64,000 nt of DNA from Diplocarpon mali (taxonomy: Eukaryota > Ascomycota > Leotiomycetes > Helotiales > Drepanopezizaceae), in the NCBI GenBank assembly GCA_024741835.1, contig JAENRP010000024.1, positions 62,001-126,000 on the forward strand, given 5' to 3'. Below the pieces are notes generated by a model, which made no database searches, had not been told where the DNA came from, and worked only from the letters and a program-made list of their open reading frames with translations. Position numbers and translations under genes: made by a program. This document shows positions 1 through 64,000 of this stretch, piece after piece. How positions within the stretch are numbered: the first letter of the stretch is position 1; each line of letters begins with the position of its first letter.

Positions 1-409
1 ATTCGGATTTCTAAGGATTCTATAGAGATACTTCCGATTAGAGTTTGCGCTTAGTATTACTCAAGTACTCGAAACTACTGCTATTAGAGATTGCTATTAT
101 AGGGTTTATTAAACTTTTTATATTAAAAAGCTAAAAATTCCGAGAATCTTAAAGTTAAGGAAGAAAATAAGGATTTTCAGAGCAGAGCTGAAAAGGGAAA
201 ATCTAAGGTTATTAATAGTTGCTAAACGAAAATCGATAGTTTTAAATAACTAGGCGATTAAGGATAAGGGTTTTAAAGTTAATTAAAATACTATAAGTAT
301 TTCAAAGATGTATTTCAAAGGCCGGTCTCTTATCTACGAACTAAGAGATTGATAAGGTTATATAAGGATGGAAATCTTAAGAAATCGGTCCCTACGTAGG
401 TCACTAATA
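1..409 (+). other. Unassigned repeat-like remnant
   Basis: AT-rich sequence cut off by the window edge on the left and by the end repeat of element X on the right. One plus frame runs through it with only TAA/TAG stops and no TGA, as in the RIP-damaged coding regions elsewhere, and it has a Lys/Glu-rich stretch around 120-230. The character is loosely like the C-terminal tail of a pogo/Fot transposase, but no catalytic motif is visible, so the family is not assigned. Confidence 0.3.
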
Positions 410-652
410 TAAAATAGAAGGGAGATAATATAAGAATAGGCCTAAGGGAAGACCTAAAAATAAGAGGAGGAAGCATTATAAGCGGGCTCTCTTAGATAAG
501 ATATTAAGAACAAGTCCTAAGTATAGGGTATATTTAGTACTATAGCAATACGTGCTATCTTTATATATAGAAGATAGCCCTTTTATCTTCCTACCATCCT
601 GCGTCGATTATATGATATATATTATAAGACCTATCCATCTCAGGTCTCTATA
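410..652 (-). repeat. Element X left-end repeat, copy 1 (truncated)
   Basis: About 240 bp matching 25989-26230 and 47809-48050, starting at the same base in all three places (TAAAACAGAGGGGG-like). In the other two places the repeat runs on to an assembly gap followed by the 3' part of element X, so it is taken as the end of that element. Here it is cut at about 652, where Copia-A sequence begins. No gene is assigned. Confidence 0.6.
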
Positions 653-2480
653 ATAGGCTTATATTCAAATACTATAATATTCGACCTACGCTCTAGCTGC
701 TTTATAATTATATTATTATCTATTATACCTCTTTAAAGCGTTACGTCTAGGCCTATATACTATACTCTAGCCTTCTTTAAAAGAGGCTCTAAGATAATAT
801 TAATATTAAACCTATCTATAAGCGCTATATTCTTAAGCTCTAAATCTCTTCTATTAGTAAGAACCCCTTTTATTAAATATATACCCCTCTCCTTTATTAG
901 CAGACTTAAGCTCCTTGCCTTTATATAGTCCTAAGGATATACGATTTTCAATAATCTAAGAATTAAAAGCTCCTTTTAATTAATAAAATACATTATAGCG
1001 CAATTATTAAATAGGGTTATATTTAAAAGAGTATAAGGAGCTTTAAAGGTAGAGTATATTCCTAGGGTAAAGTCTTTAAAGAGAGTTAGATCTAAAAGGG
1101 CGGTTATAATCTTGGATTTACCGCTCTCTAAAGCTTTAATAGATATTCTTTCCTTAAATTGATCTATAGGAATATATTTAATATAGGAGAGCTTAGCTTA
1201 AAGCTCTCTTTATTCTAAGGAAGCAAGGTTTTTACGCATTCTTTTAACCTTATTATAGCTAGGGAGGTTTTGAAGCATACCTTCCTTAGCGCTAATTAAG
1301 GCGTATTTCAGCCTATTATACTCCTTTAGGTTTTAAAAGTGATTTTTAACCTAAGGGCAAAGGCACTTTTTAACGCTTCTCTTAAGAGTCTTCTTTACCT
1401 TACCTTTACTTAATGCTTTTAGATTAGTATAATCGCCTACTCCTTTAAGCAAGGTATATACTCTAAGGGTTGCCTTTAATAAGGAGCTTGCAAGGCTTCG
1501 CTCTATTAAGCTTAAGAACCAATTAATATAATAGACTATATCTTTTCTATACTTTAGATTTAGCTTATTATCTTTAATAAGCTTTACCTAGGTCTGCTAA
1601 GACTAAGTAAAAGCCTAGTAGTAAACCAACTATAGAAACTTTATAATCGCAAGGGAGCCTTAAACCTTTAGGATTCTATATATTTATACTTCTTAGTAGA
1701 TCTTCCTAAAGCTAGTAAGCTAGGTCTTCAGTTCTACTTTACTACTCCTTATTTCAAAGAGCTTATTATTATAGTCTTCTCGAATTGACTCTATTATACT
1801 AACCTTAAAGGGGGCTAGTTCCTTACGCAAGTGCTCTATAATCTATTGAATTAATAGTTTCCCCGTTTCCTTATAATTGTATTATACTACTCAAAGCAGC
1901 GTAAGGTATACTATCTTAATAATCCAATAGTATAATTAAGTGTAGGAGCTCCTATTCCTTTTCTACGCTTCTACTATAAGATTATATTATATTACTGCCA
2001 TTTTATACTCTAGCTCTATGTCTTTAGCTATTATCTTCGCAGGTAGTACTAGAGCTAGCGTTTATTGATCGGTAGCTTCCTACTATTAGTATAACTTATA
2101 GTAGCTTTGCAATATTCTCTAGTCCTATCCTTTTACTATTTTTTCAAGCTGCAGCAGTTCTATTTCTAAATCTAGCAGGTATAGAGCTTTATTCTTATAA
2201 AGTAGAGCTTGATTTCCTGTCTCTATAGCATATAGTTTAAAGTTATTAACCTATCTTAGCTTTTCTATATACTTCTAGAGCTATAGAAATTCGGCCTAAA
2301 ACTCTAGCTTAGCGTACCAAATGCGCTATGACTTCCTATCCTAAAGCATAACTCTATTAAAGCTAAGCTCCTAAGCTTCTTTTTACTAGTATTCGCTTAT
2401 ATTAACTAGGATAGTAGGGAGTATAGGTTCTATTAGTTAGCTAAGAGCATTAGAACATTAAGTCAGGTCGTATAACGCGT
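653..2480 (-). pseudogene. Copia-A gag and protease region, RIP-broken
   Basis: In a Ty1/copia element this region makes Gag (particle coat, nucleic-acid binding) and the aspartic protease that processes the polyprotein. The sequence is the reverse complement of 27800-29640, where the gag frame with its zinc-knuckle-like CPxxxKNHF motif and the protease motif LLDNxAATHLVN can be read. Here stops of the TAA/TAG type interrupt every frame, and the integrase, RT and RNase H parts are missing beyond the truncation at 653. It is not functional. The assignment rests on homology to the complete copy in this window and is firm; start and end of the gene are approximate. Confidence 0.75.
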
Positions 2481-2590
2481 ATAGGCAAAAGAGAATAGAT
2501 GAAAATAGTAATAAAACCTCTTTAAGAAGCCTTTAAACACAGTGGATTTTTGATCGTTTGCTTTTAAGAGTCGCGAATAGTACTAATAAC

Positions 2591-2762
2591 TATTGTGCTA
2601 TATTTAGAGGTAGATTCCTAGTAGTAGCAGAAGCTTATAAAATTCTACTCTAACTGTATATCTGAGCTCCCTTTATAGAAGTGCTCCGTGGCCACTTCAG
2701 GGGTATATTACATAAGCCAGTCCTCAGAGGCCTCAGCGCCTGAGGCTCCTCATGGCGCAACA
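2591..2762 (-). repeat. Copia-A LTR (5' LTR on minus strand), 172 bp
   Basis: Ends read TGTTGCGCC...AAATATAGCACAATA on the minus strand; same length and ends as the LTRs at 27520-27691 and 34541-34712. Contains a CCTCAG/CTGAGG palindrome near the start. Confidence 0.88.
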
Positions 2763-3513
2763 GCTACGTTATAGGCGGTTGTTTTTATAAGTAGTGCTAG
2801 AGCTGGCGTTTGTTAATCGGTAGCTTCCTACTATTAGTATAACTTATAGTAGCTTTGCAATATTCTCTAGTCCTATCTTTCTACTATTTTTTCAAGCTGC
2901 AGCGGTTCTAATTCTAGATCTAGCAGATATAGAGCTTCGTTCTTATAGAGTAGAGCTTGATTTCCCGTTTCTATAGTATATAGTTCAAGGTTATTAACCT
3001 GCCTTGGCTTCTCTATATGCTTCTAGAGCTATAGAAACTCAGCCTGAAACTCTAGCTTAGCGTACCAAATGCGCTATAACTTCCTATCCTAAAGCATAAC
3101 TCCACTAAAGCTAAGCTCCTAAGCTTCTCCCTTTTGCTAGTAGTCGCTTATATTAACTGGGATGGTAGGGAGTATAGGTTCTATTGGTTGGCTAGGAGCA
3201 TTAGAACGTCGAGTCAGGTCGTACAACGCGTATAGGCAAGGGAGAATGGATAAAAATAGTAGTAAAACCTCTTTAAGAAGCCTTTAAACATAGTGGATTT
3301 TTGATCGTTTGCTTCTAAGAGTCGCGAATAGTGCTAATAACTATTGTGCTATATTTAAAGGTAGATTCCTAATAGTAGCAGAAGCTTATAAAATTCTACT
3401 CTAACTGTATATCTGAGCTCCCTTTATAGAAGTGCTCCGTGGCCACTTCAGGGGTACATTACATAAGCCAGTCCTCAGAGGCCTCAGTGCCTGAGGCTCC
3501 TCATGGCGCAACA
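2763..3513 (-). mobile_element. Copia-A second fragment: gag start, leader and LTR
   Basis: A second minus-strand Copia-A piece: LTR (3342-3513), leader and the first few hundred bases of gag. It repeats 2043-2762 with an offset of about 748 bp and transition-type differences. The left limit (2763) is the insertion point of the Copia-A piece at 653-2762. To the right the LTR abuts Copia-B sequence that begins GCTATTAAAG. Confidence 0.8.
3342..3513 (-). repeat. Copia-A LTR, 172 bp
   Basis: Same ends and length as the other Copia-A LTRs. The right end reads GGCGCAACA on the plus strand, the reverse complement of the LTR start TGTTGCGCC. Confidence 0.88.
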
Positions 3514-4084
3514 GCTATTAAAGATAGTTGCAAAGTTTAAAGTATTTAAAGATATATTAAAGTTAAAAAAGATAATAAGAGCTTAATAGGCTTAAGGACG
3601 ACTCTTAGGCCTATCCTACAAGTTAAGTTATATAGTCTTATAAAGGAAAGTTTTTAAATCAACTCTTAGGCTTAAACTGCGAGTTAAGTTATATAGTCTT
3701 ATAAAGGAACGCTTTTAAGAAAATTAACTCTTAGTCCTACCTTATAAGTAGAGTTTGGTAATTTTAATAGAAGTTACTATTAATTTATTGGTTTTAATTT
3801 AAAGAGATACTTAAGAGTTAGATTAGCGTAAAAGGATAGTTATTATTTTTCCTAACTATAGGTTAATTAAAGTAAGGTCTAAGTAGGGGTATTAAGATAG
3901 GTAATATAGCTATTACTCTAATGTATTATTATATAATCCTATTGCTTAATCAATAGGATATTAATATATATATAGCTATAAGAAAGAAAGGGGTAACCTT
4001 CCTTTCCTAACTCTTACTAATATATCGACTATCGACCCTTAGAAGCCTCCTTTACCTACTGCGCCGACTCACTTAAGCTCAATA
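3514..4084 (+). mobile_element. Copia-B 3' end fragment, plus strand
   Basis: Reverse-complement match to 4589-5160: end of the RNase H region, the 3' stretch with three mini-palindromes (about 3600, 3662 and 3731) and a 195-bp LTR (3890-4084). Together with 4589-5160 it forms a large inverted repeat. The fragment starts where the Copia-A LTR ends. Confidence 0.8.
3890..4084 (+). repeat. Copia-B LTR, plus orientation, 195 bp
   Basis: Reverse complement of the LTRs at 4318-4512, 4589-4783 and 24235-24429, with identical length. Confidence 0.85.
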
Positions 4085-4317
4085 CTTATAATATATAATA
4101 GAATAAGGAATTATACCTCTTATAATACTAAGGGTTATAAAGCAAGGAATTATACCTTTTGCAATATAGGTTAACTAAATAGGGAATTATACCTCTTATT
4201 CGCCGATTGCTTGCCTTTTACTATAAGTCTCGTTTAACTTCTTATTAATAATTGCAGTATAAGTACTTTCTAAGGGAAGTTAATAATCAGTTATCGGTTT
4301 AGCTAAGGCTTATAACC
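4085..4317 (-). mobile_element. Copia-B 5' leader fragment with primer-binding site
   Basis: Matches the leader of Copia-B at about 24010-24234. It includes three short GGAATTATACCTCTT-like repeats and ends, next to the LTR, in GGCTTATAACC. On the minus strand this reads GGTTATAAGCC, the RIP-altered form of GGTTATGAGCC, which is complementary to the anticodon arm of initiator tRNA-Met. The gag part that should follow is missing. Confidence 0.7.
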
Positions 4318-4512
4318 TATTAAGCTTAAGTTAATCGGCGCAGTAGGTAAAGGAGGCTTTTAAAGGTCGATAGTCGATATATTAGTAAGAGTTAAGGAAG
4401 GAAGGTTACCCCTTTCTTCCCTATAGCTATATACGTATTAATATCCTATTGACTAAGCAATAGGGTTATATAATAATATATCAGAGTGATAGCTATATTA
4501 CCTATCTTAATA
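4318..4512 (-). repeat. Copia-B LTR (5' type), 195 bp
   Basis: Same ends (TATTAAGCTTAAG...CTATCTTAATA on the plus strand) and length as the other Copia-B LTRs. The primer-binding site on its left shows that it is a 5' LTR of a minus-strand element whose body is lost. Confidence 0.85.
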
Positions 4513-4588
4513 ATATTACCTATTACTTTATTTACAACCTTATTATAAAGAATAAGTTATTAATCACTTATATCCTAACTAATCGAAT
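4513..4588 (+). pseudogene. Copia-B RNase H fragment, 76 bp, inverted
   Basis: Reverse complement of part of the RNase H coding region around 5190-5262. In the plus direction it would lie just upstream of the piece that starts at 3514, so the two fragments of one plus-strand Copia-B are out of order. A rearrangement remnant. Confidence 0.65.
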
Positions 4589-4783
4589 TATTAAGCTTAA
4601 GTGAGTCGGCGCAGTAGGTAACAGAAACTTCTAAAGGTCGATAGTCGATATATTAATAAGAGTTAAGGAAGGAAGGTTACCCCTTTCTTCCCTATAGCTA
4701 TATACGTATTAATATCCTATTAATTAAGTAGTAGGGTTATATAATAATATATTAGAGTAATAGCTATATTACCTATTTTAATA
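4589..4783 (-). repeat. Copia-B 3' LTR, 195 bp
   Basis: LTR at the 3' end of the minus-strand element; the coding region follows to the right after about 300 bp. Compared with 24235-24429 the differences are mostly C/T and G/A. Confidence 0.85.
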
Positions 4784-5088
4784 CCTTTACTTAGACCTTA
4801 TTCCGATTGACCTATAGTTAGGAAAATAACAACTATCCTTTTGCGCTAATTTAAGTCTTAAGTATCTCTTTAAATTAAAAATAATTAATTAATAATAACC
4901 TCTATTAAAATTATTAAACTCTACTTATAGGGCGGGACCAGGAGTCAATTTTCCTAAAAGTATTCCTTTATAAGACTATATGACTTAACTTGCGGTCTAG
5001 GCCTAAGAGTCGATTTAAAAAAAACTTTCCTTTATAAGACTACGTAACCTAACTCGCAGGGCAGGCCTAAGAGTTGTCCTTAAGCCTA
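4784..5088 (-). repeat. Copia-B 3' stretch with three mini-palindrome units
   Basis: Between the RNase H end and the 3' LTR are three copies of the GC-rich mini-palindrome at about 4923-4949, 4987-5013 and 5049-5074. The last two lie in tandem units of about 60 bp that share CCTTTATAAGACTA. The reading frame of RNase H can be followed into this stretch if TAG is read as a mutated codon, so it may have been a C-terminal extension rather than untranslated sequence. Confidence 0.7.
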
Positions 5089-7630
5089 CTAAGCCCCTAC
5101 TATCTTCTGCAACCTTAGCATTTCTTTAAATATTTTAAACTTTATAACTATCTTTAATAGCTTTATAAATCCATCTACTACTATTCGATTAGTTAGGATA
5201 TAGGTAATTGATAACTTATTCTTTATAATAAGGTTATAAATAAAGTAGTAGGTAATATTAATATATTTCAATCGCTTATATAAGTATGGATTCTTTATAA
5301 GTGCAATCGCTCTTATATTATTTACTTAAAGATTAATATAGTTCTTATCTTATTTAATATACTTAATAAAACCTATATCTTTTAGAACTTAGGCGATTTA
5401 TAATCCTTATTTGCAATTTAATAATATTAATATATATTTGGCCTTAATGCTTGCAGTAGCTACTGATTTCTACTTCCTACTTCCTTACGATATAGGTCTG
5501 CTATATAGTACTGCTACGCTTCTAGATATACTTTTCTAACCTTTTATATTTACCTAATTAGAATTAGTATATACTTTAAGCTTTACGCTTATATATTTCA
5601 TTAGTCTATATCTTACCTTTTATATAATTATCGATCGAAGGTACCTTTTAAATCGCTTGATTGTATTCTTATATTAAATCGTTAGATCCTTTAGATTTTA
5701 ACTAAGTTGCTTAATAATAAAGGCGATATTTAGTCTTATATATACTATAATATATATAATTGCTTTAATATCCTATTAGTACTTCTTTAAATCTCCTTTT
5801 TACTTATTTTTATTAGTAGGCTCTAACTTATTATACTTTCCTTTAATTAGAGTACGCTTTAGCTTAAAGTTAAGAGTATAAGTAGAGAGTCCTATTCGGT
5901 CTAGGATCTTCTTAATATACTACTTTTAATCTAATGAAAGTTCTTAAGTAAAGCAGTTCTTTATAATATAGATGCTAAGGATCTTATAAATTCCCTTTAG
6001 ATCCTTAGTATTAAAACGTTTCTAAATAGTTATAAAGAACTAATTTAATTAAGTAGTTGTTTTTGCAGTTATAATAATATTATTAATATATAATAGCAAC
6101 TTGATTCTACGCTTAGTATAAGTAAATAGATAAGGGTTAGCTAAGCTTTAAATAAATCCTATTTCTACTAAAGTAGAGCTATATAAGAGGTTCTAATTAT
6201 AAGCTGATTATTTAAGCTTATAGATACTATAGAATATATAAAGAGAGTGGCCAGCGTATGTAAGAATACTATTAAGTTAAAAGAGAAAAATCTATTCCTT
6301 TATAATTACTTTAATAAATGTATTTTTAATATTATATTATTTGCATTTAAGGTTCTTAGCGGCTACTATTATTATAAATATGCAAAGGGTATTTATACGA
6401 ACTATCGGCGCGAACATATTAAAGTAGTCTTCTTTACACTATTAAAAGAAGCCCTTAGCTATAAGCCTTGCCTTATAACGTTCTAAGGTCCTATTTATAT
6501 ATATTTTAATTATAAAGACCCACTTTGTTAATATTAGGTTTACATCCTTTAGCGTTAGTTCCTCTATCTATATACCATTTGCAATAAGAGAGCTTATCTC
6601 CTCTTAGATTGCCTCATTCTATACTACTCTATTCTCTAGATTATTAATAGCTTTATTATATATCTTTAAAAAAGAGATTTTCATTATCCCCTTAGTAGCT
6701 AGGAACGTATTATCTTTATTAAAGCTCTATTAAAGTTTAAGCTTATAGATCTTATATGCTATTATGGCTTAGATACGCTTAGACTCGCGTTTATCTAAGG
6801 TATTTTCCAGTTCTAAGTCTCTATTCCTCTTCAAAGGCGTAGGTTCGGCTGTAGGTTCTATAGGCTTATTATCTAAGGAACCGCTTTCTAATAGTAGAGG
6901 CTTATTATTACTTATACCTATTTTAAGAATATCCTTTACTATAAGTGCTTTAATTAAAGGGATAATGATATTAAAGTTATTCTATACTTTAAGTAGTTTG
7001 CGAATAATAGGAATAGTCTATTTGGCCTTTAGGCGATTAATAGGTCGTCGATTAGCAGGTGCGCTTAATATACCTAAGCTAAGAGAAAGAGGTTATTAGT
7101 TTGGCTTAATAGTATTACCGTCGAGTAGTATACCTTGCGAATCTTTAAGTATATAGAGCTTTAAGGATAGCTCCCTCCTATTTCGAGATTCGTCGAACTC
7201 AATTATTAAAGATATAATTACTTGCCTTAGATCTAGCGTATATACTATTTATTACTTTATTATCTATTTAATATACTTAATAAATATATACTTTCTACCT
7301 TAGTTTATTAGCTTCTTACTCTTTATACCTGCAGGCTAGGACTTCGGGCTAATATAAGAGTAGTAGACGCTTCTAAAGATATAGATATAGTCTAAGCTTA
7401 GTTTCTATTTAAAATATGCCTTATATAGTGATATTTAAATGCTATTAACTATTAGTCTACTACCTATTCTATTTCGTAGGTATACGTTTGCTTTAACCGC
7501 AAGGTCCTAGAATTCTAGTAATAGGTTAGTATCTTATAGTAGAGCGCAATAGTTAGTCTTTATTTGCTAGATGCTTCGCTTAATAATACTATTCTAATAG
7601 GAACCTTTGTATATTATAGTTAATTTATAA
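5089..7630 (-). pseudogene. Copia-B pol, second part: integrase C-terminus, RT, RNase H
   Basis: Second half of the copia polyprotein: the end of integrase, reverse transcriptase, and RNase H, which copy the element RNA into DNA in cytoplasmic particles. The last 60 codons (5089-5271) are still open and match the copia RNase H C-terminus: a Kx(I)(D/N)ITYYFIYNLI stretch, then TNRIVxDGFIKLL, corresponding to the family pattern in which VADGLTKPL follows. Upstream (about 5300-6800) the RT region is readable only with many TAA/TAG. From 7630 leftwards the frame continues the integrase of 21334-22330. It is inactive, with 3' flank as described for 4784-5088. Confidence 0.82.
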
Positions 7631-7635
7631 TAAAC
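7631..7635. repeat. Target site duplication of Copia-C (TAAAC), left
   Basis: TAAAC directly before the LTR at 7636; the same five bases follow the right LTR at 21329-21333. Confidence 0.9.
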
Positions 7636-7883
7636 TGTTGCAGGTATGCCCGTCACATATTTGTCACATGATCTGTCACATGACACATCATACATATGAT
7701 ATATCATATGACTTGCCATATGACTTAGCGGCTTCGCTAAGAAGCCCGCTTACCTTAAATAGCTCTTAGTTAGAAGAGCTCTTATGAATTAAGAAACTCA
7801 ATATCGTCGTTTGCACCTTATACTTCTTTATACCCTCTTCTAGTTTACTATCAAGTTTACTATTAGAGAACCTCCTTACTATA
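7636..7883 (+). repeat. Copia-C 5' LTR, 248 bp
   Basis: Starts TGTTGCAGGTATG and ends CTCCTTACTATA. It contains several CATATGA/TCACATGA-type short repeats at 7660-7720 and the perfect palindrome core GCGGCTTCGCTAAGAAGC around 7727. Confidence 0.92.
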
Positions 7884-7895
7884 GGTTATGAGCCC
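7884..7895 (+). promoter_or_regulatory. Primer-binding site, half-tRNA type (initiator Met)
   Basis: GGTTATGAGCCC directly after the LTR. It is complementary to GGGCTCATAACC, the anticodon stem-loop (CAU) of eukaryotic initiator tRNA-Met. Priming from the cut 5' half of this tRNA is known for Drosophila copia. Confidence 0.75.
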
Positions 7896-7897
7896 CG
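7893..7897. repeat. Target site duplication of Gypsy-1 (CCCCG), left
   Basis: CCCCG before the LTR at 7898, repeated at 15974-15978 after the right LTR. Confidence 0.88.
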
Positions 7898-8201
7898 TGT
7901 CACGGCACGGTTGTAACATGGTCGTGATAGAAGCACGAGAACTGTCAAAGCAGATAGTAGTACAAATAGAGGCGAAACAGACTAATGTAACAGATACGCC
8001 GCACCTTTACTATACCTTTCCTTTAGTAAATAGAATATGACTTATTAGTAGAAATCGACTTCTAAGAGTCATAGGCTAAGGAGAGCATATTAAAAGGAAG
8101 GCTTTTTACTTTATATATACTCCTTAGCTTTGAATTCTATACAATTTAATAGCCTTAATCTCAATGACTTTATCGACTTATGCCTTGCTTCTACTATTAT
8201 A
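7898..8201 (+). repeat. Gypsy-1 5' LTR, 304 bp
   Basis: Starts TGTCACGGCACGG and ends CTTCTACTATTATA. Differences from the 3' LTR are nearly all transitions, for example start TATTATAGCACAA in the 3' copy. Confidence 0.92.
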
Positions 8202-8449
8202 TAATTTAAAGCTTATACTCCCTCTGGCCTTATAAGGCGATATAATATACTTAGCAAAGGACTAGTACCCCTTTAAAGACCCTTCTTCTGACCGACTCCT
8301 ATAATATGCAAAAGCAATTTAAAGAACGGCTTTAACATTCGGTCCCTTTTTGAACTTAAGAATCGAAAGAAGAGCTAGTAGACTTAGCTAAAATAACTAT
8401 CGATAGTTAATAGCTTTTAGCTGACTCTAAAAGAAATTGTAGAATCTAT

Positions 8450-10150
8450 GAATTAAGGCATTTCCTAACTATAGCCCTTAGTAGGACGAAAATATTATAT
8501 AAGGACCTTTTACTTTAAGAGAATCAACCTTAAGATAATAATGCTAATACCTCTTAAGTTAAGCAACCTCTTAATTAAAAAGGATACCCTTTAAAACCTT
8601 GCAAAAGACGAATCCCTTATACTGGCCGACTCTATTAGCAAGCCTCAACCAGCCCCCTTTTTAAAACGAACCTTATATAATATAAAAGATATATTAACCT
8701 CCTTTAAATAAGAAGCCTTAATCCGACCTATCTCTTATACTAATATAAAGACTAAGAGAAACGACTTCTTTATATTACTAGGGTTCTGAATTAAGGTAGG
8801 CAAAAGATCTGCTATATATAAGGATCGACTAATAGTAGAGGAACGCCTAGTAGAATACTACTACTAATATATTAAATAATAAGATTTAGTAGTTTAGAGT
8901 TTTTATAATTATATTTAAAAGATAGAGGAAGCGACTATACCTATAACTGCGCAGTTGTAAGAAGAGCTTAGAATGACCTAAGAGACTAGCGCGTATTAAA
9001 AGAACTTAGCAAAAGAGTAATAATATGCAAATTCAGCCAGCTAGCTAGCTACCTTTACTTTATAAAGCCGACCTCTCTTTGAAAATCCTTATAAAGATCC
9101 TCCTACTACTTAGCTTAAATAGCCTATTGAAAGGGAACCCTACTCTAATACCCTTGACTTTAGAGGATAGAGTCGAACCCTTGAACCTAGTCGCTAGGTC
9201 TACTTAATAAAGATCAAGGATCCGAATCCCTTCTTAAGTAAAGGAGATATTAAAGTTAAGGACTAGATCTTTAATATATAGTAGAAGATAAAGGTTAATT
9301 ATATAAAGTTCCTTAATAAATCGGTTACCTTAATATATACCGCTAGTTTAACGATAAGGGATACTTAAAGCTTAATCTAAGATCGGCTTATAAAAGGATC
9401 TATTAGATAAATCGAGATAGCTATATAGCTATTCCGAATTTTATAAAAGGCCTATAGAGTTAGTAAAGAAATAGAGTAATAGACAACTAAAGACGATTAG
9501 ATAAAGCTTAAATAAGGAAATTCCCCCTTTATAGCCTTTTAAGCCGACTTCTGTAGACTAGCTTCGAAACTGGGGAAGTCGACTAATAACTAATATAAAG
9601 CGCTTTAGGATAAGGTAAAAGTATCCCTATTAGAGTAACTCTCTAATTGGAAGTTCAATTACCTTAAAGACTTTGCCGAATGGTTTATAAATAAGGAGAA
9701 CCGATAATTCCGCCTCTTACTATAACGCTCTAATTAAAACAAGTATTAGGCTAAAACCTTTAACTGGCCCTCCTCTACCTTTTAACAAATGGGACCTGTA
9801 CGCTATAAATAAGCCCTAAGTCGTCTTTAAAAGGAATTAAGTACTACCCTTAGACCTTTAGTACTTAGAGATAATAAGTGCGCCCTTTATAACTAAACCC
9901 TAAAGCCTAACGATACTTACTATAAGTGTAAATAAAAAGGGCACTATAGCTGAGACTGCCTTAAATAGCATAAGATCATACTAGTAGAGAAAGGTTATAA
10001 TAAACTAAAGAATAATACTAAGACAATAGATGATATAAAGGAATCGGGAAACGAATCGCTTTAGGATTTTAAGTATTACTCTTAAAGCGCAACTGATACT
10101 AGGAATCGGTCGACCTATTTAAGCTAATTAGAGGCTAGCAATTTATAACC
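8450..10150 (+). pseudogene. Gypsy-1 gag, RIP-broken
   Basis: Gag coat protein of a Ty3/gypsy element. One frame can be followed over about 550 codons if TAA/TAG are read as mutated codons. Near its end is a CCHC zinc knuckle, at about 9914-9960: YYKCKxKGHYSxDC, where the first Cys has become Tyr by TGC to TAC and the stop inside is TGA. The middle shows the usual charged, helical gag character (for example around 9400-9800). The start is approximate because start codons have also been mutated. Leader sequence lies between the LTR and the gene. It is not functional. Confidence 0.8.
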
Positions 10151-13100
10151 TAGTACTGACTCTATTAAAAAGGGCGTTATACTAACCTAATAGTCTTAAT
10201 AGACTATAGGGCTAACGCCTTAGGAATCATTAATTATAAGATACTCCCCTCTTTAATTATATAGCTAAAGCTACCGACTTACTACCTTAAGAGACCGATC
10301 CCCTTATAAGGATTTAATAGATAACTAAGCGAGGCTATTCGGCAGGTTATATAAATAGATATTACAATTAATAAATATAGCTTTAAAGGACAGTTCTTCT
10401 TAGCCGCCGACTTAGGCTTATACGATATGATCTTAGGTTGTAAGTGGCTAGCTAAATAAGATATAATCGTCGATTGCAAGAGGAAGAAGCTGTATTAGCC
10501 TAATATTTATCAATTGGATCAATAGGACACTAACTAAAGAGACTAGCGATAGCTTAATAAGACTAGTATCCTTAGACCGCCGAAAGCTCTTAAAGACCCC
10601 TTGACTAAGTCTAAGGATATGCTAATATAAGACTTTAATACCCGCTTAGCTAATTATAAATAATAAAGAGAGGAACTTAATATTAATACCTTTTAACCGA
10701 TAAGTATAAATATATCGATAATCTTAGGACTAGCCTTTAGAATTAGCCTCTATTAGACTAATACCAAGATCAGGTCAGTTACACTTATAGAACTAAATTA
10801 CCTCTTTAAAAAAAGAAATAGGAGAACCCTTTATATCTAAACTCGATGCAAAGCTATTATTCGCCTACTAGACTTAGGGATAGACTAAATCCCAATTTAT
10901 ATAATAGAAGAGGAAGAACCTAATACGCTTAGTAAGTATAATACTCTAGGACCTTAGGAGGCCTACGAGTTACGCGCTAAGTTACTACCCTTCTTCTATA
11001 ACCTAATCATATGCTTTTCTAAAAGCGCTGCAAATACGCTACTCCTATTGCGGCCAATCAATTATAAAATCAAGTTCGAAGGACTACTATTAATAATAAA
11101 AACCGCCTACTTATATAAAATGAGTAAGCCTAAACTTGAGAAAATAAAGGAATACCTTATAAACAATTTAAAGAAAGGATTTATATAACTATCTAATACT
11201 ACCTTCTTATCGCCTGTCCTATTTGTAAAGAAACCCAAAGGCAGCCTGCGGTTTTATATTAACTATTAAAAGTTGAATAGACTTATTAAAAAAGACTAGT
11301 ACCTCCTCCTTTTAATTATAGAAACCCTCAACCGACTAAGGAATATAATACTCTTTATAAAGCTTAATATCTATTATACGTTCTATCGCATCCTAATAGA
11401 CCTTGACTTTATAATATAGGTAGCCTTTAAGATAAGGTATAGCTCCTTTAAACTAGTAGTACTCCCCTTTAGACTATGCAATAGCCTAGCTACCTTTTAA
11501 TAGTATATTAATACTATTCTAATAAAATACTTAAACGACTTTTGCTTTATATATATTAATAATATCTTAATCTTTTTAAAAACTAAAGAAGAGTACTAAT
11601 AATATATTAGATAGGTTTTAAAAAGACTATGCGAAGCTAGCCTATAGGTCGATATTAAGAAGTGCGAATTCGAAGTCACTAGCACCAGATTCCTAAGGTT
11701 TATTATCACTAATTAAAGAGTATAAATCGACCCTACTAAGGTTAAGGTTATTAAAGAATAGACCCTTTTATTAATAAAGAAATAAGTGCAGTTATTCTTA
11801 AGATTCTATAACTTCTACTAGAGATTTATCGAAGCCTACGATCGAATTGCGCGCCCCTTTAATCAGCTGATAATAAAGGAGACCAGCCTAACGTTTATCC
11901 TAACTAAGGAATAATAAGATACATTTAAATAATTAAAGAAGCGGCTATTAAATGCGCCTACCTTGCTATACTTTAAAAACCACTAACTAATAAGGATCGA
12001 AACTGACTGCTTAGACCTAGCGGCGGCTAAAGTACTTAGTTAAAAAGATAAGGATAATAAATAATAGTACCCTATCGCCTTTTTCTCTAAAGGATTATAG
12101 AATATGGAATCATATTATAAAATCTATAATAAAGAGATGCTAGCAGTTATACTAGCTTTAAAAGAATAGGATATAGAGTTGCGAAGTATATTAAGCTTCT
12201 TAATAATTACTAATTATAACGCTCTAAAGTACTTTAAAACTAAAAAACTCCTAAATAAATGATAAATCCAATAGATAGACGTACTCTTAAGATACAATTA
12301 TTAAATTACTTATTGCTTTAAAAAGGAGAATACAATAGCCGATATACTATTAAGAAAAGATAAACTCACGCCTACTTAAAAAGCTATAAGAGAAGCTAAG
12401 AGGACCTATTAGCTTCTTAACCTAGTTAGTATTATTTAAGATCGTCTTATAATAGCTCTAATCGACCTTATAACACTTAAGGAACGCTCTTCTATTAATA
12501 ATTTCCAAATAATAGAAGAAGTCCTTAATATTAACCAAACTTATAAGTCGCTATAACTAAAGCGAGAGAAAGCTATTAGAAAAGAGACTCCTTAGACCTT
12601 ACTAAAGGACGGACTACTCCTATATAATAGAAGGCTAGTAGTTCTTAAAGAACTGGATAATCTCTACACCCGCCTACTCTACCAAATCTATAATAGTATA
12701 TCGATAGCTTACCTTAGTAAAACCAAGACTATACAGTTCCTTTAATACTACTATTAATAGCCTACGTACTACTGCAATGCAAAGAGGTATATTGCTAACT
12801 ATTATAACTACTAACATTTATATAAACCTTAAGATAAGACGCTAGGACTTCTTAAACTACTGCCTATCCCTTTATATATATAGGACGACCTATCTATAGA
12901 CTTCTATACTTTTAGATCAATTAGTAATAGCTATAATACTATATTTATTATAGTTAACCGACTCTTTAAGCGGTATATCTGCCTACTAATAATAAAGAAG
13001 GCTATTGCGCGGACCGCCGCCTTCCTATTTTATTAATATATCTGAAGGTTTAAAGGGAGCCCTCTTACTATTACCAGCGACCGAGGACCTTAATTTATCT

Positions 13101-14190
13101 CTAACTTTATAAATGAGCTATTAATGCTAGCGTAGGTTAAGCTCTAGCTATTAACCTTTAAATATACTTAAATAGACAGATAGATTAAGATTATTAATTA
13201 GATAATCAATATATAACTATGCCCCTTTATTAACTACTTCTAAGATGATTAGGCCGATTTACTCCCTGCTATAGAGGCTGCTAGCACCGCTTACCTAAAC
13301 GAGTCAATTGGCCTCTCTCCTTTTATAGTCGATTATAGCTATAAACCCCGCTTGGATTTTGACTGGACTACCTATACTACTAAGCACTCGAACCCTTAGG
13401 AGAAGCTAAATAAGAAAGAAGCGCAAGCATAGGCTAGAAGAATTGATAAAGCAGTCTAGTTTGCCTAAGAATTTATACTAGCAACTTAAGAGAGATAATC
13501 CAAATAAGTAAATAAAAAGCGACGCTAACCTAACTTCGGCTTAAGAGACCTAGTATATATTATAAAAAGAGCTTGGAAAACAGACCGACCCTTTAATAAA
13601 CTCGACTTCCCTATTATAGGCCCTTTTAAAATCATCGGCCTAGTCTACTACTCTTATAAGGTAGACCTACCCCTATCTTATCGAATATATAACGTCTTTT
13701 ATACCGATAGACTAAGGAAAGCCGCTAATAACCCCTTGCTTAGATAGATCAACCTACTAGCAGAACCTATTATTATCGATACCTATTTAAAATAGGAAGT
13801 CGACTAAATCTTAGCATCTAATATATAGTAAAAGCAACTTTATTATAAAGTCAGCTAAGTAGGATAGGATCCTAATGATTAATAGTACCCTATTAGCAAC
13901 TTTAAGAACGCGGCTATACTACTTAAGAAGTTCCACTCCAACTACCCTAATGCCCCTAGGCCCTTAGCGAGATTGCAGACCTAATTAGAAGCTGCCTCTA
14001 AAGACGAACTCGACCTAGACTACTTATTAGATAATACCCTTAAAAACGAAGGTTATTATCAAATATACTAGCGATAATAGTAGATACTCTTATAATAATT
14101 CAACCTTAATAAAGACTAGGAATAAAGCACTAGATACTAATATACTTATTTAAAACGTATAATAAAGACCACCCTCCCTTTGAACTGTTC
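10150..14190 (+). pseudogene. Gypsy-1 pol: protease, RT, RNase H, integrase, chromodomain
   Basis: Polyprotein of a Ty3/gypsy element. Domains in order: aspartic protease near 10205 (IDYxANALG, from a D(S/C)GA motif); reverse transcriptase about 11170-11700, with FVKKPKGSLRFYINYQKLN and the catalytic stretch YINNILIF at about 11555 (from YIDDILI); RNase H about 11950-12360 (ETDCLDLAAAKVLSQ, NKEMLAVILAL); integrase about 12590-13350, with the core around TITSDRGPQFIS at 13070; chromodomain about 13790-13990 (QEVDQILAS, LYYKVSQVGQDPNDQQYP), which would steer integration to marked chromatin. Stops are TAA/TAG from Gln and Trp codons. Dead copy, family assignment certain. Confidence 0.9.
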
Positions 14191-14406
14191 TTATAATTCA
14201 CCGCCTTACTACTTGCTATTCTTTACTATTTTATTCCTTTGTTCTCAATTCTATACTAGTACTTCTGCCTAGATCTATTTTCTTATAAATACTTCTCCTT
14301 CTTACTACCTTCGCTTTGCTTTTATAAATTAATCAACTTGCTCTTCTAACCTACCGCCCTACTACTATATATTATATTATCGAACTGAACTACTTAGCCA
14401 ACTATT

Positions 14407-15669
14407 ACTATAAGTAAACTAACGAATAACCCCCTTCCCTTTAATAATAAGACTACTACGCCTGCTATCGCGCTTACCGACTCCTTTAATATATAAGACG
14501 ACTTTATAATCGGTATTAATAACGCAATAGCGTTTCTAATAAAGGTAGACCTTATATAAGCCGCCCTTGTGCAATAAGTGATAGACAACTAACCTACTAC
14601 GCCTATTAGAATAGAGTAAGCAGATTTCCAATTGCTATCTGCAAGTAATATAAATAGTAATAATAATAATTCTAATAATAATAAAGATATTAAGCCTACT
14701 GCCTTACTATTGCTAATACTACTCTTGGTAGATGACGAAATGAACGAACCTGCCGCCTCGCCGACCCTAACCCTAATCCCCCTCTTATTTAAGAGCAGTA
14801 CTACCTTTAGTAAAAAAGTCCCTTTCGACTGGCTCTGCGATAAATTAGAAAACGAAAATAATAAAGATAACCGACCTACGCCTATTAAGATAAAGAGGGA
14901 TAGTATACTAATAAAGAGAAAGGATAGCGCAATAATTTAAGAGTCGCGACCTAGTAAGTTAAGGCTATTAAGAAATAACCTTTAGAGATAGCTATACTAA
15001 AATATTACCAACTAAGGCGAAACGTAAGTTAACTTAAGGCCTGCTAGATTTAAAGCGTCTAAATAGCGTATTTAAAAGACAGTTATTAAAGCTGCGTAAA
15101 GCGAGGAACGCCTGCCTACTAATATAGATAAGGTAGTTACTAAGATCAAGGCTAAAGGAGGAACTTTTATATAAGGTAGATATATAGTTTTCATTATACT
15201 ATTTAAGGCAATCGAATTCAACCGCTTATATAACAACCTTAATGAAAAGTCATACGAATTAGAGATACTACGCGCAAAGCTCTAAGCCTTAAAGGACGAC
15301 TATAATAAACTGCAAAGGCAAGTCGCCACTTATACTATTATATAAAAGAAGAAGGCCATCCCTACTACTACTACTAGCATCCCTGCCAAATGCCAAAAGT
15401 CAAATCAGATAGGTTAACCAAAGCAAGTATGCGAAAATCAACAATAACGTCGCAAACTCAAAGACTCCTATAACTGAAAGTTGATTAGTGCGTTCGACAA
15501 TCTCAATGAACTAATCGAGACCGCTATTAAGACTATCTAAGCAAAAGGGGATCCGATAAGCGAAAAGATAAAGGGCTTTATCAATAGAGCCGAAAATCGA
15601 ATTATATACAACTTCATCTAAGAATAGGTCGAGATAAGGGTACCTTGCTTCTTAAGAGAGGGAGGGTAA
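14407..15669 (+). pseudogene. Gypsy-1 third ORF downstream of pol, function unknown
   Basis: One plus frame of about 420 codons runs from a likely mutated ATG (ATA at 14407, after a TGA at 14386) to TAA at 15667, right at the 3' LTR. A 102-codon piece (14632-14940) is still open. The N-terminal third has Thr/Pro- and Asn/Ser-rich low-complexity stretches; around 15215-15330 there is a likely coiled coil (FNRLYNNLNEKSYELEILRAKL). The end holds the purine run AGAGAGGGAGGG that must serve as the polypurine tract. No envelope features such as signal peptide or membrane segment are seen. It may be a duplicated gag-like or an acquired ORF; I do not recognise it. Confidence 0.6.
15652..15669 (+). 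promoter_or_regulatory. Gypsy-1 polypurine tract
   Basis: AAGAGAGGGAGGG immediately before the 3' LTR, the position where plus-strand DNA synthesis is primed. Confidence 0.7.
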
Positions 15670-15973
15670 TATTATAGCACAATTATAATATAGTTGTAAT
15701 AGAAGTATAAGAACTATTAAAGCAAATAGTAGTACAAATAGAGGCGAAATAGACTAATGCAATAGATACGCCGCACCTTTACTATACCTTTCCTTTAGTA
15801 GACAGAATATGACTTATTAATAGAAATCGACTTCTAAGAGTCGTAGGCTAAGGAGAGCATATTAGGAGGAAGGCTTCCTACTTTATATACACTCCTTAGC
15901 TTTGAATTCTATACAATTTGGCAGCCTTGATCTCAGTGACTTTATCGACTTGTGCCTTGCTTCCGCCGTCACA
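15670..15973 (+). repeat. Gypsy-1 3' LTR, 304 bp
   Basis: Same length as the 5' LTR; ends GCTTCCGCCGTCACA. Followed by the target duplication CCCCG at 15974-15978. Confidence 0.92.
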
Positions 15974-15978
15974 CCCCG
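15974..15978. repeat. Target site duplication of Gypsy-1 (CCCCG), right
   Basis: Same five bases as 7893-7897. Removing Gypsy-1 gives the continuous Copia-C leader GAGCCCCGTATGCC. Confidence 0.88.
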
Positions 15979-16149
15979 TATGCCTATAAATAGCATTTGA
16001 TAAATTCCATTGATTAGAGTCTCCTTTATAAACGAAAAGGCTGATCGACATTTTAAGTTTTACTTAACTAATAATATATAATAAGCGTCATTTTAATAAT
16101 AAAACAGTAGCTACTCCCCTTCTAAAGCGCTATGTAATAATCTAAGCTT

Positions 16150-17535
16150 ACGCAAGATTTGTTACTATAGCTAAATTATTAGAACTAATAGCTGAGATTA
16201 CCAGCTTAATTGCTAAAAGTACTCTATTGCCTGAATCACCTAATTTTAAAAGGACTGATATATAATACCTTAAACTCGAATTTAATAGTTCATCTCTTCC
16301 TCCTCCTCCTTTTCCTCCTTCTCCTTTCGACAATTCTATATATATATATATAAATAAGATATTGTTGTCTTCGGCTGCCCTTAGCCTCCCTAAGTCTTAA
16401 AAGCTTAAAGGTGCAGAGGACTATAGCTAATAGAGGAATAAGGTTTTAAACTTTGCAAAGTTAAACGCCTTGATTATATATCTCTATATAAAAGCTAGAA
16501 TATATGCTTTACTTAAGGTTGACTTATAGGACCGTTCTATTACTTTTAAGGAAAGGGATAATTAGGTTAAATAAGAAGCTAAGGAATCTTAAATAAAGCT
16601 TACTATTATACTTAATTGCAAACTAGGCCTACTAGCTTATATAAAAAGCGATAAATCTGCCTTAGATATATAGGAAGCTTTTTAAAAATAGTACGAAGGA
16701 TCTGGAATAGTGCTCGAATATAATGCTATATAGACTTATATCACTATTAAATATAATAACTTTAACTTACTTAAAGCTTATGTTATCGCCTTTAGGCTTT
16801 CTATTATTAAATTGGAAGCTCTTGACTCTGCCCCTCCTTCTTACTAGTACTTAATCATATTTATTACTAGCTATTCTAATAGATAGCCTATTTAAGTAGA
16901 TTAATAATGCTCTAACCTTCGCTTAGTTATAGCAGCTGGACGAAAATTAGAGATTACGCTTAAAGCTCTTATTAAAGATATTACTAATAAAGCTTAAGCC
17001 TTATAGAGTTTAAAAATAAATGGAACCGTTTTATATAGTAATAAATCGGCTAGTAAGCCGTATTCCTCTAATTATAAGAAGTTAGAAAACAAAGGAGGTT
17101 TTAAAGACTTAAAGAAGAGCACCTTTAGGAATACTACTACCTCTCCTAACTCCCCTTATCCTTATTATAAGTAACTAAAGCTATACTATGAGGTAGAAGA
17201 TTGCTTTGCAATTAATAAATCGAAAAGAGAGGCTTAGGAGAAGGACTTAGGGAAGAAGTACGTATTTTATCACCTTAAAGGCAAGGACGATAAGTCCTTG
17301 CTATTATTATTACCAAAAGGCAAAAAGCCTTCTAAGAAGATTCAGAAGGAAGATAAAGAGTCAGATAATGACCTCTTTAGGCATACTATGCTATTACTAA
17401 CCCTAGGGCTAATTCTCACTCGCGAGCCGGGCCTAGGACTTAATTTAGACTCCTCCCTAGGGCTAATTTCCACTCGCGGGCCGGGCCTAGGACTTAGTTC
17501 TTCTACCTCCTACTTCTTATTAAAATTGAAGAATC
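16150..17535 (+). pseudogene. Copia-C gag with two in-frame mini-palindromes
   Basis: Gag of a Ty1/copia element. The frame begins near 16150 (RFVTIAKLLELIAEITSLI), passes a Pro-rich stretch and then the typical motif KLKGAEDYSQxRNKVLNF at about 16405. A degenerate zinc knuckle lies near 17150-17215 (YYK...EVEDCFA). From 17298 to 17540 the frame is still open and contains two copies of the mini-palindrome (17416-17442, 17471-17496), read as TREPGLGLN and TRGPGLGLS, in the linker between zinc knuckle and protease. Other stops are TAA/TAG. Confidence 0.8.
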
Positions 17536-20500
17536 GTTAGCTATATAATATAAGTGCTAGTAAGCATATCTCTAATGATCTTTCTAAGTTTACTTCCTAT
17601 ATTGCTTAAGATAATCTACCCTCTTTAAGTATAGTTAATAGATCTATTTAACCTTTTAGCATTAGTACTTATAAAGTTAATGCACTTAAATCTAATAGAA
17701 AGGTATATATTCTTAAGTTAATTAATACTCTTTATATACCTTAATCACTTATCTGCTTATACTTAGGTAGTAAACTTAATAAAATCAAAGGCTTTTATTG
17801 AAATAGTAAGCTATTCCTATCTAATAAGAAGGAAATTTGCACTATTGATAATAATATATATATTAATAAGGAATAGTCTTCTACTAACTCCTTTGGTTAT
17901 ATAAGTAGATATGCTCTCCTAGCTGCTATTGAGAATAGACCTTTTGATATTAAGCTCTAGCACTATCAATTAGGCTACGCTAGCTTACAAACGGTTAGAA
18001 AGACCTAATCTACTATTACTAATATATAGATTAAGGAAATAAAATTAAGGAAGATGCGAATTTGCGCTCCTTGCGAGAAAGGCAGACCTCTTTAATATAT
18101 CCTTAAACGTTCAGCTTGCCTTTAACTTATAAAGGCACTTAATAAGCTATACGTTAATGTAGTTCATCTAAAGCCAATTAGCTTTAATAGTTATAAATAC
18201 GCCTCTATCTTTACTTGCTTAGCTATAATAGCTAGGTAGGAATAGACTTATATAAACAAATCTAATGCCTTTAAGGCAAATAAGAAGATAATCAGCCTTT
18301 TATAAACTTAGTATAATCGTATAATCAAGCGGTAGAGAACTAATAGAGGCAAGGAGTACTCTCTTATATAGATATAAATACTTATAGAAAACCTTAGTAT
18401 GATTTTAAAAGAATCTACTTTATATACGCTAGAATAAGATAGTAGATTGGAATAATCAATTTGTATATTAATAGAAAAGTTGTAAATAGCTATAATTGAC
18501 TAAAATATCTCCTCCTTTCTCTAGCCTTACCTCCTTCTTTTAATAATATATATTACTAATCTTACTGCCTTTAATATTCTAAGTGGCAAGACTCTATATA
18601 AGGTCTTTTAGGACGATATCGAGCCTAATAAGCCGCATACTCCCTTAGTTAAGCATCTTTAAGTACTAGGCTATTGCGTCTATATACTAATCGAGAAAGA
18701 AAAGCGAACTTAGAGTAATAAACTCACTTTAAGAGTAGAGGTAGGTACTCTTATTGGATTTAATAGCAAAAGTATCTATTAGATTTATATACTATCGCAA
18801 ATAGGTAAAAAGATTATTTAATTATCTTACGTTTGATTTAATAAAGACGGCCTAATTATAAAGCTATAATTAAAGGGTGATTTCACTCTTAGGCCAGGCC
18901 TGCGAGTCATTTCTTAAAATGATATTTTCACTCCTAGGCCAGGACCGCAAGTCAATTCTAACTCTTATAATTCCACTCCTAAGCCAGGACCGCGAGTCAA
19001 TTCTGATTCAAGAGAAGCTAATAAAGCTAAGCTTCTAACTCTAAGAAAGAGAGGAAGACCTCTTAGTTTAAAGAATAAGGCTTACCCTTAGCCTTTTGAG
19101 AAGAGAGCTACTTGCTTAACTTATACTCTTAGATTTAAAGCTGATAACTCTAATAATAAGGAAGCCTATTTAAGCGCCTTTTATATAGCCTTACTCGACT
19201 CTCCTTACCTAAATGACTTGAAAACAGTTGAATAAGCCCTCTCTTATACTAATGCTAATAAATGGCGATCTGCGATTAACTTTAAATACAATTCCCTTGC
19301 TTATAAGGATATATAGGTAGTAGTGAAACGCTTAGAACTCTTTAAAGATAATAGAGTACTTAGATCAAGGCTTGTCTTTAAAATAAAAAGGGACTAAAAC
19401 GGGAAAATCTCTTAATAGAAGGTTAGATTCGTTATATAAAGCTATATATAACGATAAGGTTGAGATTATAATTAGACATTTGCTAGAGTATGCAAATCTG
19501 CGGTTTAAAAGATCGCAATTGCGCTTATAGTACTATATAACTTTAAGCTAGATTAGTTTAATATTAAGATAACTTTCCTTAATTTAGAAGCTAACTCTAA
19601 TATCTATATTAAGTTACCTCTTAGATATACTTAAGATAAGGTCGTTCTTTTACCTTAAGACTACTATCTTAAGCTTCTTAAGGCCTTATATAGCTTAAAG
19701 TAATCTCTATAACTATAGTAAGAAAAGCTACGGTCTAAGCTATAAAAGCTCGATTTTCAACCTTTTGATACTAATAATTGTATATATATCAACCGCGCCT
19801 TTCGGATTCTTATTATTACCTATATTAACGACTTCCTTATAATAGCTAAGAAAGGTGATATATATAATAAGTTTAAGAGAGATCTTTGCAACCTCTTTAA
19901 AATTATAGGTAGCGAACTGGCTAACTACTTCTTAAGAGTATATATAGTTAGAGATTGATAAAATAGAATAATCTCGCTTTATTAAGACGCTTATATTAAT
20001 AAGGTTCTTAAACGTTTTTATATAATTAATTGTAAAAGCGTACTAACGCCTTTTGCTAATAGCTATAAAGTTTATATAGTTAAATTTGAAGGCTAAGCCA
20101 TTTTATAAGAAGTGAAGCTATATTAAGAGATCTATAGTTCTCTATAGTACCTTGCGCACTATACGCGTTAGGATATATTATACTATTGCTCTATTCTTAG
20201 CAAATTCCTTACTAACCCTTTACTATAATATATAGTAGCTTTAAAACGAGTTTTATAATACTTATAAAGAATGCGATTCTATTATACTACCTTCGGAAGC
20301 AAAACAACTGACCTAGAGCTTTAGAAATTACATAGCTACTACGATTCTAACTAGGCAGGTAATAGAGGAAGTAGAGCCTTATATTCTAGGGCTATCTTCT
20401 TCTTTAATAATAGCGTAATTACCGCCTCCTTTAAGCGATAGACTATTATCACTCTCTTATCTATAGAGGCAGAGTATATCGCTATATGCAAATTCGTATA

Positions 20501-20805
20501 AGAGGCCTCTTAGATACGCCAGGTACTTAAGGAAATAGGCTATACTAGCGATAATGCTATTAAAGTTGAGATAATCTATAATAACTAAGGAGCCCTTTAT
20601 CTTATTGAAAATCCTAAATATTATTAGAGAATAAAGTATATTAATATCAAGTTCTATTATATTCGGCAAGAGCTTCGGAAAGGTCATTTGGACCTTTAGT
20701 ATACGAATACCAAAGATAACGCTGCTAATAGACTTATTAAAAGCTTAAATAGCTCCAACTACGCCGCCTTTATTAAATTGTTAAATATAAAGGTTTTGCA
20801 CCTCA
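17536..20805 (+). pseudogene. Copia-C protease, integrase, RT, RNase H
   Basis: Copia polyprotein in the same direction as gag. Protease at about 17545 (ISASKHISNDLSKF, family motif DSGASxHI). GAG-pre-integrase at about 17950-18080 (YQLGYAS...CAPCEKGR), integrase core to about 18790. Then comes a linker with three in-frame mini-palindromes (18884-18909, 18929-18953, 18974-18998). RT at about 19270-20080: QVKRLELFKDNRVLRSRLVFK-like start, LYSLKQSLQLQQ, and YINDFLII at about 19830 (family YVDDLLI). RNase H to about 20800, with TNTKDNAANRLIKSL near the end (family ADGLTKPL). Stops are almost all TAA/TAG; the copy is dead. Confidence 0.88.
18884..18998 (+). repeat. Three in-frame mini-palindromes in Copia-C integrase-RT linker
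   Basis: Three units about 45 bp apart: 18884-18909 (read TLRPGLRV), 18929-18953 (TPRPGPQVNS), 18974-18998 (TPKPGPRVNS). They are GC-rich against the AT-rich surroundings and all lie in the pol frame between integrase and RT. Confidence 0.85.
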
Positions 20806-20905
20806 ATTAAGGGGTGATTTTTTTTTGCACCTCTATTATAGGGTGATTTTTTTCGCACTTCTATTAAGGGGTGATTTTTTACTCCTAGGCCGGGCCCGCG
20901 AGTTG
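20798..20905 (+). repeat. Short tandem repeat plus mini-palindrome in Copia-C 3' end
   Basis: Three copies of a unit close to GCACCTCTATTAAGGGGTGATTTTTTT (about 27-35 bp, with length differences in the T run), followed by a mini-palindrome at 20881-20905 (ACTCCTAGGCCGGGCCCGCGAGT). The CACC...GGGGTG part of each unit can pair with itself. Confidence 0.75.
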
Positions 20906-21080
20906 ATTTTGATTTATTAAAGGGTGGATTTCCTACTCTAAAGTAGAGCGCGCTAGCGAACTCTACTCTATTTCCTATATCTGCAGGTTGATTTTTCATG
21001 CGAAACTGTAAATTATAACAAAAGTTATAACGTTATATATATTGCTAGCGAGTACCTTTAAAGGTCTCCCTAGAGGGATA
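20906..21080 (+). other. Copia-C 3' untranslated part
   Basis: Short spacer before the 3' LTR. It ends in a purine-rich CTAGAGGGA that may be the polypurine tract. No gene seen. Confidence 0.5.
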
Positions 21081-21328
21081 TATTGCAGGTATGCCTATTA
21101 TATATTTATCATATAATCTATCATATAATACATTATACATATAATATATCATATGACTTGCCATATGACTTAGCGGCTTCGCTAAGAAGCCCGCTTACCT
21201 TAAATAGCTCTTAGTTAGAAGAGCTCTTATAAATCAAAAAACTCAATATCGTCGTTTGCACCTTATACTTCTTCGTGCCCTCTTCTAGTTTACTATCAAG
21301 TTTACTATCAGAGAACCTCCTTGCTACA
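21081..21328 (+). repeat. Copia-C 3' LTR, 248 bp
   Basis: Same length as 7636-7883; starts TATTGCAGGTATGCC (TG changed to TA) and ends CTCCTTGCTACA. More RIP changes than in the 5' LTR in the first 70 bp. Confidence 0.92.
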
Positions 21329-21333
21329 TAAAC
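21329..21333. repeat. Target site duplication of Copia-C (TAAAC), right
   Basis: Identical to 7631-7635. Confidence 0.9.
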
Positions 21334-23880
21334 TCCTTATTTTGCTTATTTGTCTAGCTTTACCTTAATCTCTAATGCGTTATTAGACTTAATAGCTATT
21401 AGCTTTAACTAGGTCTAGCGTTCCTTTATCACTTTCTAAGTTTCCAGCTTTTCTATAAGCTTAGATTTAGTCTTAGCGCAAATAGTCTATATCTATTAAG
21501 TAGAGTTATCTACTATTTAAGAAAACTAATTATTTCCTTTAATTAAGGTTATAAATAGTTTAGTAGTATTAATAGATATTAGCGCTAGTATCGAATCTTT
21601 TTATAAATTAAGCTTAGTTTACATCCGATTTTAAAGTTTTATTAGCTTATAAATTTAGTATATTAGGTAATCCTTTAGTACTTAGATCTTCCTTTTTAAA
21701 ATCAAGACCTTATATAGGCCCTTTAATTTCTCTAGCCTTAGATATGCGAATCTTTTATATATTAGCTAATACTTTAATAGGCTTTCGGCTTTTAATAGCT
21801 TTAGTAGCCTATTATTAGTCGATACTTTATTATCAGCGGCTAGAAAGGACTAATAATAGCAATTCGAGGTTTTACTATTTTCCAATTGCAAGCCTGGCTT
21901 AGGAGTCGTTTTTAATAAAAGTGCAAGATCTACTCGCAGTCTTAGCTTAAGAGTTATTTTTAATAAATCTGCAAAGTTCACTTATAGTCTTAGCTTAAGA
22001 GTTATTTCTGCGAATTTCATTTGCAATCTTAGCTTAAGAGTTATTATTAGCAAATCTGCAAAATCTACTTACGGTCTTAGCCTAAGAGTCATTTCTATTA
22101 AATTCACTTATAATCCTAGCTTAAGAGTCATCTTTAAGGATATATTACATTCTATCTATAGTCCTAGCTTAAGAGTCATTTTTGCGAATTTCACTTGCGA
22201 TCTTAGCTTAGGAGTCTATCTATTCTCCTTATCTTTACTTAATTGTATTAAGGCAAAGAGTGCATTTTCCTTAAAAGAATCTACTTATAGGTTTAGCCTA
22301 AGAGTCAATTTCTATAATATTACCTTTAAGATAATATAAAGTCTATCTTTAATTTTAGCCTTAAAAATCACTTTATAGTTATTATTTATAAACTATATAA
22401 ATTAATTATTAAAAACTCTTATATAATTTAACTCTATATAGATCTTATAGCTAAATAAAAGATTAATACCTAGGCTAAGTATAAAGAGAATATTTTACAA
22501 AAGGAAAGAAATGCTAGCAATATTCATCTTTACTATACCTATCGAGTTTATATATAACCTTCTATTACTAACTTTAATAAAGCGCCTTTTTATTTTAATA
22601 AGCAGGCCTTTAAATAGGTAGGGTTTATCAATTATATATGTTATATAACTAGTATTATTATACTAGTTGGATTTAAGGATCTTATAAAGATCGGCTTTTA
22701 AAATATAAGCATCTTTATTATAATTATCATTTGAATTATTAAAAGTAGATTTAAATTTAGATAACCTACTTTTATTATTAAAGGTATCTATTAAAGTTTT
22801 AGCTAAATAGCCTTTTCCTTTACCTTTCTTTAGTAGTTATAGCCTTCGGTAGGATAAGGGCAGTTTGCTTCTTAACTTCTACTTTAATTACTTTTTAATA
22901 TTAAAGCTAGCGACTATATCAATCAATTGCCTTCTAACTTTATAATTAGTAATATTATAAGTACTATTATAGAACTAGTATCCCTAATAAGCTTAAAGGC
23001 TTATCCTACGCTCCTTCCTCTTCTTAGGCTTATTATTACCTTATAACGCAGTATTTGCCAATTTAGAGCGTCTTTTAAGGTCTTACTTAATAGTTTAAAG
23101 GAAGTCGATCTTCTTATAGATCTTAAGGTTAGGTTAAACGAAAAGAGATTATTTTGCAATAGCAAACTTAAGAGGAAGGCTATTAAGTAGGAAATTAAAA
23201 AGCTGAGTTTCTTTAAAAGTTATAGCTATCCTAGGATCTATAGCTCTTACTCTCCTTCTCGCTTTACGTAATATAGATTAAGCAGAGTTTATATTTATAT
23301 TTATATCTTTATTATCTTTATCTTTTTTATATTAAAATAAAGTGATCTATTATAGTAGATGCTAGGTATTAAAAGCAGTTATCTAAGAGTATTTTACCTT
23401 TAAAGTATCTTATCTTATCTTTATATTATTATAAACTTAAATAAAATCTTAGTCTTTATCGCTTAAACCTCTATTGATCTTAAGCTTATATTTAGCTAAG
23501 GCCAGCCTATACTCCTTCTCCTTTTCTATATTTAAAATCTGCCTTTAGGATTCTTAGTTATTATCTATTAAAGCTCTTAAGCTAAGCTTATTTAATATAT
23601 TTAGCAAATCCTTAGCAGTTATATTAGCTATTAAAGTAGAAGTAGACGAATTAGTAAAGGGAGTATAAGGGGCTATTCTTGCGTATTTAATAAGTGTCTT
23701 TTAAATTGTTATTTCGATGCCTTTGCTCTTAAAGTAAAGCTTTAAATTATCGAACTATTATTGCTAGTTCTTTTAAAAGAATTAGAGGTCTTTAGGTCTG
23801 GTATTTCAATTAGAATCGGAAGCTATTGCTATTTCAAATAGAATTGCGTTAAAATCAAATAAATTAAATAGTTGAGGGCA
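21334..23880 (-). pseudogene. Copia-B gag, protease and first part of integrase
   Basis: First half of the Copia-B polyprotein, read from about 23880 downwards. Gag about 23880-22640 has Lys/Glu-rich helical stretches (for example LLNILNKLSLRALIDNN near 23600). Protease about 22620-22330 shows the copia pattern after a damaged active site: LFKGLLIKIKRRFIKVSNRRLY, then INLLFSYKIY. Next is the nine-unit palindrome array (21888-22314), still in frame, then GAG-pre-integrase (YKRFAYLRLEKLKGLYKVLIL, family W/H..RxGH) and the integrase core with AKTKSKLIEKLETQKV and IKSNNALE (family KTKSE..., RSDNAxE) at about 21350-21480. It continues at 7630 across Copia-C. Stops are TAA/TAG. Confidence 0.82.
21888..22314 (-). 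repeat. Nine-unit in-frame array of the mini-palindrome in Copia-B
   Basis: Nine copies of the mini-palindrome spaced 45-75 bp, at about 21888, 21931, 21979, 22018, 22067, 22104, 22154, 22190 and 22288. On the minus strand each reads as T(L/P)(K/R)LxLQV or TPKPGLQL followed by a short variable spacer such as NFADLLK or EFNRN. All units are in the frame that joins protease to integrase. The units have diverged by C/T and G/A changes. Confidence 0.85.
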
Positions 23881-24234
23881 CTCCTCTTATCGAAAAGTCG
23901 AAATAATTAAATAGCAGGTATTATAGAAGTATTAAATAAGAAGGAAGTCCTTTTATCGAAAAGGGTTTTTTTTTTAACTATAACGCAGGGAATCACACCT
24001 CTTACGAAATATAATAAAGTAAGGAATCATACCTCTTGCAGTACTAAAGGGTTATAGAGCAAGGAATTATACCTTTTATAATATAAGTTGGTTAAATAGG
24101 GAATTATACCTCCTATTCGCCGATTGCTCGCCTCTTACTATAAGTCTTGTTCAACTTCCTATTAATAGTTATAGCATAAGTGCTTTCTAAGGGAAGTTAA
24201 TAATCTATTATCAGTCTATCTAAGGCTTATAACC
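23881..24234 (-). other. Copia-B leader with GGAATTATACCTCTT repeats and primer-binding site
   Basis: Leader between 5' LTR and gag on the minus strand. It has a T run at 23968-23977 and four copies of a GGAAT(C/T)A(C/T)ACCTCTT-like repeat between 23990 and 24110. The primer-binding site at 24222-24234 reads GGTTATAAGCCTTAG on the minus strand. No gene. Confidence 0.65.
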
Positions 24235-24429
24235 TATTAAGCTTAAGTGAGTTGGCGCAGTAGGTAATAGAAACTTCTAAAGGTCGATAGTCGATATATT
24301 AATAAGAGTTAAGGAAGGAAGGTTACCCCTTTCTTCCTTATAGCTATATACGTATCAATATCCTATTAACTAAGCAGTAGGGTTATATAATAATACATTA
24401 GAGTAATAGTTATATTACCTATCTTAATA
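24235..24429 (-). repeat. Copia-B LTR shared by two tandem elements, 195 bp
   Basis: On its left is a primer-binding site (5' LTR of the element to the left); on its right is the 3' region and RNase H of another Copia-B. One LTR thus serves two elements in the same orientation. Confidence 0.85.
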
Positions 24430-25988
24430 CCCTTACTTAGACCTTACTCTAATTGACCTATAGTTAGGAAAATAATAACTATCCTTTTGCGCTGATCTAA
24501 CTCTTAGGTATCTCTTTAAATTAAAAACAATTAATTAATAGCAACCTCTATTGAAATCACTAAACTCCACTTATAAGGTAGGACTAGGAGTCAATTTTCC
24601 TAAAAGCATTCCTTTATAAGACTATATAACTTAACTCGCGGTCTAGGCCTAAGAGTCGATTTAAAAAACTTTCCTTTATAAGACTATATGACCTAACTCG
24701 TAGGGCGGGCCTAGGAGTTATCCTTAAGCCTATTAAGCTCCTATTATCTTTTGCAACCTTAGTATATCTTTAAACGCTTTAAACTTTATAACTGTCTTTA
24801 ATAGCTTTATAAATCCATCTGCTACTATTCGATTAGTTAGGATATAGGTAATTAATAACTTATTCTTTATAATAAGGTTGTAAATAAAGTAGTAGGTAAT
24901 ATCGATATATTTTGATCGCTTATGCAAGTATAGATTCTTTATAAATGTAATCGCTTTTATATTATCTACTTAAAGATTAATACAATTCCTATCTTATTTA
25001 ATATACTTAGTAAAACCTATATCTTTTAAAACTTAAGTAATCTATAATCCTTATTTGCAATTTGATAATATTAATATATATTTAGCCTTAGTACTTGCAA
25101 TAGCTATTGATTTTTACTTCTTACTTCCTTATAATATAGGTTTGCCATATAGTACTACTACGCTTTTAGATATACTTTTCTAACCTTTTATATTTGCCTA
25201 ATTAGAATCGGTATATACCTTAAGCTTTATACTTATATATTTCATTAATTTATATCTTACCTTCTATATAATTATCAATTGAAGGTACCTTTTAAGTCGC
25301 TTGACTACATTCTTATATTAAATCGTTAGATCCTTTAAGTTTTGACTAAATTACTTAATAATAAAGGCGATATTTAGTCTTATATATACTATAGTATATA
25401 TAATTGCTCTAATATCCTATTAGTACTTCTTCAGATCTCCTCTTTGCTTATTTTTATTAATAGGCTTTAACTTATTATACTTTCCTTTAATTGGAATATA
25501 CTTTAGCTTAAAGTTAGAAGCATAAGTGGAAAGTCCTATTTGGTCTAGGATCTTTTTAATATATTACTTTTATTTTAACTAGAGTTCTTAAGTAAAGCGG
25601 TTCCTTATAACGCAGATACTAAGGATCTTATAAATTCCCCTTAGATCCTTAGTATTAAAACGTTTTTAAATAGTTATAAAGAACTAATCTAATTGAGTAG
25701 TTGTTTTTATAGCTATAGTAATATTATTAATATATAGTAGCAACTTGATTCTACACTTAATATAGGTAAATAGATAAGGGTTAGCTAAGCTTTAAATGAA
25801 TCCTATTTCTACTAAAGCAGAGCTATATAAGAGGTTCTAATTATAGGCTGATTATTTAAGCCTATAGATACTGCGGAGTATATAAAGAGAGTGGCTAGCG
25901 CATATAAGAATACCGTTAGGTTAAGAGAGAAAAATCCATTCTTTTATAATTGCTTTAGTAAATGCATTTTTAATATTATACTATTATA
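24430..25988 (-). pseudogene. Copia-B copy 2: 3' stretch, RNase H and part of RT
   Basis: Second minus-strand Copia-B, matching 4784-6330. It has three mini-palindromes (24567-24593, 24632-24659, 24693-24720), the still open RNase H C-terminus (24733-24927, YIDITYYFIYNLIIKNK then TNRIVADGFIKLLK, closer to the family VADGLTKPL than the first copy), and part of RT. The copy is cut at 25988 by the end repeat of element X, so the rest of pol, gag and its 5' LTR are missing. Confidence 0.85.
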
Positions 25989-26392
25989 AAACAGAGGGGA
26001 GACAACACAAGAATAGGCCTAAGGGAAGACTTAAAAACAAGAGGAGGAAGTACCATAAGCGGGCTCTCTTAGACAAGATATTAGGAATAAGTCCTAAGTA
26101 TAGGGTATATTTAGTACTTATAGCGACGCGCGCTATCTTTATATATAGAAGATGGCCCTTTTATCCTCCTACTATCCTGCGCCGATTATATGATATATAT
26201 TATAAGACCTATCTATTTTAGGTCTTTATATATATTTTAAATAATAAAAGTAGTAGCCCTTACTACTATTAGCAAAGAATATAAAATAATATAAGTTAAA
26301 GTAATAGTATATTAATTACTAGTAAACCTTAAGTATAAGAAAACTAATATATTAAAAGGCTTAAACTAGGGCTATATCCTTATTAAAGGTAA
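25989..26392 (-). repeat. Element X left-end repeat, copy 2
   Basis: Starts AAAACAGAGGGGAGACAA at a sharp junction within Copia-B RT and runs to the assembly gap. The same sequence with the same start is at 410 and 47809, in unrelated flanks, so the left limit is a real element end. No gene is recognised in it; one plus frame at 26230-26390 lacks TGA but resembles nothing I know. Confidence 0.6.
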
Positions 26393-26475
26393 NNNNNNNN
26401 NNNNNNNNNNNNNNNNNNNNNNNNNNNNNNNNNNNNNNNNNNNNNNNNNNNNNNNNNNNNNNNNNNNNNNNNNNN
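26393..26475. other. Assembly gap (83 N)
   Basis: Run of N. The related copy at 48239-48292 also has a gap at the same place. Confidence 0.99.
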
Positions 26476-27514
26476 TATATGCGCTTTTACCTATGAGCCG
26501 GGCCTAGGAGTCAGAAAACGAAACTAGTAAAACAAATAAGCTATAGAATCGTAAAAACAATTAAAAATAGTACTAACTTAGATATCAATTTTCCTTAGTT
26601 CTCTTTAAAGGATAAGGAGACCTATTACTAGATAATACTCTCTTTATAAAGTGCCTACTTCTTCTTAATAGCTTGCTATTAGTATTAGAGGAACTAGGTC
26701 TTAGTATAATAGGCGTCTCTATGCTTCTTGCTAATGCTAGTATAGTATAACGACTTTTACTAATAAGGAGAGAAACTTATATTATAGTATTATTATTATC
26801 TTTATCTTTATTATTATTATTATCCTTTGGAGATTCGTTAGTAGTAGAAGGGGAGGCGATAGGTAATTTAATAGATAATACTTCCTTCTCTTTACCCTTA
26901 GTCAAATCAAGTCGTAGGCCAGGCCTAAGAGTTATATCAAGGGTTATAGTATAGGGTTTCTTAGTGCTATACTTCTTAAGAAGTATCGTCTTATCAATTA
27001 TATTATTAACTTTAATATTATTATTATTACCTTTTATCTTAGTCTACGATTTATCTTTATATAGCTATAATTCTAGTTATTAAATCATCTTCTACATATT
27101 TGAAAAATCTTTAAAGAGTTTTTACTTATATCTCTTCAGATATATTATTAGTTGTATTATATCTTTAGAAAACAATTCCTTTACTATTATCACTACTAAT
27201 AGGTTATTCTACGATCTTTTACCTATAAGGGCCTTTGATAATAGACCACCTTTCGTTATACTAAGGGTTATATGGAACTTTGCAAAAGATTCTCCTACTA
27301 CGCCCTATCTTACTATACTTGATCTCTTTATATTAAGTGAGTTGATAAGAAAATCTTCTAAGTTAGTGCTATTCTTAAGTGAATTATTGCTAACAACTTC
27401 TATATAGTTATTGCTAATAGTAAGAAAACCTCCTTTTCTAAGCTCTCTATTAGAGTCCAAGTCTACGAAAGTACTTTATCTTATAAATATAGAGAATAGA
27501 GCGGTCTTATTAGA

Positions 27515-27519
27515 AATGT
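27515..27519. repeat. Target site duplication of Copia-A (AATGT), left
   Basis: AATGT before the LTR at 27520; repeated at 34713-34717. Confidence 0.9.
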
Positions 27520-27691
27520 TGTTGCGCCATGAGGAGCCTCAGGCACTGAGGCATCTGAGGACTGGCTTATGTAATGTACCCCTGAAGTGGCCACGGAGCA
27601 CTTCTATAAAGGGAGCTCAGGTATATAGTTAGAGTAGAATTTTATAAGCTTCTGCTACTACTAAGAATCTACTTCTAAATATAGTATAATA
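27520..27691 (+). repeat. Copia-A 5' LTR, 172 bp
   Basis: Starts TGTTGCGCCATGAGG and ends AAATATAGTATAATA. The first 40 bp contain CCTCAGGCACTGAGG, an imperfect palindrome. Confidence 0.93.
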
Positions 27692-27859
27692 GTTATTAGC
27701 ACTATTTGCAACTCTTAAGGAGCAAACGATTAAAAATCTACTATGTTTAGAGACTTCTTAAAGAGGTTTCACTACTATTTTTCATCTATTCTCTCTCGCT
27801 TATATGCGTTATATAACTTGACTCGACGTTCTAACGCTCTTAGCTAACTAATACTATAC

Positions 27860-30800
27860 TCCTTACTATCCTAGTTAATATAAGCGAATATTAGTAAAAA
27901 GAAGCTTAAGAGCTTAGCTTTAGTAGAGTTATGCTTTAGGATAGGAAGTCATAGCGCATTTAGTACGCTAAGCTAGAGTTTTAGGCCGAATTTCTACGCC
28001 TTCAAAAGCATATAGAGAAGCTAAGATAGGTTAATAACCCTGAACTGTATGCTATAGAGACGGGAAACCAAGCTTTGCTTTATAAGAACGAAGCTCTATA
28101 TCTGCTAGATCTAGAAATAGAACTGCCGTAGCTTGAAAAAATTATAGAAGGATAGGACTAGAGAGTATTGCAAAGCTACTATGAGTTGTACTAATAGTAG
28201 GAAGCTACTGATTAACAAATGCTAGCTCTACTACTACCTATAAAGATAATAGCTAAAGACGTAGAGCTAGAGTATAAAATGGCGGTAATGCAATATAATC
28301 TCTTAGTAGAAACGTGGAAAAGGAATAGGAGCTCCTATACTTAGTTATACTATTGGATTACTAAGATAGTATACCCTACGTTACTTCGAGCAGTGCAATA
28401 TAATTGTAAGGAAGCGGGGAAACTATCAATTCAATAGATTGTAGAGTACTTGCGCAAGGAACTAGCCCCCTTTAAGGTTAGTATAACGGAGTCAATTCGG
28501 GAAGATTATAATACTAAGCTCTTTGAAACTAGGAGTAGTAAAGTAGACCTAAAGACCTGGCTTGCTAGCTTTAGGGAGATCTATTAAGAAGCTTAAACTT
28601 ATAGAATTCCAGAGGTTTAAGGCTCCTTTGCGATTATGAAGTTTCTATAGTCGGTTTACCGCTAGGCTCCTACTTAGTCCTAGCAGACCTAGGCAAAGCT
28701 TATTAAAGATAATAAGCTAAGTTTAAAGTATAGAAAAGATATAGTTTACTATATTAATTAGTTCTTAAGCTTAATAGAGCGAAGCCTTATAAGCTCCTTA
28801 TTAAAGGCAACCCTTGGAGTATATGCCTTGCTTAAAGGAGTAGGCGATTATACTAATTTAGGAGCATTAAGTAAAGGCAAGGCGAAGAAGACTCTTAAGA
28901 GGAGCGTTAAAAAGTACCCTTGCCCTTAGGTTAAAAATCACTTTTAGAACCTAAAGGAGTGTAATAGGCTAAAATACGCCTTAACTAGCGCTAAGGAAGG
29001 TACGCTTCGAAACCTCCTTAGCTATAATAAGGTTAAAAGAATGCGTAAAAACCTTGCTTCCTTAGAATGGAGAGAGCTCTATACTAAGCTCTTTTATATT
29101 AAATAAGCTCTTATAGATCAATTTAAGGAGAGAATATCTACCAAAGCTTTAAGGAGCGGCAAATCCAAGATTATCGCTGCCCTTTTAAATCCAGCTCTCT
29201 TCGAAGACTTTACCCTAGGAATATACTCTACCCTTAGAGCTCCTTACGCTCTCTCGAATATAACCCTACTTGATAACTGCGCTGCGACGCACCTTGTTAA
29301 TCGAAAGGAGCTTCTAGTTCCTAGATTATTAAAAATCGCATATCCCTAGGACTATATAAAGGCGGGGAGCTCGAGTCTGCTAATAAGGGGGAAGGGTATA
29401 CGTCTGATAAAAGGGGTTCTTATTAATAGAAGAGACTTAGAGCTTAGGAATATAGCGCTTATAAATAGGTTTAATATTAATATTATCTTAAAGCCTCTTT
29501 TAAAGAAGGCTAGGGTATGGTATATAGGCTTAGACGCGACGCTCTAAAGGGGTATAGTAGATAATAATATAGTTATAAAGCAGCTAGAGCGTAGGTCGAA
29601 TATTATAGTATTTGAATATAAGCCTATCAACTTTTATAATGCTCCTAACTCGCTATGCTATACTTAACCAACTTGCTTAGCTTTTCCTACTTTATAATAG
29701 CGTCTGCGAAGCTAATATAAACCCCTAAGGAGCAGCGTATTCCTAAGAGCTAAGAATGATTTAGTAGATATTTGGCACCTTCGATTAGGCTATCTAAGAG
29801 CTAAGGTGCTTAAGAAGCTTATACTAAATGCAAAGGGAGTAAAGATTAAAGGGAAGCTATAAATCAATTATAAAGCTTGCGCTTAGGCAAAAGCTAAGTA
29901 AAAGCCTTTTAAGAGAGAGTCAGATTTCAAGGCTCTAAGACCGTTCTTTAAGTGCTCCTAGGACCTATTTGACTATAGCACGTTAAGCCTCTCCTTAGAA
30001 AGCTGGCTTCTTTTAATTAAGGATAAATTTAATAGGAAGTTATTTAGATATACTCTACTTTATAAGTCCTTAACGCTAGTTTTAAGAGCTCTTTAATCTT
30101 TTAAAGTATAGGTAAAGTGCTATTACTGCCTTTCCTTATGTATTTTAAGGAGCGATAATAATACCTTAGTATTTCCCTTATAAGGAGCATCGAAATATAA
30201 AGAGTAGTGCGAAGCTGAAGGTATAGAGGTAGAAGTCACTCTATCTTATACTTATGAATTAAATAGAGCTTTCGAAAGAGCGGGAGTAAAGATTATTAAA
30301 AAGGCACTTACTATACTAATCTCTGCTAACCTCTTAAAGCACCTATGGCCTAAAGCCGTACTAGTAGTAATATACCTTTATAATATCGGCCTATTAAAGC
30401 GCAGGAGATGGAAGAGTTTAAATAAGGTACTCTAGCTTTAGTTTAAATAATACTTTAAGTGGTATGATCTGTAGATCACTATAAAGCTTACTACTAATTT
30501 AAGACCAGAATAGGGGGGTATAAAAGCGTATAAAGCGCGCGCGTACCTATTAGCAAAGGAGAGGGAAGCTTTAAAGAATAAGAGAGCTTTTAAAACCATA
30601 CTATAAGGGCATATTAGATACCTAGTTAGTTACTATACTACTAATATATATAGGATCTAGGTGCCTAAGCTTTGAAAGGTTATAATCTCTTAAAACGTTA
30701 AATTCGATAAGTCCAAATTCTACTTTAAGGAGTACGAAAAGGTAGCTGGCCACCTGCTCTTAATTATTAAAGAGATTGTGTAAATAATTGAAAAGGAGGA

Positions 30801-33200
30801 GAAGGAAGCTTAAGACGCTAAGTTAATTATTAAGAATATAAAGGGAGCTTTAGATAAGCAGCCTGCGGATAACCTAGTAGGAAGTAAGCCTATTAATCTT
30901 TTACTAATAGAAGCTTTAAGCTCAGATCTATCAAAGGCTCTTATCCCTTATAAGGCTACTTATAGCGTTTCTACTCTAGCTACTTAGGAGCAGCTGCCTA
31001 GTAGCAAAGGGTTAAACGCTTTAAGATAACTATCAATAGTTGGAAGGAGCGTCGAAAGCGATATTATAAATGCTAGTTCTACTAGAGAGCGTAATACCAG
31101 GCCTTTAATTGCTATACGGACTGAGCAATCGCAAGAGCAAGAGCAAGCCCCTTAATTACTAAAAGCTCTACTATAGGCAACTGGTAAAGAAGCATGCCAG
31201 CTCTTATTAGAAGCACCGATCGATTAAGAGCTACGCCAGGATATAGAAGCTCTTAAGGGTAATATCGAAAGAGGGAGCTCTTTAAAACTAATAAAAGCTT
31301 AGCCTAAAGTACTTAATATAAGGGCCTTCCGAAAACGCAAAAAGCCTAATAAAGAGTAGGAAATAGTACCTATACTACTCCGCAGGTCGAAAAGGAGAAG
31401 AAGGAGCGGGAATGCCATATACGCAATATATGTTAAGGATCTCCTACTAGCCTTTAAAGAACTTAAAATATATTAGTTAAAGTAGGTAAATAGCTTTATA
31501 TTAACTTTCTAGCTAAGTCAAGAGCCTGCGAGAACTAATAAAGAAGAGTATAAAGTAGTATACTATATTATTACTATAGCGACTTAATCTAGAAGCTCTA
31601 GAGGAAACTCTACCCTTCTAATTCTACCTTAAGATAAGCTTCCTAAAGCGCTAACTCACTGGAAGGAGCTTGCAAATCACCCTTTTAAAAAGCAATTTAA
31701 AGAGGGAGCTAGAACTAAGATTAAGAACCTAGAAGCGCGCAATTGCTAAAGAGTGATCGATAGAAGCAAGGCTATAATAAGGCCTATACTACTAAAGTGG
31801 GTCTTTACTTATAAGCTAAGCTCCTCTAAGGAGATTAGCCGCTTTAGGTCAAGAATTGTAATAAGGGAAGATCTTTAAGAGGAAGCTTCTATTTTCTCTA
31901 CCTATGCTGTAATACTCGCATTAAGATCTTTTAAGGTTATAATGGTAATAGCTATTAAATTTAATATAGAGCTCTAATAGTTCAATATTATCAACGCCTT
32001 TATAAATACTAAGAGAGACCCTTGGAGCGCGCTAGTTGTTTGCTTTTTGCTAGATAGTTAGAAGCAAAAAGATAAGGTAGTAGAGCTTGATCGCGCTTTA
32101 TATAGCCTTTGAGACTCTCTAGTGCTCTAGTACAGGGATTTTATTAGTATTCTAAAGTCTTTAAAGCTTACCCCTCTTAGTAAAGAGCCTTGTATATTTA
32201 TTAATAAGGATAGGACTGTGTTTATAGCCTTCTATATTAATGATATATAAGTAATATATTACTCCTCCTATATAGAGGAAGCTTAGAAGACTATAGAGGG
32301 ACTATGCGAAGCATATGAATTAATAGCTATAGAAGATGTTGAGTGGTTCTTAAGGGTAAGAGTCTCTTGAGATAGGAAGCAGGGTATAATTACTCTACTC
32401 TATGACGCTTATATCGAGAAGATAGCGAAGAGGTTCGGCCTTAATATAAGGTGTTTCCCTAGTACGCTGCTCCCCTACTTCGAACTTAAAAAGAACTATA
32501 AAACAGCTCTTTACTTAAGAATTAAGGAGTTTTAGGAAAAAGTAGGCTCCGCCTTATATATAGCTATTATACTATACCTAGATATAGCTTTTGCAATTGC
32601 CTAGCTATCTCATTTTTATATAAACCTAAGCTCTAAATACCTTAAAGCTATTAATTAGATAATACGCTACCTTTTTAGTATACGCTTCCTAGGAATTACT
32701 TATAGTCGATTTAGCAGATCAAATAACTTAGTAGTATCATTAGATGCTTCCTTCGCAAATGATCTAAAGATAAAGCGCTCCTTTTACGGTTTTATTATAT
32801 TCCTATTTAAAGGAGCAATCGTTTAGAAGGCCTTGAAGCAACCAATAGTTACTACTTCTACTATAGAGGCTGAGCTCCTAGGAGTAGCATATATAGCGAA
32901 GGAGATAATGGCTTTAAGACGGTTCTTTAAGGAAATACAGCTTGAGGTGGAAGCTCTATAGTCTATATTTTATAATAATCAATAGATAATACGGCTTATT
33001 ATAAGAGACTCTTAAAGGATTTCTATAAAGCTCTGATACATTGATATATATAATATATGGCTACGATAGGAGCACTAAAAAGGGAGCTTTCAAGTGGCCT
33101 ATCTCCTTACTGAGGATATGCATACTGATGGCCTTATTAAAAACCTTCCTTAATAAAAGTTCGAGAGCTTTATTAAGCTTTTAAACCTTTAAGATATAAG
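27860..33200 (+). pseudogene. Copia-A gag-pol polyprotein, RIP-broken
   Basis: Polyprotein of a Ty1/copia element in one main frame with TAA/TAG stops. Gag about 27860-29100 (long charged helices; zinc-knuckle-like CPxVKNHFxNLKECNRLKYA at about 28920). Protease at about 29265 (LLDNxAATHLVN). Integrase about 29750-30700. RT about 31680-32430: KAIIRPILLKWVFTYKLSS, FSTYAVILALRSF, ELDRALYSLQDSL and the catalytic AFYINDIQVIYYSS at about 32230 (family YVDDL). RNase H about 32530-33190: GSALYIAIILYLDIAFAIAQ, VTTSTIEAELLGVAYIAKE at about 32850, MHTDGLIKNLPQQKFESF near the end. One TGA lies at about 32368. Dead, but the best preserved pol in the window. Confidence 0.92.
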
Positions 33201-33329
33201 AGGTCTAATCGAGAAGCTAGCATTTTAAATGCTTTACAATCCTTTTATATCTCCTTTATAATAGTAAGTAGGAAGGAAGCGTAAGATAGGGTTCAATTTT
33301 CCTTATACTAATATATAAGAAGGCTTAAA

Positions 33330-34250
33330 ACCAACTCCCTTAGATAATCAGAACCTCTAATAGCTTTGCGAATAATATAAGGGCGCGTCCCTATTGAGAA
33401 GTAACCGACTCCTTTAATAGCATAGCTTTAAGAGCCGCCTGGGGAGCAACGCTAGAAGTAATAATAGGAGTAGCCGCAGGAGCCTCAAAAGCCTCTGCGA
33501 GGCGGGCGGCAAGGCTAAGAGGTGTTATAATCGGCGGCAGCAAGAGCTTTTGACTAACTAGTTCTAAGAAGCTATTAGCTATAGTATAAGAAAGCTTATA
33601 ATTAATATACCTTTTAATAATACTACCTCCTTTATCTCTCTCTAGCGCGCCTTTTAAAGCTCCTCTCTTACCTTCCTTTTAGTAGCAGTAAGGCTTTAAA
33701 CTGTTTATTAGTGGTAAACCACTTAAAGGGAGCTTGAGAACGTACCGCGGAGTCACTGTTGTTCTCCTTTAATAAGAATATATAATCTTCTTACGCCTTT
33801 AAGGCGCCGATAGGAAGCTCCTAGCATGCGTGGCCTCCTTTCGTATAACGAAAGCAGCGTATTCCTACTATACTATTAAAGTATACGCCAGCCGACTTCC
33901 TAGCCAAGAAGCTCTAAACGCACCCCTTATATAGTATATTTCTTATCAGCCCCTACTCTAGCTTACGATAAGAGGAGGGAGCTGCAAAGGGGACCGCCGG
34001 TATTTTAGGAACCACGGCTTAAGGGGTGGTAAAGAGGGAAGAAGGCGCACTCCCTCTTAAGGGTATTACTATATTAAACGTCTTAAGCGCGTTATCATCC
34101 TCCTACTATCTACTGCGCTAAGAAGCTCTAAGCTATATTTAAGTATAACAACTTTACTATAAGTCTTTAGCAGGAGTAAAGGAGCATAATTAAGAAGCTT
34201 ATAGTAGTAGCCTTAGTAGGGCGCTCCTTAAAGTTGTTATTGCTATTCTC
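33330..34250 (-). pseudogene. Antisense ORF between Copia-A pol and 3' LTR
   Basis: Between the end of pol and the 3' LTR (1.3 kb) the plus strand has no good frame, but the minus strand does. From about 34100 to a TGA at 33485-33487 one frame reads through with only TAA/TAG stops, with EDDNALKTFNIVIPLRG, PKIPAVPFAAPSSYRK, then a Cys/His cluster RCFRYTKGGHACQELP at about 33800 and a basic stretch RRARERQRRQ at about 33630. A shifted frame continues to about 33330 with an Ala-rich, Gag-like end. The cluster suggests nucleic-acid binding. Copia-D has a comparable antisense ORF in the same place. Function unknown; ends approximate. Confidence 0.55.
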
Positions 34251-34540
34251 TATTTTAAAGTAATTATTTGAAGAAGTATAAGGAAGGAAAGCTTTATAAG
34301 GGAAAAACGCGTACTTTTATAAGCGTGCTGCCTTTATTAACTTTCCTTTATTACCTGATTTAGCTTCTATTCTATAGAGGAAGCACCTGGAACGCGCTTC
34401 CTCTTTCATTTATTATAGCTTTATTAAGCAATTTTCATTATTCTAAAAGCTAAAGAGTATAATAAAGGAGTCTTATATACTAGATCTAGTGCTAGTTATA
34501 ACTAAGCCTAGCTTAGGAGCTACTTCTTACCTAAGGGGTG

Positions 34541-34712
34541 TATTGCGCTATAAGGAGCCTTAGGCACTAAGGCATCTAAGGACTGGCTTATATAATATAC
34601 TCCTGAAGTGGCCATAAAGCACTTCTATAAAGGGAGCTCAGGTATATAGTTAGAGTAGAATTTTACAAGCTTCTGCCACTACTGAGAATCCACCTCTAAA
34701 TACAGCACGACA
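34541..34712 (+). repeat. Copia-A 3' LTR, 172 bp
   Basis: Starts TATTGCGCTATAAGG (TG to TA) after the purine run AAGGGGTG and ends TACAGCACGACA. Confidence 0.93.
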
Positions 34713-34717
34713 AATGT
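34713..34717. repeat. Target site duplication of Copia-A (AATGT), right
   Basis: Identical to 27515-27519. Confidence 0.9.
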
Positions 34718-36913
34718 ACTTATTTAATAGTATTCTATCCTTAGTATTTAATTCTTTCTACTATGCTACGCTTTATGCTAGATTAAGTGAGATCTATTGA
34801 GCATTTTTAAGGTAGTAGGGTATAAGACTCGATAATTTATATGATTTTTCCTAAATTGCAAATTCTTTAGTAGATTGTTTTACTATAGGAATTATATGAT
34901 AGTCAATAGTTCTGCTATTAAGGGAGCTGACCTGCGAGCCGGGCCTAGGAGTCAATTTTATAAACCTGGTATTAGTATTAATTTTAGTAGTAACAATTCT
35001 CAAATAGTAGTCAATCCTTATAAACTATGTAGACTTAGGATAAGCTACTAGCTTATATAAAGAATTATAGTAGGTTAGTAGAGCATTAAGATATAATTTA
35101 TAATGTATCTTTAATATCTATTATATTAAGCTATAAGTTATATTATAAAGGAAGGCGGAAGGTAGCGATGATTTCTTATCTAAGGTGCGGAAATGGTATT
35201 TATATATTTCTATCTCTTTTTATGCTAAAGTCATAAACGAACTCTTCTTGCGAATACTATAGCCTTATATGCGCACTATACCTAAGAATGCGCAGCTAAA
35301 CAGTTTAAGTATATTTAAAAAGCCTTTATTATAAAGTGATATAAAGTTATCTAAGGTTAGTATAGACTTATATTAAGCGGGAGTCTAAGAGATATTATAG
35401 AACAATTTTAAAGCCTTAGGTGCTACTTTAAATTTCGCAAAACCTAATGATATATCTTTCTTAATCTAGTTAGCTATTCTACTACTAGCAGCTATAATTG
35501 TATGATTTCTAAGATATAATAAGAATAGAGTTAGGTTAGGTGCAGTATAAAATTTATATATATTAAAGGAAACTTATTTATTAATTAGAGACGCTATTGC
35601 CAATCTATAGTATTATATATATTATTATTTATAAAGAGTATAAAATTTTTCGAAATTGAAGTCTTTAAACATTCCTATTATAAATCTACTTAATTATGTC
35701 TTTATCTCTAGCGTTATTACAATCTTAAATCTATTGCTATATTATAAAATTATCTTAATATTAAGGGGGACTTTATAGCACTTTATAAAGATGGTTATTA
35801 TGCTATTATCTGATTTTTCTTTAAGAATATAGTAATTACCTTTTAGCTTTTTATACTTAATGAAAAACTATATGATATTATCGGCAGAAAATCCATCTTC
35901 TTAAAGCTTTATAATCTATTTAACAGCTTTTGCCATTGCTTCTTATGCCAGCAAAACTTCTCCTCAACCTTCCTTTTTTAAACGCTTTATTATTGACTTA
36001 TAGAATTTCAGAATAAATTTTTATAGGTCCTTAGGGAAGGATTGCATAATATTAGCGATATCCTTCTTAATATTATTAAAAATCTCTAATACGTTAGTGA
36101 CTATACTAGCCTTTTTATTTAATAAATCTTCTTTTAAGTCTATAACGTTATGTATATTAACCCGCGGGCCGGGCTCGCGAGTCGACTTTAATATTACTAG
36201 TATTTTAAGTGTTTAAAGTATCTTTAAAGATAGTGAATTAAATTCATTTGAGTCAGATAGTCGGGGATCGCAATAGTCAATTATTTAAGCTTTAGGTATT
36301 ATAGGTACTTTTTGCTTAAGGGCCTTATTATTATATGCTAATTCGACTTATAGGCTGGGCCTACGAGTCAAATTTTCTTTATTAGTTAGTTCTACTAGGA
36401 GTGGCAACATTTTCTAAGCGGTAGGAACTATAAACTCCTATCTCTCTATCTTATTATCGAAGTAGTTTATAGTATACTTAGTAAGATAGATCATCTTTTC
36501 TTTTGCAATAAGTAAACTGTATTAAGACTATTATAGGCTAAGGGTATTTAAAATTGTCTGATCTAAGAGGGCTAAATTATTATACTACGCAGGATCGTCT
36601 TTTATAGTCTAAATAGTAGAGTATATAATAGTGCTTAAGAACTTTATAAATTTTCTACTTCTTATATTATTACCTTAGAGTTTCTTTATACCTTCTTAGA
36701 TAGTAAAGTGATTTAATACTTGTATAGCCTTTGCTATAGGTTGGTATATTTTAAAAATTCTGCCTAGTCCTTATAAGGCGCTATTAGCAGTAATATCGTT
36801 TATAAAGTAGGTCTGGAAGAGTGTACTATAGGTATTACTTATAAATTGTAATAATCTTTTTATATACTTATTCTTCTTATCCCGGTTTTTTTAAAACAAA
36901 TCAACTAATATAA

Positions 36914-36918
36914 AGTAA
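36914..36918. repeat. Target site duplication of Copia-D (AGTAA), left
   Basis: AGTAA before the LTR at 36919; the same bases follow the right LTR at 44522-44526. Confidence 0.88.
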
Positions 36919-37115
36919 TATGGTGCGGTCGGCTGGAGGGCCTTCATTAGGTCGCTTAAGAGGCTTACTAATATAGATAAAGATAATTGATTGTATTATT
37001 CTCTAGTATATATATGGTAAGGAGACTTCGGAAAGAAAAGGGAAAGTCTATGACTTAGTAGAGTCATATAGAGGGTCTTTAGAATAAGTAGAGACTCTGC
37101 CTATTTTATATAATA
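36919..37115 (-). repeat. Copia-D 3' LTR, 197 bp
   Basis: Plus strand reads TATGGTGCGGTCGGCTGG...CTATTTTATATAATA. Contains GGAGACTTCGGAAAG and GAGACTCTGCC boxes also present in the other two copies. Confidence 0.92.
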
Positions 37116-37500
37116 TACCCCTTAGTTAGGCGATGCTCTTAGAATCGCTTAGCTATATAAATAAAATAAAGGAAAGAATAGCAGTTATAAAGAAAAGAGG
37201 CTCTATCTTATATACTGCCCTTTTAAAGGTTATTCCTTTTAGAATAAGAAAGGTTGCTATAGGTAATAAGCGCGCTTAAGAATCTTCGCAATTCTACGCT
37301 AGTGCTCTATTAGGCTTCTTATAGAGTATTTCTATCGCAAAGGTTCTCCTTCCCTTCTTTTAAAAACAACCCTCCTTTATTATTTAAAATATCATCTTTA
37401 TACTAATAATTTTTAAATATAGAAGGAACTCCTACTTATTATAGCCCTAGCCGCCCTTGTAAAGTAAGACCCTTAGAGTCTTTGTATCCTATGTTATTAT
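37116..37500 (-). other. Copia-D 3' spacer
   Basis: The first 50 bp next to the LTR (TACCCCTTAGTTAGGCGATG...) recur after the LTR fragment at 47757. No gene is seen in the rest. Confidence 0.5.
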
Positions 37501-37539
37501 ACTAACTTTGCGCTAGGTCGCTAGCGCTCCCTCGGGAGC

Positions 37540-38460
37540 TACAACCCTGGCGCGATCGTCCTAGCGCCTACTAGGCAATAAGCTGCTGCTACTATTGCCC
37601 TTGCTGCCGCCGCTGCTTCTACTACTGCTGCCGCCACTTAAGAGCCCTGCCCCTACTGCGCGCTATATGCTTAAGCTTATAATAGAGCGCAATAACGCGT
37701 ATATGTATTATATTATATATAAGAGTATTAATAATCTCGATTATTAGTACTTTAATAGCACCTTTAGTATGTGTTATATTTGTTATATAGTATTAAGTAA
37801 TAGCTGCTAGTAGGCCAGCGGACCTCTCCTCGCCTCTTAAGAGGCTATTATATCAGCCTACGCCTGCGGCGCCTTTAAGGAGGAGGTGGCACTATTGCTT
37901 AATATAGTAAAGGGTGCACTCTAGAGCTTCTATAGTACGTTTATTAAGTCTTATTAAATTCTAAGCTGATTTTAAAAGATAGGAGCGATCGGACCCTAGT
38001 GCTAGGAGGGCCCGCTACTCCTACGAGTAGTAGTGCTACTGCCTCTCCTACTCCTAGCGTACTATTCCCGTTCGCTCCTAGCCCCTTTAGCTTAGATCCG
38101 TTCGCCTTTATTACTACTGCCGCTCCTATCCCCTTTACTGCTACTATTGTAGCTGCTGCTATAGTATCTCCCTTTATCTCCCCTATCCTTACCCCTGCTA
38201 TCGCTGCTCCTACTATCGCCGCTACCCTTGCTGTCCTCGCCCTTATTGCCTCTGCTATACCCCTTGCCTTCGCCCTTGCTATTGCTAGTATATTCGCCGG
38301 CAGGCCTCTAGCCGAGGGAGTGCCTCTAGGCCTCTCTTAAGAGGAGATCTATATAAAGCTTATAGCTATAGCTTCGCAGCTTATAGCCTTAGCTAAGAGG
38401 ATTTAAGAAAGGGTCGCGCCTTATAATAGTAGCTTAGGAACGTTACCTATCCTATATTTT
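37540..38460 (+). pseudogene. Antisense ORF between Copia-D pol and 3' LTR
   Basis: Plus-strand coding character opposite to the minus-strand pol of Copia-D. One frame (about 37540-37960) reads through an Ala/Leu/Pro-rich start and RYMLKLIIERNNAYMYYIIY, then a Cys cluster MCYICYIVLSNSC at 37769 and GPLLASQEAIISAYACGAF. From 37999 a second frame is still open for 113 codons and continues past a TAA to about 38460 (LSQEEIYIKLIAIASQLIALAKRI), so a frameshift lies near 37990. The region is GC-rich with CTG/CCG triplet runs, unlike its surroundings. It resembles the antisense ORF of Copia-A in position and in the CxxC...C cluster. A captured host gene piece is the alternative. Confidence 0.5.
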
Positions 38461-38599
38461 TAAAAAAGGAGAGCTTTTATAATGCGCTTTATAAGAGAAA
38501 ATAAATAAATGTGATTATAAGAGAGTAGGAGCTTATAAGTATAAATCTCTTAATAATAAGTGATTATTTGCTAGTAAGTGCAAGTTGCTAAACGATTAT

Positions 38600-41500
38600 T
38601 TAAAAGCTTTAAAGGTTTAATAAACAAATGAAGCTTTTAAACTTTTAATAGTCTAAGTTCTTAATGAGCCTATTTATATATATCTCCTTAGTAGGGAGGT
38701 AGATTATTTAAAAGCTTCCTCTTTAGTACTTTTAGTAGATCTATATATTACTAATTTCGATATATCGAAGGCTTATCTTAATCTTCTTATTCTTTATAAT
38801 AATTAGCCGAATTATTTATTAGTTATTGCAATATATATTCCATTTAAAGAGGGAGTCTATGCGAATCTCCTTAAAGAGGCGTTTTATAACTATTATCTCC
38901 TTTGCAGTAGAAACCATACTATAGAGTTCTGCTTTAGTAGAGGAAAGCGTGATAATTGCTTGGCAATTCGCTTTTTAAATAATCGGTCCTTTAAATAGAA
39001 AGAAGACGTATCTTTAAGAGGATCTGCAAGTCTCTTGGTCATCTTTAAAAGAAGCATTTAAAGATGCGATTAATTAGTATTCCTTAGCTTTAAAGTTATA
39101 AGCAATTCTTAAGAAGCGCGTATTATATAAGTATCGAAGTATCTAATCTATAGCTAAGAGGTACTTAAAGCTTAGATTAGTTAGAAAGAAAGATAGTTAG
39201 AAGGCTGCGAATGCAACGTCTAAGCATATTATAATCGCTATATAAAGAATAGAGCCTATTTTCTCTTAGTACTCCTTTACCTTTTCTAAAGAAGCTTGCC
39301 CTAAGTTCTTAACAAACTCCTTCTTTAGTAGTAGAGTATTAGGCACTTTCCTTATATTAGCTCCGAACTTTTAAGCGATCTTCTTAATATAAGTATTATA
39401 AACTAAGGAGATCCTCTTTGCCTTCTTATCTTAAATAATCCTTACTTTAAGAAACTAGGAGATATCTCCTATAATAGTAAGCTTATATGCCCTCTTTAGG
39501 TCTTTAATTAAACGAATCGCCCGATCTAGGTTAGAGGCCTTATATAATACTTAAATATTATTAATATAAAACGCTATAAAGACTATGCGATCCTTTATTA
39601 TGAAAATACAAGGCTCCTCGCCTAATGGCTTAAGTTAAAGGCCTTTAAGCATTCCTACGAAGTTCTTATATTATAGTGCTAAAGAGTCTTTTAGCCTATA
39701 GAGCGCGCGGTCCAGTTCTACTACTATACTAAGGCGCTTAAAGCCATTTAGTAGGAAGTATATAACTAAAGTACTCCTTAAGTCTCTAAGAGCGTTAACA
39801 AATGTATTAATAATATCGAACTGCTTTACTTTCATATTAAAGTACGCGGCAAGTGCTATTAGTATTTTAAAAGACCTTGCTGCAAGTATGACTGCGTAGG
39901 TTGAGAAAATTGAAGCTTTATTTTAAAGATCCCCTTGTATAATTAGCTATAATCGGCACTTTAGAAGCTCGCTAGAGCTATTGACCTTATAGGTAAAAAC
40001 CCATTTTAATAGTATTAGCAAAGGCTTTAAGTAGTCCTTTTATATAATTCTCTAGCAACTTTAAGATTCTAAATTCCTAATCTCCTAATGCCCTCCTTTT
40101 TTAAATCATTTGCTAAAAGGGTGCTTCTTTAAGTTTAGCCATCCTTTTAAAGGCTTTAATAGAGAGCTTTAATACTATAAGCAATTAAAAGATTACGCTC
40201 TATCCTTTGCTTAATTATTAACTATAGCTTTAATAATTATATAAACTGTTAAATAGTCCTTTCTATCCTCTCTTATTTATTCGTTTACTTAAAAGGTTGA
40301 TATAAACTCCTATATATATAAGGAGTAAGGTAAATTAATATTACTTTAAGAGAGTATATACTCTAAAGTAGTAGTATATACTTTTAAAGTCTCTTATTAC
40401 TTAACGCTTAAGCGTCTTATCCTCTTTTGCTTAAGAAGAGGGAGTTCCTCTTTATGCTTTTCTTTATAAGTCTCCTCCTCTATTTTTATTATTATTAAAG
40501 GTTCCTTTAAGAGTCTAGGTAGCTCTATCTCTTAAGCCTATAGTCTTTAAGCTAGTATTATAACTTAAGGTATTATATTATTAAGGCCTGCTCCTTTTAC
40601 TAGGTCGCTTTTTATAAGACTATTAAAGCTCCTTCCAGATCTTAGCAGTAGTACCTCTAGCCTTCTACTAAAGTTTACTAAGGCCTGCTTTTATAATTAA
40701 AGACTCTATCTTAAAGCCTTTAAGCTATCTCTATTCTTATATAGAATAGCAGCTAAAGATCTGCCGATCACCTTATAGAACTCGTCTTTAAAGACTCCTT
40801 TAGAGTCGTCTATAGTTCCTTCTTTAATAGGGCCTTTATAAGGAATCATTACCCTTAAGCTTTAGTTGCTATTTGCCTTTTTAAAAACTGGCGAAGTGGC
40901 TTTTAGTTCGCTTGCTTTTATTCTTAAGTTTCTAAGTGGGTCTTTTAAAGAATTTGGATTTAAGTTAAGGCCTTTTATATTATTAATTAAAGGCTATAAA
41001 GTAGCATTAGTCTATAATATAGGCTCTTCTTATATAGTAGCTTCTTTTATAGCAATTGCATTTAGCCTTATAATAAGCTCTAATTCCTTGAAAATACCTT
41101 TAAACTTAGCGTCTTAAGCTCCCTCTCCCTCTTTAATCAATTAAAGAGTTATCTTAAGTTCCTAGCGCGATATAGGGTTTGCGCGCTTAGCTTCTGGACT
41201 ATAGAAGAGAGACTTATCGAATTCGATATTATAAGTCATTATTACTCGCTAGAGTATAAGAACTTAGATTCTATAAATATTAAAGGTAATATATCTAATT
41301 AAGTAACTTAAGTGCCCTTATAATTCAATTTTAAAGGTTCGGTAGTCCCTTCCTACCTCCTTCTCTTTAATTAAAGGGTATATGTAAGCGCTATATATAT
41401 AAATGCAACTTCAGTTAGGCTTTAAGCTTACTATTATTTGCTTAATAAGCAGCAGCTTATAGAATCGAAAATACTACTTAAACTAACTGTAAAGAGCCTC

Positions 41501-44300
41501 GCTTAGTAAGATCATCTTCTTCCTAGTAAGTAAGGAGATATTATAAAGGTAAGTAGTAGCCTCTATAACCTTTGGCCAAAGGCTTGCTAAAAGCTTAGCG
41601 TAGATCCTTATTTTAATAGAGCGTTTAATCAACTCCTTTCCTACTCGCTCCGCGCCTCTATTAGGTTAATATATATAAGCGGGAGTAAGCTTTAAATTAA
41701 TTCCCTCCTCTTTTACCTATCTTTAGTACTTTATAAGAGAGTCTTCCCTTAAGAAGATTATTAAAGTATTATTATCTTACCTAATCTTATAAATAGAAAG
41801 CCTATATTAGCATTTCACTTATACTTTAAAGGCCTAAAGGACCTTTATAATTATGTCTCTACCCTTCGATCTTAATAGGAACGTCTAAAGTATACTATTA
41901 TACTTATCTTTAATTAAAAGAACCTATAAGCAACTATTATATAAGTTATTTAAAAAGTTAAAGAGATCCTAGAAGATCTTGAAAAAGGGCCTTAGAGATC
42001 GGTTCTTAAAGGTAGTATAAGAAATAACTTGCTTAGCAGATGCTACTGCGTATATAAGGTACTTCAGCCTTTATATTCTCCTGATCTTTACTCCCTTAGC
42101 GCACTTGACTAGCGCTTAAAGAGCCTTTGCGCCTAAGTGGCTAGCGCAAAGGTGCTAAGTATACATATTATTATCCTATACCCTAGTAGGTATATAGCTA
42201 GACTAAAACCTATTATAAAGCGTCGTCTTAACTATAAGGAATGCTATTAAGGCAAAGAAGTTATATTAAAGTATATTTAGGAGATTTAAATAGTTAATAG
42301 GCTTATATTTAAAGAAAACGAGATTATGGCAATGCTTTAACTAAGCTCACTTTATAAAGTCTCTAATGCTCCTAGAGCGCAAAGTAAGGTCTATTCTAAA
42401 GTACTAAAAACCCTTATTTGTAAAGAGCCTCTTTAAGATAATATTAGTAGTAAACTCTTCTATAATAGCAACGTTGCGCAGCATTATCCTTATAAGAGAG
42501 CCGTCACGCTATAGAAGAGAGTCTATTATATATCTATTACCTCTTTTAATGATTAGAAGTCTTAAGGTACTTACTTTAATATATTGCTATAAGTTGCTAA
42601 AAGGCTCAAAGGTGCCTATAATAAGTAAATCCTTTGAATTAACGATATAAGTAGCTATGCAATTATTAAGGAGCATACTTAAGGAGAGCAGGTGGCGTTT
42701 TAGCTTAAAGAGGTAGTAGACGTTAAACAATTCTTTAAAAGTGTTAAAGGCAAAGGGATCTATTATTATAAAGACTGGTGAGTTCTCCCTTTTACTTAAA
42801 CTATCCTCCTTAAAGGCTAAAGCCTTTCCTTTAAATTTATCAATTACTATTATTATAATATCATTCTCCTTAAGCTATGCTCGGAGACCCTTGAACTAAT
42901 CTCTTGCGTTTAACGCCTTTTATATTTATAGGACCTCCTTTCGCAAGGGGAGAACCTTTATATTTTCCTTGCGCTTATCTATAGTATATAATAGTTTCCA
43001 ATAGTCCTAAGGCTTTTAATAGTGATTTTTAAAGCCTTTATAAGGGTACTTAGGCCTGATCTCCCTTCTAGAGCTTATAGAGCGATTTTAGGAGCTGCTC
43101 GCTAAAGCCTGCGAAAGGGTTTTAGTATTTAAGAGAGACTCTTAAGTAGTAAAAACTGCTAGCCCTTTATTATTAATTGCTCTATTAGATTTAATACCTA
43201 CTAAAGCGCGGCTTAGCTATATTAGGTTATACTTATATAGGGTTCCTATCTGCTTATTAGTGATAATTTCCTCTTTTAAGCGAGTCGCCTAACTTAAATT
43301 AATCTTTATTATAACTAAGTCTAAAAAGTCAATAACTCCTAATTTCCCTTTGATCTTAGGGAGATTGTGTTATTCTATTAAGTAGTATGCCTCCTACTAC
43401 TCCTAGATCTACTATTAAGTATTAGTTCTCCTAGTCTTGCCTTAGTATAGTATATTGCAGTATTAGAGCCTTATCTGAGATTAAATAGCCTTATTAGAAG
43501 GCGCAATATCATACTTTAGAATAGATACTAGGCCTTAGAGTAAGAGTTGCTAGTTCACCAAATTGGCATGCAGGTCGTTAATAGGGGTTCCACTTATAGG
43601 AGTGTCTCTATTAGGTATTAAGGAGGAGAGCTTCTTAGCTTGGATTTATACTTAAGCCATTGCAGAAGCTAAGAGCGTTTTATTAATAATCTTAAAGACC
43701 TATTTTAAGAGTAGTTTATAGTATTTGCATTAAGTCTTCTAAGTCTCCTTATATATATAGTACTCCTTTATTAAGATTTTATATTCATCTTTAATATCCT
43801 TATAAGAAGCTTATAGAGGAGGAGCTTTTAATAGATCTCCTAATAGAAAGCGGGCGTAAATCTATTTAAATAGAATCGCCGTATACTCTTTATACAACCT
43901 TGCGTATACTACGCAGAGGTTAGCCGTTTCTAATTCCTTAAGCTCCTATATAGAGGGAGCTTAAGGCTCGGTCTCTATAATTGACTTGAATAGGAGTTTC
44001 AGATTAGTAAAAATGGTAATATTATAAAGCTTAGTAAAGAATATATATTTACTAAACTACTTCACCTAAGAGGTAGAGGTATTAAAGCGAGGCTCGGAGA
44101 TGCTCGAAGTATTAGATATATTAAATGGAATCTAGTAAAAAAGGTTAAGTATATAAATGAAGTTTGCAAATAAGGTTCGATCGGAAAATAGAGATTTATT
44201 AATTGAAAATAAAGGTCCTTTGAGTTATTATAAGTACTCGAAAAGTCGGTTAAGAGCTTAAAGGGCCCTCTAGCCGGTTGCATGCGAAGAGAAAGCATAT
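38600..44300 (-). pseudogene. Copia-D gag-pol polyprotein, RIP-broken
   Basis: Read from about 44300 downwards. Gag about 44300-43000, with a zinc-knuckle-like KYPYKGFKNHYxKPxDYWKL at about 43020 (family CPC...H(Y/W)xKPEDCW, Cys changed to Tyr). Protease and integrase about 42980-40250, only partly readable. RT about 40040-39300: KWVFTYKVNSSSE at about 40010, FSTYAVILAARSFKI, NTFVNALRDL, ELDRALYRLKDSL, and the catalytic AFYINNIQVLY at about 39560. RNase H about 39280-38610: LADPLKDTSSFYLKDRLFKKRIAKQ (family DDPxTRRSSxGYLFxLxGG.IDWKATKQ) and PTKEIYINRLIKNLDYQKFKSF at about 38670. Stops are TAA/TAG. Confidence 0.85.
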
Positions 44301-44313
44301 TAAAGTGCTTATA

Positions 44314-44324
44314 GGGCTTATAAC
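44314..44324 (-). promoter_or_regulatory. Copia-D primer-binding site, half-tRNA type
   Basis: Minus strand reads GTTATAAGCCC directly after the 5' LTR, the TG-to-TA form of GTTATGAGCCC, which pairs with the anticodon arm of initiator tRNA-Met. Confidence 0.65.
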
Positions 44325-44521
44325 TATAGTACGGTCGGCTGGAGGGCCTTTATTAGGTCGCTTAAGAGGCTTACTAATATAGATAAAGATGATTGATTGT
44401 ATTATTCTTTAATATATATATAGTAAGGAGACTTCGGAAAGAAAAGGGAGAGTCTATGACTTAGCAGAGTCACGTGGAGGGTCTCCAGAATAAGTGGAGA
44501 CTCCGCCCATTCTGCACGATA
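44325..44521 (-). repeat. Copia-D 5' LTR, 197 bp
   Basis: Same ends and length as 36919-37115. The right part (CACGTGGAGGGTCTCCAGAATAAG, at 44471-44494) keeps CpA and CpG that are mutated in the other LTR. Confidence 0.92.
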
Positions 44522-44526
44522 AGTAA
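44522..44526. repeat. Target site duplication of Copia-D (AGTAA), right
   Basis: Identical to 36914-36918. Confidence 0.88.
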
Positions 44527-44895
44527 CTTTAATACTTTTGTAAAAACTTTTCACAATTAATCCCTTTTACCTTAAGCTTACCTTTAAGGAAATCATCAAA
44601 GCTTAGGAATCCCTCTTTAACTATGGAGATTCTATAGTTAAGTATATCAATAGACAAGTTTAAGAATACTTGCTATTCTATTTCACCTAACGTTCTATAG
44701 GTAGTTATAATATCTTTTAATAATTAAAGAGACTTGCTGTCTTATGAGAATCCACCCTTTAATATCAGTTTATTATTAGTAGTATTTATTGACTTACTAC
44801 CTAAGGCAATAACTGATATGCTCTTCTTAGATATAGCTTTCTTATTTGAGCTTAATGGTACTATAATGAATTAGTTAGCAAGGAGGTAGCTTTAA

Positions 44896-45349
44896 ATAAA
44901 GAGATGATTATTTAAAAAAGATTAATAATACAAGAGGCCTATATTAGAAAGGATTGATAATAGAAAGATAATAGTAGTGGTGCTAGTATTATGGGTCTAG
45001 TAGGGTTATAGAAAAAGTAAAAAAAAAGGTAAAATTATAGTATAAGGAGAGGCTTATTTATAGAGTTTGGAATCGCGCTAGTATATAAAGGAAAAGTAGG
45101 CATAAAGAGGCTAGAAGTAGGAACAAAAGTGGGGTATGATATATATAAGGACCTATAATTAGTAAATGACAATTATTAAAGGTAAGGACGACATTTCAAA
45201 GGTAAGCGTTAGAAAGTTGTATATAAAAGGAATAATTAAAGAATAAATTATATAAAGAGTAAAGTAAATAAAGAATATATATAGAATAGAATAATAGGTT
45301 AAGAATAAAGAGGTATAAGTATATAGAAAGTAGATAATCTTAAAAAATT
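44896..45349 (-). promoter_or_regulatory. X1-X2 intergenic region, copy 1 (likely X2 promoter)
   Basis: Non-coding spacer upstream of X2 on the minus strand, well conserved with 51886-52370 (for example around TTTGGAATCGCGCTAGTA and GAAAGTTGTATATAAA). No open frame. It probably holds the X2 promoter, but no defined site can be named. Confidence 0.45.
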
Positions 45350-47559
45350 CAACTTCTAATTCGCAATCTCTTTAAATGGTTTTCAAAAGGAGGGTAGACT
45401 CGATTCTCTAGGCTTGCGTTGACTTAATTATCAGTTCTATCATCACTTCGGAGTCTTCTTCTCTTACGTTAGTTCTTATTTCTTAGCGATTTCTCAGCTT
45501 TAGGGACCTCTTTTAAAGGATCTTCTATTAATACCTTTAGATTTAGTAATTAAGGTTTATTCGAAATATCTTATAGGCTTAAGCTAGCTAAGTCCAACCT
45601 TACTTACAGGCTGGGCTTACAAGTTAGTCTTAGCGTTTTTAAGCTTAAGGGTAAAAATAGGGGATTAGTTTTTAAATTAGGGTCTAATACTATACTAGCG
45701 TCTTAGTTTATCTCTTTTCCGAATTTTCTTATAATAATGCTTTTATTAATTAGTATATTAGGTTCTTAGATAGTATTTACTTTATCGCATTATCCTTAAG
45801 ACTTAAGTCTATAAAGAAGCGACTTAGTATTTATAATATTCATTTAGGCTTTAATAAGGGCGTTAAAGAGCTTTTGATTATATTTTATAAAGTAGATTTT
45901 CAATTTGTTTTTATTAAGAAGAAACAACTCTTATACTTCGATTATAATTAATAGATCTATTTAAAAGCGTCGACTAATAATGGCTTTAAAGAGGCTACTA
46001 TAGTTCTTAAGATGAAAAGCTGCTTTAAAAGGTATAGTAGTTCTACTTGCGTTAATCTATCGAAGTATTAGAAGTTGCTTTAAAGTAGAGATTAAAAAGA
46101 TAAAATCGGAGATTCGAGTCTTATTTTCTAAGGTGTTCTTATTATAAATAATTATATAGTTATTATAAAAGGCTATAAAACTACTAATCCTATAAGAATT
46201 ATTCAAAAGCATTTTAAGAAGGTATTCCTATCTTATTATTACTATAATTGGATTGCTATTATTAGTAATAGGTCGTAAGATCTCCTTTTGCTTTAATTTT
46301 ATAATTATTTAAGTTAATTAAGATTTTGAACCAAGTGCTTAAGAAGTCTATCGACTTATCTTCTTTATAGATAGAGTAAGTTTTATATTCGACTAAGAGC
46401 CGACCTACCTATTAAGGCTTTTAAAAGCTGGCTCTTATTCGATTAATAGGATCTGATAATCTAAGACTTACTTTCTAATAAAATTAACTTGCAGTTAAGA
46501 CTGCGAGTGAAAATCGGAATTTCTTTATTAATAGTACTTGCATCTCTCTTTATTAAAATGACTTAATTATAAAGACTAAGGCTAATCAATTAGGAAGGTT
46601 TAGGGTAGGCTATAAGCTAATAGGTTCCTTTACCTCTTACTATTATAGCTAAGAGGTAGAGTTTATAATGCATTCGAAGGACTTATTAAATAAGATTGAA
46701 TATTATATTATAAAGAAAATAAGAAGGTATAAAGGTTGCACTATCTATAGGATAGAAGTAATAAAGATATATCTTTACTTCTTATCTTATAATAGAGAGG
46801 AATATACTTATAAAAGTACTATTATTAGTAGTAAAATTGTCGGTTAAGAAGCGGTATCTAAAGGGTTTAGGCATTACAATTGACCCTTCTTCCTTTATTT
46901 CCTCCTACTATTTATTACTTAATAATATTAATAAAAAGGAATTATTCTATTTAATCGGCTCTAACGCTTTTAAGGCTTTAGGATTAGTCTTAAATTTTAT
47001 AGCACTTAAAGATGCCTCTATTATTAATAGGTTAGATTTGCGTATCTTTAAAGAGATAAAGAATTGATTATTAAAGTAGATTAGAAAAAGATTAATATCT
47101 TTTATTATATAGAGAAGTTTGCAGTATTTAATAGTTTTATTAATATTAAAGCCTTTATAATTAAGACTATAGTAAATCGAAAGAAAGCAAATATAAAGGT
47201 CGCAAAGTCTTCTCCCTTCGATTCTTACGTTAAGAAGATACTATCAAAAGCGAGTTTTTATTATAAAGGACATTTAAATATTATATCATTCTTTAAGCTT
47301 AAGGTTAAGAATAACCGATTGAGGCATATTACTATAATTATAAATATCTTAATCAATAGATTCCTCTATGCGTTCTCTTTCTTATAAAATAAAATAGTCT
47401 CGCTTAGCATTTAAGAGATTAGGTTTTTAACTTCTATAATTATTAAAGAATTGAATAATATCTATAAGGGCGAATTTGTCTAGGATAAGCTATTAAATTT
47501 ATCTAACGGCTCTTTTAATTATCTTTAGAGTAATAGGAATAGGGTCTTCCCTTATATTA
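45350..47559 (-). pseudogene. Gene X1, copy 1 (N-terminal part lost)
   Basis: C-terminal two thirds of X1, cut at 47559 by a Copia-D fragment. Matches 52361 to about 54555. Landmarks on the minus strand: KADPKALKALEPIK (about 46980), MPKPFRYRFLTDNF (about 46860), YKLYLLAIIVRGKG (about 46650), then a mini-palindrome at about 46488-46510. In this copy one base is missing inside the palindrome compared with copy 2, which shifts the frame; downstream the frame continues as LDYQILLIEQ. Near the C-terminus is a second palindrome (about 45612) followed by the basic stretch NQRKRRRLRSDD, possibly a nuclear localisation signal. A 76-codon plus-strand ORF at 46837 is a shadow. Confidence 0.6.
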
Positions 47560-47808
47560 TATGGTGCGGTCGGCTGGAGGGCCTTCATTGGGTCGCTTAG
47601 GAGGCTCGCAGAAGTAGGAGAAGATGATTGATTATATTATTATCTAGTATATATATGGTAAGGAGACTTCGGAAAGAAAAGGGAGAGTCTATGACTTAGC
47701 AAAGTCATATAGAGGGTCTTTAGAATAAGTAGAGACTTTGCCTATTCTATATAATATACCCCTTAGTTAGGCGATGCTCTTAGAATCGCTTAGCTATATA
47801 GATAATAT
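47560..47808 (-). mobile_element. Copia-D fragment: LTR (47560-47756) plus 52 bp
   Basis: Complete 197-bp LTR followed by the same 50 bp that follow the 3' LTR of Copia-D at 37116. Then the end repeat of element X copy 2 begins. The rest of this second Copia-D is missing, and no right-hand target duplication is present. Confidence 0.85.
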
Positions 47809-48238
47809 AAAACAGAAGGGGGACAATACAAGAATAGGCCTAAGGGAAGACCTAAAAACAAGAGGAGGAAGCACCACAAGCGGGCTCTCTTAGACAAGAT
47901 GTTAGGAACAAGTCCCAAGTATAGGGTATATTCAGTACTTATAGCAATGCGCGCTGTCTTTATATACAAAAGATGGCCCTTTTATCCTCCTACCGTTTTG
48001 CACTAATTATATAATATATATTATAAGACCTATCTATCTTAAGTCTTTATATATATCCCAAATAATAAAAGTAGTAGCCCCTACTACTTTTAGTAAAAAG
48101 TATAAAATAATATAGGTTAAGGTAATAGCATATCAACTATTAGCAAACCCTAAGTGCGAGAAAACTAATATATTAAAAGGCTTAAACTAAGGCTATTTTA
48201 CTATTAAAGGTAAAGGAAAAAAAAGAAGCTTTTTTTTT
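47809..48238 (-). repeat. Element X left-end repeat, copy 3
   Basis: Same start as at 25989. Less RIP-changed than the other copies (for example CAAGTCCCAAGTATAGGG). It ends in GGAAAAAAAAGAAGCTTTTTTTTT just before the gap, an A/T palindrome. Confidence 0.6.
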
Positions 48239-48292
48239 NNNNNNNNNNNNNNNNNNNNNNNNNNNNNNNNNNNNNNNNNNNNNNNNNNNNNN
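48239..48292. other. Assembly gap (54 N)
   Basis: Run of N directly after an A/T palindrome; same place in the element as the gap at 26393. Confidence 0.99.
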
Positions 48293-48394
48293 TATATGCT
48301 TTTCACCTATAGGCCAGGCCCAGGAGTTAGAAAACGAAATTAGTAAAATAAATACATAAGCTATAGAATTGTAAAAACAATTAAAAATAGAACT

Positions 48395-51300
48395 AACCTA
48401 AGTGTTAGTTTTCCTTAGTTCTCTTTAAAAGGCAGGGAGAACTATTATTAAATAATACTCTCTTCGCCGAACGACCACTTCTTCTTATAGCATTGCTATT
48501 AGTATTTGATAAGATAGGTCTTAGTATGGCAAGAGCTTTAGTAGTTTGGGCAGATGCTAGTATACTTTAGCAGCTTCTACTAATAGGGAAAGAGACTTAT
48601 ATAGTAGCATTATTATTATTATTATTATTATTATCCTTAAGGGAATTGTTAGTAATAGAGGAGGAGGAGGCGGGAGATTCTATAGATACTACTTCCTTAG
48701 CCTTGCCCTTTGCTAAATCAAGTTGCAGGTCGGGCCTAAGAGTCATATCAGGTGTCTTTATATAGGGTTTCTTAGTACTATACTTCTTAAATAGTATCGT
48801 CTTATTAATTATATTATTAGCTTTGATATTATTATTAGAGCCTCTTATCTTAGTCTATAACTTATCTTTGTATAGTTGCAGCTTTAGCTATTGAACTAGC
48901 TTTTAAGTATTAATAAAATCTTTAAAAAGTTCTTATTTATACTTCTTCAAATATGCTATAAGCTAAGTTATATCTTTTGCAAATAAATCCTTTATAGTTA
49001 TCACTACTAATAGGTTGCTTTAAGGTCTCTTTCCTATAAGAGCCTCCGATAGAGGGCTACCTTTTATTATACTAAGGGTTATACGAAACTTAGCAGACGA
49101 TTTACCTGCAATATTTTATCTCGCAGGTTAGGGTCGCTTTATATTAATAGAGTTAATGACAAAATCCTTTAGGTCGGTGCTGTTCTTAAGTGCTCTATTT
49201 CCAACTACCTTAATATAGTTATTGCTAATTATTAAAAAACCGCCTTTGCTAGGTTCCCGTTTAGACTTAAGGTTAACGAATATGCCTTATCTTATAAATA
49301 CCGAAAATGGGATAGTCTTATTGGAAATATATTCCTTTAAGGGCGTTCTTTATTTAATACTTAGATCTTTTTATTAACTAGCGCTTTATACAAGGTTTAT
49401 CAAGACCTATTAAGCATTTTTAGGCCTAAGTAGTATAAGGATTAATAACTTATACGACTTTTCCTATATTGCAAATTGTCTAATGGACTGCTTAACTACT
49501 AGAATTATATAGTAATCGATAGTCCTATTATTAAGTATAGTGACCTGCGAGCTAGGCCCAGGAGTCAATCTAACGAATCTCGTATTAGCGTTAATTCTAA
49601 TGGAAACTACTTTCGTATAGTAGTCAACTCCTATAAACTATACTAGCTTAGGGTATATTACTAGCTTATATAAAGAATTATAATAAGTTAGCAGAGCACT
49701 TAAATATAATCTATAATGCATTCTTAGCGTTTGTTATATTAGACTATAAGTTATATTATAAAGAAATGCGGATAGAGGTACTAGTTTCTTATTAGATACT
49801 TAAAAATGATATCTATACATTTCTAATTCTTCTTATACTAATGCTAAAAATGAAGTCTTTATATAAGAACTATAACTATATATACGTACAGCACTTAAGA
49901 AAGCGTAGCTAAACAATTTAGGCATATTTAAAAACCCTTTGCTATAGAGTGATATTAGGTTATTGCTAGCTAGTATAGCATTATATTAAGCGGGAGTCCA
50001 GGCGATATTATAGAATAATTTTAAAGCTTTAGGCTCTATCTTAAACTTAGCGAAACCTAATAATATATCTTTCTTAACTTGGCTTGCTATTCTATTGCCA
50101 ATGGCCATAATTGTATAATTCCCTAAGTGTAGTAAAAATAGCTTTAGGTTAAGGGTAGTATAAAATTTATAGATATTAGATGATATATCTTTATTATTAA
50201 GGCCTATTATTGCTAGCCTATAGTACTGCGCGTATTATCATTTATAAAGGGCGCAGAATTTATTAAAATTAAAGTCCTCGAATATTCCTATTACAAATTT
50301 GAAGAGTCTTATTTTCATTTCTAGTATTACTATAATCTTAAACCTATTGCTATGCTATAGTATTATCTTAATATTAAAGGGAACTTGATAGCATTCTATA
50401 GAGACGATAGTTATACTATCTTTTGACTTTTCTTTAAGAATATAGTAGTTACTATTCAATTTCTTATAGTCGATAAAGAACTGTATAATATTATTTATAG
50501 AGAATTTGTCTTACTATAACTTTATAATCTATTTGATAGCCCTTGCTATTCCCTCTTATACTAATAAAACTTCTCCCCGACCTTCTTTCTTTAAACGTTT
50601 TATTATTAACTTATAGAATTTTAAAACGAATTTTTATAAGTCCTTAAGGAAGGATTGCATAATATTAGTAATATCTTTCTTATTATTATTAAAAATCTCT
50701 AATACATTAGGGATAGTATTATTTTCTTTATCTAACATTTTATTATCTAAGTCTATATTATTATATATATTGACCCGCGGGCTAGGCTCGCGAGTCAATT
50801 TCTTTATTACTAGTATTTAAGGTATTTAGGGCATTTCTAAGGACGGCGATTCAAACTCATTTAAGTCTGATGAATAAGGGTTATAATAGTTAGCAATTTG
50901 TATTCTTAGTATTATAGGCACCTTATGCTTAGGGACCTCCTCCTTATATAGTACTTCTACCTGTAGGCCGGGCCTACGAGTCAAATCTTCCTCGTTAGTC
51001 TATTCTGCCGGGGGTAGTAGCAGCTTTAAAGCGGCAGATACAATAAATTCCTATCTCTCTAACTTATTATTAAAGAAGTTTATTATATACTTAGTTAGGT
51101 AAATCATCTTTTCTTTTATAATAAGCAGTCTGTATTATAATTGTTAAAGGCCGAGGGTATTTAAAACAGTTTGGTTAGGAAGTGCGAAATTGTTATACTA
51201 TAAAGGATTATCTTTTATAGTTTGAATAGTAGAGTATATAATAGTGCTTAAGAACCCTACGAACTTTCTAATTCTTATACTATTTCTTTAGAGTTTCTTT

Positions 51301-51885
51301 ATACCCTCTTATATTATAAAATGGTTTAATACCTATATGGCCTTTGCTATAGGTTAGTAGGTTTCAAAGATTTTACCAAGCCCTTATAAGGCGTTATTAG
51401 CGGTAATATCATTTATAAAGTGACTCTGGAAAAGTATGCCTTAGGTGCCTTTAGTAAATTGTCTTAGCCTCTTTATGCATTTATCTTTCTTATCTTAGTT
51501 CTTTTGAAACAAATCCATTAAGTTAGCATACCCTTAGTACTTTTGTAAAAATTTCTTATAGTCGATACCTTTAATCTTGAGTTTATTATTAAGGAAGTCA
51601 TTAAACCCTAGAAATCCTTCTTTTATAGTAGAAATTCTATAATTAAGTATATTAATAGATGAGTTCAAGAATACCTATTGTTCTATTTCGCCTAATGTTT
51701 TATAAGTGGTTACTATATCTTCTAATAATCTTAGAGCTTTTCTATCCTAAGAAAATCCTCCTTTTAATATTAGTTTATTATTAGATATTGCTAAAGACTT
51801 GCTACCTAAGGTAATAAATGATATATTCTTCTTAAGTATAACCTTTTTGCTTATGCTAAGGGGGGCTATAATGAATTATTTGACA
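48395..51885 (-). pseudogene. Gene X2, copy 2
   Basis: Uninterrupted counterpart of X2 copy 1, about 1,160 codons, with only TAA/TAG stops in most of the frame read from 51885 downwards. The region matches 44527-44895, 34718-36913 and 26577-27514 of copy 1 base by base, apart from C/T and G/A changes. Mini-palindromes lie at about 48307 (just past the gene end), 48727, 49550, 50773 and 50963, at the same places as in copy 1, so they were there before the two copies separated. A (TTA)n run at 48607-48633 encodes an Asn tract near the C-terminus. Function unknown; paralogue of X1. Confidence 0.6.
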
Positions 51886-52360
51886 AAAGTGATAGGATTC
51901 CTTACTAAAGAATAAATCTTTAGAAAGAATTTATCGAAACTGGAAGCTTAGATTAGAAAAGATTGATAATAGAAAGATAATACTAGTAGTATTATTAGTG
52001 TTAGGTCTAGTAGGGTTGTAGAAAAAGTAAAAAAAAGTAAAATCGTAGTGCAAAGAAAGGCTTATTTATAGAGTTTGGAATTGTACTAGTGCACAAAGAA
52101 AAAGTAGGTATAAAGAGGCTAGAAGTAGGAATAAAAGTAGGGTGTGACGCATATAAGGACCTATAATTAGTAAATGATAATTGTTAAAGGTAAGGATGAT
52201 ATTTCAAAGGTAAGCATTAGAAAGTTGTATATAAAGGAAATAATCAAAGGATAGATTATATAAAGACTAAAGTAGAGTAAAGAATATATATAAAATAGAA
52301 TAATGAATAGAGAATAAAGAGGTGCTAGTATATAGAAAGTAGATAATCCTAAAAAAATTC
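51886..52360 (-). promoter_or_regulatory. X1-X2 intergenic region, copy 2
   Basis: Counterpart of 44896-45349. No open frame and no named site. Confidence 0.45.
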
Positions 52361-55300
52361 AATTATAATTCGCAATCTCTCCAAATGGTTTTCAAAGGGG
52401 AAAGTAGATTATAATTCTTTAAATTAAGTCGATTCAATATTAGTTCTATTATTACTTCGGAGTCTTCTTCTCTTGCATTAGTTCTCATTTCTTAGCGATT
52501 TCTTAGCTTTAAGGACCTCTTTTAAAGGATCTTCTATTAGTATCCTTAGATTTGGTGACTGAGGTTTATTTAAACTATCTTATAGGCTTAAGCTAGCTAA
52601 GTCCAACCTTACTCGCGGGCCTAGCTTATAAGTCAGTCTTAGCGTTTCTAAGCTTAAGGATAAAAATAGGAGATTGGTTCCTAAATTAGGGTCTAATATT
52701 ATACTAGCGTTTTAATTTATCTCTTTTCCGAATTTTCTTATAATAATACCTTTATCAATTAGTGCATTAGGCTTTTAAATAGCATTTACTTTATTGCACT
52801 ATCCTTAAGACTTAAGTCTATAAAGAAGCGACTTAGTATTTATAACGTTTGTTTAGGCTTTAATAAGGGCGTTAAAGAACTTCTAATTATATTCTATAAG
52901 GTGGATTTTCAATTTGTCTTTATTAAGAAGAAATAACTCTTATACTTCGATTATAACCGATAGATCTATTTAAGAGCGTTGATTAATAATAGCTTTAAAA
53001 AGGCTGCTGCAGTTCTTAAGATGAAAAGCTGCCTTAAAAGGTGCAGTAGTTCTACTTGCGTTAATCTATTAAAGTACTAGAGGTTATTTTAAAGTAGAGA
53101 TTAAAAAGATAAGATTAGAGATTTAAATCTTATTTTCTAAGGTGTTCTTATTATAGACGGCTATATAGTTGTTATAAAAGGCTATAAAACTACTAGTCTT
53201 ATAAGAATTGTCTAAAAGCATTTTAAAGAGGTATTCCTATTTTATTATTACTATAATTAGATTGCTATTATTAGTAATAGGTTGCAAGATCTCCTTTCGC
53301 TTCAATTTTGCAATTATTTAAACTAATTGAGATTTTGAACTAAGTGCTTAAGAAGTCTATCGACTTATCTTTTTTGCAAATAGAGTGAGTTTTATATTCG
53401 ACTAAGAGCTGACCTACCTATTAAGGCTTTTAGAAGCTGGCCCTTATTCGATTAATAGGATCTAATAATCTAAGACTTGCTTTCTAATAAAATTGACCTG
53501 CGGGCTAGGACTATAAGTGAAAATCGGAATTTCTTTATTAATAGTACTTGTATCTCTCTTTATTAAAATAATTTAATTATAAAGACTAAGGCTAATCAAT
53601 TAAAGAGGTTTAAGGTAGGCTATAAGCTAATAGGTTCCTTTACTTCTTGCTATTATAGTTAAGAGGTAGAGTCTATAGTATATTTAAAGGACTTATTAAA
53701 TAAGACTAAATATTATATTATAAAGAAAATAAGAAGGTATAGGGGTCGCGCTATCTATAGGGCAAAAGTGATAAAGATATATCTCTACTTCTTATCTTAT
53801 AATAAAGAGGAATATACCTATAAAAGTACTATTATTAGTAGTAAAATTGTCGGTTAAGAAGCGGTATCTAAAGGGTTTAGGCATTATAATTAACCCTTCT
53901 TCCTCTATTTCCTCCTGCTATTTATTACTTAATAATATTAATAAAAAGGAATTATTCTATTTAATCGGCTCTAACGCTTTTAAGGCTTTAGGATCGGCCT
54001 TAAATTTTATAGTACTTAAAGATGCTTCTATTATTAATAAGTTAGATTTGCGTATCTTTAAAGAGATAAAGAATTGATTATTAAAGTAGATTAGAAAAAG
54101 ATCGATATCTTCTACTATATAAAGAAGTTTAAGGTATTTAATAGTTTCGTTAATATCAAAGCCTTTATAATTAAGACTATAGTAAACTAAAAGAGAGCGA
54201 ATATAAAGGTCGCAAAGTCTTCTCTCTTCGATTCTTATACTAAGAAGATACTGTCGAAAGCGAGTTTTTATTATAAAGGATACTTGAATATTATATCGTT
54301 CTTTAAGCTCAAGGTTAAGAATAACCGATTAAGGCATATTGCTATAATTACAAATGTCTTAATTAATAGATTCCTCTTCGTATTCTCTTTCTTATAAGAT
54401 AAAATAGTTTCGCTTAGTATCTAAGAGACTAGCTTTTTAACTTCTATAATTATTAAAGAATTGAATAATATCTATAGGGGTGAACTTATCTAAGATAAGC
54501 TATTGAATCTATTTAATAGCTCTTTTAATTATCTTTAGAATAGTAGGAATAAGGTCTTCCCTTGTATTATTATTTTTAAAGCAGTTATATATAAATATAA
54601 AGAAGTTAAGAACTAGCTCTTTTAAGTTATTAGGAAAAGAGTCTAAATAAGCGTGCAATCCTTTAATTTCAAATTGTAAATTAGCTAAAGTGGCTATTAA
54701 ACGATCTATCCTTTTTAAAAGTCGAGTTAAAATTGGTCGTTTAACTAAAGGAAAGTCTTTTAAAGATTCCGAAAATTCCAAAGAGGCTACACTAAGCGTT
54801 TAAGCAGTTTGTTTAGCAGCAGTTTTTAGAATTATTTTAGTAAAAGGCAGGTTAGGTCTAGTTTTAAAATTCTTATTTCTAACTCTTAGTTTAAGACCGC
54901 GAGTTAAATTATATAGTTTAGCACTTATTATATTTTTAAACTAAAAAGCGAATTTTAAGGCAAGCTTAATTATAAATAACTAATTCCCTTTTTTATTATT
55001 AAAGAAATCTTATTTAAACCTTAGTATAAAAGTCTAGTTCTCTTTTAAAATAAGCAAATTATAAGTAGAAGCGCAAAGCCTTAGTATATTGATAATAGTA
55101 CTATTAGGTAGGGTAATATCTATAGCTTAATTTGATCTTTTTATAGACTTATCAGCTGCTATAAATATTATATTAAATAGGCTTATAAATCTGCGACTGC
55201 GAATTCGATTGCCTTAGAATTTTACTACTCCTTTTTAAATAATAAAGAAATTAAGAATCTGAATAGCTCTAGCGGTAGGAGTATTTTCCTTAAGAATTTT

Positions 55301-55745
55301 TAATAATACTTATCTTCTATTATTAGAATTAATATTTATTAAGAAGCGTAAATAAAATAGGAGTCTTCTTTTATTAATAGTTAAATTATCTAATTGTTAA
55401 ATAGATTCTTCTCTTTTATCTTAGTCTATTTTAAAAGTGTTAGCTAAGGTTATATATTAATCTGCATTAGTTAAGAATTCCTCTTTAGAAATTCCCTTTA
55501 GTCTTAATTCTTCGGTTAGGAAGTCGTTAAATTGGAGAATTCCAAGGGTTACTTAGGTTAAAAGGTTATTAATAGTATTCGCATAAGCTAAAAGGAGTTT
55601 TTATTACTCTATATCTCCTAAGGCTGCGTAGGTTGATTTGAAGCTCTTTAATAATGCAATAGCTCTGCTGTCTTAAGAGAAGTTTATAACTAGTGTTTAT
55701 TTATCTCCTATTATAGTAGATAAAACCATTTATGAGTTCTTTAGA
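52361..55745 (-). pseudogene. Gene X1, copy 2 (full length)
   Basis: Unknown protein of about 1,125 codons; the parts read from about 55745 to 52361 lie in one frame with TAA/TAG but no TGA. Residues 54781-54509 are still open (90 codons). Likely start ATG near 55722 (MVLSTIIGDK) or a little upstream. It is collinear with X2: INFSQDSRAIALLKSF against LKGGFSQDSKSLQLLKD; TARAIQILNFFIIQKGVVKF against AKAIQVLNHFTIQEGIKKL; KADPKALKAL against KVAPKALKLF; YHFCPIDSATPIPSYFLYN against YHFRTLDKKSSLPSAFLYN. Mini-palindromes lie in frame at about 54885, 53505 and 52613. It is Lys/Asn-rich, mostly helical, with a basic C-terminal region. I do not recognise the family. Same direction as X2 downstream. Confidence 0.6.
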
Positions 55746-55999
55746 GGTATATTGCTTATAAAAGATGGGGAATATAAATAAGAGAGTTTAATAAGGTATA
55801 AGAATTAAAAGGGTATATAAGTTGTAATAGGTTTGCTATATATGTATTAAAGAAATTGGACTTTTTATTTATTATTTAAGGAAAGTAATAGGAATGCTAT
55901 AATTAAAGGCCAATATTAAGAATATAAAATAAGTTAAAGTAGGTAAGAATTTAAAGTGATCTTAAAAGATCTATATCTTAAATAATAAAGGAGGCGACC
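55746..55999. other. Boundary zone between element X and Gypsy-3
   Basis: AT-rich, no clear gene. It must contain the right end of element X and the 3' end of Gypsy-3, but no second copy is available to fix either. Confidence 0.4.
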
Positions 56000-57405
56000 T
56001 TATTAAAAATGTAAAAATAAGGATTTTAAGAAGGTAGGACTATTAATAGGCTAGGAAATCGTTTAATATTCCTATTTACATTCTTTGGATATTTTAGGAA
56101 TAATAACTTAGGGTTGCAATTAATTGGGTATTATAATATTTTTCACTTGTAGGACTGGCTTATAGGTTAAGTTGGAAAAATCTTAATCTTTATTTAAAGG
56201 TTCAAAATTGCTTATATTGCTATTGGTTCCTATAGAAGATTCGGAGGTTGTATCAATTTCTAATTTATCTTTTAAAGGGAATAAGGTCTAGTTGCGTTAA
56301 TAAAAGCGCTTTAGTCGATTAGTTGCAAAGGTTCCTTTAATATCAACTTTATTAAGTTCTTAAAGAGAATAGTATCCCTTTTCTTTTTACTTAGATTTAA
56401 CCTTAAATAGATTAAGCTATTAATAGTTGAGTTTAGTATTAGCTGATATATTAATACTTCTTATAATGTTATAGACTAGGATAAGATCATCTTTTCGAAT
56501 AGGGTGCGTTTTAAGTACTTTAGAAGCAGCCTATGCTTCTTTAGCTTTTTCCTAATATTGTTTCTTTTGCAAAATGATTTTCTCTATATCTATATTTTAA
56601 AGCTTAAGTTATTAGCATCTTATTATAAGTAAATTGGAATAGTTTTAAATTTGACTATAGTTAAACAATCTTTAAATAGGCTATTAGGATTTAAGAGGGA
56701 GCTATGCCTCTCTACTATAGATAAGGAAAAATGGTATAACTTTAATTGGTTTATAGATTATCATTTAATAAGTAAAGAGTATTTTATAAAAGTGTTTTAT
56801 TTAATTCTTAAATCTTCTATAGATAACTTTAGATAATCTATTAAGAATGTCGCAATATCCTTGCTTTACTACTCTATTAGCTTTCGAGTTATATACTAAG
56901 ATCTGAACCCATTTGATATTATATTTTCGTAAAAAAGCTTTAACTATTCCTTTATTTTTAAAGCCTCTATTAATAGTTAGTTTGCTAAAAAGTCTATAGC
57001 AATAGACTACGTCTTCTTAAAGGAACTTTACAATGGCTTTAGAGTTAGCAGACTTTAAAGGTCGTCCTTTAAGCTATCTTAATAGGTCTTCCTTTATTAG
57101 AATAAAATATATAATCCTATTTTCAATTGTTAGTACTTATATAATATTAAGACTGACTTTATAGAAAAGGCCTAATGGCCAGGTTGGGAATAGGAGATTC
57201 TCTTTATAACTAGGTTTTTGTTTTTAATAGGGGACGCAACTTTTTATAAAGGCTTTATAGTCCTTAAAAGAACCCTTTTAAAAGAATTTCCTTAAGAGTC
57301 AGTAATAGGTGGACTTAGCTCCTTAATAGCCAGTTTCCTTATAAATATCTTAGATAGCCTTAGCCTTTAGTTTTTTATTGTTTAAGCAGAGTATAACGGC
57401 TGCAC
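56000..57405 (-). pseudogene. Gypsy-3 integrase and C-terminal tail, truncated
   Basis: Minus-strand end of a gypsy-type pol, read from 57405 down. HHCC zinc-binding region (YKETGYQGAKSTYY, SCVPYQKQKP, with His and Cys changed to Tyr), then the retroviral-type integrase core: FPTWPLGLFYKV, KEDLLRQLKGRPLKSANSKAIVKFLQEDV at about 57090-57000, KLTINRGFKNKGIVKAFL, and YNIKWVQILVYNSKANRVVKQG. Next is a C-terminal domain with RKDDLILVYN (about 56490), GYYSLQELNKVDIKGTFATNRLKRFY at about 56350 and a Ser/Thr-rich tail with one in-frame mini-palindrome (56146-56169, TYKPVLQV). It is distinct from Gypsy-1 and Gypsy-2. RT and gag parts are missing beyond 57405. Stops TAA/TAG plus one TGA. Confidence 0.85.
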
Positions 57406-57984
57406 CTCCACTTAGTGCAATTACCTAGGAGTACGGCGTTTTAAAGTTTTGCAATCTCGATTCGATATAAGGTTTTTTCGAATCGACCTTAAAGGTGCAA
57501 AAGGATATTTTTATATAATATTATATAAATGGACAAAGAGCCTTAAGCTGCTTATATATATAAGGAAGAAGGGCTCTCTCTTAAAGAGGGCTCCTTAACT
57601 TCTTCGTTTCCTTTGTATTAGACCTATAGAATACGCCTTTTGCACCACTTCTTATTCCTATACTTAATCTCGCACTTTAGCGGTTCTATATTGTTATATT
57701 AAATAAAGAAGTTCTTCTTTACTAGGGACGGCTTTTAATAATATCCTACCTCTTTTGAAATTTAATTTGCGGTTGTTTCAACTTTCGATAGAGTCAGGAT
57801 CTTAAAGATCTCTTAGATAAACTAGGAGCTTAAGTATAGCTTATTAACTAGTATAATCGAGGAACGCTTTTATTAGCCGGATTTTCTTAACTACTCCTTT
57901 TGTAGAAGTGCTATAAGTAGAAGTTAAGAGAGTACTATACTATTAGAACCCTTTTTCTATAGAACCCCTTTTTTTGACCAAATT
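57406..57984. other. Junction and leader region before Gypsy-2
   Basis: No gene seen. It contains GGTGCAAAAGG at 57494-57504 and its reverse complement CCTTTTGCACC at 57636-57646, with a CTCTCTTAAAGAG palindrome in between. It probably includes the 5' LTR or leader of Gypsy-2, but without a 3' LTR in the window the LTR limits cannot be set. Confidence 0.4.
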
Positions 57985-59350
57985 ACTACTAAAACTAAAA
58001 TTGGTAAAATAAATTCCCTACCAGCTGGAAGCTAGCAAATACGAAATATACCTAGTGCGTTTAAGGAACTAGCTTCTATAGGAAGTACCCTTACCTTAGC
58101 CTCTAAGGCCGGACCTTCCTCTGCCGCTAAGGGCAAGAGACTATAATATTATAGCTAAGCTAATTAAGATAAACGAGACTTTTCGAATCCAAATGTATTA
58201 TAAGGAATAGTCTTAGGTTTAGAGGAATCCTTATAATGCTAAAATTAATTTAATTAATAATTGCAAAGCGAGATTAGTAGGATTGCCTAGGCTATCTTTA
58301 GTCTAAAGACCCTAGCTTATTAAAGCTAAGAGACGGCTTAGCGTATATATTAAACTACTAAGCGAGAATCTACCTACTTTTATTAAAGCGAGACTTAGCC
58401 TCCTTTAGAAGTCGATATAGATATAAAATAGCTAAAAATTCAGCTAATTGAAAAGATCATCCCCTTTGATAATAGGACCTCTTTAATATATAAGTAATAG
58501 TTAGCTTTAGTCTAAGACCGATTGTAAGTTAATACTGACCTGTATCCGAATGAGTAAGCTCGCTAAGCCCTTATTTAAGGATCTACTATAAGATAAGCCC
58601 AAATGTACCTTGAACCTTAGTACCTTTCGGAGACTAACCCCTTTCGAAACTATTAAAAAATAGTAGAATTGCTAAATAGTTACTTTTTAACTAGCTAAGA
58701 GGTAGACCTATTTCGATCCACTTTTTATTACTTCTATATAAGAGAAGCCGGTCATTTTATAGAAACTTTCCCTTAGTTTCAGGCTCGATTCTAATCTGCC
58801 GCGATCTAAGGAGAGGTCTTAAGATCTAAGTAGTTCTTCTTTATATAGAATAAGATTACCCTTTAGCTTAAAGCTACCTACGCTTTAGCTAAGGCCTCTT
58901 AAGGAAAGGACTATACTATTATAGTCAACTAATTAAATGCCCTTAATGCTAAACGCCGAAGTAACTAACTTCTTAACCCTTCGACTAAAAGTAAGGCAAC
59001 CTTAATATTATATTAGAAGATATCCGGTTCGCTTCTTAATAAGGCCGCTTGCGGTCTAAGTGCTAGAAATACTACCTAAGTTTCTAGGCTACTAGCCTTA
59101 AAGCCTACTACCCCTTTTCGCTAAGATACGCTAGCTAAGGCTAGTTCTTTTACTTTGCCCCTTAAACAAGCTACCTACTAGACCTATGGCAAAACTAGTT
59201 ACTATAAGACTAAGTGCCCTTTTATAGGCAAGATTAATACTTTAGAAGATGCAAAGGAAAATGATCCGACTTTAGACTTAATTAAGAATAGGGTTAAAAT
59301 AGAAGAAGATTAGGAAAACGAAGAGGCCTAGGAAAAGACTCCTACTTAGG
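57985..59350 (+). pseudogene. Gypsy-2 gag, RIP-broken
   Basis: Gag protein frame of about 450 codons with TAA/TAG stops. The N-terminal part is low in complexity (Ser/Ala/Lys). The middle holds the retrotransposon gag signature: NSYFLTSQEVDLFRSTFYYF at about 58665-58725, then AATYAL-type helices. The zinc knuckle lies at about 59181-59215 (TYGKTSYYKTKCPF, family CxxCGKxGHYKxxCP with Cys and His changed to Tyr). After it the frame is acidic (EEDQENEEAQEK). The pol frame begins at 59352 in a different frame, as in elements that use frameshifting. Confidence 0.82.
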
Positions 59351-59351
59351 C

Positions 59352-62300
59352 TTGCAAAAGTGCAACTTATTAAAGCTAGATCTTAACTCTTTAATAGGAA
59401 GGAAGCAATTCCTAACCTCTTATACTATTAGTATAAATAGACTTAGAGTATTATTATTAGCTTTAGCAGATACTAAAGCCCTTAATTACCTATTTTTAAA
59501 TTATTCCCTTTTTATATATCTTTTAAAAGCGACTAGCTTTAAAATTCTTCCTCTTCTAGCCTTTATTCTTATCTATAGATTTTAGAATACTATTTGCGCG
59601 TAAGCTATATACTATATGCGCTTTCACTTAATAATTAATAAAAGGCGTATTTACAACTGCCCTTAGGTTATTCTCGACTTAGGCTAGCGCGATACTATTA
59701 TTAGAGTCAAATGGATACGCTGATTCTAACTTAAACTTAATCCGAAGGAAAACCGATTTGTATAGCCTTTGTATTACCCCCTATCTCCCTGATTCGCAAA
59801 GGAAATCGTCATTCGTCTTCCCCCTTCTAAAGGACTTTAGATCCGATCCGATTATTAAACTAATATTAATTATAAAGAACGAGAAATAGCTATAAATGAA
59901 GCTCGATAGATTAATAGAAGATAGTCCTGCATTAATATAATAGCTCTAACTAGGCGTAAGATCCCTATTACTATTACTAGGCCAGCGCCCCTATTTATAA
60001 TTAAGCTAGATCTAAGAAAATAGTCTAATACAAATCGATTATAATCTGACCTTATTTGCAAATGCCCTAAAGCTGTAGTTCTTATTTGCGAAATTAGTAC
60101 TAACGCCTTTTATTATAATATAAAGCGTAAGGAGATAGAGTTCTTTTAAACCAGTATTTATAAAGTGGATAGGATTCTAAAGGAAAGATATAAGCTTAAG
60201 AATCCTAATATCGAAAAGCTAATTAACAATTGACTCCTAAAATAGTACCGATCTTTAAAATAAGCTTTCTTAAAAAGGGATGCAAATACCCTCACTCCCT
60301 ATTAGTACTACGATTATAAGATATAGCTAAAAGGGCCCTTGCCTAATGCCTATTCGCCCCTTTACTATTAATCTACTAAAGAGCTTAAGGTTATAAAGGA
60401 GTACTTACTTAAGAATTTAGATAAAGGCTTTATTAAAATAAGTACTAGCCCCTTTGCTTTGCTAGTGCTATTTGTAAAAAAGGCTAATAGTAGCCTCCGA
60501 TTTTGCATAGACTACCAGAAGCTAAACGCACTAACTTGGAAGGACGCTTACCTAATTCTGAGGATAGACGAGCTCTTAAGGCAAGTATCCAAAGTTAAAA
60601 TTTTTATAAAACTGGATATTTAAGCCGCTTTTAATCAGATACAAATAGACCCCGAATTAGAGGAATATACTACTTTTCGAATAAGGTATAGATCTTATAA
60701 ATGTAAGGTTCTCCTATTTGGCCTTTGTAATAGACCTAGTACTTACTAGTAGTATATAAATGATATTCTTTTAGATTACTTAAATGATTTTTATATAGTA
60801 TATTTAGATAATATTTTAATTTACTTTAAGAATATTAAAGAGCATTAAGGTCATATTGAAAAGGTATTAAAACGACTCTTAAAGGCTAGCCTTTAAGCAG
60901 ATATTAAGAAATGCGAGTTTTATATTACTTAAACTTAATATCTCAGATATATTCTAATAACAACTAGGATTGAACTGGACCTTAAAAAGGTCAAACTGCT
61001 ATGCAATTAAAAGTACTTAAAAACTATTATTAAAGTAAAGTCCTACTTAGGATTTTATAAGTTCTATTAATAATTTATTTGCAACTTTAGGCTAATCGCC
61101 AAACCCCTCTTTATTCTAACCTAATTAATAGTACCTTGGAATTAGATAAAAGAGTACCGAATTGCTTTTAAAGAGCTTTGCAAATAGCTGCTCTCGATTC
61201 AGCGGATTTACCATTTTGACCCCGACTTGCTTATAAAGCTGGAAACTGATGCTTTTAACGGCGTCGTCGCTAGAGTACTTTCTTAGCAATACTCTAATAA
61301 GTAATAGTACCTAATTGGCTTCTATTCATATATACTCTTTAGCTATAAACCTAATTAGGAAATATATAATAAGGAACTCTTTACTATTATAGAATCCTAC
61401 TATAAATAGAGACCTAAGCTTATATCACTTAAGGAGCGAGTTAATATTTACTTAGATCACCGTTCCCTTAAGTACTTTATAACTACTAAGGTTTTAATTG
61501 CGAAATAGTATTAATAGATAGAATTCCTATTTAACTTTAATTTTCGAATTATATATACTTTAAATAAAGATAACTAAAAGGCTAATATTCTTAACTGCTA
61601 AGAGTAGGATATGCCGGTTTATAAATAAGTAAAGCTAGATAGCTAATCCTAGGTTCTAATTTCCTTAGCCCAGTTAGACCCTTAAATTAATACTGAATTG
61701 GCCGATAAATTTCTCGCCGAATCTGCCGAAGGCACCCTTGCCTTAATATTAACTGATGCTCCTAATTCGACCTTGAATCGACTTAAGGATTCCTTTAATT
61801 TAATTAAGAAGCTTTATTAAAATAATCGCAAATCCTTTTAAAAGATTTATACCGACCTCCTTAAGAACTACTCTTTAAAAGACGGATTGCTTTGCTTTAA
61901 GGAGCATCTCTATATACGTTGCAATACTCCCTTATATACTTATCTAATTTAAAAAGCTTATAACTAACCTTTAAGCGCGTACCCTAGTAGCTTAAAGACC
62001 TATTAGCTACTTGCTCTTAAGTACTATTAGGTCGAGATAGGTTCGGACTGCAAAAGATTTATTGCGAACTATAGACCTTATTAATTCTCGCATTTGAAGA
62101 CAATTAAATAATAAGGCCTCTTATAGCCTCTTCCTATTCCTAACTATCTTATATAGTACTTATATATAGATTTTAAGGATTTCCCTCCTAATAAGTACAG
62201 TTTTGATCAAATCCTGGTTTTTATAGACCAACTTAGTAAGAGCGCTATTATAATCCCTTATTATAAAGATATTGATGCTTGAGGAACTGCCTGATTATTT

Positions 62301-63300
62301 ATTTAGTAGATATATCAATTCGGCTATACTCTAGAGATAATTACCTCAGACCAAGGCTCCTAATTCGTCTCCTTATTTTAAAGAGAGTTCTGCTATATTA
62401 TCAGTATTAAAATTAAACTCTCTATAGTATACTATAAGGAGACTGATAGCTAAACGGAGATTATGAATAAGTATATTGATTTAAGGCTATAGCCTTTTAT
62501 TAATTACTATTAAGATAATTAGAGTAAACTGATTCTATTAATAGATCATGCGCAATCGACTCTCTCTTACGCTTCGATTAGTATGACCTTATATTAGCTT
62601 AAGTATAGAGTCGCGCTTTAGACAAGTTAGGATTAGATCTTTTTAAAACCGTCCAGCCTATAGGAGAGATTAAACTAAGTAAAGGCTAGGCTAGTAGTAA
62701 AGAGAATGCATGCAGCTTAGGAAGTAGCAAAAGGCAATATGAAATGCGCTTAAGAGAAAATGCGTAAGTCTATAAATTAATATTAAAAGGAGATTGATTA
62801 AAAACCTAAAGATATAGTCTACCTTTTAATAAAGAATCTTAAGAACTACCGCCTTAATAGGAAACTGGCCAATTAATAGGATAGTCCTTTCGAGGTCCTT
62901 AAGAAGGTAGGCAATTTATATTAGATTAAGTTGCCTATAGGTTCTATAATATATAATATCTTCGCGCTAGAGCTACTATTTAAAGATCTGCAGAACCCTT
63001 TACTAGGTTAGGAATAACCCTAGCCTACTATAAAGAAGATCGCTAGGTAAGAAGAGTATAAAGTATTTAAGATATTAGGTATATGCCTATCTTAAGGGAA
63101 ACTAAAGTATTAAGTAAAATAGACTAGTTATAACCTTAATTTAAATTAGTATTGCGCCTTAAATTTTATAAGGTTATTATATAAGATTCGCGACTTTTAC
63201 TAAGCCAACCTTATAAAGCTAGGACTACCTTAAAACCTATAAGCTTAGCTAAAAGCTTAGGAAAGCGGTATAGAAGATTATAATCACTTAGAAGATAATA
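59352..63300 (+). pseudogene. Gypsy-2 pol: protease, RT, RNase H, integrase
   Basis: First 77 codons (59352-59585) still open and include the protease motif LLLALADTKALNYLFLN (family VDTGAxxxF). RT about 60420-60960: FVKKANSSLRFCIDYQKLNALT, KLDIQAAFNQIQI, LLFGLCNRPSTYQQYIN and an intact catalytic YLDNILIYF at about 60803 (family YLDDILIYS). RNase H about 61210-61600 (LETDAFNGVVARVLSQ, NKELFTIIES, LDHRSLKYF). Integrase about 62050-62560: PYQFSHLKTIKQ, YIDFKDFPPNKYSFDQILVF, SDQGSQFVSLFQREF. A C-terminal stretch up to about 63300 reads poorly. Stops are mainly TAA/TAG; dead copy. Confidence 0.9.
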
Positions 63301-63340
63301 GGCTAGATGTGAAACAGATTAGTAAATAAATTTAAAAATA

Positions 63341-63447
63341 NNNNNNNNNNNNNNNNNNNNNNNNNNNNNNNNNNNNNNNNNNNNNNNNNNNNNNNNNNNN
63401 NNNNNNNNNNNNNNNNNNNNNNNNNNNNNNNNNNNNNNNNNNNNNNN
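63341..63447. other. Assembly gap (107 N)
   Basis: Run of N between the tail of Gypsy-2 and a more GC-rich coding stretch. Confidence 0.99.
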
Positions 63448-64000
63448 CATAACTCCTTTAACCCCTCCTCCTTTGCGCTTAAGGAGACAAGCTCTAACTC
63501 CGTTCTAAAGCTGGAACTCGCCTCCCGAACACACCCCTGCCTAGAACGACCCTGACCTCCTTTTGCTGCCACTGGCGCCGCCCTATTAGCCACTGCGCCT
63601 AACGCTACCCTTGCTACTGCAAGCCTTCCTCCTTTTATAAGAGACTCTACTACTATAGCAGTCCGCTCTACTAATATAGCGATAGACCTTAAGAGGCTTA
63701 GTATAGTTCGACTAGATTGCTCTAACCTCGCTAGCCAAGACTTAATAAGGTTGCCGCGCTCCTATAAGAAAGTTAGCAATTAATTTAATACTAATTTAGG
63801 TTTAACTTATAGCAACTATCACCTAGATCCCCTTTAGCTAGCTTGCTATAGCCTTAGCTATAGAATAGAGCTCCGCAAGGCTAGCGCGCTCGAGTTGAGT
63901 GCAGCTAATCAGAGCCTTTGCGCTAGCTACTAGTAGGAGGTTGACAAGGATCTAGGCGCGCTAGACTGCCTCTTAATAAAGCATCTTGCGGTTCCCTGCC
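63448..64000 (+). pseudogene. Partial ORF at window end, Gag-like
   Basis: A plus frame runs from the gap to the window end (about 184 codons) with four TAA/TAG and one TGA (at about 63550, ACCCTGACC). It begins with an Ala/Ser/Thr/Pro-rich segment (GAALLATAPNATLATASLPP), followed by helical, charged segments (DLKRLSIVRLDCSNLASQDLI, ALELSAANQSLCASYQ). Composition is more GC-rich and less RIP-changed than the gypsy element before it. This layout is common for the start of retrotransposon Gag, but no diagnostic motif is present. The competing minus frame from 63593 ends in the gap and is considered a shadow. Confidence 0.4.

Follow-up and report, generated by a model that had tools for sequence, protein, structure and literature searches.

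The window analysed here, a 64,000-nucleotide stretch of contig JAENRP010000024.1 from Diplocarpon mali, contains Ty1/copia and Ty3/gypsy retrotransposons together with two further elements, X1 and X2, and is punctuated throughout by a short, GC-rich, odd-centred palindrome of the motif ACTC-NYR-GGCC-N-GGCC-YRN-GAGT. The core spans 23 nt (ACTCNYRGGCCNGGCCYRNGAGT), and a border, RAWTYN, weakly common to the palindrome contexts would extend the unit to 35 nt; information in the flanks across contexts is weak to about 35 nt and weak beyond this border. Scored on 16 fixed letters, with C>T and G>A counting 0.3 each, 42 non-overlapping places in the window reach at least 9 and 31 reach at least 11, the latter against 0.4 expected (mean of 20 first-order Markov resamplings of the window). 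Three of the 42 are chance-like: two in copia LTR copies, at 7723 and 21168, and a third at 23166. The original prediction of some 30 occurrences in both orientations is borne out by this census, as are 17 of its 18 re-scored positions (its Copia-B array being represented by its two ends), each matched at a score of at least 9.9 no more than about 32 nt away; only 46488 departs from this, with a best score of 6.5 and a 1-nt gap in the aligned copy. Sites at 3601, 3662, 3727, 4923, 4988, 5052, 24569, 24634, 24696, 26489 and 48305 are additional to those predicted. The elements named Copia-A, Copia-D and Gypsy-1 had been described as free of the palindrome, and the best score in the stretches taken as these (10800-14200, 28000-33500 and 38000-41000) is indeed 8.6; a gypsy element at 60000-63700 also lacks it (best score at most 8.6). 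Each orientation encodes its own octapeptide, such as TPRPGPRV or TREPGPRV.

The Ty1/copia element of the window aligns to the protein P0121 and carries the palindrome on the forward strand in two interdomain linkers. Two copies lie in the gag/protease linker (17418..17440, score 13.3; 17472..17494, score 14.0), and a tandem array of three with a 45-nt period occupies the integrase/RT linker (18885..18997; starts 18885, 18930 and 18975; scores 16.0, 13.3 and 13.3). All five begin at a codon of the frame set by the P0121 alignment, as do the linker sites of a second copia element, L033; the nesting junction of the copia in the window is not the same as that in L033. Every distinct copy has a linker length divisible by 3 (9 of 9, and 8 of 8 for the integrase/RT linker); in the integrase/RT linker the peptide is largely kept while GGCC has turned into GGACC. 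The P0121 integrase/RT linker itself contains a TRDPGIT stretch, so the absence of the palindrome from this relative may reflect decay. A further forward-strand copy (20881..20903, score 16.0) stands 74 nt beyond the P0121-aligned end of pol and is taken as non-coding, being out of the pol frame and within no clearly open frame; it is present in 13 of 13 flank-matched copies, most of them fetched by this very palindrome, and the lengths at this site are multiples of 3 in only 6 of the 13. Downstream, a decayed forward-strand array of nine palindromes (21884..22305; starts 21884, 21932, 21980, 22019, 22067, 22106, 22154, 22193 and 22283) falls within an open frame, 21860-22339, that is the longest in the window; all nine units begin at a codon of that frame, with steps of 39, 48 or 90 nt.

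Elements X1 and X2 carry the palindrome on the reverse strand. The sites of X2 copy 1 lie at 26910..26932 (score 14.0; context 7, phase 0 of the least-stop frame), 34930..34952 (12.6), 36160..36182 (13.3) and 36346..36368 (14.6), and those of copy 2 at 48721..48743 (12.6), 49543..49565 (11.9), 50773..50795 (12.6) and 50959..50981 (13.3). Near each copy, another palindrome closely follows a stretch of N, by 13 nt at 26489..26511 (12.6) and by 12 nt at 48305..48327 (13.3). X1 contributes one site in copy 1 (45602..45624, 13.2) and three in copy 2 (52611..52633, 13.9, with decayed palindromes at 53496..53518 and 54882..54904, both 9.9), of which 53496 aligns with the X2 site at 49543. A common phase is shared by 4 of 4 X2 sites, that at 34930 included, and by all three sites of X1 copy 2. 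Pfam searches in six frames of the X1 and X2 regions returned no domain for either and found only the RT of a neighbouring copia. A search for solved relatives of one X2 copy was likewise empty; the X2-type element is probably coding and is unclassified. As X1 and X2 are mutually related (about 57% nucleotide identity), the predicted presence in several unrelated elements goes somewhat too far; it holds for Ty1/copia and Ty3/gypsy, which are clearly unrelated.

Other arrays appear to lie outside any gene. Three arrays of three units each are taken as non-coding, with no clearly open frame: 3601..3749 (starts 3601, 3662 and 3727; 61- and 65-nt steps), 4923..5074 (starts 4923, 4988 and 5052; 65- and 64-nt steps) and 24569..24718 (starts 24569, 24634 and 24696; 65- and 62-nt steps). 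The palindrome is not confined to genes, and the prediction that it keeps the reading frame stands for the sites with a supported frame and not for these arrays or for 20881. Wherever protein similarity supports the frame, in the copia gag/protease and integrase/RT linkers and in the gypsy gag-RT and RNaseH/integrase linkers, the palindrome always begins at a codon. Among 25 register-locked contexts, into which 160 sampled sites from the genome fall, 18 have phase 0 in the least-stop frame (p 9e-5 on the assumption that the contexts are independent), an in-frame share above chance, as predicted, from a stop-count test that is indirect and in which contexts from one element are not independent of each other; for contexts with a clear frame the count is 13 of 16, the exceptions being contexts 15, 18 and 20.

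The Ty3/gypsy sites are best illustrated by locus L030, which Pfam assigns to this superfamily through RT, RNase H and H2C2 domains above the cut-offs and an integrase core just below. Its palindrome array lies between RNase H and integrase, in their frame, and a second array in the same frame precedes RT in the gag-RT linker. In the window itself, a decayed palindrome (56145..56167, score 9.9) marks what had been termed the Gypsy-3 tail, and both gypsy elements of the window (30-35% identity) are without the peptide in their RNaseH/integrase linker. Three gypsy proteins of Diplocarpon coronariae carry TPGPGPRV at that linker; the next relatives, P0153 and P0154 (59%), do not. A peptide of this type does occur in P0155 and P0153, but at another linker of the gypsy protein. 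The fixed codon phase could suggest a linker peptide, TPxPGPRV, that is conserved or convergent and belongs to one shared protein domain, and 5 of 120 gypsy proteins contain an octapeptide pattern of this form, written after the hits had been seen, with 8 occurrences in all and none in shuffled or reversed proteins. The same pattern is, however, absent from 115 of the 120 gypsy proteins and from 30 of 30 copia hits, and the palindrome occupies different linkers of unrelated proteins (copia, gypsy and X2), occurs in both orientations with differing peptides, and is also found in apparently non-coding DNA. One ancient domain is accordingly rejected, and the shared-peptide account as a whole is very improbable; the frame and lengths of site 20881 suggest a non-coding site, in which case this account is already contradicted.

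Genome-wide, the 49.4-Mb assembly holds 315 exact places and 2,597 places tolerant of C>T and G>A, against 0 for the reversed-pattern control in both searches. A viral collection gave one match, in a 70% GC contig, which is taken as chance without a computed expectation. The sampled sites all lie in transposon-like repeats, mostly RIP-mutated, and all 34 short loci chosen by eye among the exact matches look repeat-like in context; within-family conservation is over-estimated, since most of the sampled loci were fetched by exact palindrome match. Contigs carrying RIP-mutated copia and gypsy elements are up to 560 kb long, which is at odds with a mitochondrial location; the assembly searched gave no COX1 match to which a possible mitochondrial source could be tied. 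RIP might in principle produce such a pattern as an artefact, CpA-poor and GC-rich stretches surviving in AT-mutated repeats and coming to resemble each other, for the window is strongly RIP-mutated (TA/AT 1.53; CpA+TpG index 0.56) and the core has little CpA. This explanation is scarcely credible: resampling with the same dinucleotides leaves the 31 sites far above expectation, the peptide appears in annotated D. coronariae proteins, and an exact site persists in the little-mutated locus L022. Chance and the RIP artefact are both rejected by the resampling and the control patterns, and together with one shared domain they are made unlikely by the census against its control, the codon phase, the non-coding sites and the absence from relatives.

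How the palindrome reached so many contexts is less plain. The idea of a mobile, spreading palindrome is upheld in so far as one DNA sequence occupies linkers of unrelated elements in a fixed codon phase and is absent at the gypsy linker of relatives. Movement itself left no such trace: among the copies compared there was no clean empty/filled pair, only changes in array length and one 15-nt internal deletion, and no target-site duplication of the kind seen with MITEs and GC clusters was recognised. Of the features that define a MITE (terminal inverted repeats, a target-site duplication and a matching transposase), what is seen here is a palindrome alone. With no such empty/filled pair, and with the X2 site at 36346 filled in 7 of 7 flank-pattern matches, the sites are old within families. 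It is conceivable, if unlikely, that there is no insertion element at all, and that palindrome and spacer form a coding minisatellite which recombination, gene conversion or RNA template switching hands from one retrotransposon to another, the palindromic form merely easing the exchange. The 45-nt step common to the copia integrase/RT array and both gypsy linker arrays accords with this, as do the unit numbers, which differ between copies, and a likeness by eye (TGCAAA-TCG) between the spacers in the gypsy gag array and those in the decayed array at 21884-22305. Against it, many contexts hold lone palindromes with unrelated flanks (X2, X1 and the copia 3' site), the contexts have little flank information in common beyond the border, and the periods of other arrays differ (61-65 nt; 39/48 nt).

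The dyad symmetry of the palindrome would fit a dimeric zinc-cluster protein, and we know of no protein that binds it. A rather improbable account would make it a candidate protein-binding motif accumulated by transposons, either for anti-silencing, in the manner of the VANC motifs of VANDAL elements, or as a silencing or recombination site; its dyad symmetry, its tandem clustering and the restriction of the sampled palindromes to repeat contexts are what such a motif might display. As described in the main text of PMC5735166, where the word 'palindrom' does not occur, the VANC target motifs are likewise short and tandemly multiplied inside VANDAL transposons, but each VANC acts on particular VANDAL families, whereas the fungal palindrome spans element superfamilies. 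It also sits in coding frames, and in the copia integrase/RT linker the peptide largely persists where GGCC has changed to GGACC.

On balance, the reading we modestly favour is that of a dispersing palindromic mini-insert, carried by transposons and copied to many places in several of their families within this fungal lineage, with its frame kept by selection and its number raised by tandem expansion, mobility being the inferred part. One sequence recurs in many flanking contexts across copia, gypsy and an unclassified element that is probably coding, with a fixed codon phase at the supported coding sites and a presence in DNA that looks non-coding; its arrays vary in unit number, and relatives lack it at the same gypsy linker. 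Single copies may have been inserted as DNA or via reverse transcription. The typed perfect palindrome is the only form that folds well (-13 kcal/mol; z -5.2 against shuffles), neither the originally proposed consensus (z +0.6) nor three window copies (z +0.3, -1.4 and -0.5) folding better than shuffles, and the strong hairpin of the perfect form would be a plausible substrate for template switching or repair. Copies out of frame or in structured domains would then have been purged by selection during the active life of the host element, leaving survivors in flexible linkers, where they would encode harmless octapeptides; these would have multiplied with the host element, grown by slippage, often in 45-nt steps, and finally decayed under RIP. 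If it moves, the palindrome would be among the smallest dispersing DNAs of a nuclear genome, a parasite of parasites, and would offer, at dozens of fungal retrotransposon sites, a direct route to the study of the in-frame entry of new peptide segments into proteins; even if spread by recombination alone, it is a marker of copia and gypsy elements having exchanged sequence.

The closest known kinds would appear to be the Rickettsia palindromic elements (RPE) and mitochondrial GC clusters. RPE are described as lying both between genes and in frame within them, typically in non-structured protein segments, with similar protein-coding palindromes in Wolbachia and Methanocaldococcus (PMC2229807, PMC2996958). 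The fungal palindrome resembles them as a many-copy palindromic repeat found in frame inside protein genes and, judging by frame and lengths, at non-coding sites as well; it differs in that RPE are bacterial, 105-146 bp long and resident in cellular genes, whereas the fungal unit of 23-35 nt is nuclear and in the sample lies in transposon-like repeats. Mitochondrial GC clusters, such as yeast GC42, are also short, GC-rich palindromes in many copies and thought to be mobile, as are the hairpin elements of Neurospora and Allomyces cited with them (PMC4478555, PMC7218506), but they are described as lying for the most part between genes and, in yeast, as flanked by AG or ACT duplications, in contrast to a nuclear and often coding palindrome. 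PARCEL repeats are tandem coding repeats with dyad symmetry, linked to mobile elements in some taxa (PMC2996958); they encode a 25-residue amphipathic domain, unlike the 15-residue fungal unit with its octapeptide in linkers. Among the literature matches listed, titles and abstracts describe no nuclear element of this kind, and the word 'palindrom' is absent from the main text of PMC11527701 and PMC5628827. It is possible, as a tentative proposal, that the palindrome is the first nuclear eukaryotic counterpart of the RPE: a selfish coding palindrome of about 23-35 nt that would parasitise transposons, pass from superfamily to superfamily and be so shaped that one codon phase yields a harmless, flexible octapeptide in either orientation.

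The palindrome, a GC-rich core of 23 nt, has the consensus ACTC-NYR-GGCC-N-GGCC-YRN-GAGT, derived from 37 distinct exact sites, and its YR positions read CG, TG, CA or TA, a variation that fits CpG loss through RIP or deamination. The original prediction of some 30 places in the window is borne out, as 31 places score at least 11 (16 fixed letters, C>T and G>A counting 0.3), where 20 first-order resamplings average 0.4. The motif likewise recurs across the genome (49.4 Mb in 676 contigs, the window being C24:62001-126000), with 315 exact places, rising to 2,597 once C>T and G>A are tolerated, and a reversed, non-complemented control pattern gave 0 matches in exact and tolerant searches alike. 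A scan of the viral collection returned one match, within a contig of 70% GC. Outside the core, a RAWTYN-ACTC border, computed on 25 sites that each stand for a different context, carries 0.82 bits at its second base, 0.26-0.44 at four others and 0.05 at one; given this weak extra information, the unit may extend to ~35 nt, or else the core may have a site preference. An identical 23-mer that matches the motif weakly, at window 7723 and 21168 in two copies of a copia LTR, is probably unrelated.

The surrounding 64 kb are AT-rich (31.6% GC), bear strong RIP signatures (TA/AT 1.53; (CA+TG)/(AC+GT) 0.56) and hold only two stop-to-stop frames of at least 150 codons. N stretches lie at 26393-26475, 48239-48292 and 63341-63447, two of the three ending 12-13 nt ahead of a palindrome site, and others occur at sampled loci L006, L027, L028, L031, L047 and L063.

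Across the genome, 160 sampled sites scoring at least 11 group into 25 register-locked contexts, and all 34 short loci, chosen by eye from exact-match lists, look repeat-like in context, L051 and L052 being assigned solely through a stretch common to both. The Ty1/copia element at window 16.6-20.8 kb, of which locus L033 is a less mutated copy, carries two sites in the gag-protease linker, two or three in the integrase-RT linker and one past the end of pol. A Ty3/gypsy element at locus L030, in which Pfam RVT_1, RNase H and H2C2 exceed the cut-off, rve and SH3_Tf2-1 fall just under it and a chromodomain is weak, bears two arrays that keep the domain frame: a 45-nt array separates RNase H from integrase, and the second lies in the gag-RT interval. 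The unclassified elements X2 and X1 have four and three sites, respectively, each set in one common phase; they are related (~57% identity over window 26681-27517, 34712-36787, 45726-47204, 48501-51400 and 53460-54640), and their stop counts suggest that both probably code for protein. A Pfam search of both and a PDB search with one X2 copy gave no match. One 2.9-kb stretch of X2 has equal length (2909) in the copies of L027, L028 and L031. A decayed nine-site array occupies the window's longest open frame (21860-22339), and arrays with 61-65-nt steps have no clearly open frame. A 13.7-kb block with TAAAC at both edges (7630-7635, 21328-21333; also 22713-22718), likely a 5-nt copia target duplication, splits the window copy of the element bearing the nine-site array; the position that copia occupies at L033 is vacant in this copy. 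The little-mutated surroundings of L022 (C12:228803 region) contain a repeat with the palindrome and, at a distance of ~1 kb, a Pfam match to aspartyl protease (22.3 bits, cut-off 19.9). In L022, L024 and L025 alike, 1009 nt separate the two sites of this repeat, which therefore cannot share one frame. At L041, a methionine-synthase frame with 94% identity to Drepanopeziza brunnea lies ~3.3 kb from a site.

Frame keeping is real. All 14 window sites with a directly supported frame, namely five copia-linker sites (frame aligned to the Rhynchosporium copia protein P0121) and the nine in the open frame at 21860-22339, begin at a codon start. With motif copies masked and stops counted in the flanks, 18 of 25 contexts have the palindrome at phase 0 of the frame with fewest stops, an excess over one third (binomial p 9e-5, if contexts are independent), as do 13 of the 16 where the frame is clear (p 1.2e-4). 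Between fixed anchors, linker length is a multiple of 3 in 9/9 distinct copia copies for gag/protease and in 8/8 for integrase/RT; past pol this holds in 6/13 copies, using the longest segment per copy and a repetitive left anchor. The predicted frame keeping stands where the frame is supported; among the 16 clear contexts, 15, 18 and 20 are off-phase. The same palindrome also occurs at sites that look non-coding, and for this reason frame keeping is most simply explained by selection acting where it is coding.

Relatives without the peptide exist at one gypsy linker. No clean empty site was found within families, where sampled copies vary by whole array units and one 15-nt internal deletion. 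The annotated gypsy proteins at 78-79% identity are from Diplocarpon coronariae, which, together with the methionine-synthase match to D. brunnea, places the host among Leotiomycetes near these two species. In D. coronariae, P0151, P0152 and P0269 each carry two octapeptides (TPGPGPRV, TRGPGPRV, TPGPGPRA) in the RNaseH/integrase linker. P0153, P0154 (59% identity), P0155 and five more distant aligned proteins lack them there, as do both window gypsies (30-35% identical to P0151); a different gypsy linker holds STREPGPRV and TTRDPGPPV, in P0155 and P0153. The octapeptide pattern, defined only after matches had been seen, occurs 8 times in 5 proteins among 120 gypsy matches, with 0 in 20 shuffles and in reversed proteins, and 0 among 30 copia matches and 120 methionine synthases. 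P0121 has no such octapeptide in its gag/protease or integrase/RT linker, although TRDPGIT in the latter could be a decayed copy. One X2 site is occupied in 7/7 places matched by flank pattern; the insertions, if such, would predate the amplification of each family.

Together, the observations support a single DNA sequence that was dispersed, after which selection preserved the frame, copies multiplied in tandem and RIP degraded them. The main rival is a coding minisatellite exchanged between retrotransposons, followed by a motif bound by protein. For a dispersed sequence, we prefer that new sites would be reached by hairpin-assisted template switching in reverse transcription, or by break repair. 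As DNA, the typed perfect palindrome folds into a strong hairpin (-13 kcal/mol, z -5.2), whereas neither the originally predicted consensus nor any of three window copies shows a folding advantage over shuffles.

Among the matches listed in the open-access literature, none showed an element of this kind in nuclear DNA. Mitochondrial GC clusters (PMC4478555, PMC7218506) are similar in size and composition but differ in their mitochondrial location. Rickettsia palindromic elements, as described in PMC2229807 and PMC2996958, are in-frame palindromes in unstructured parts of proteins, a shared feature, although their length is not matched here. Given these differences in location and length, the palindrome is classed as a member of neither group; by analogy, its way of working would be most like that of the Rickettsia palindromic elements.
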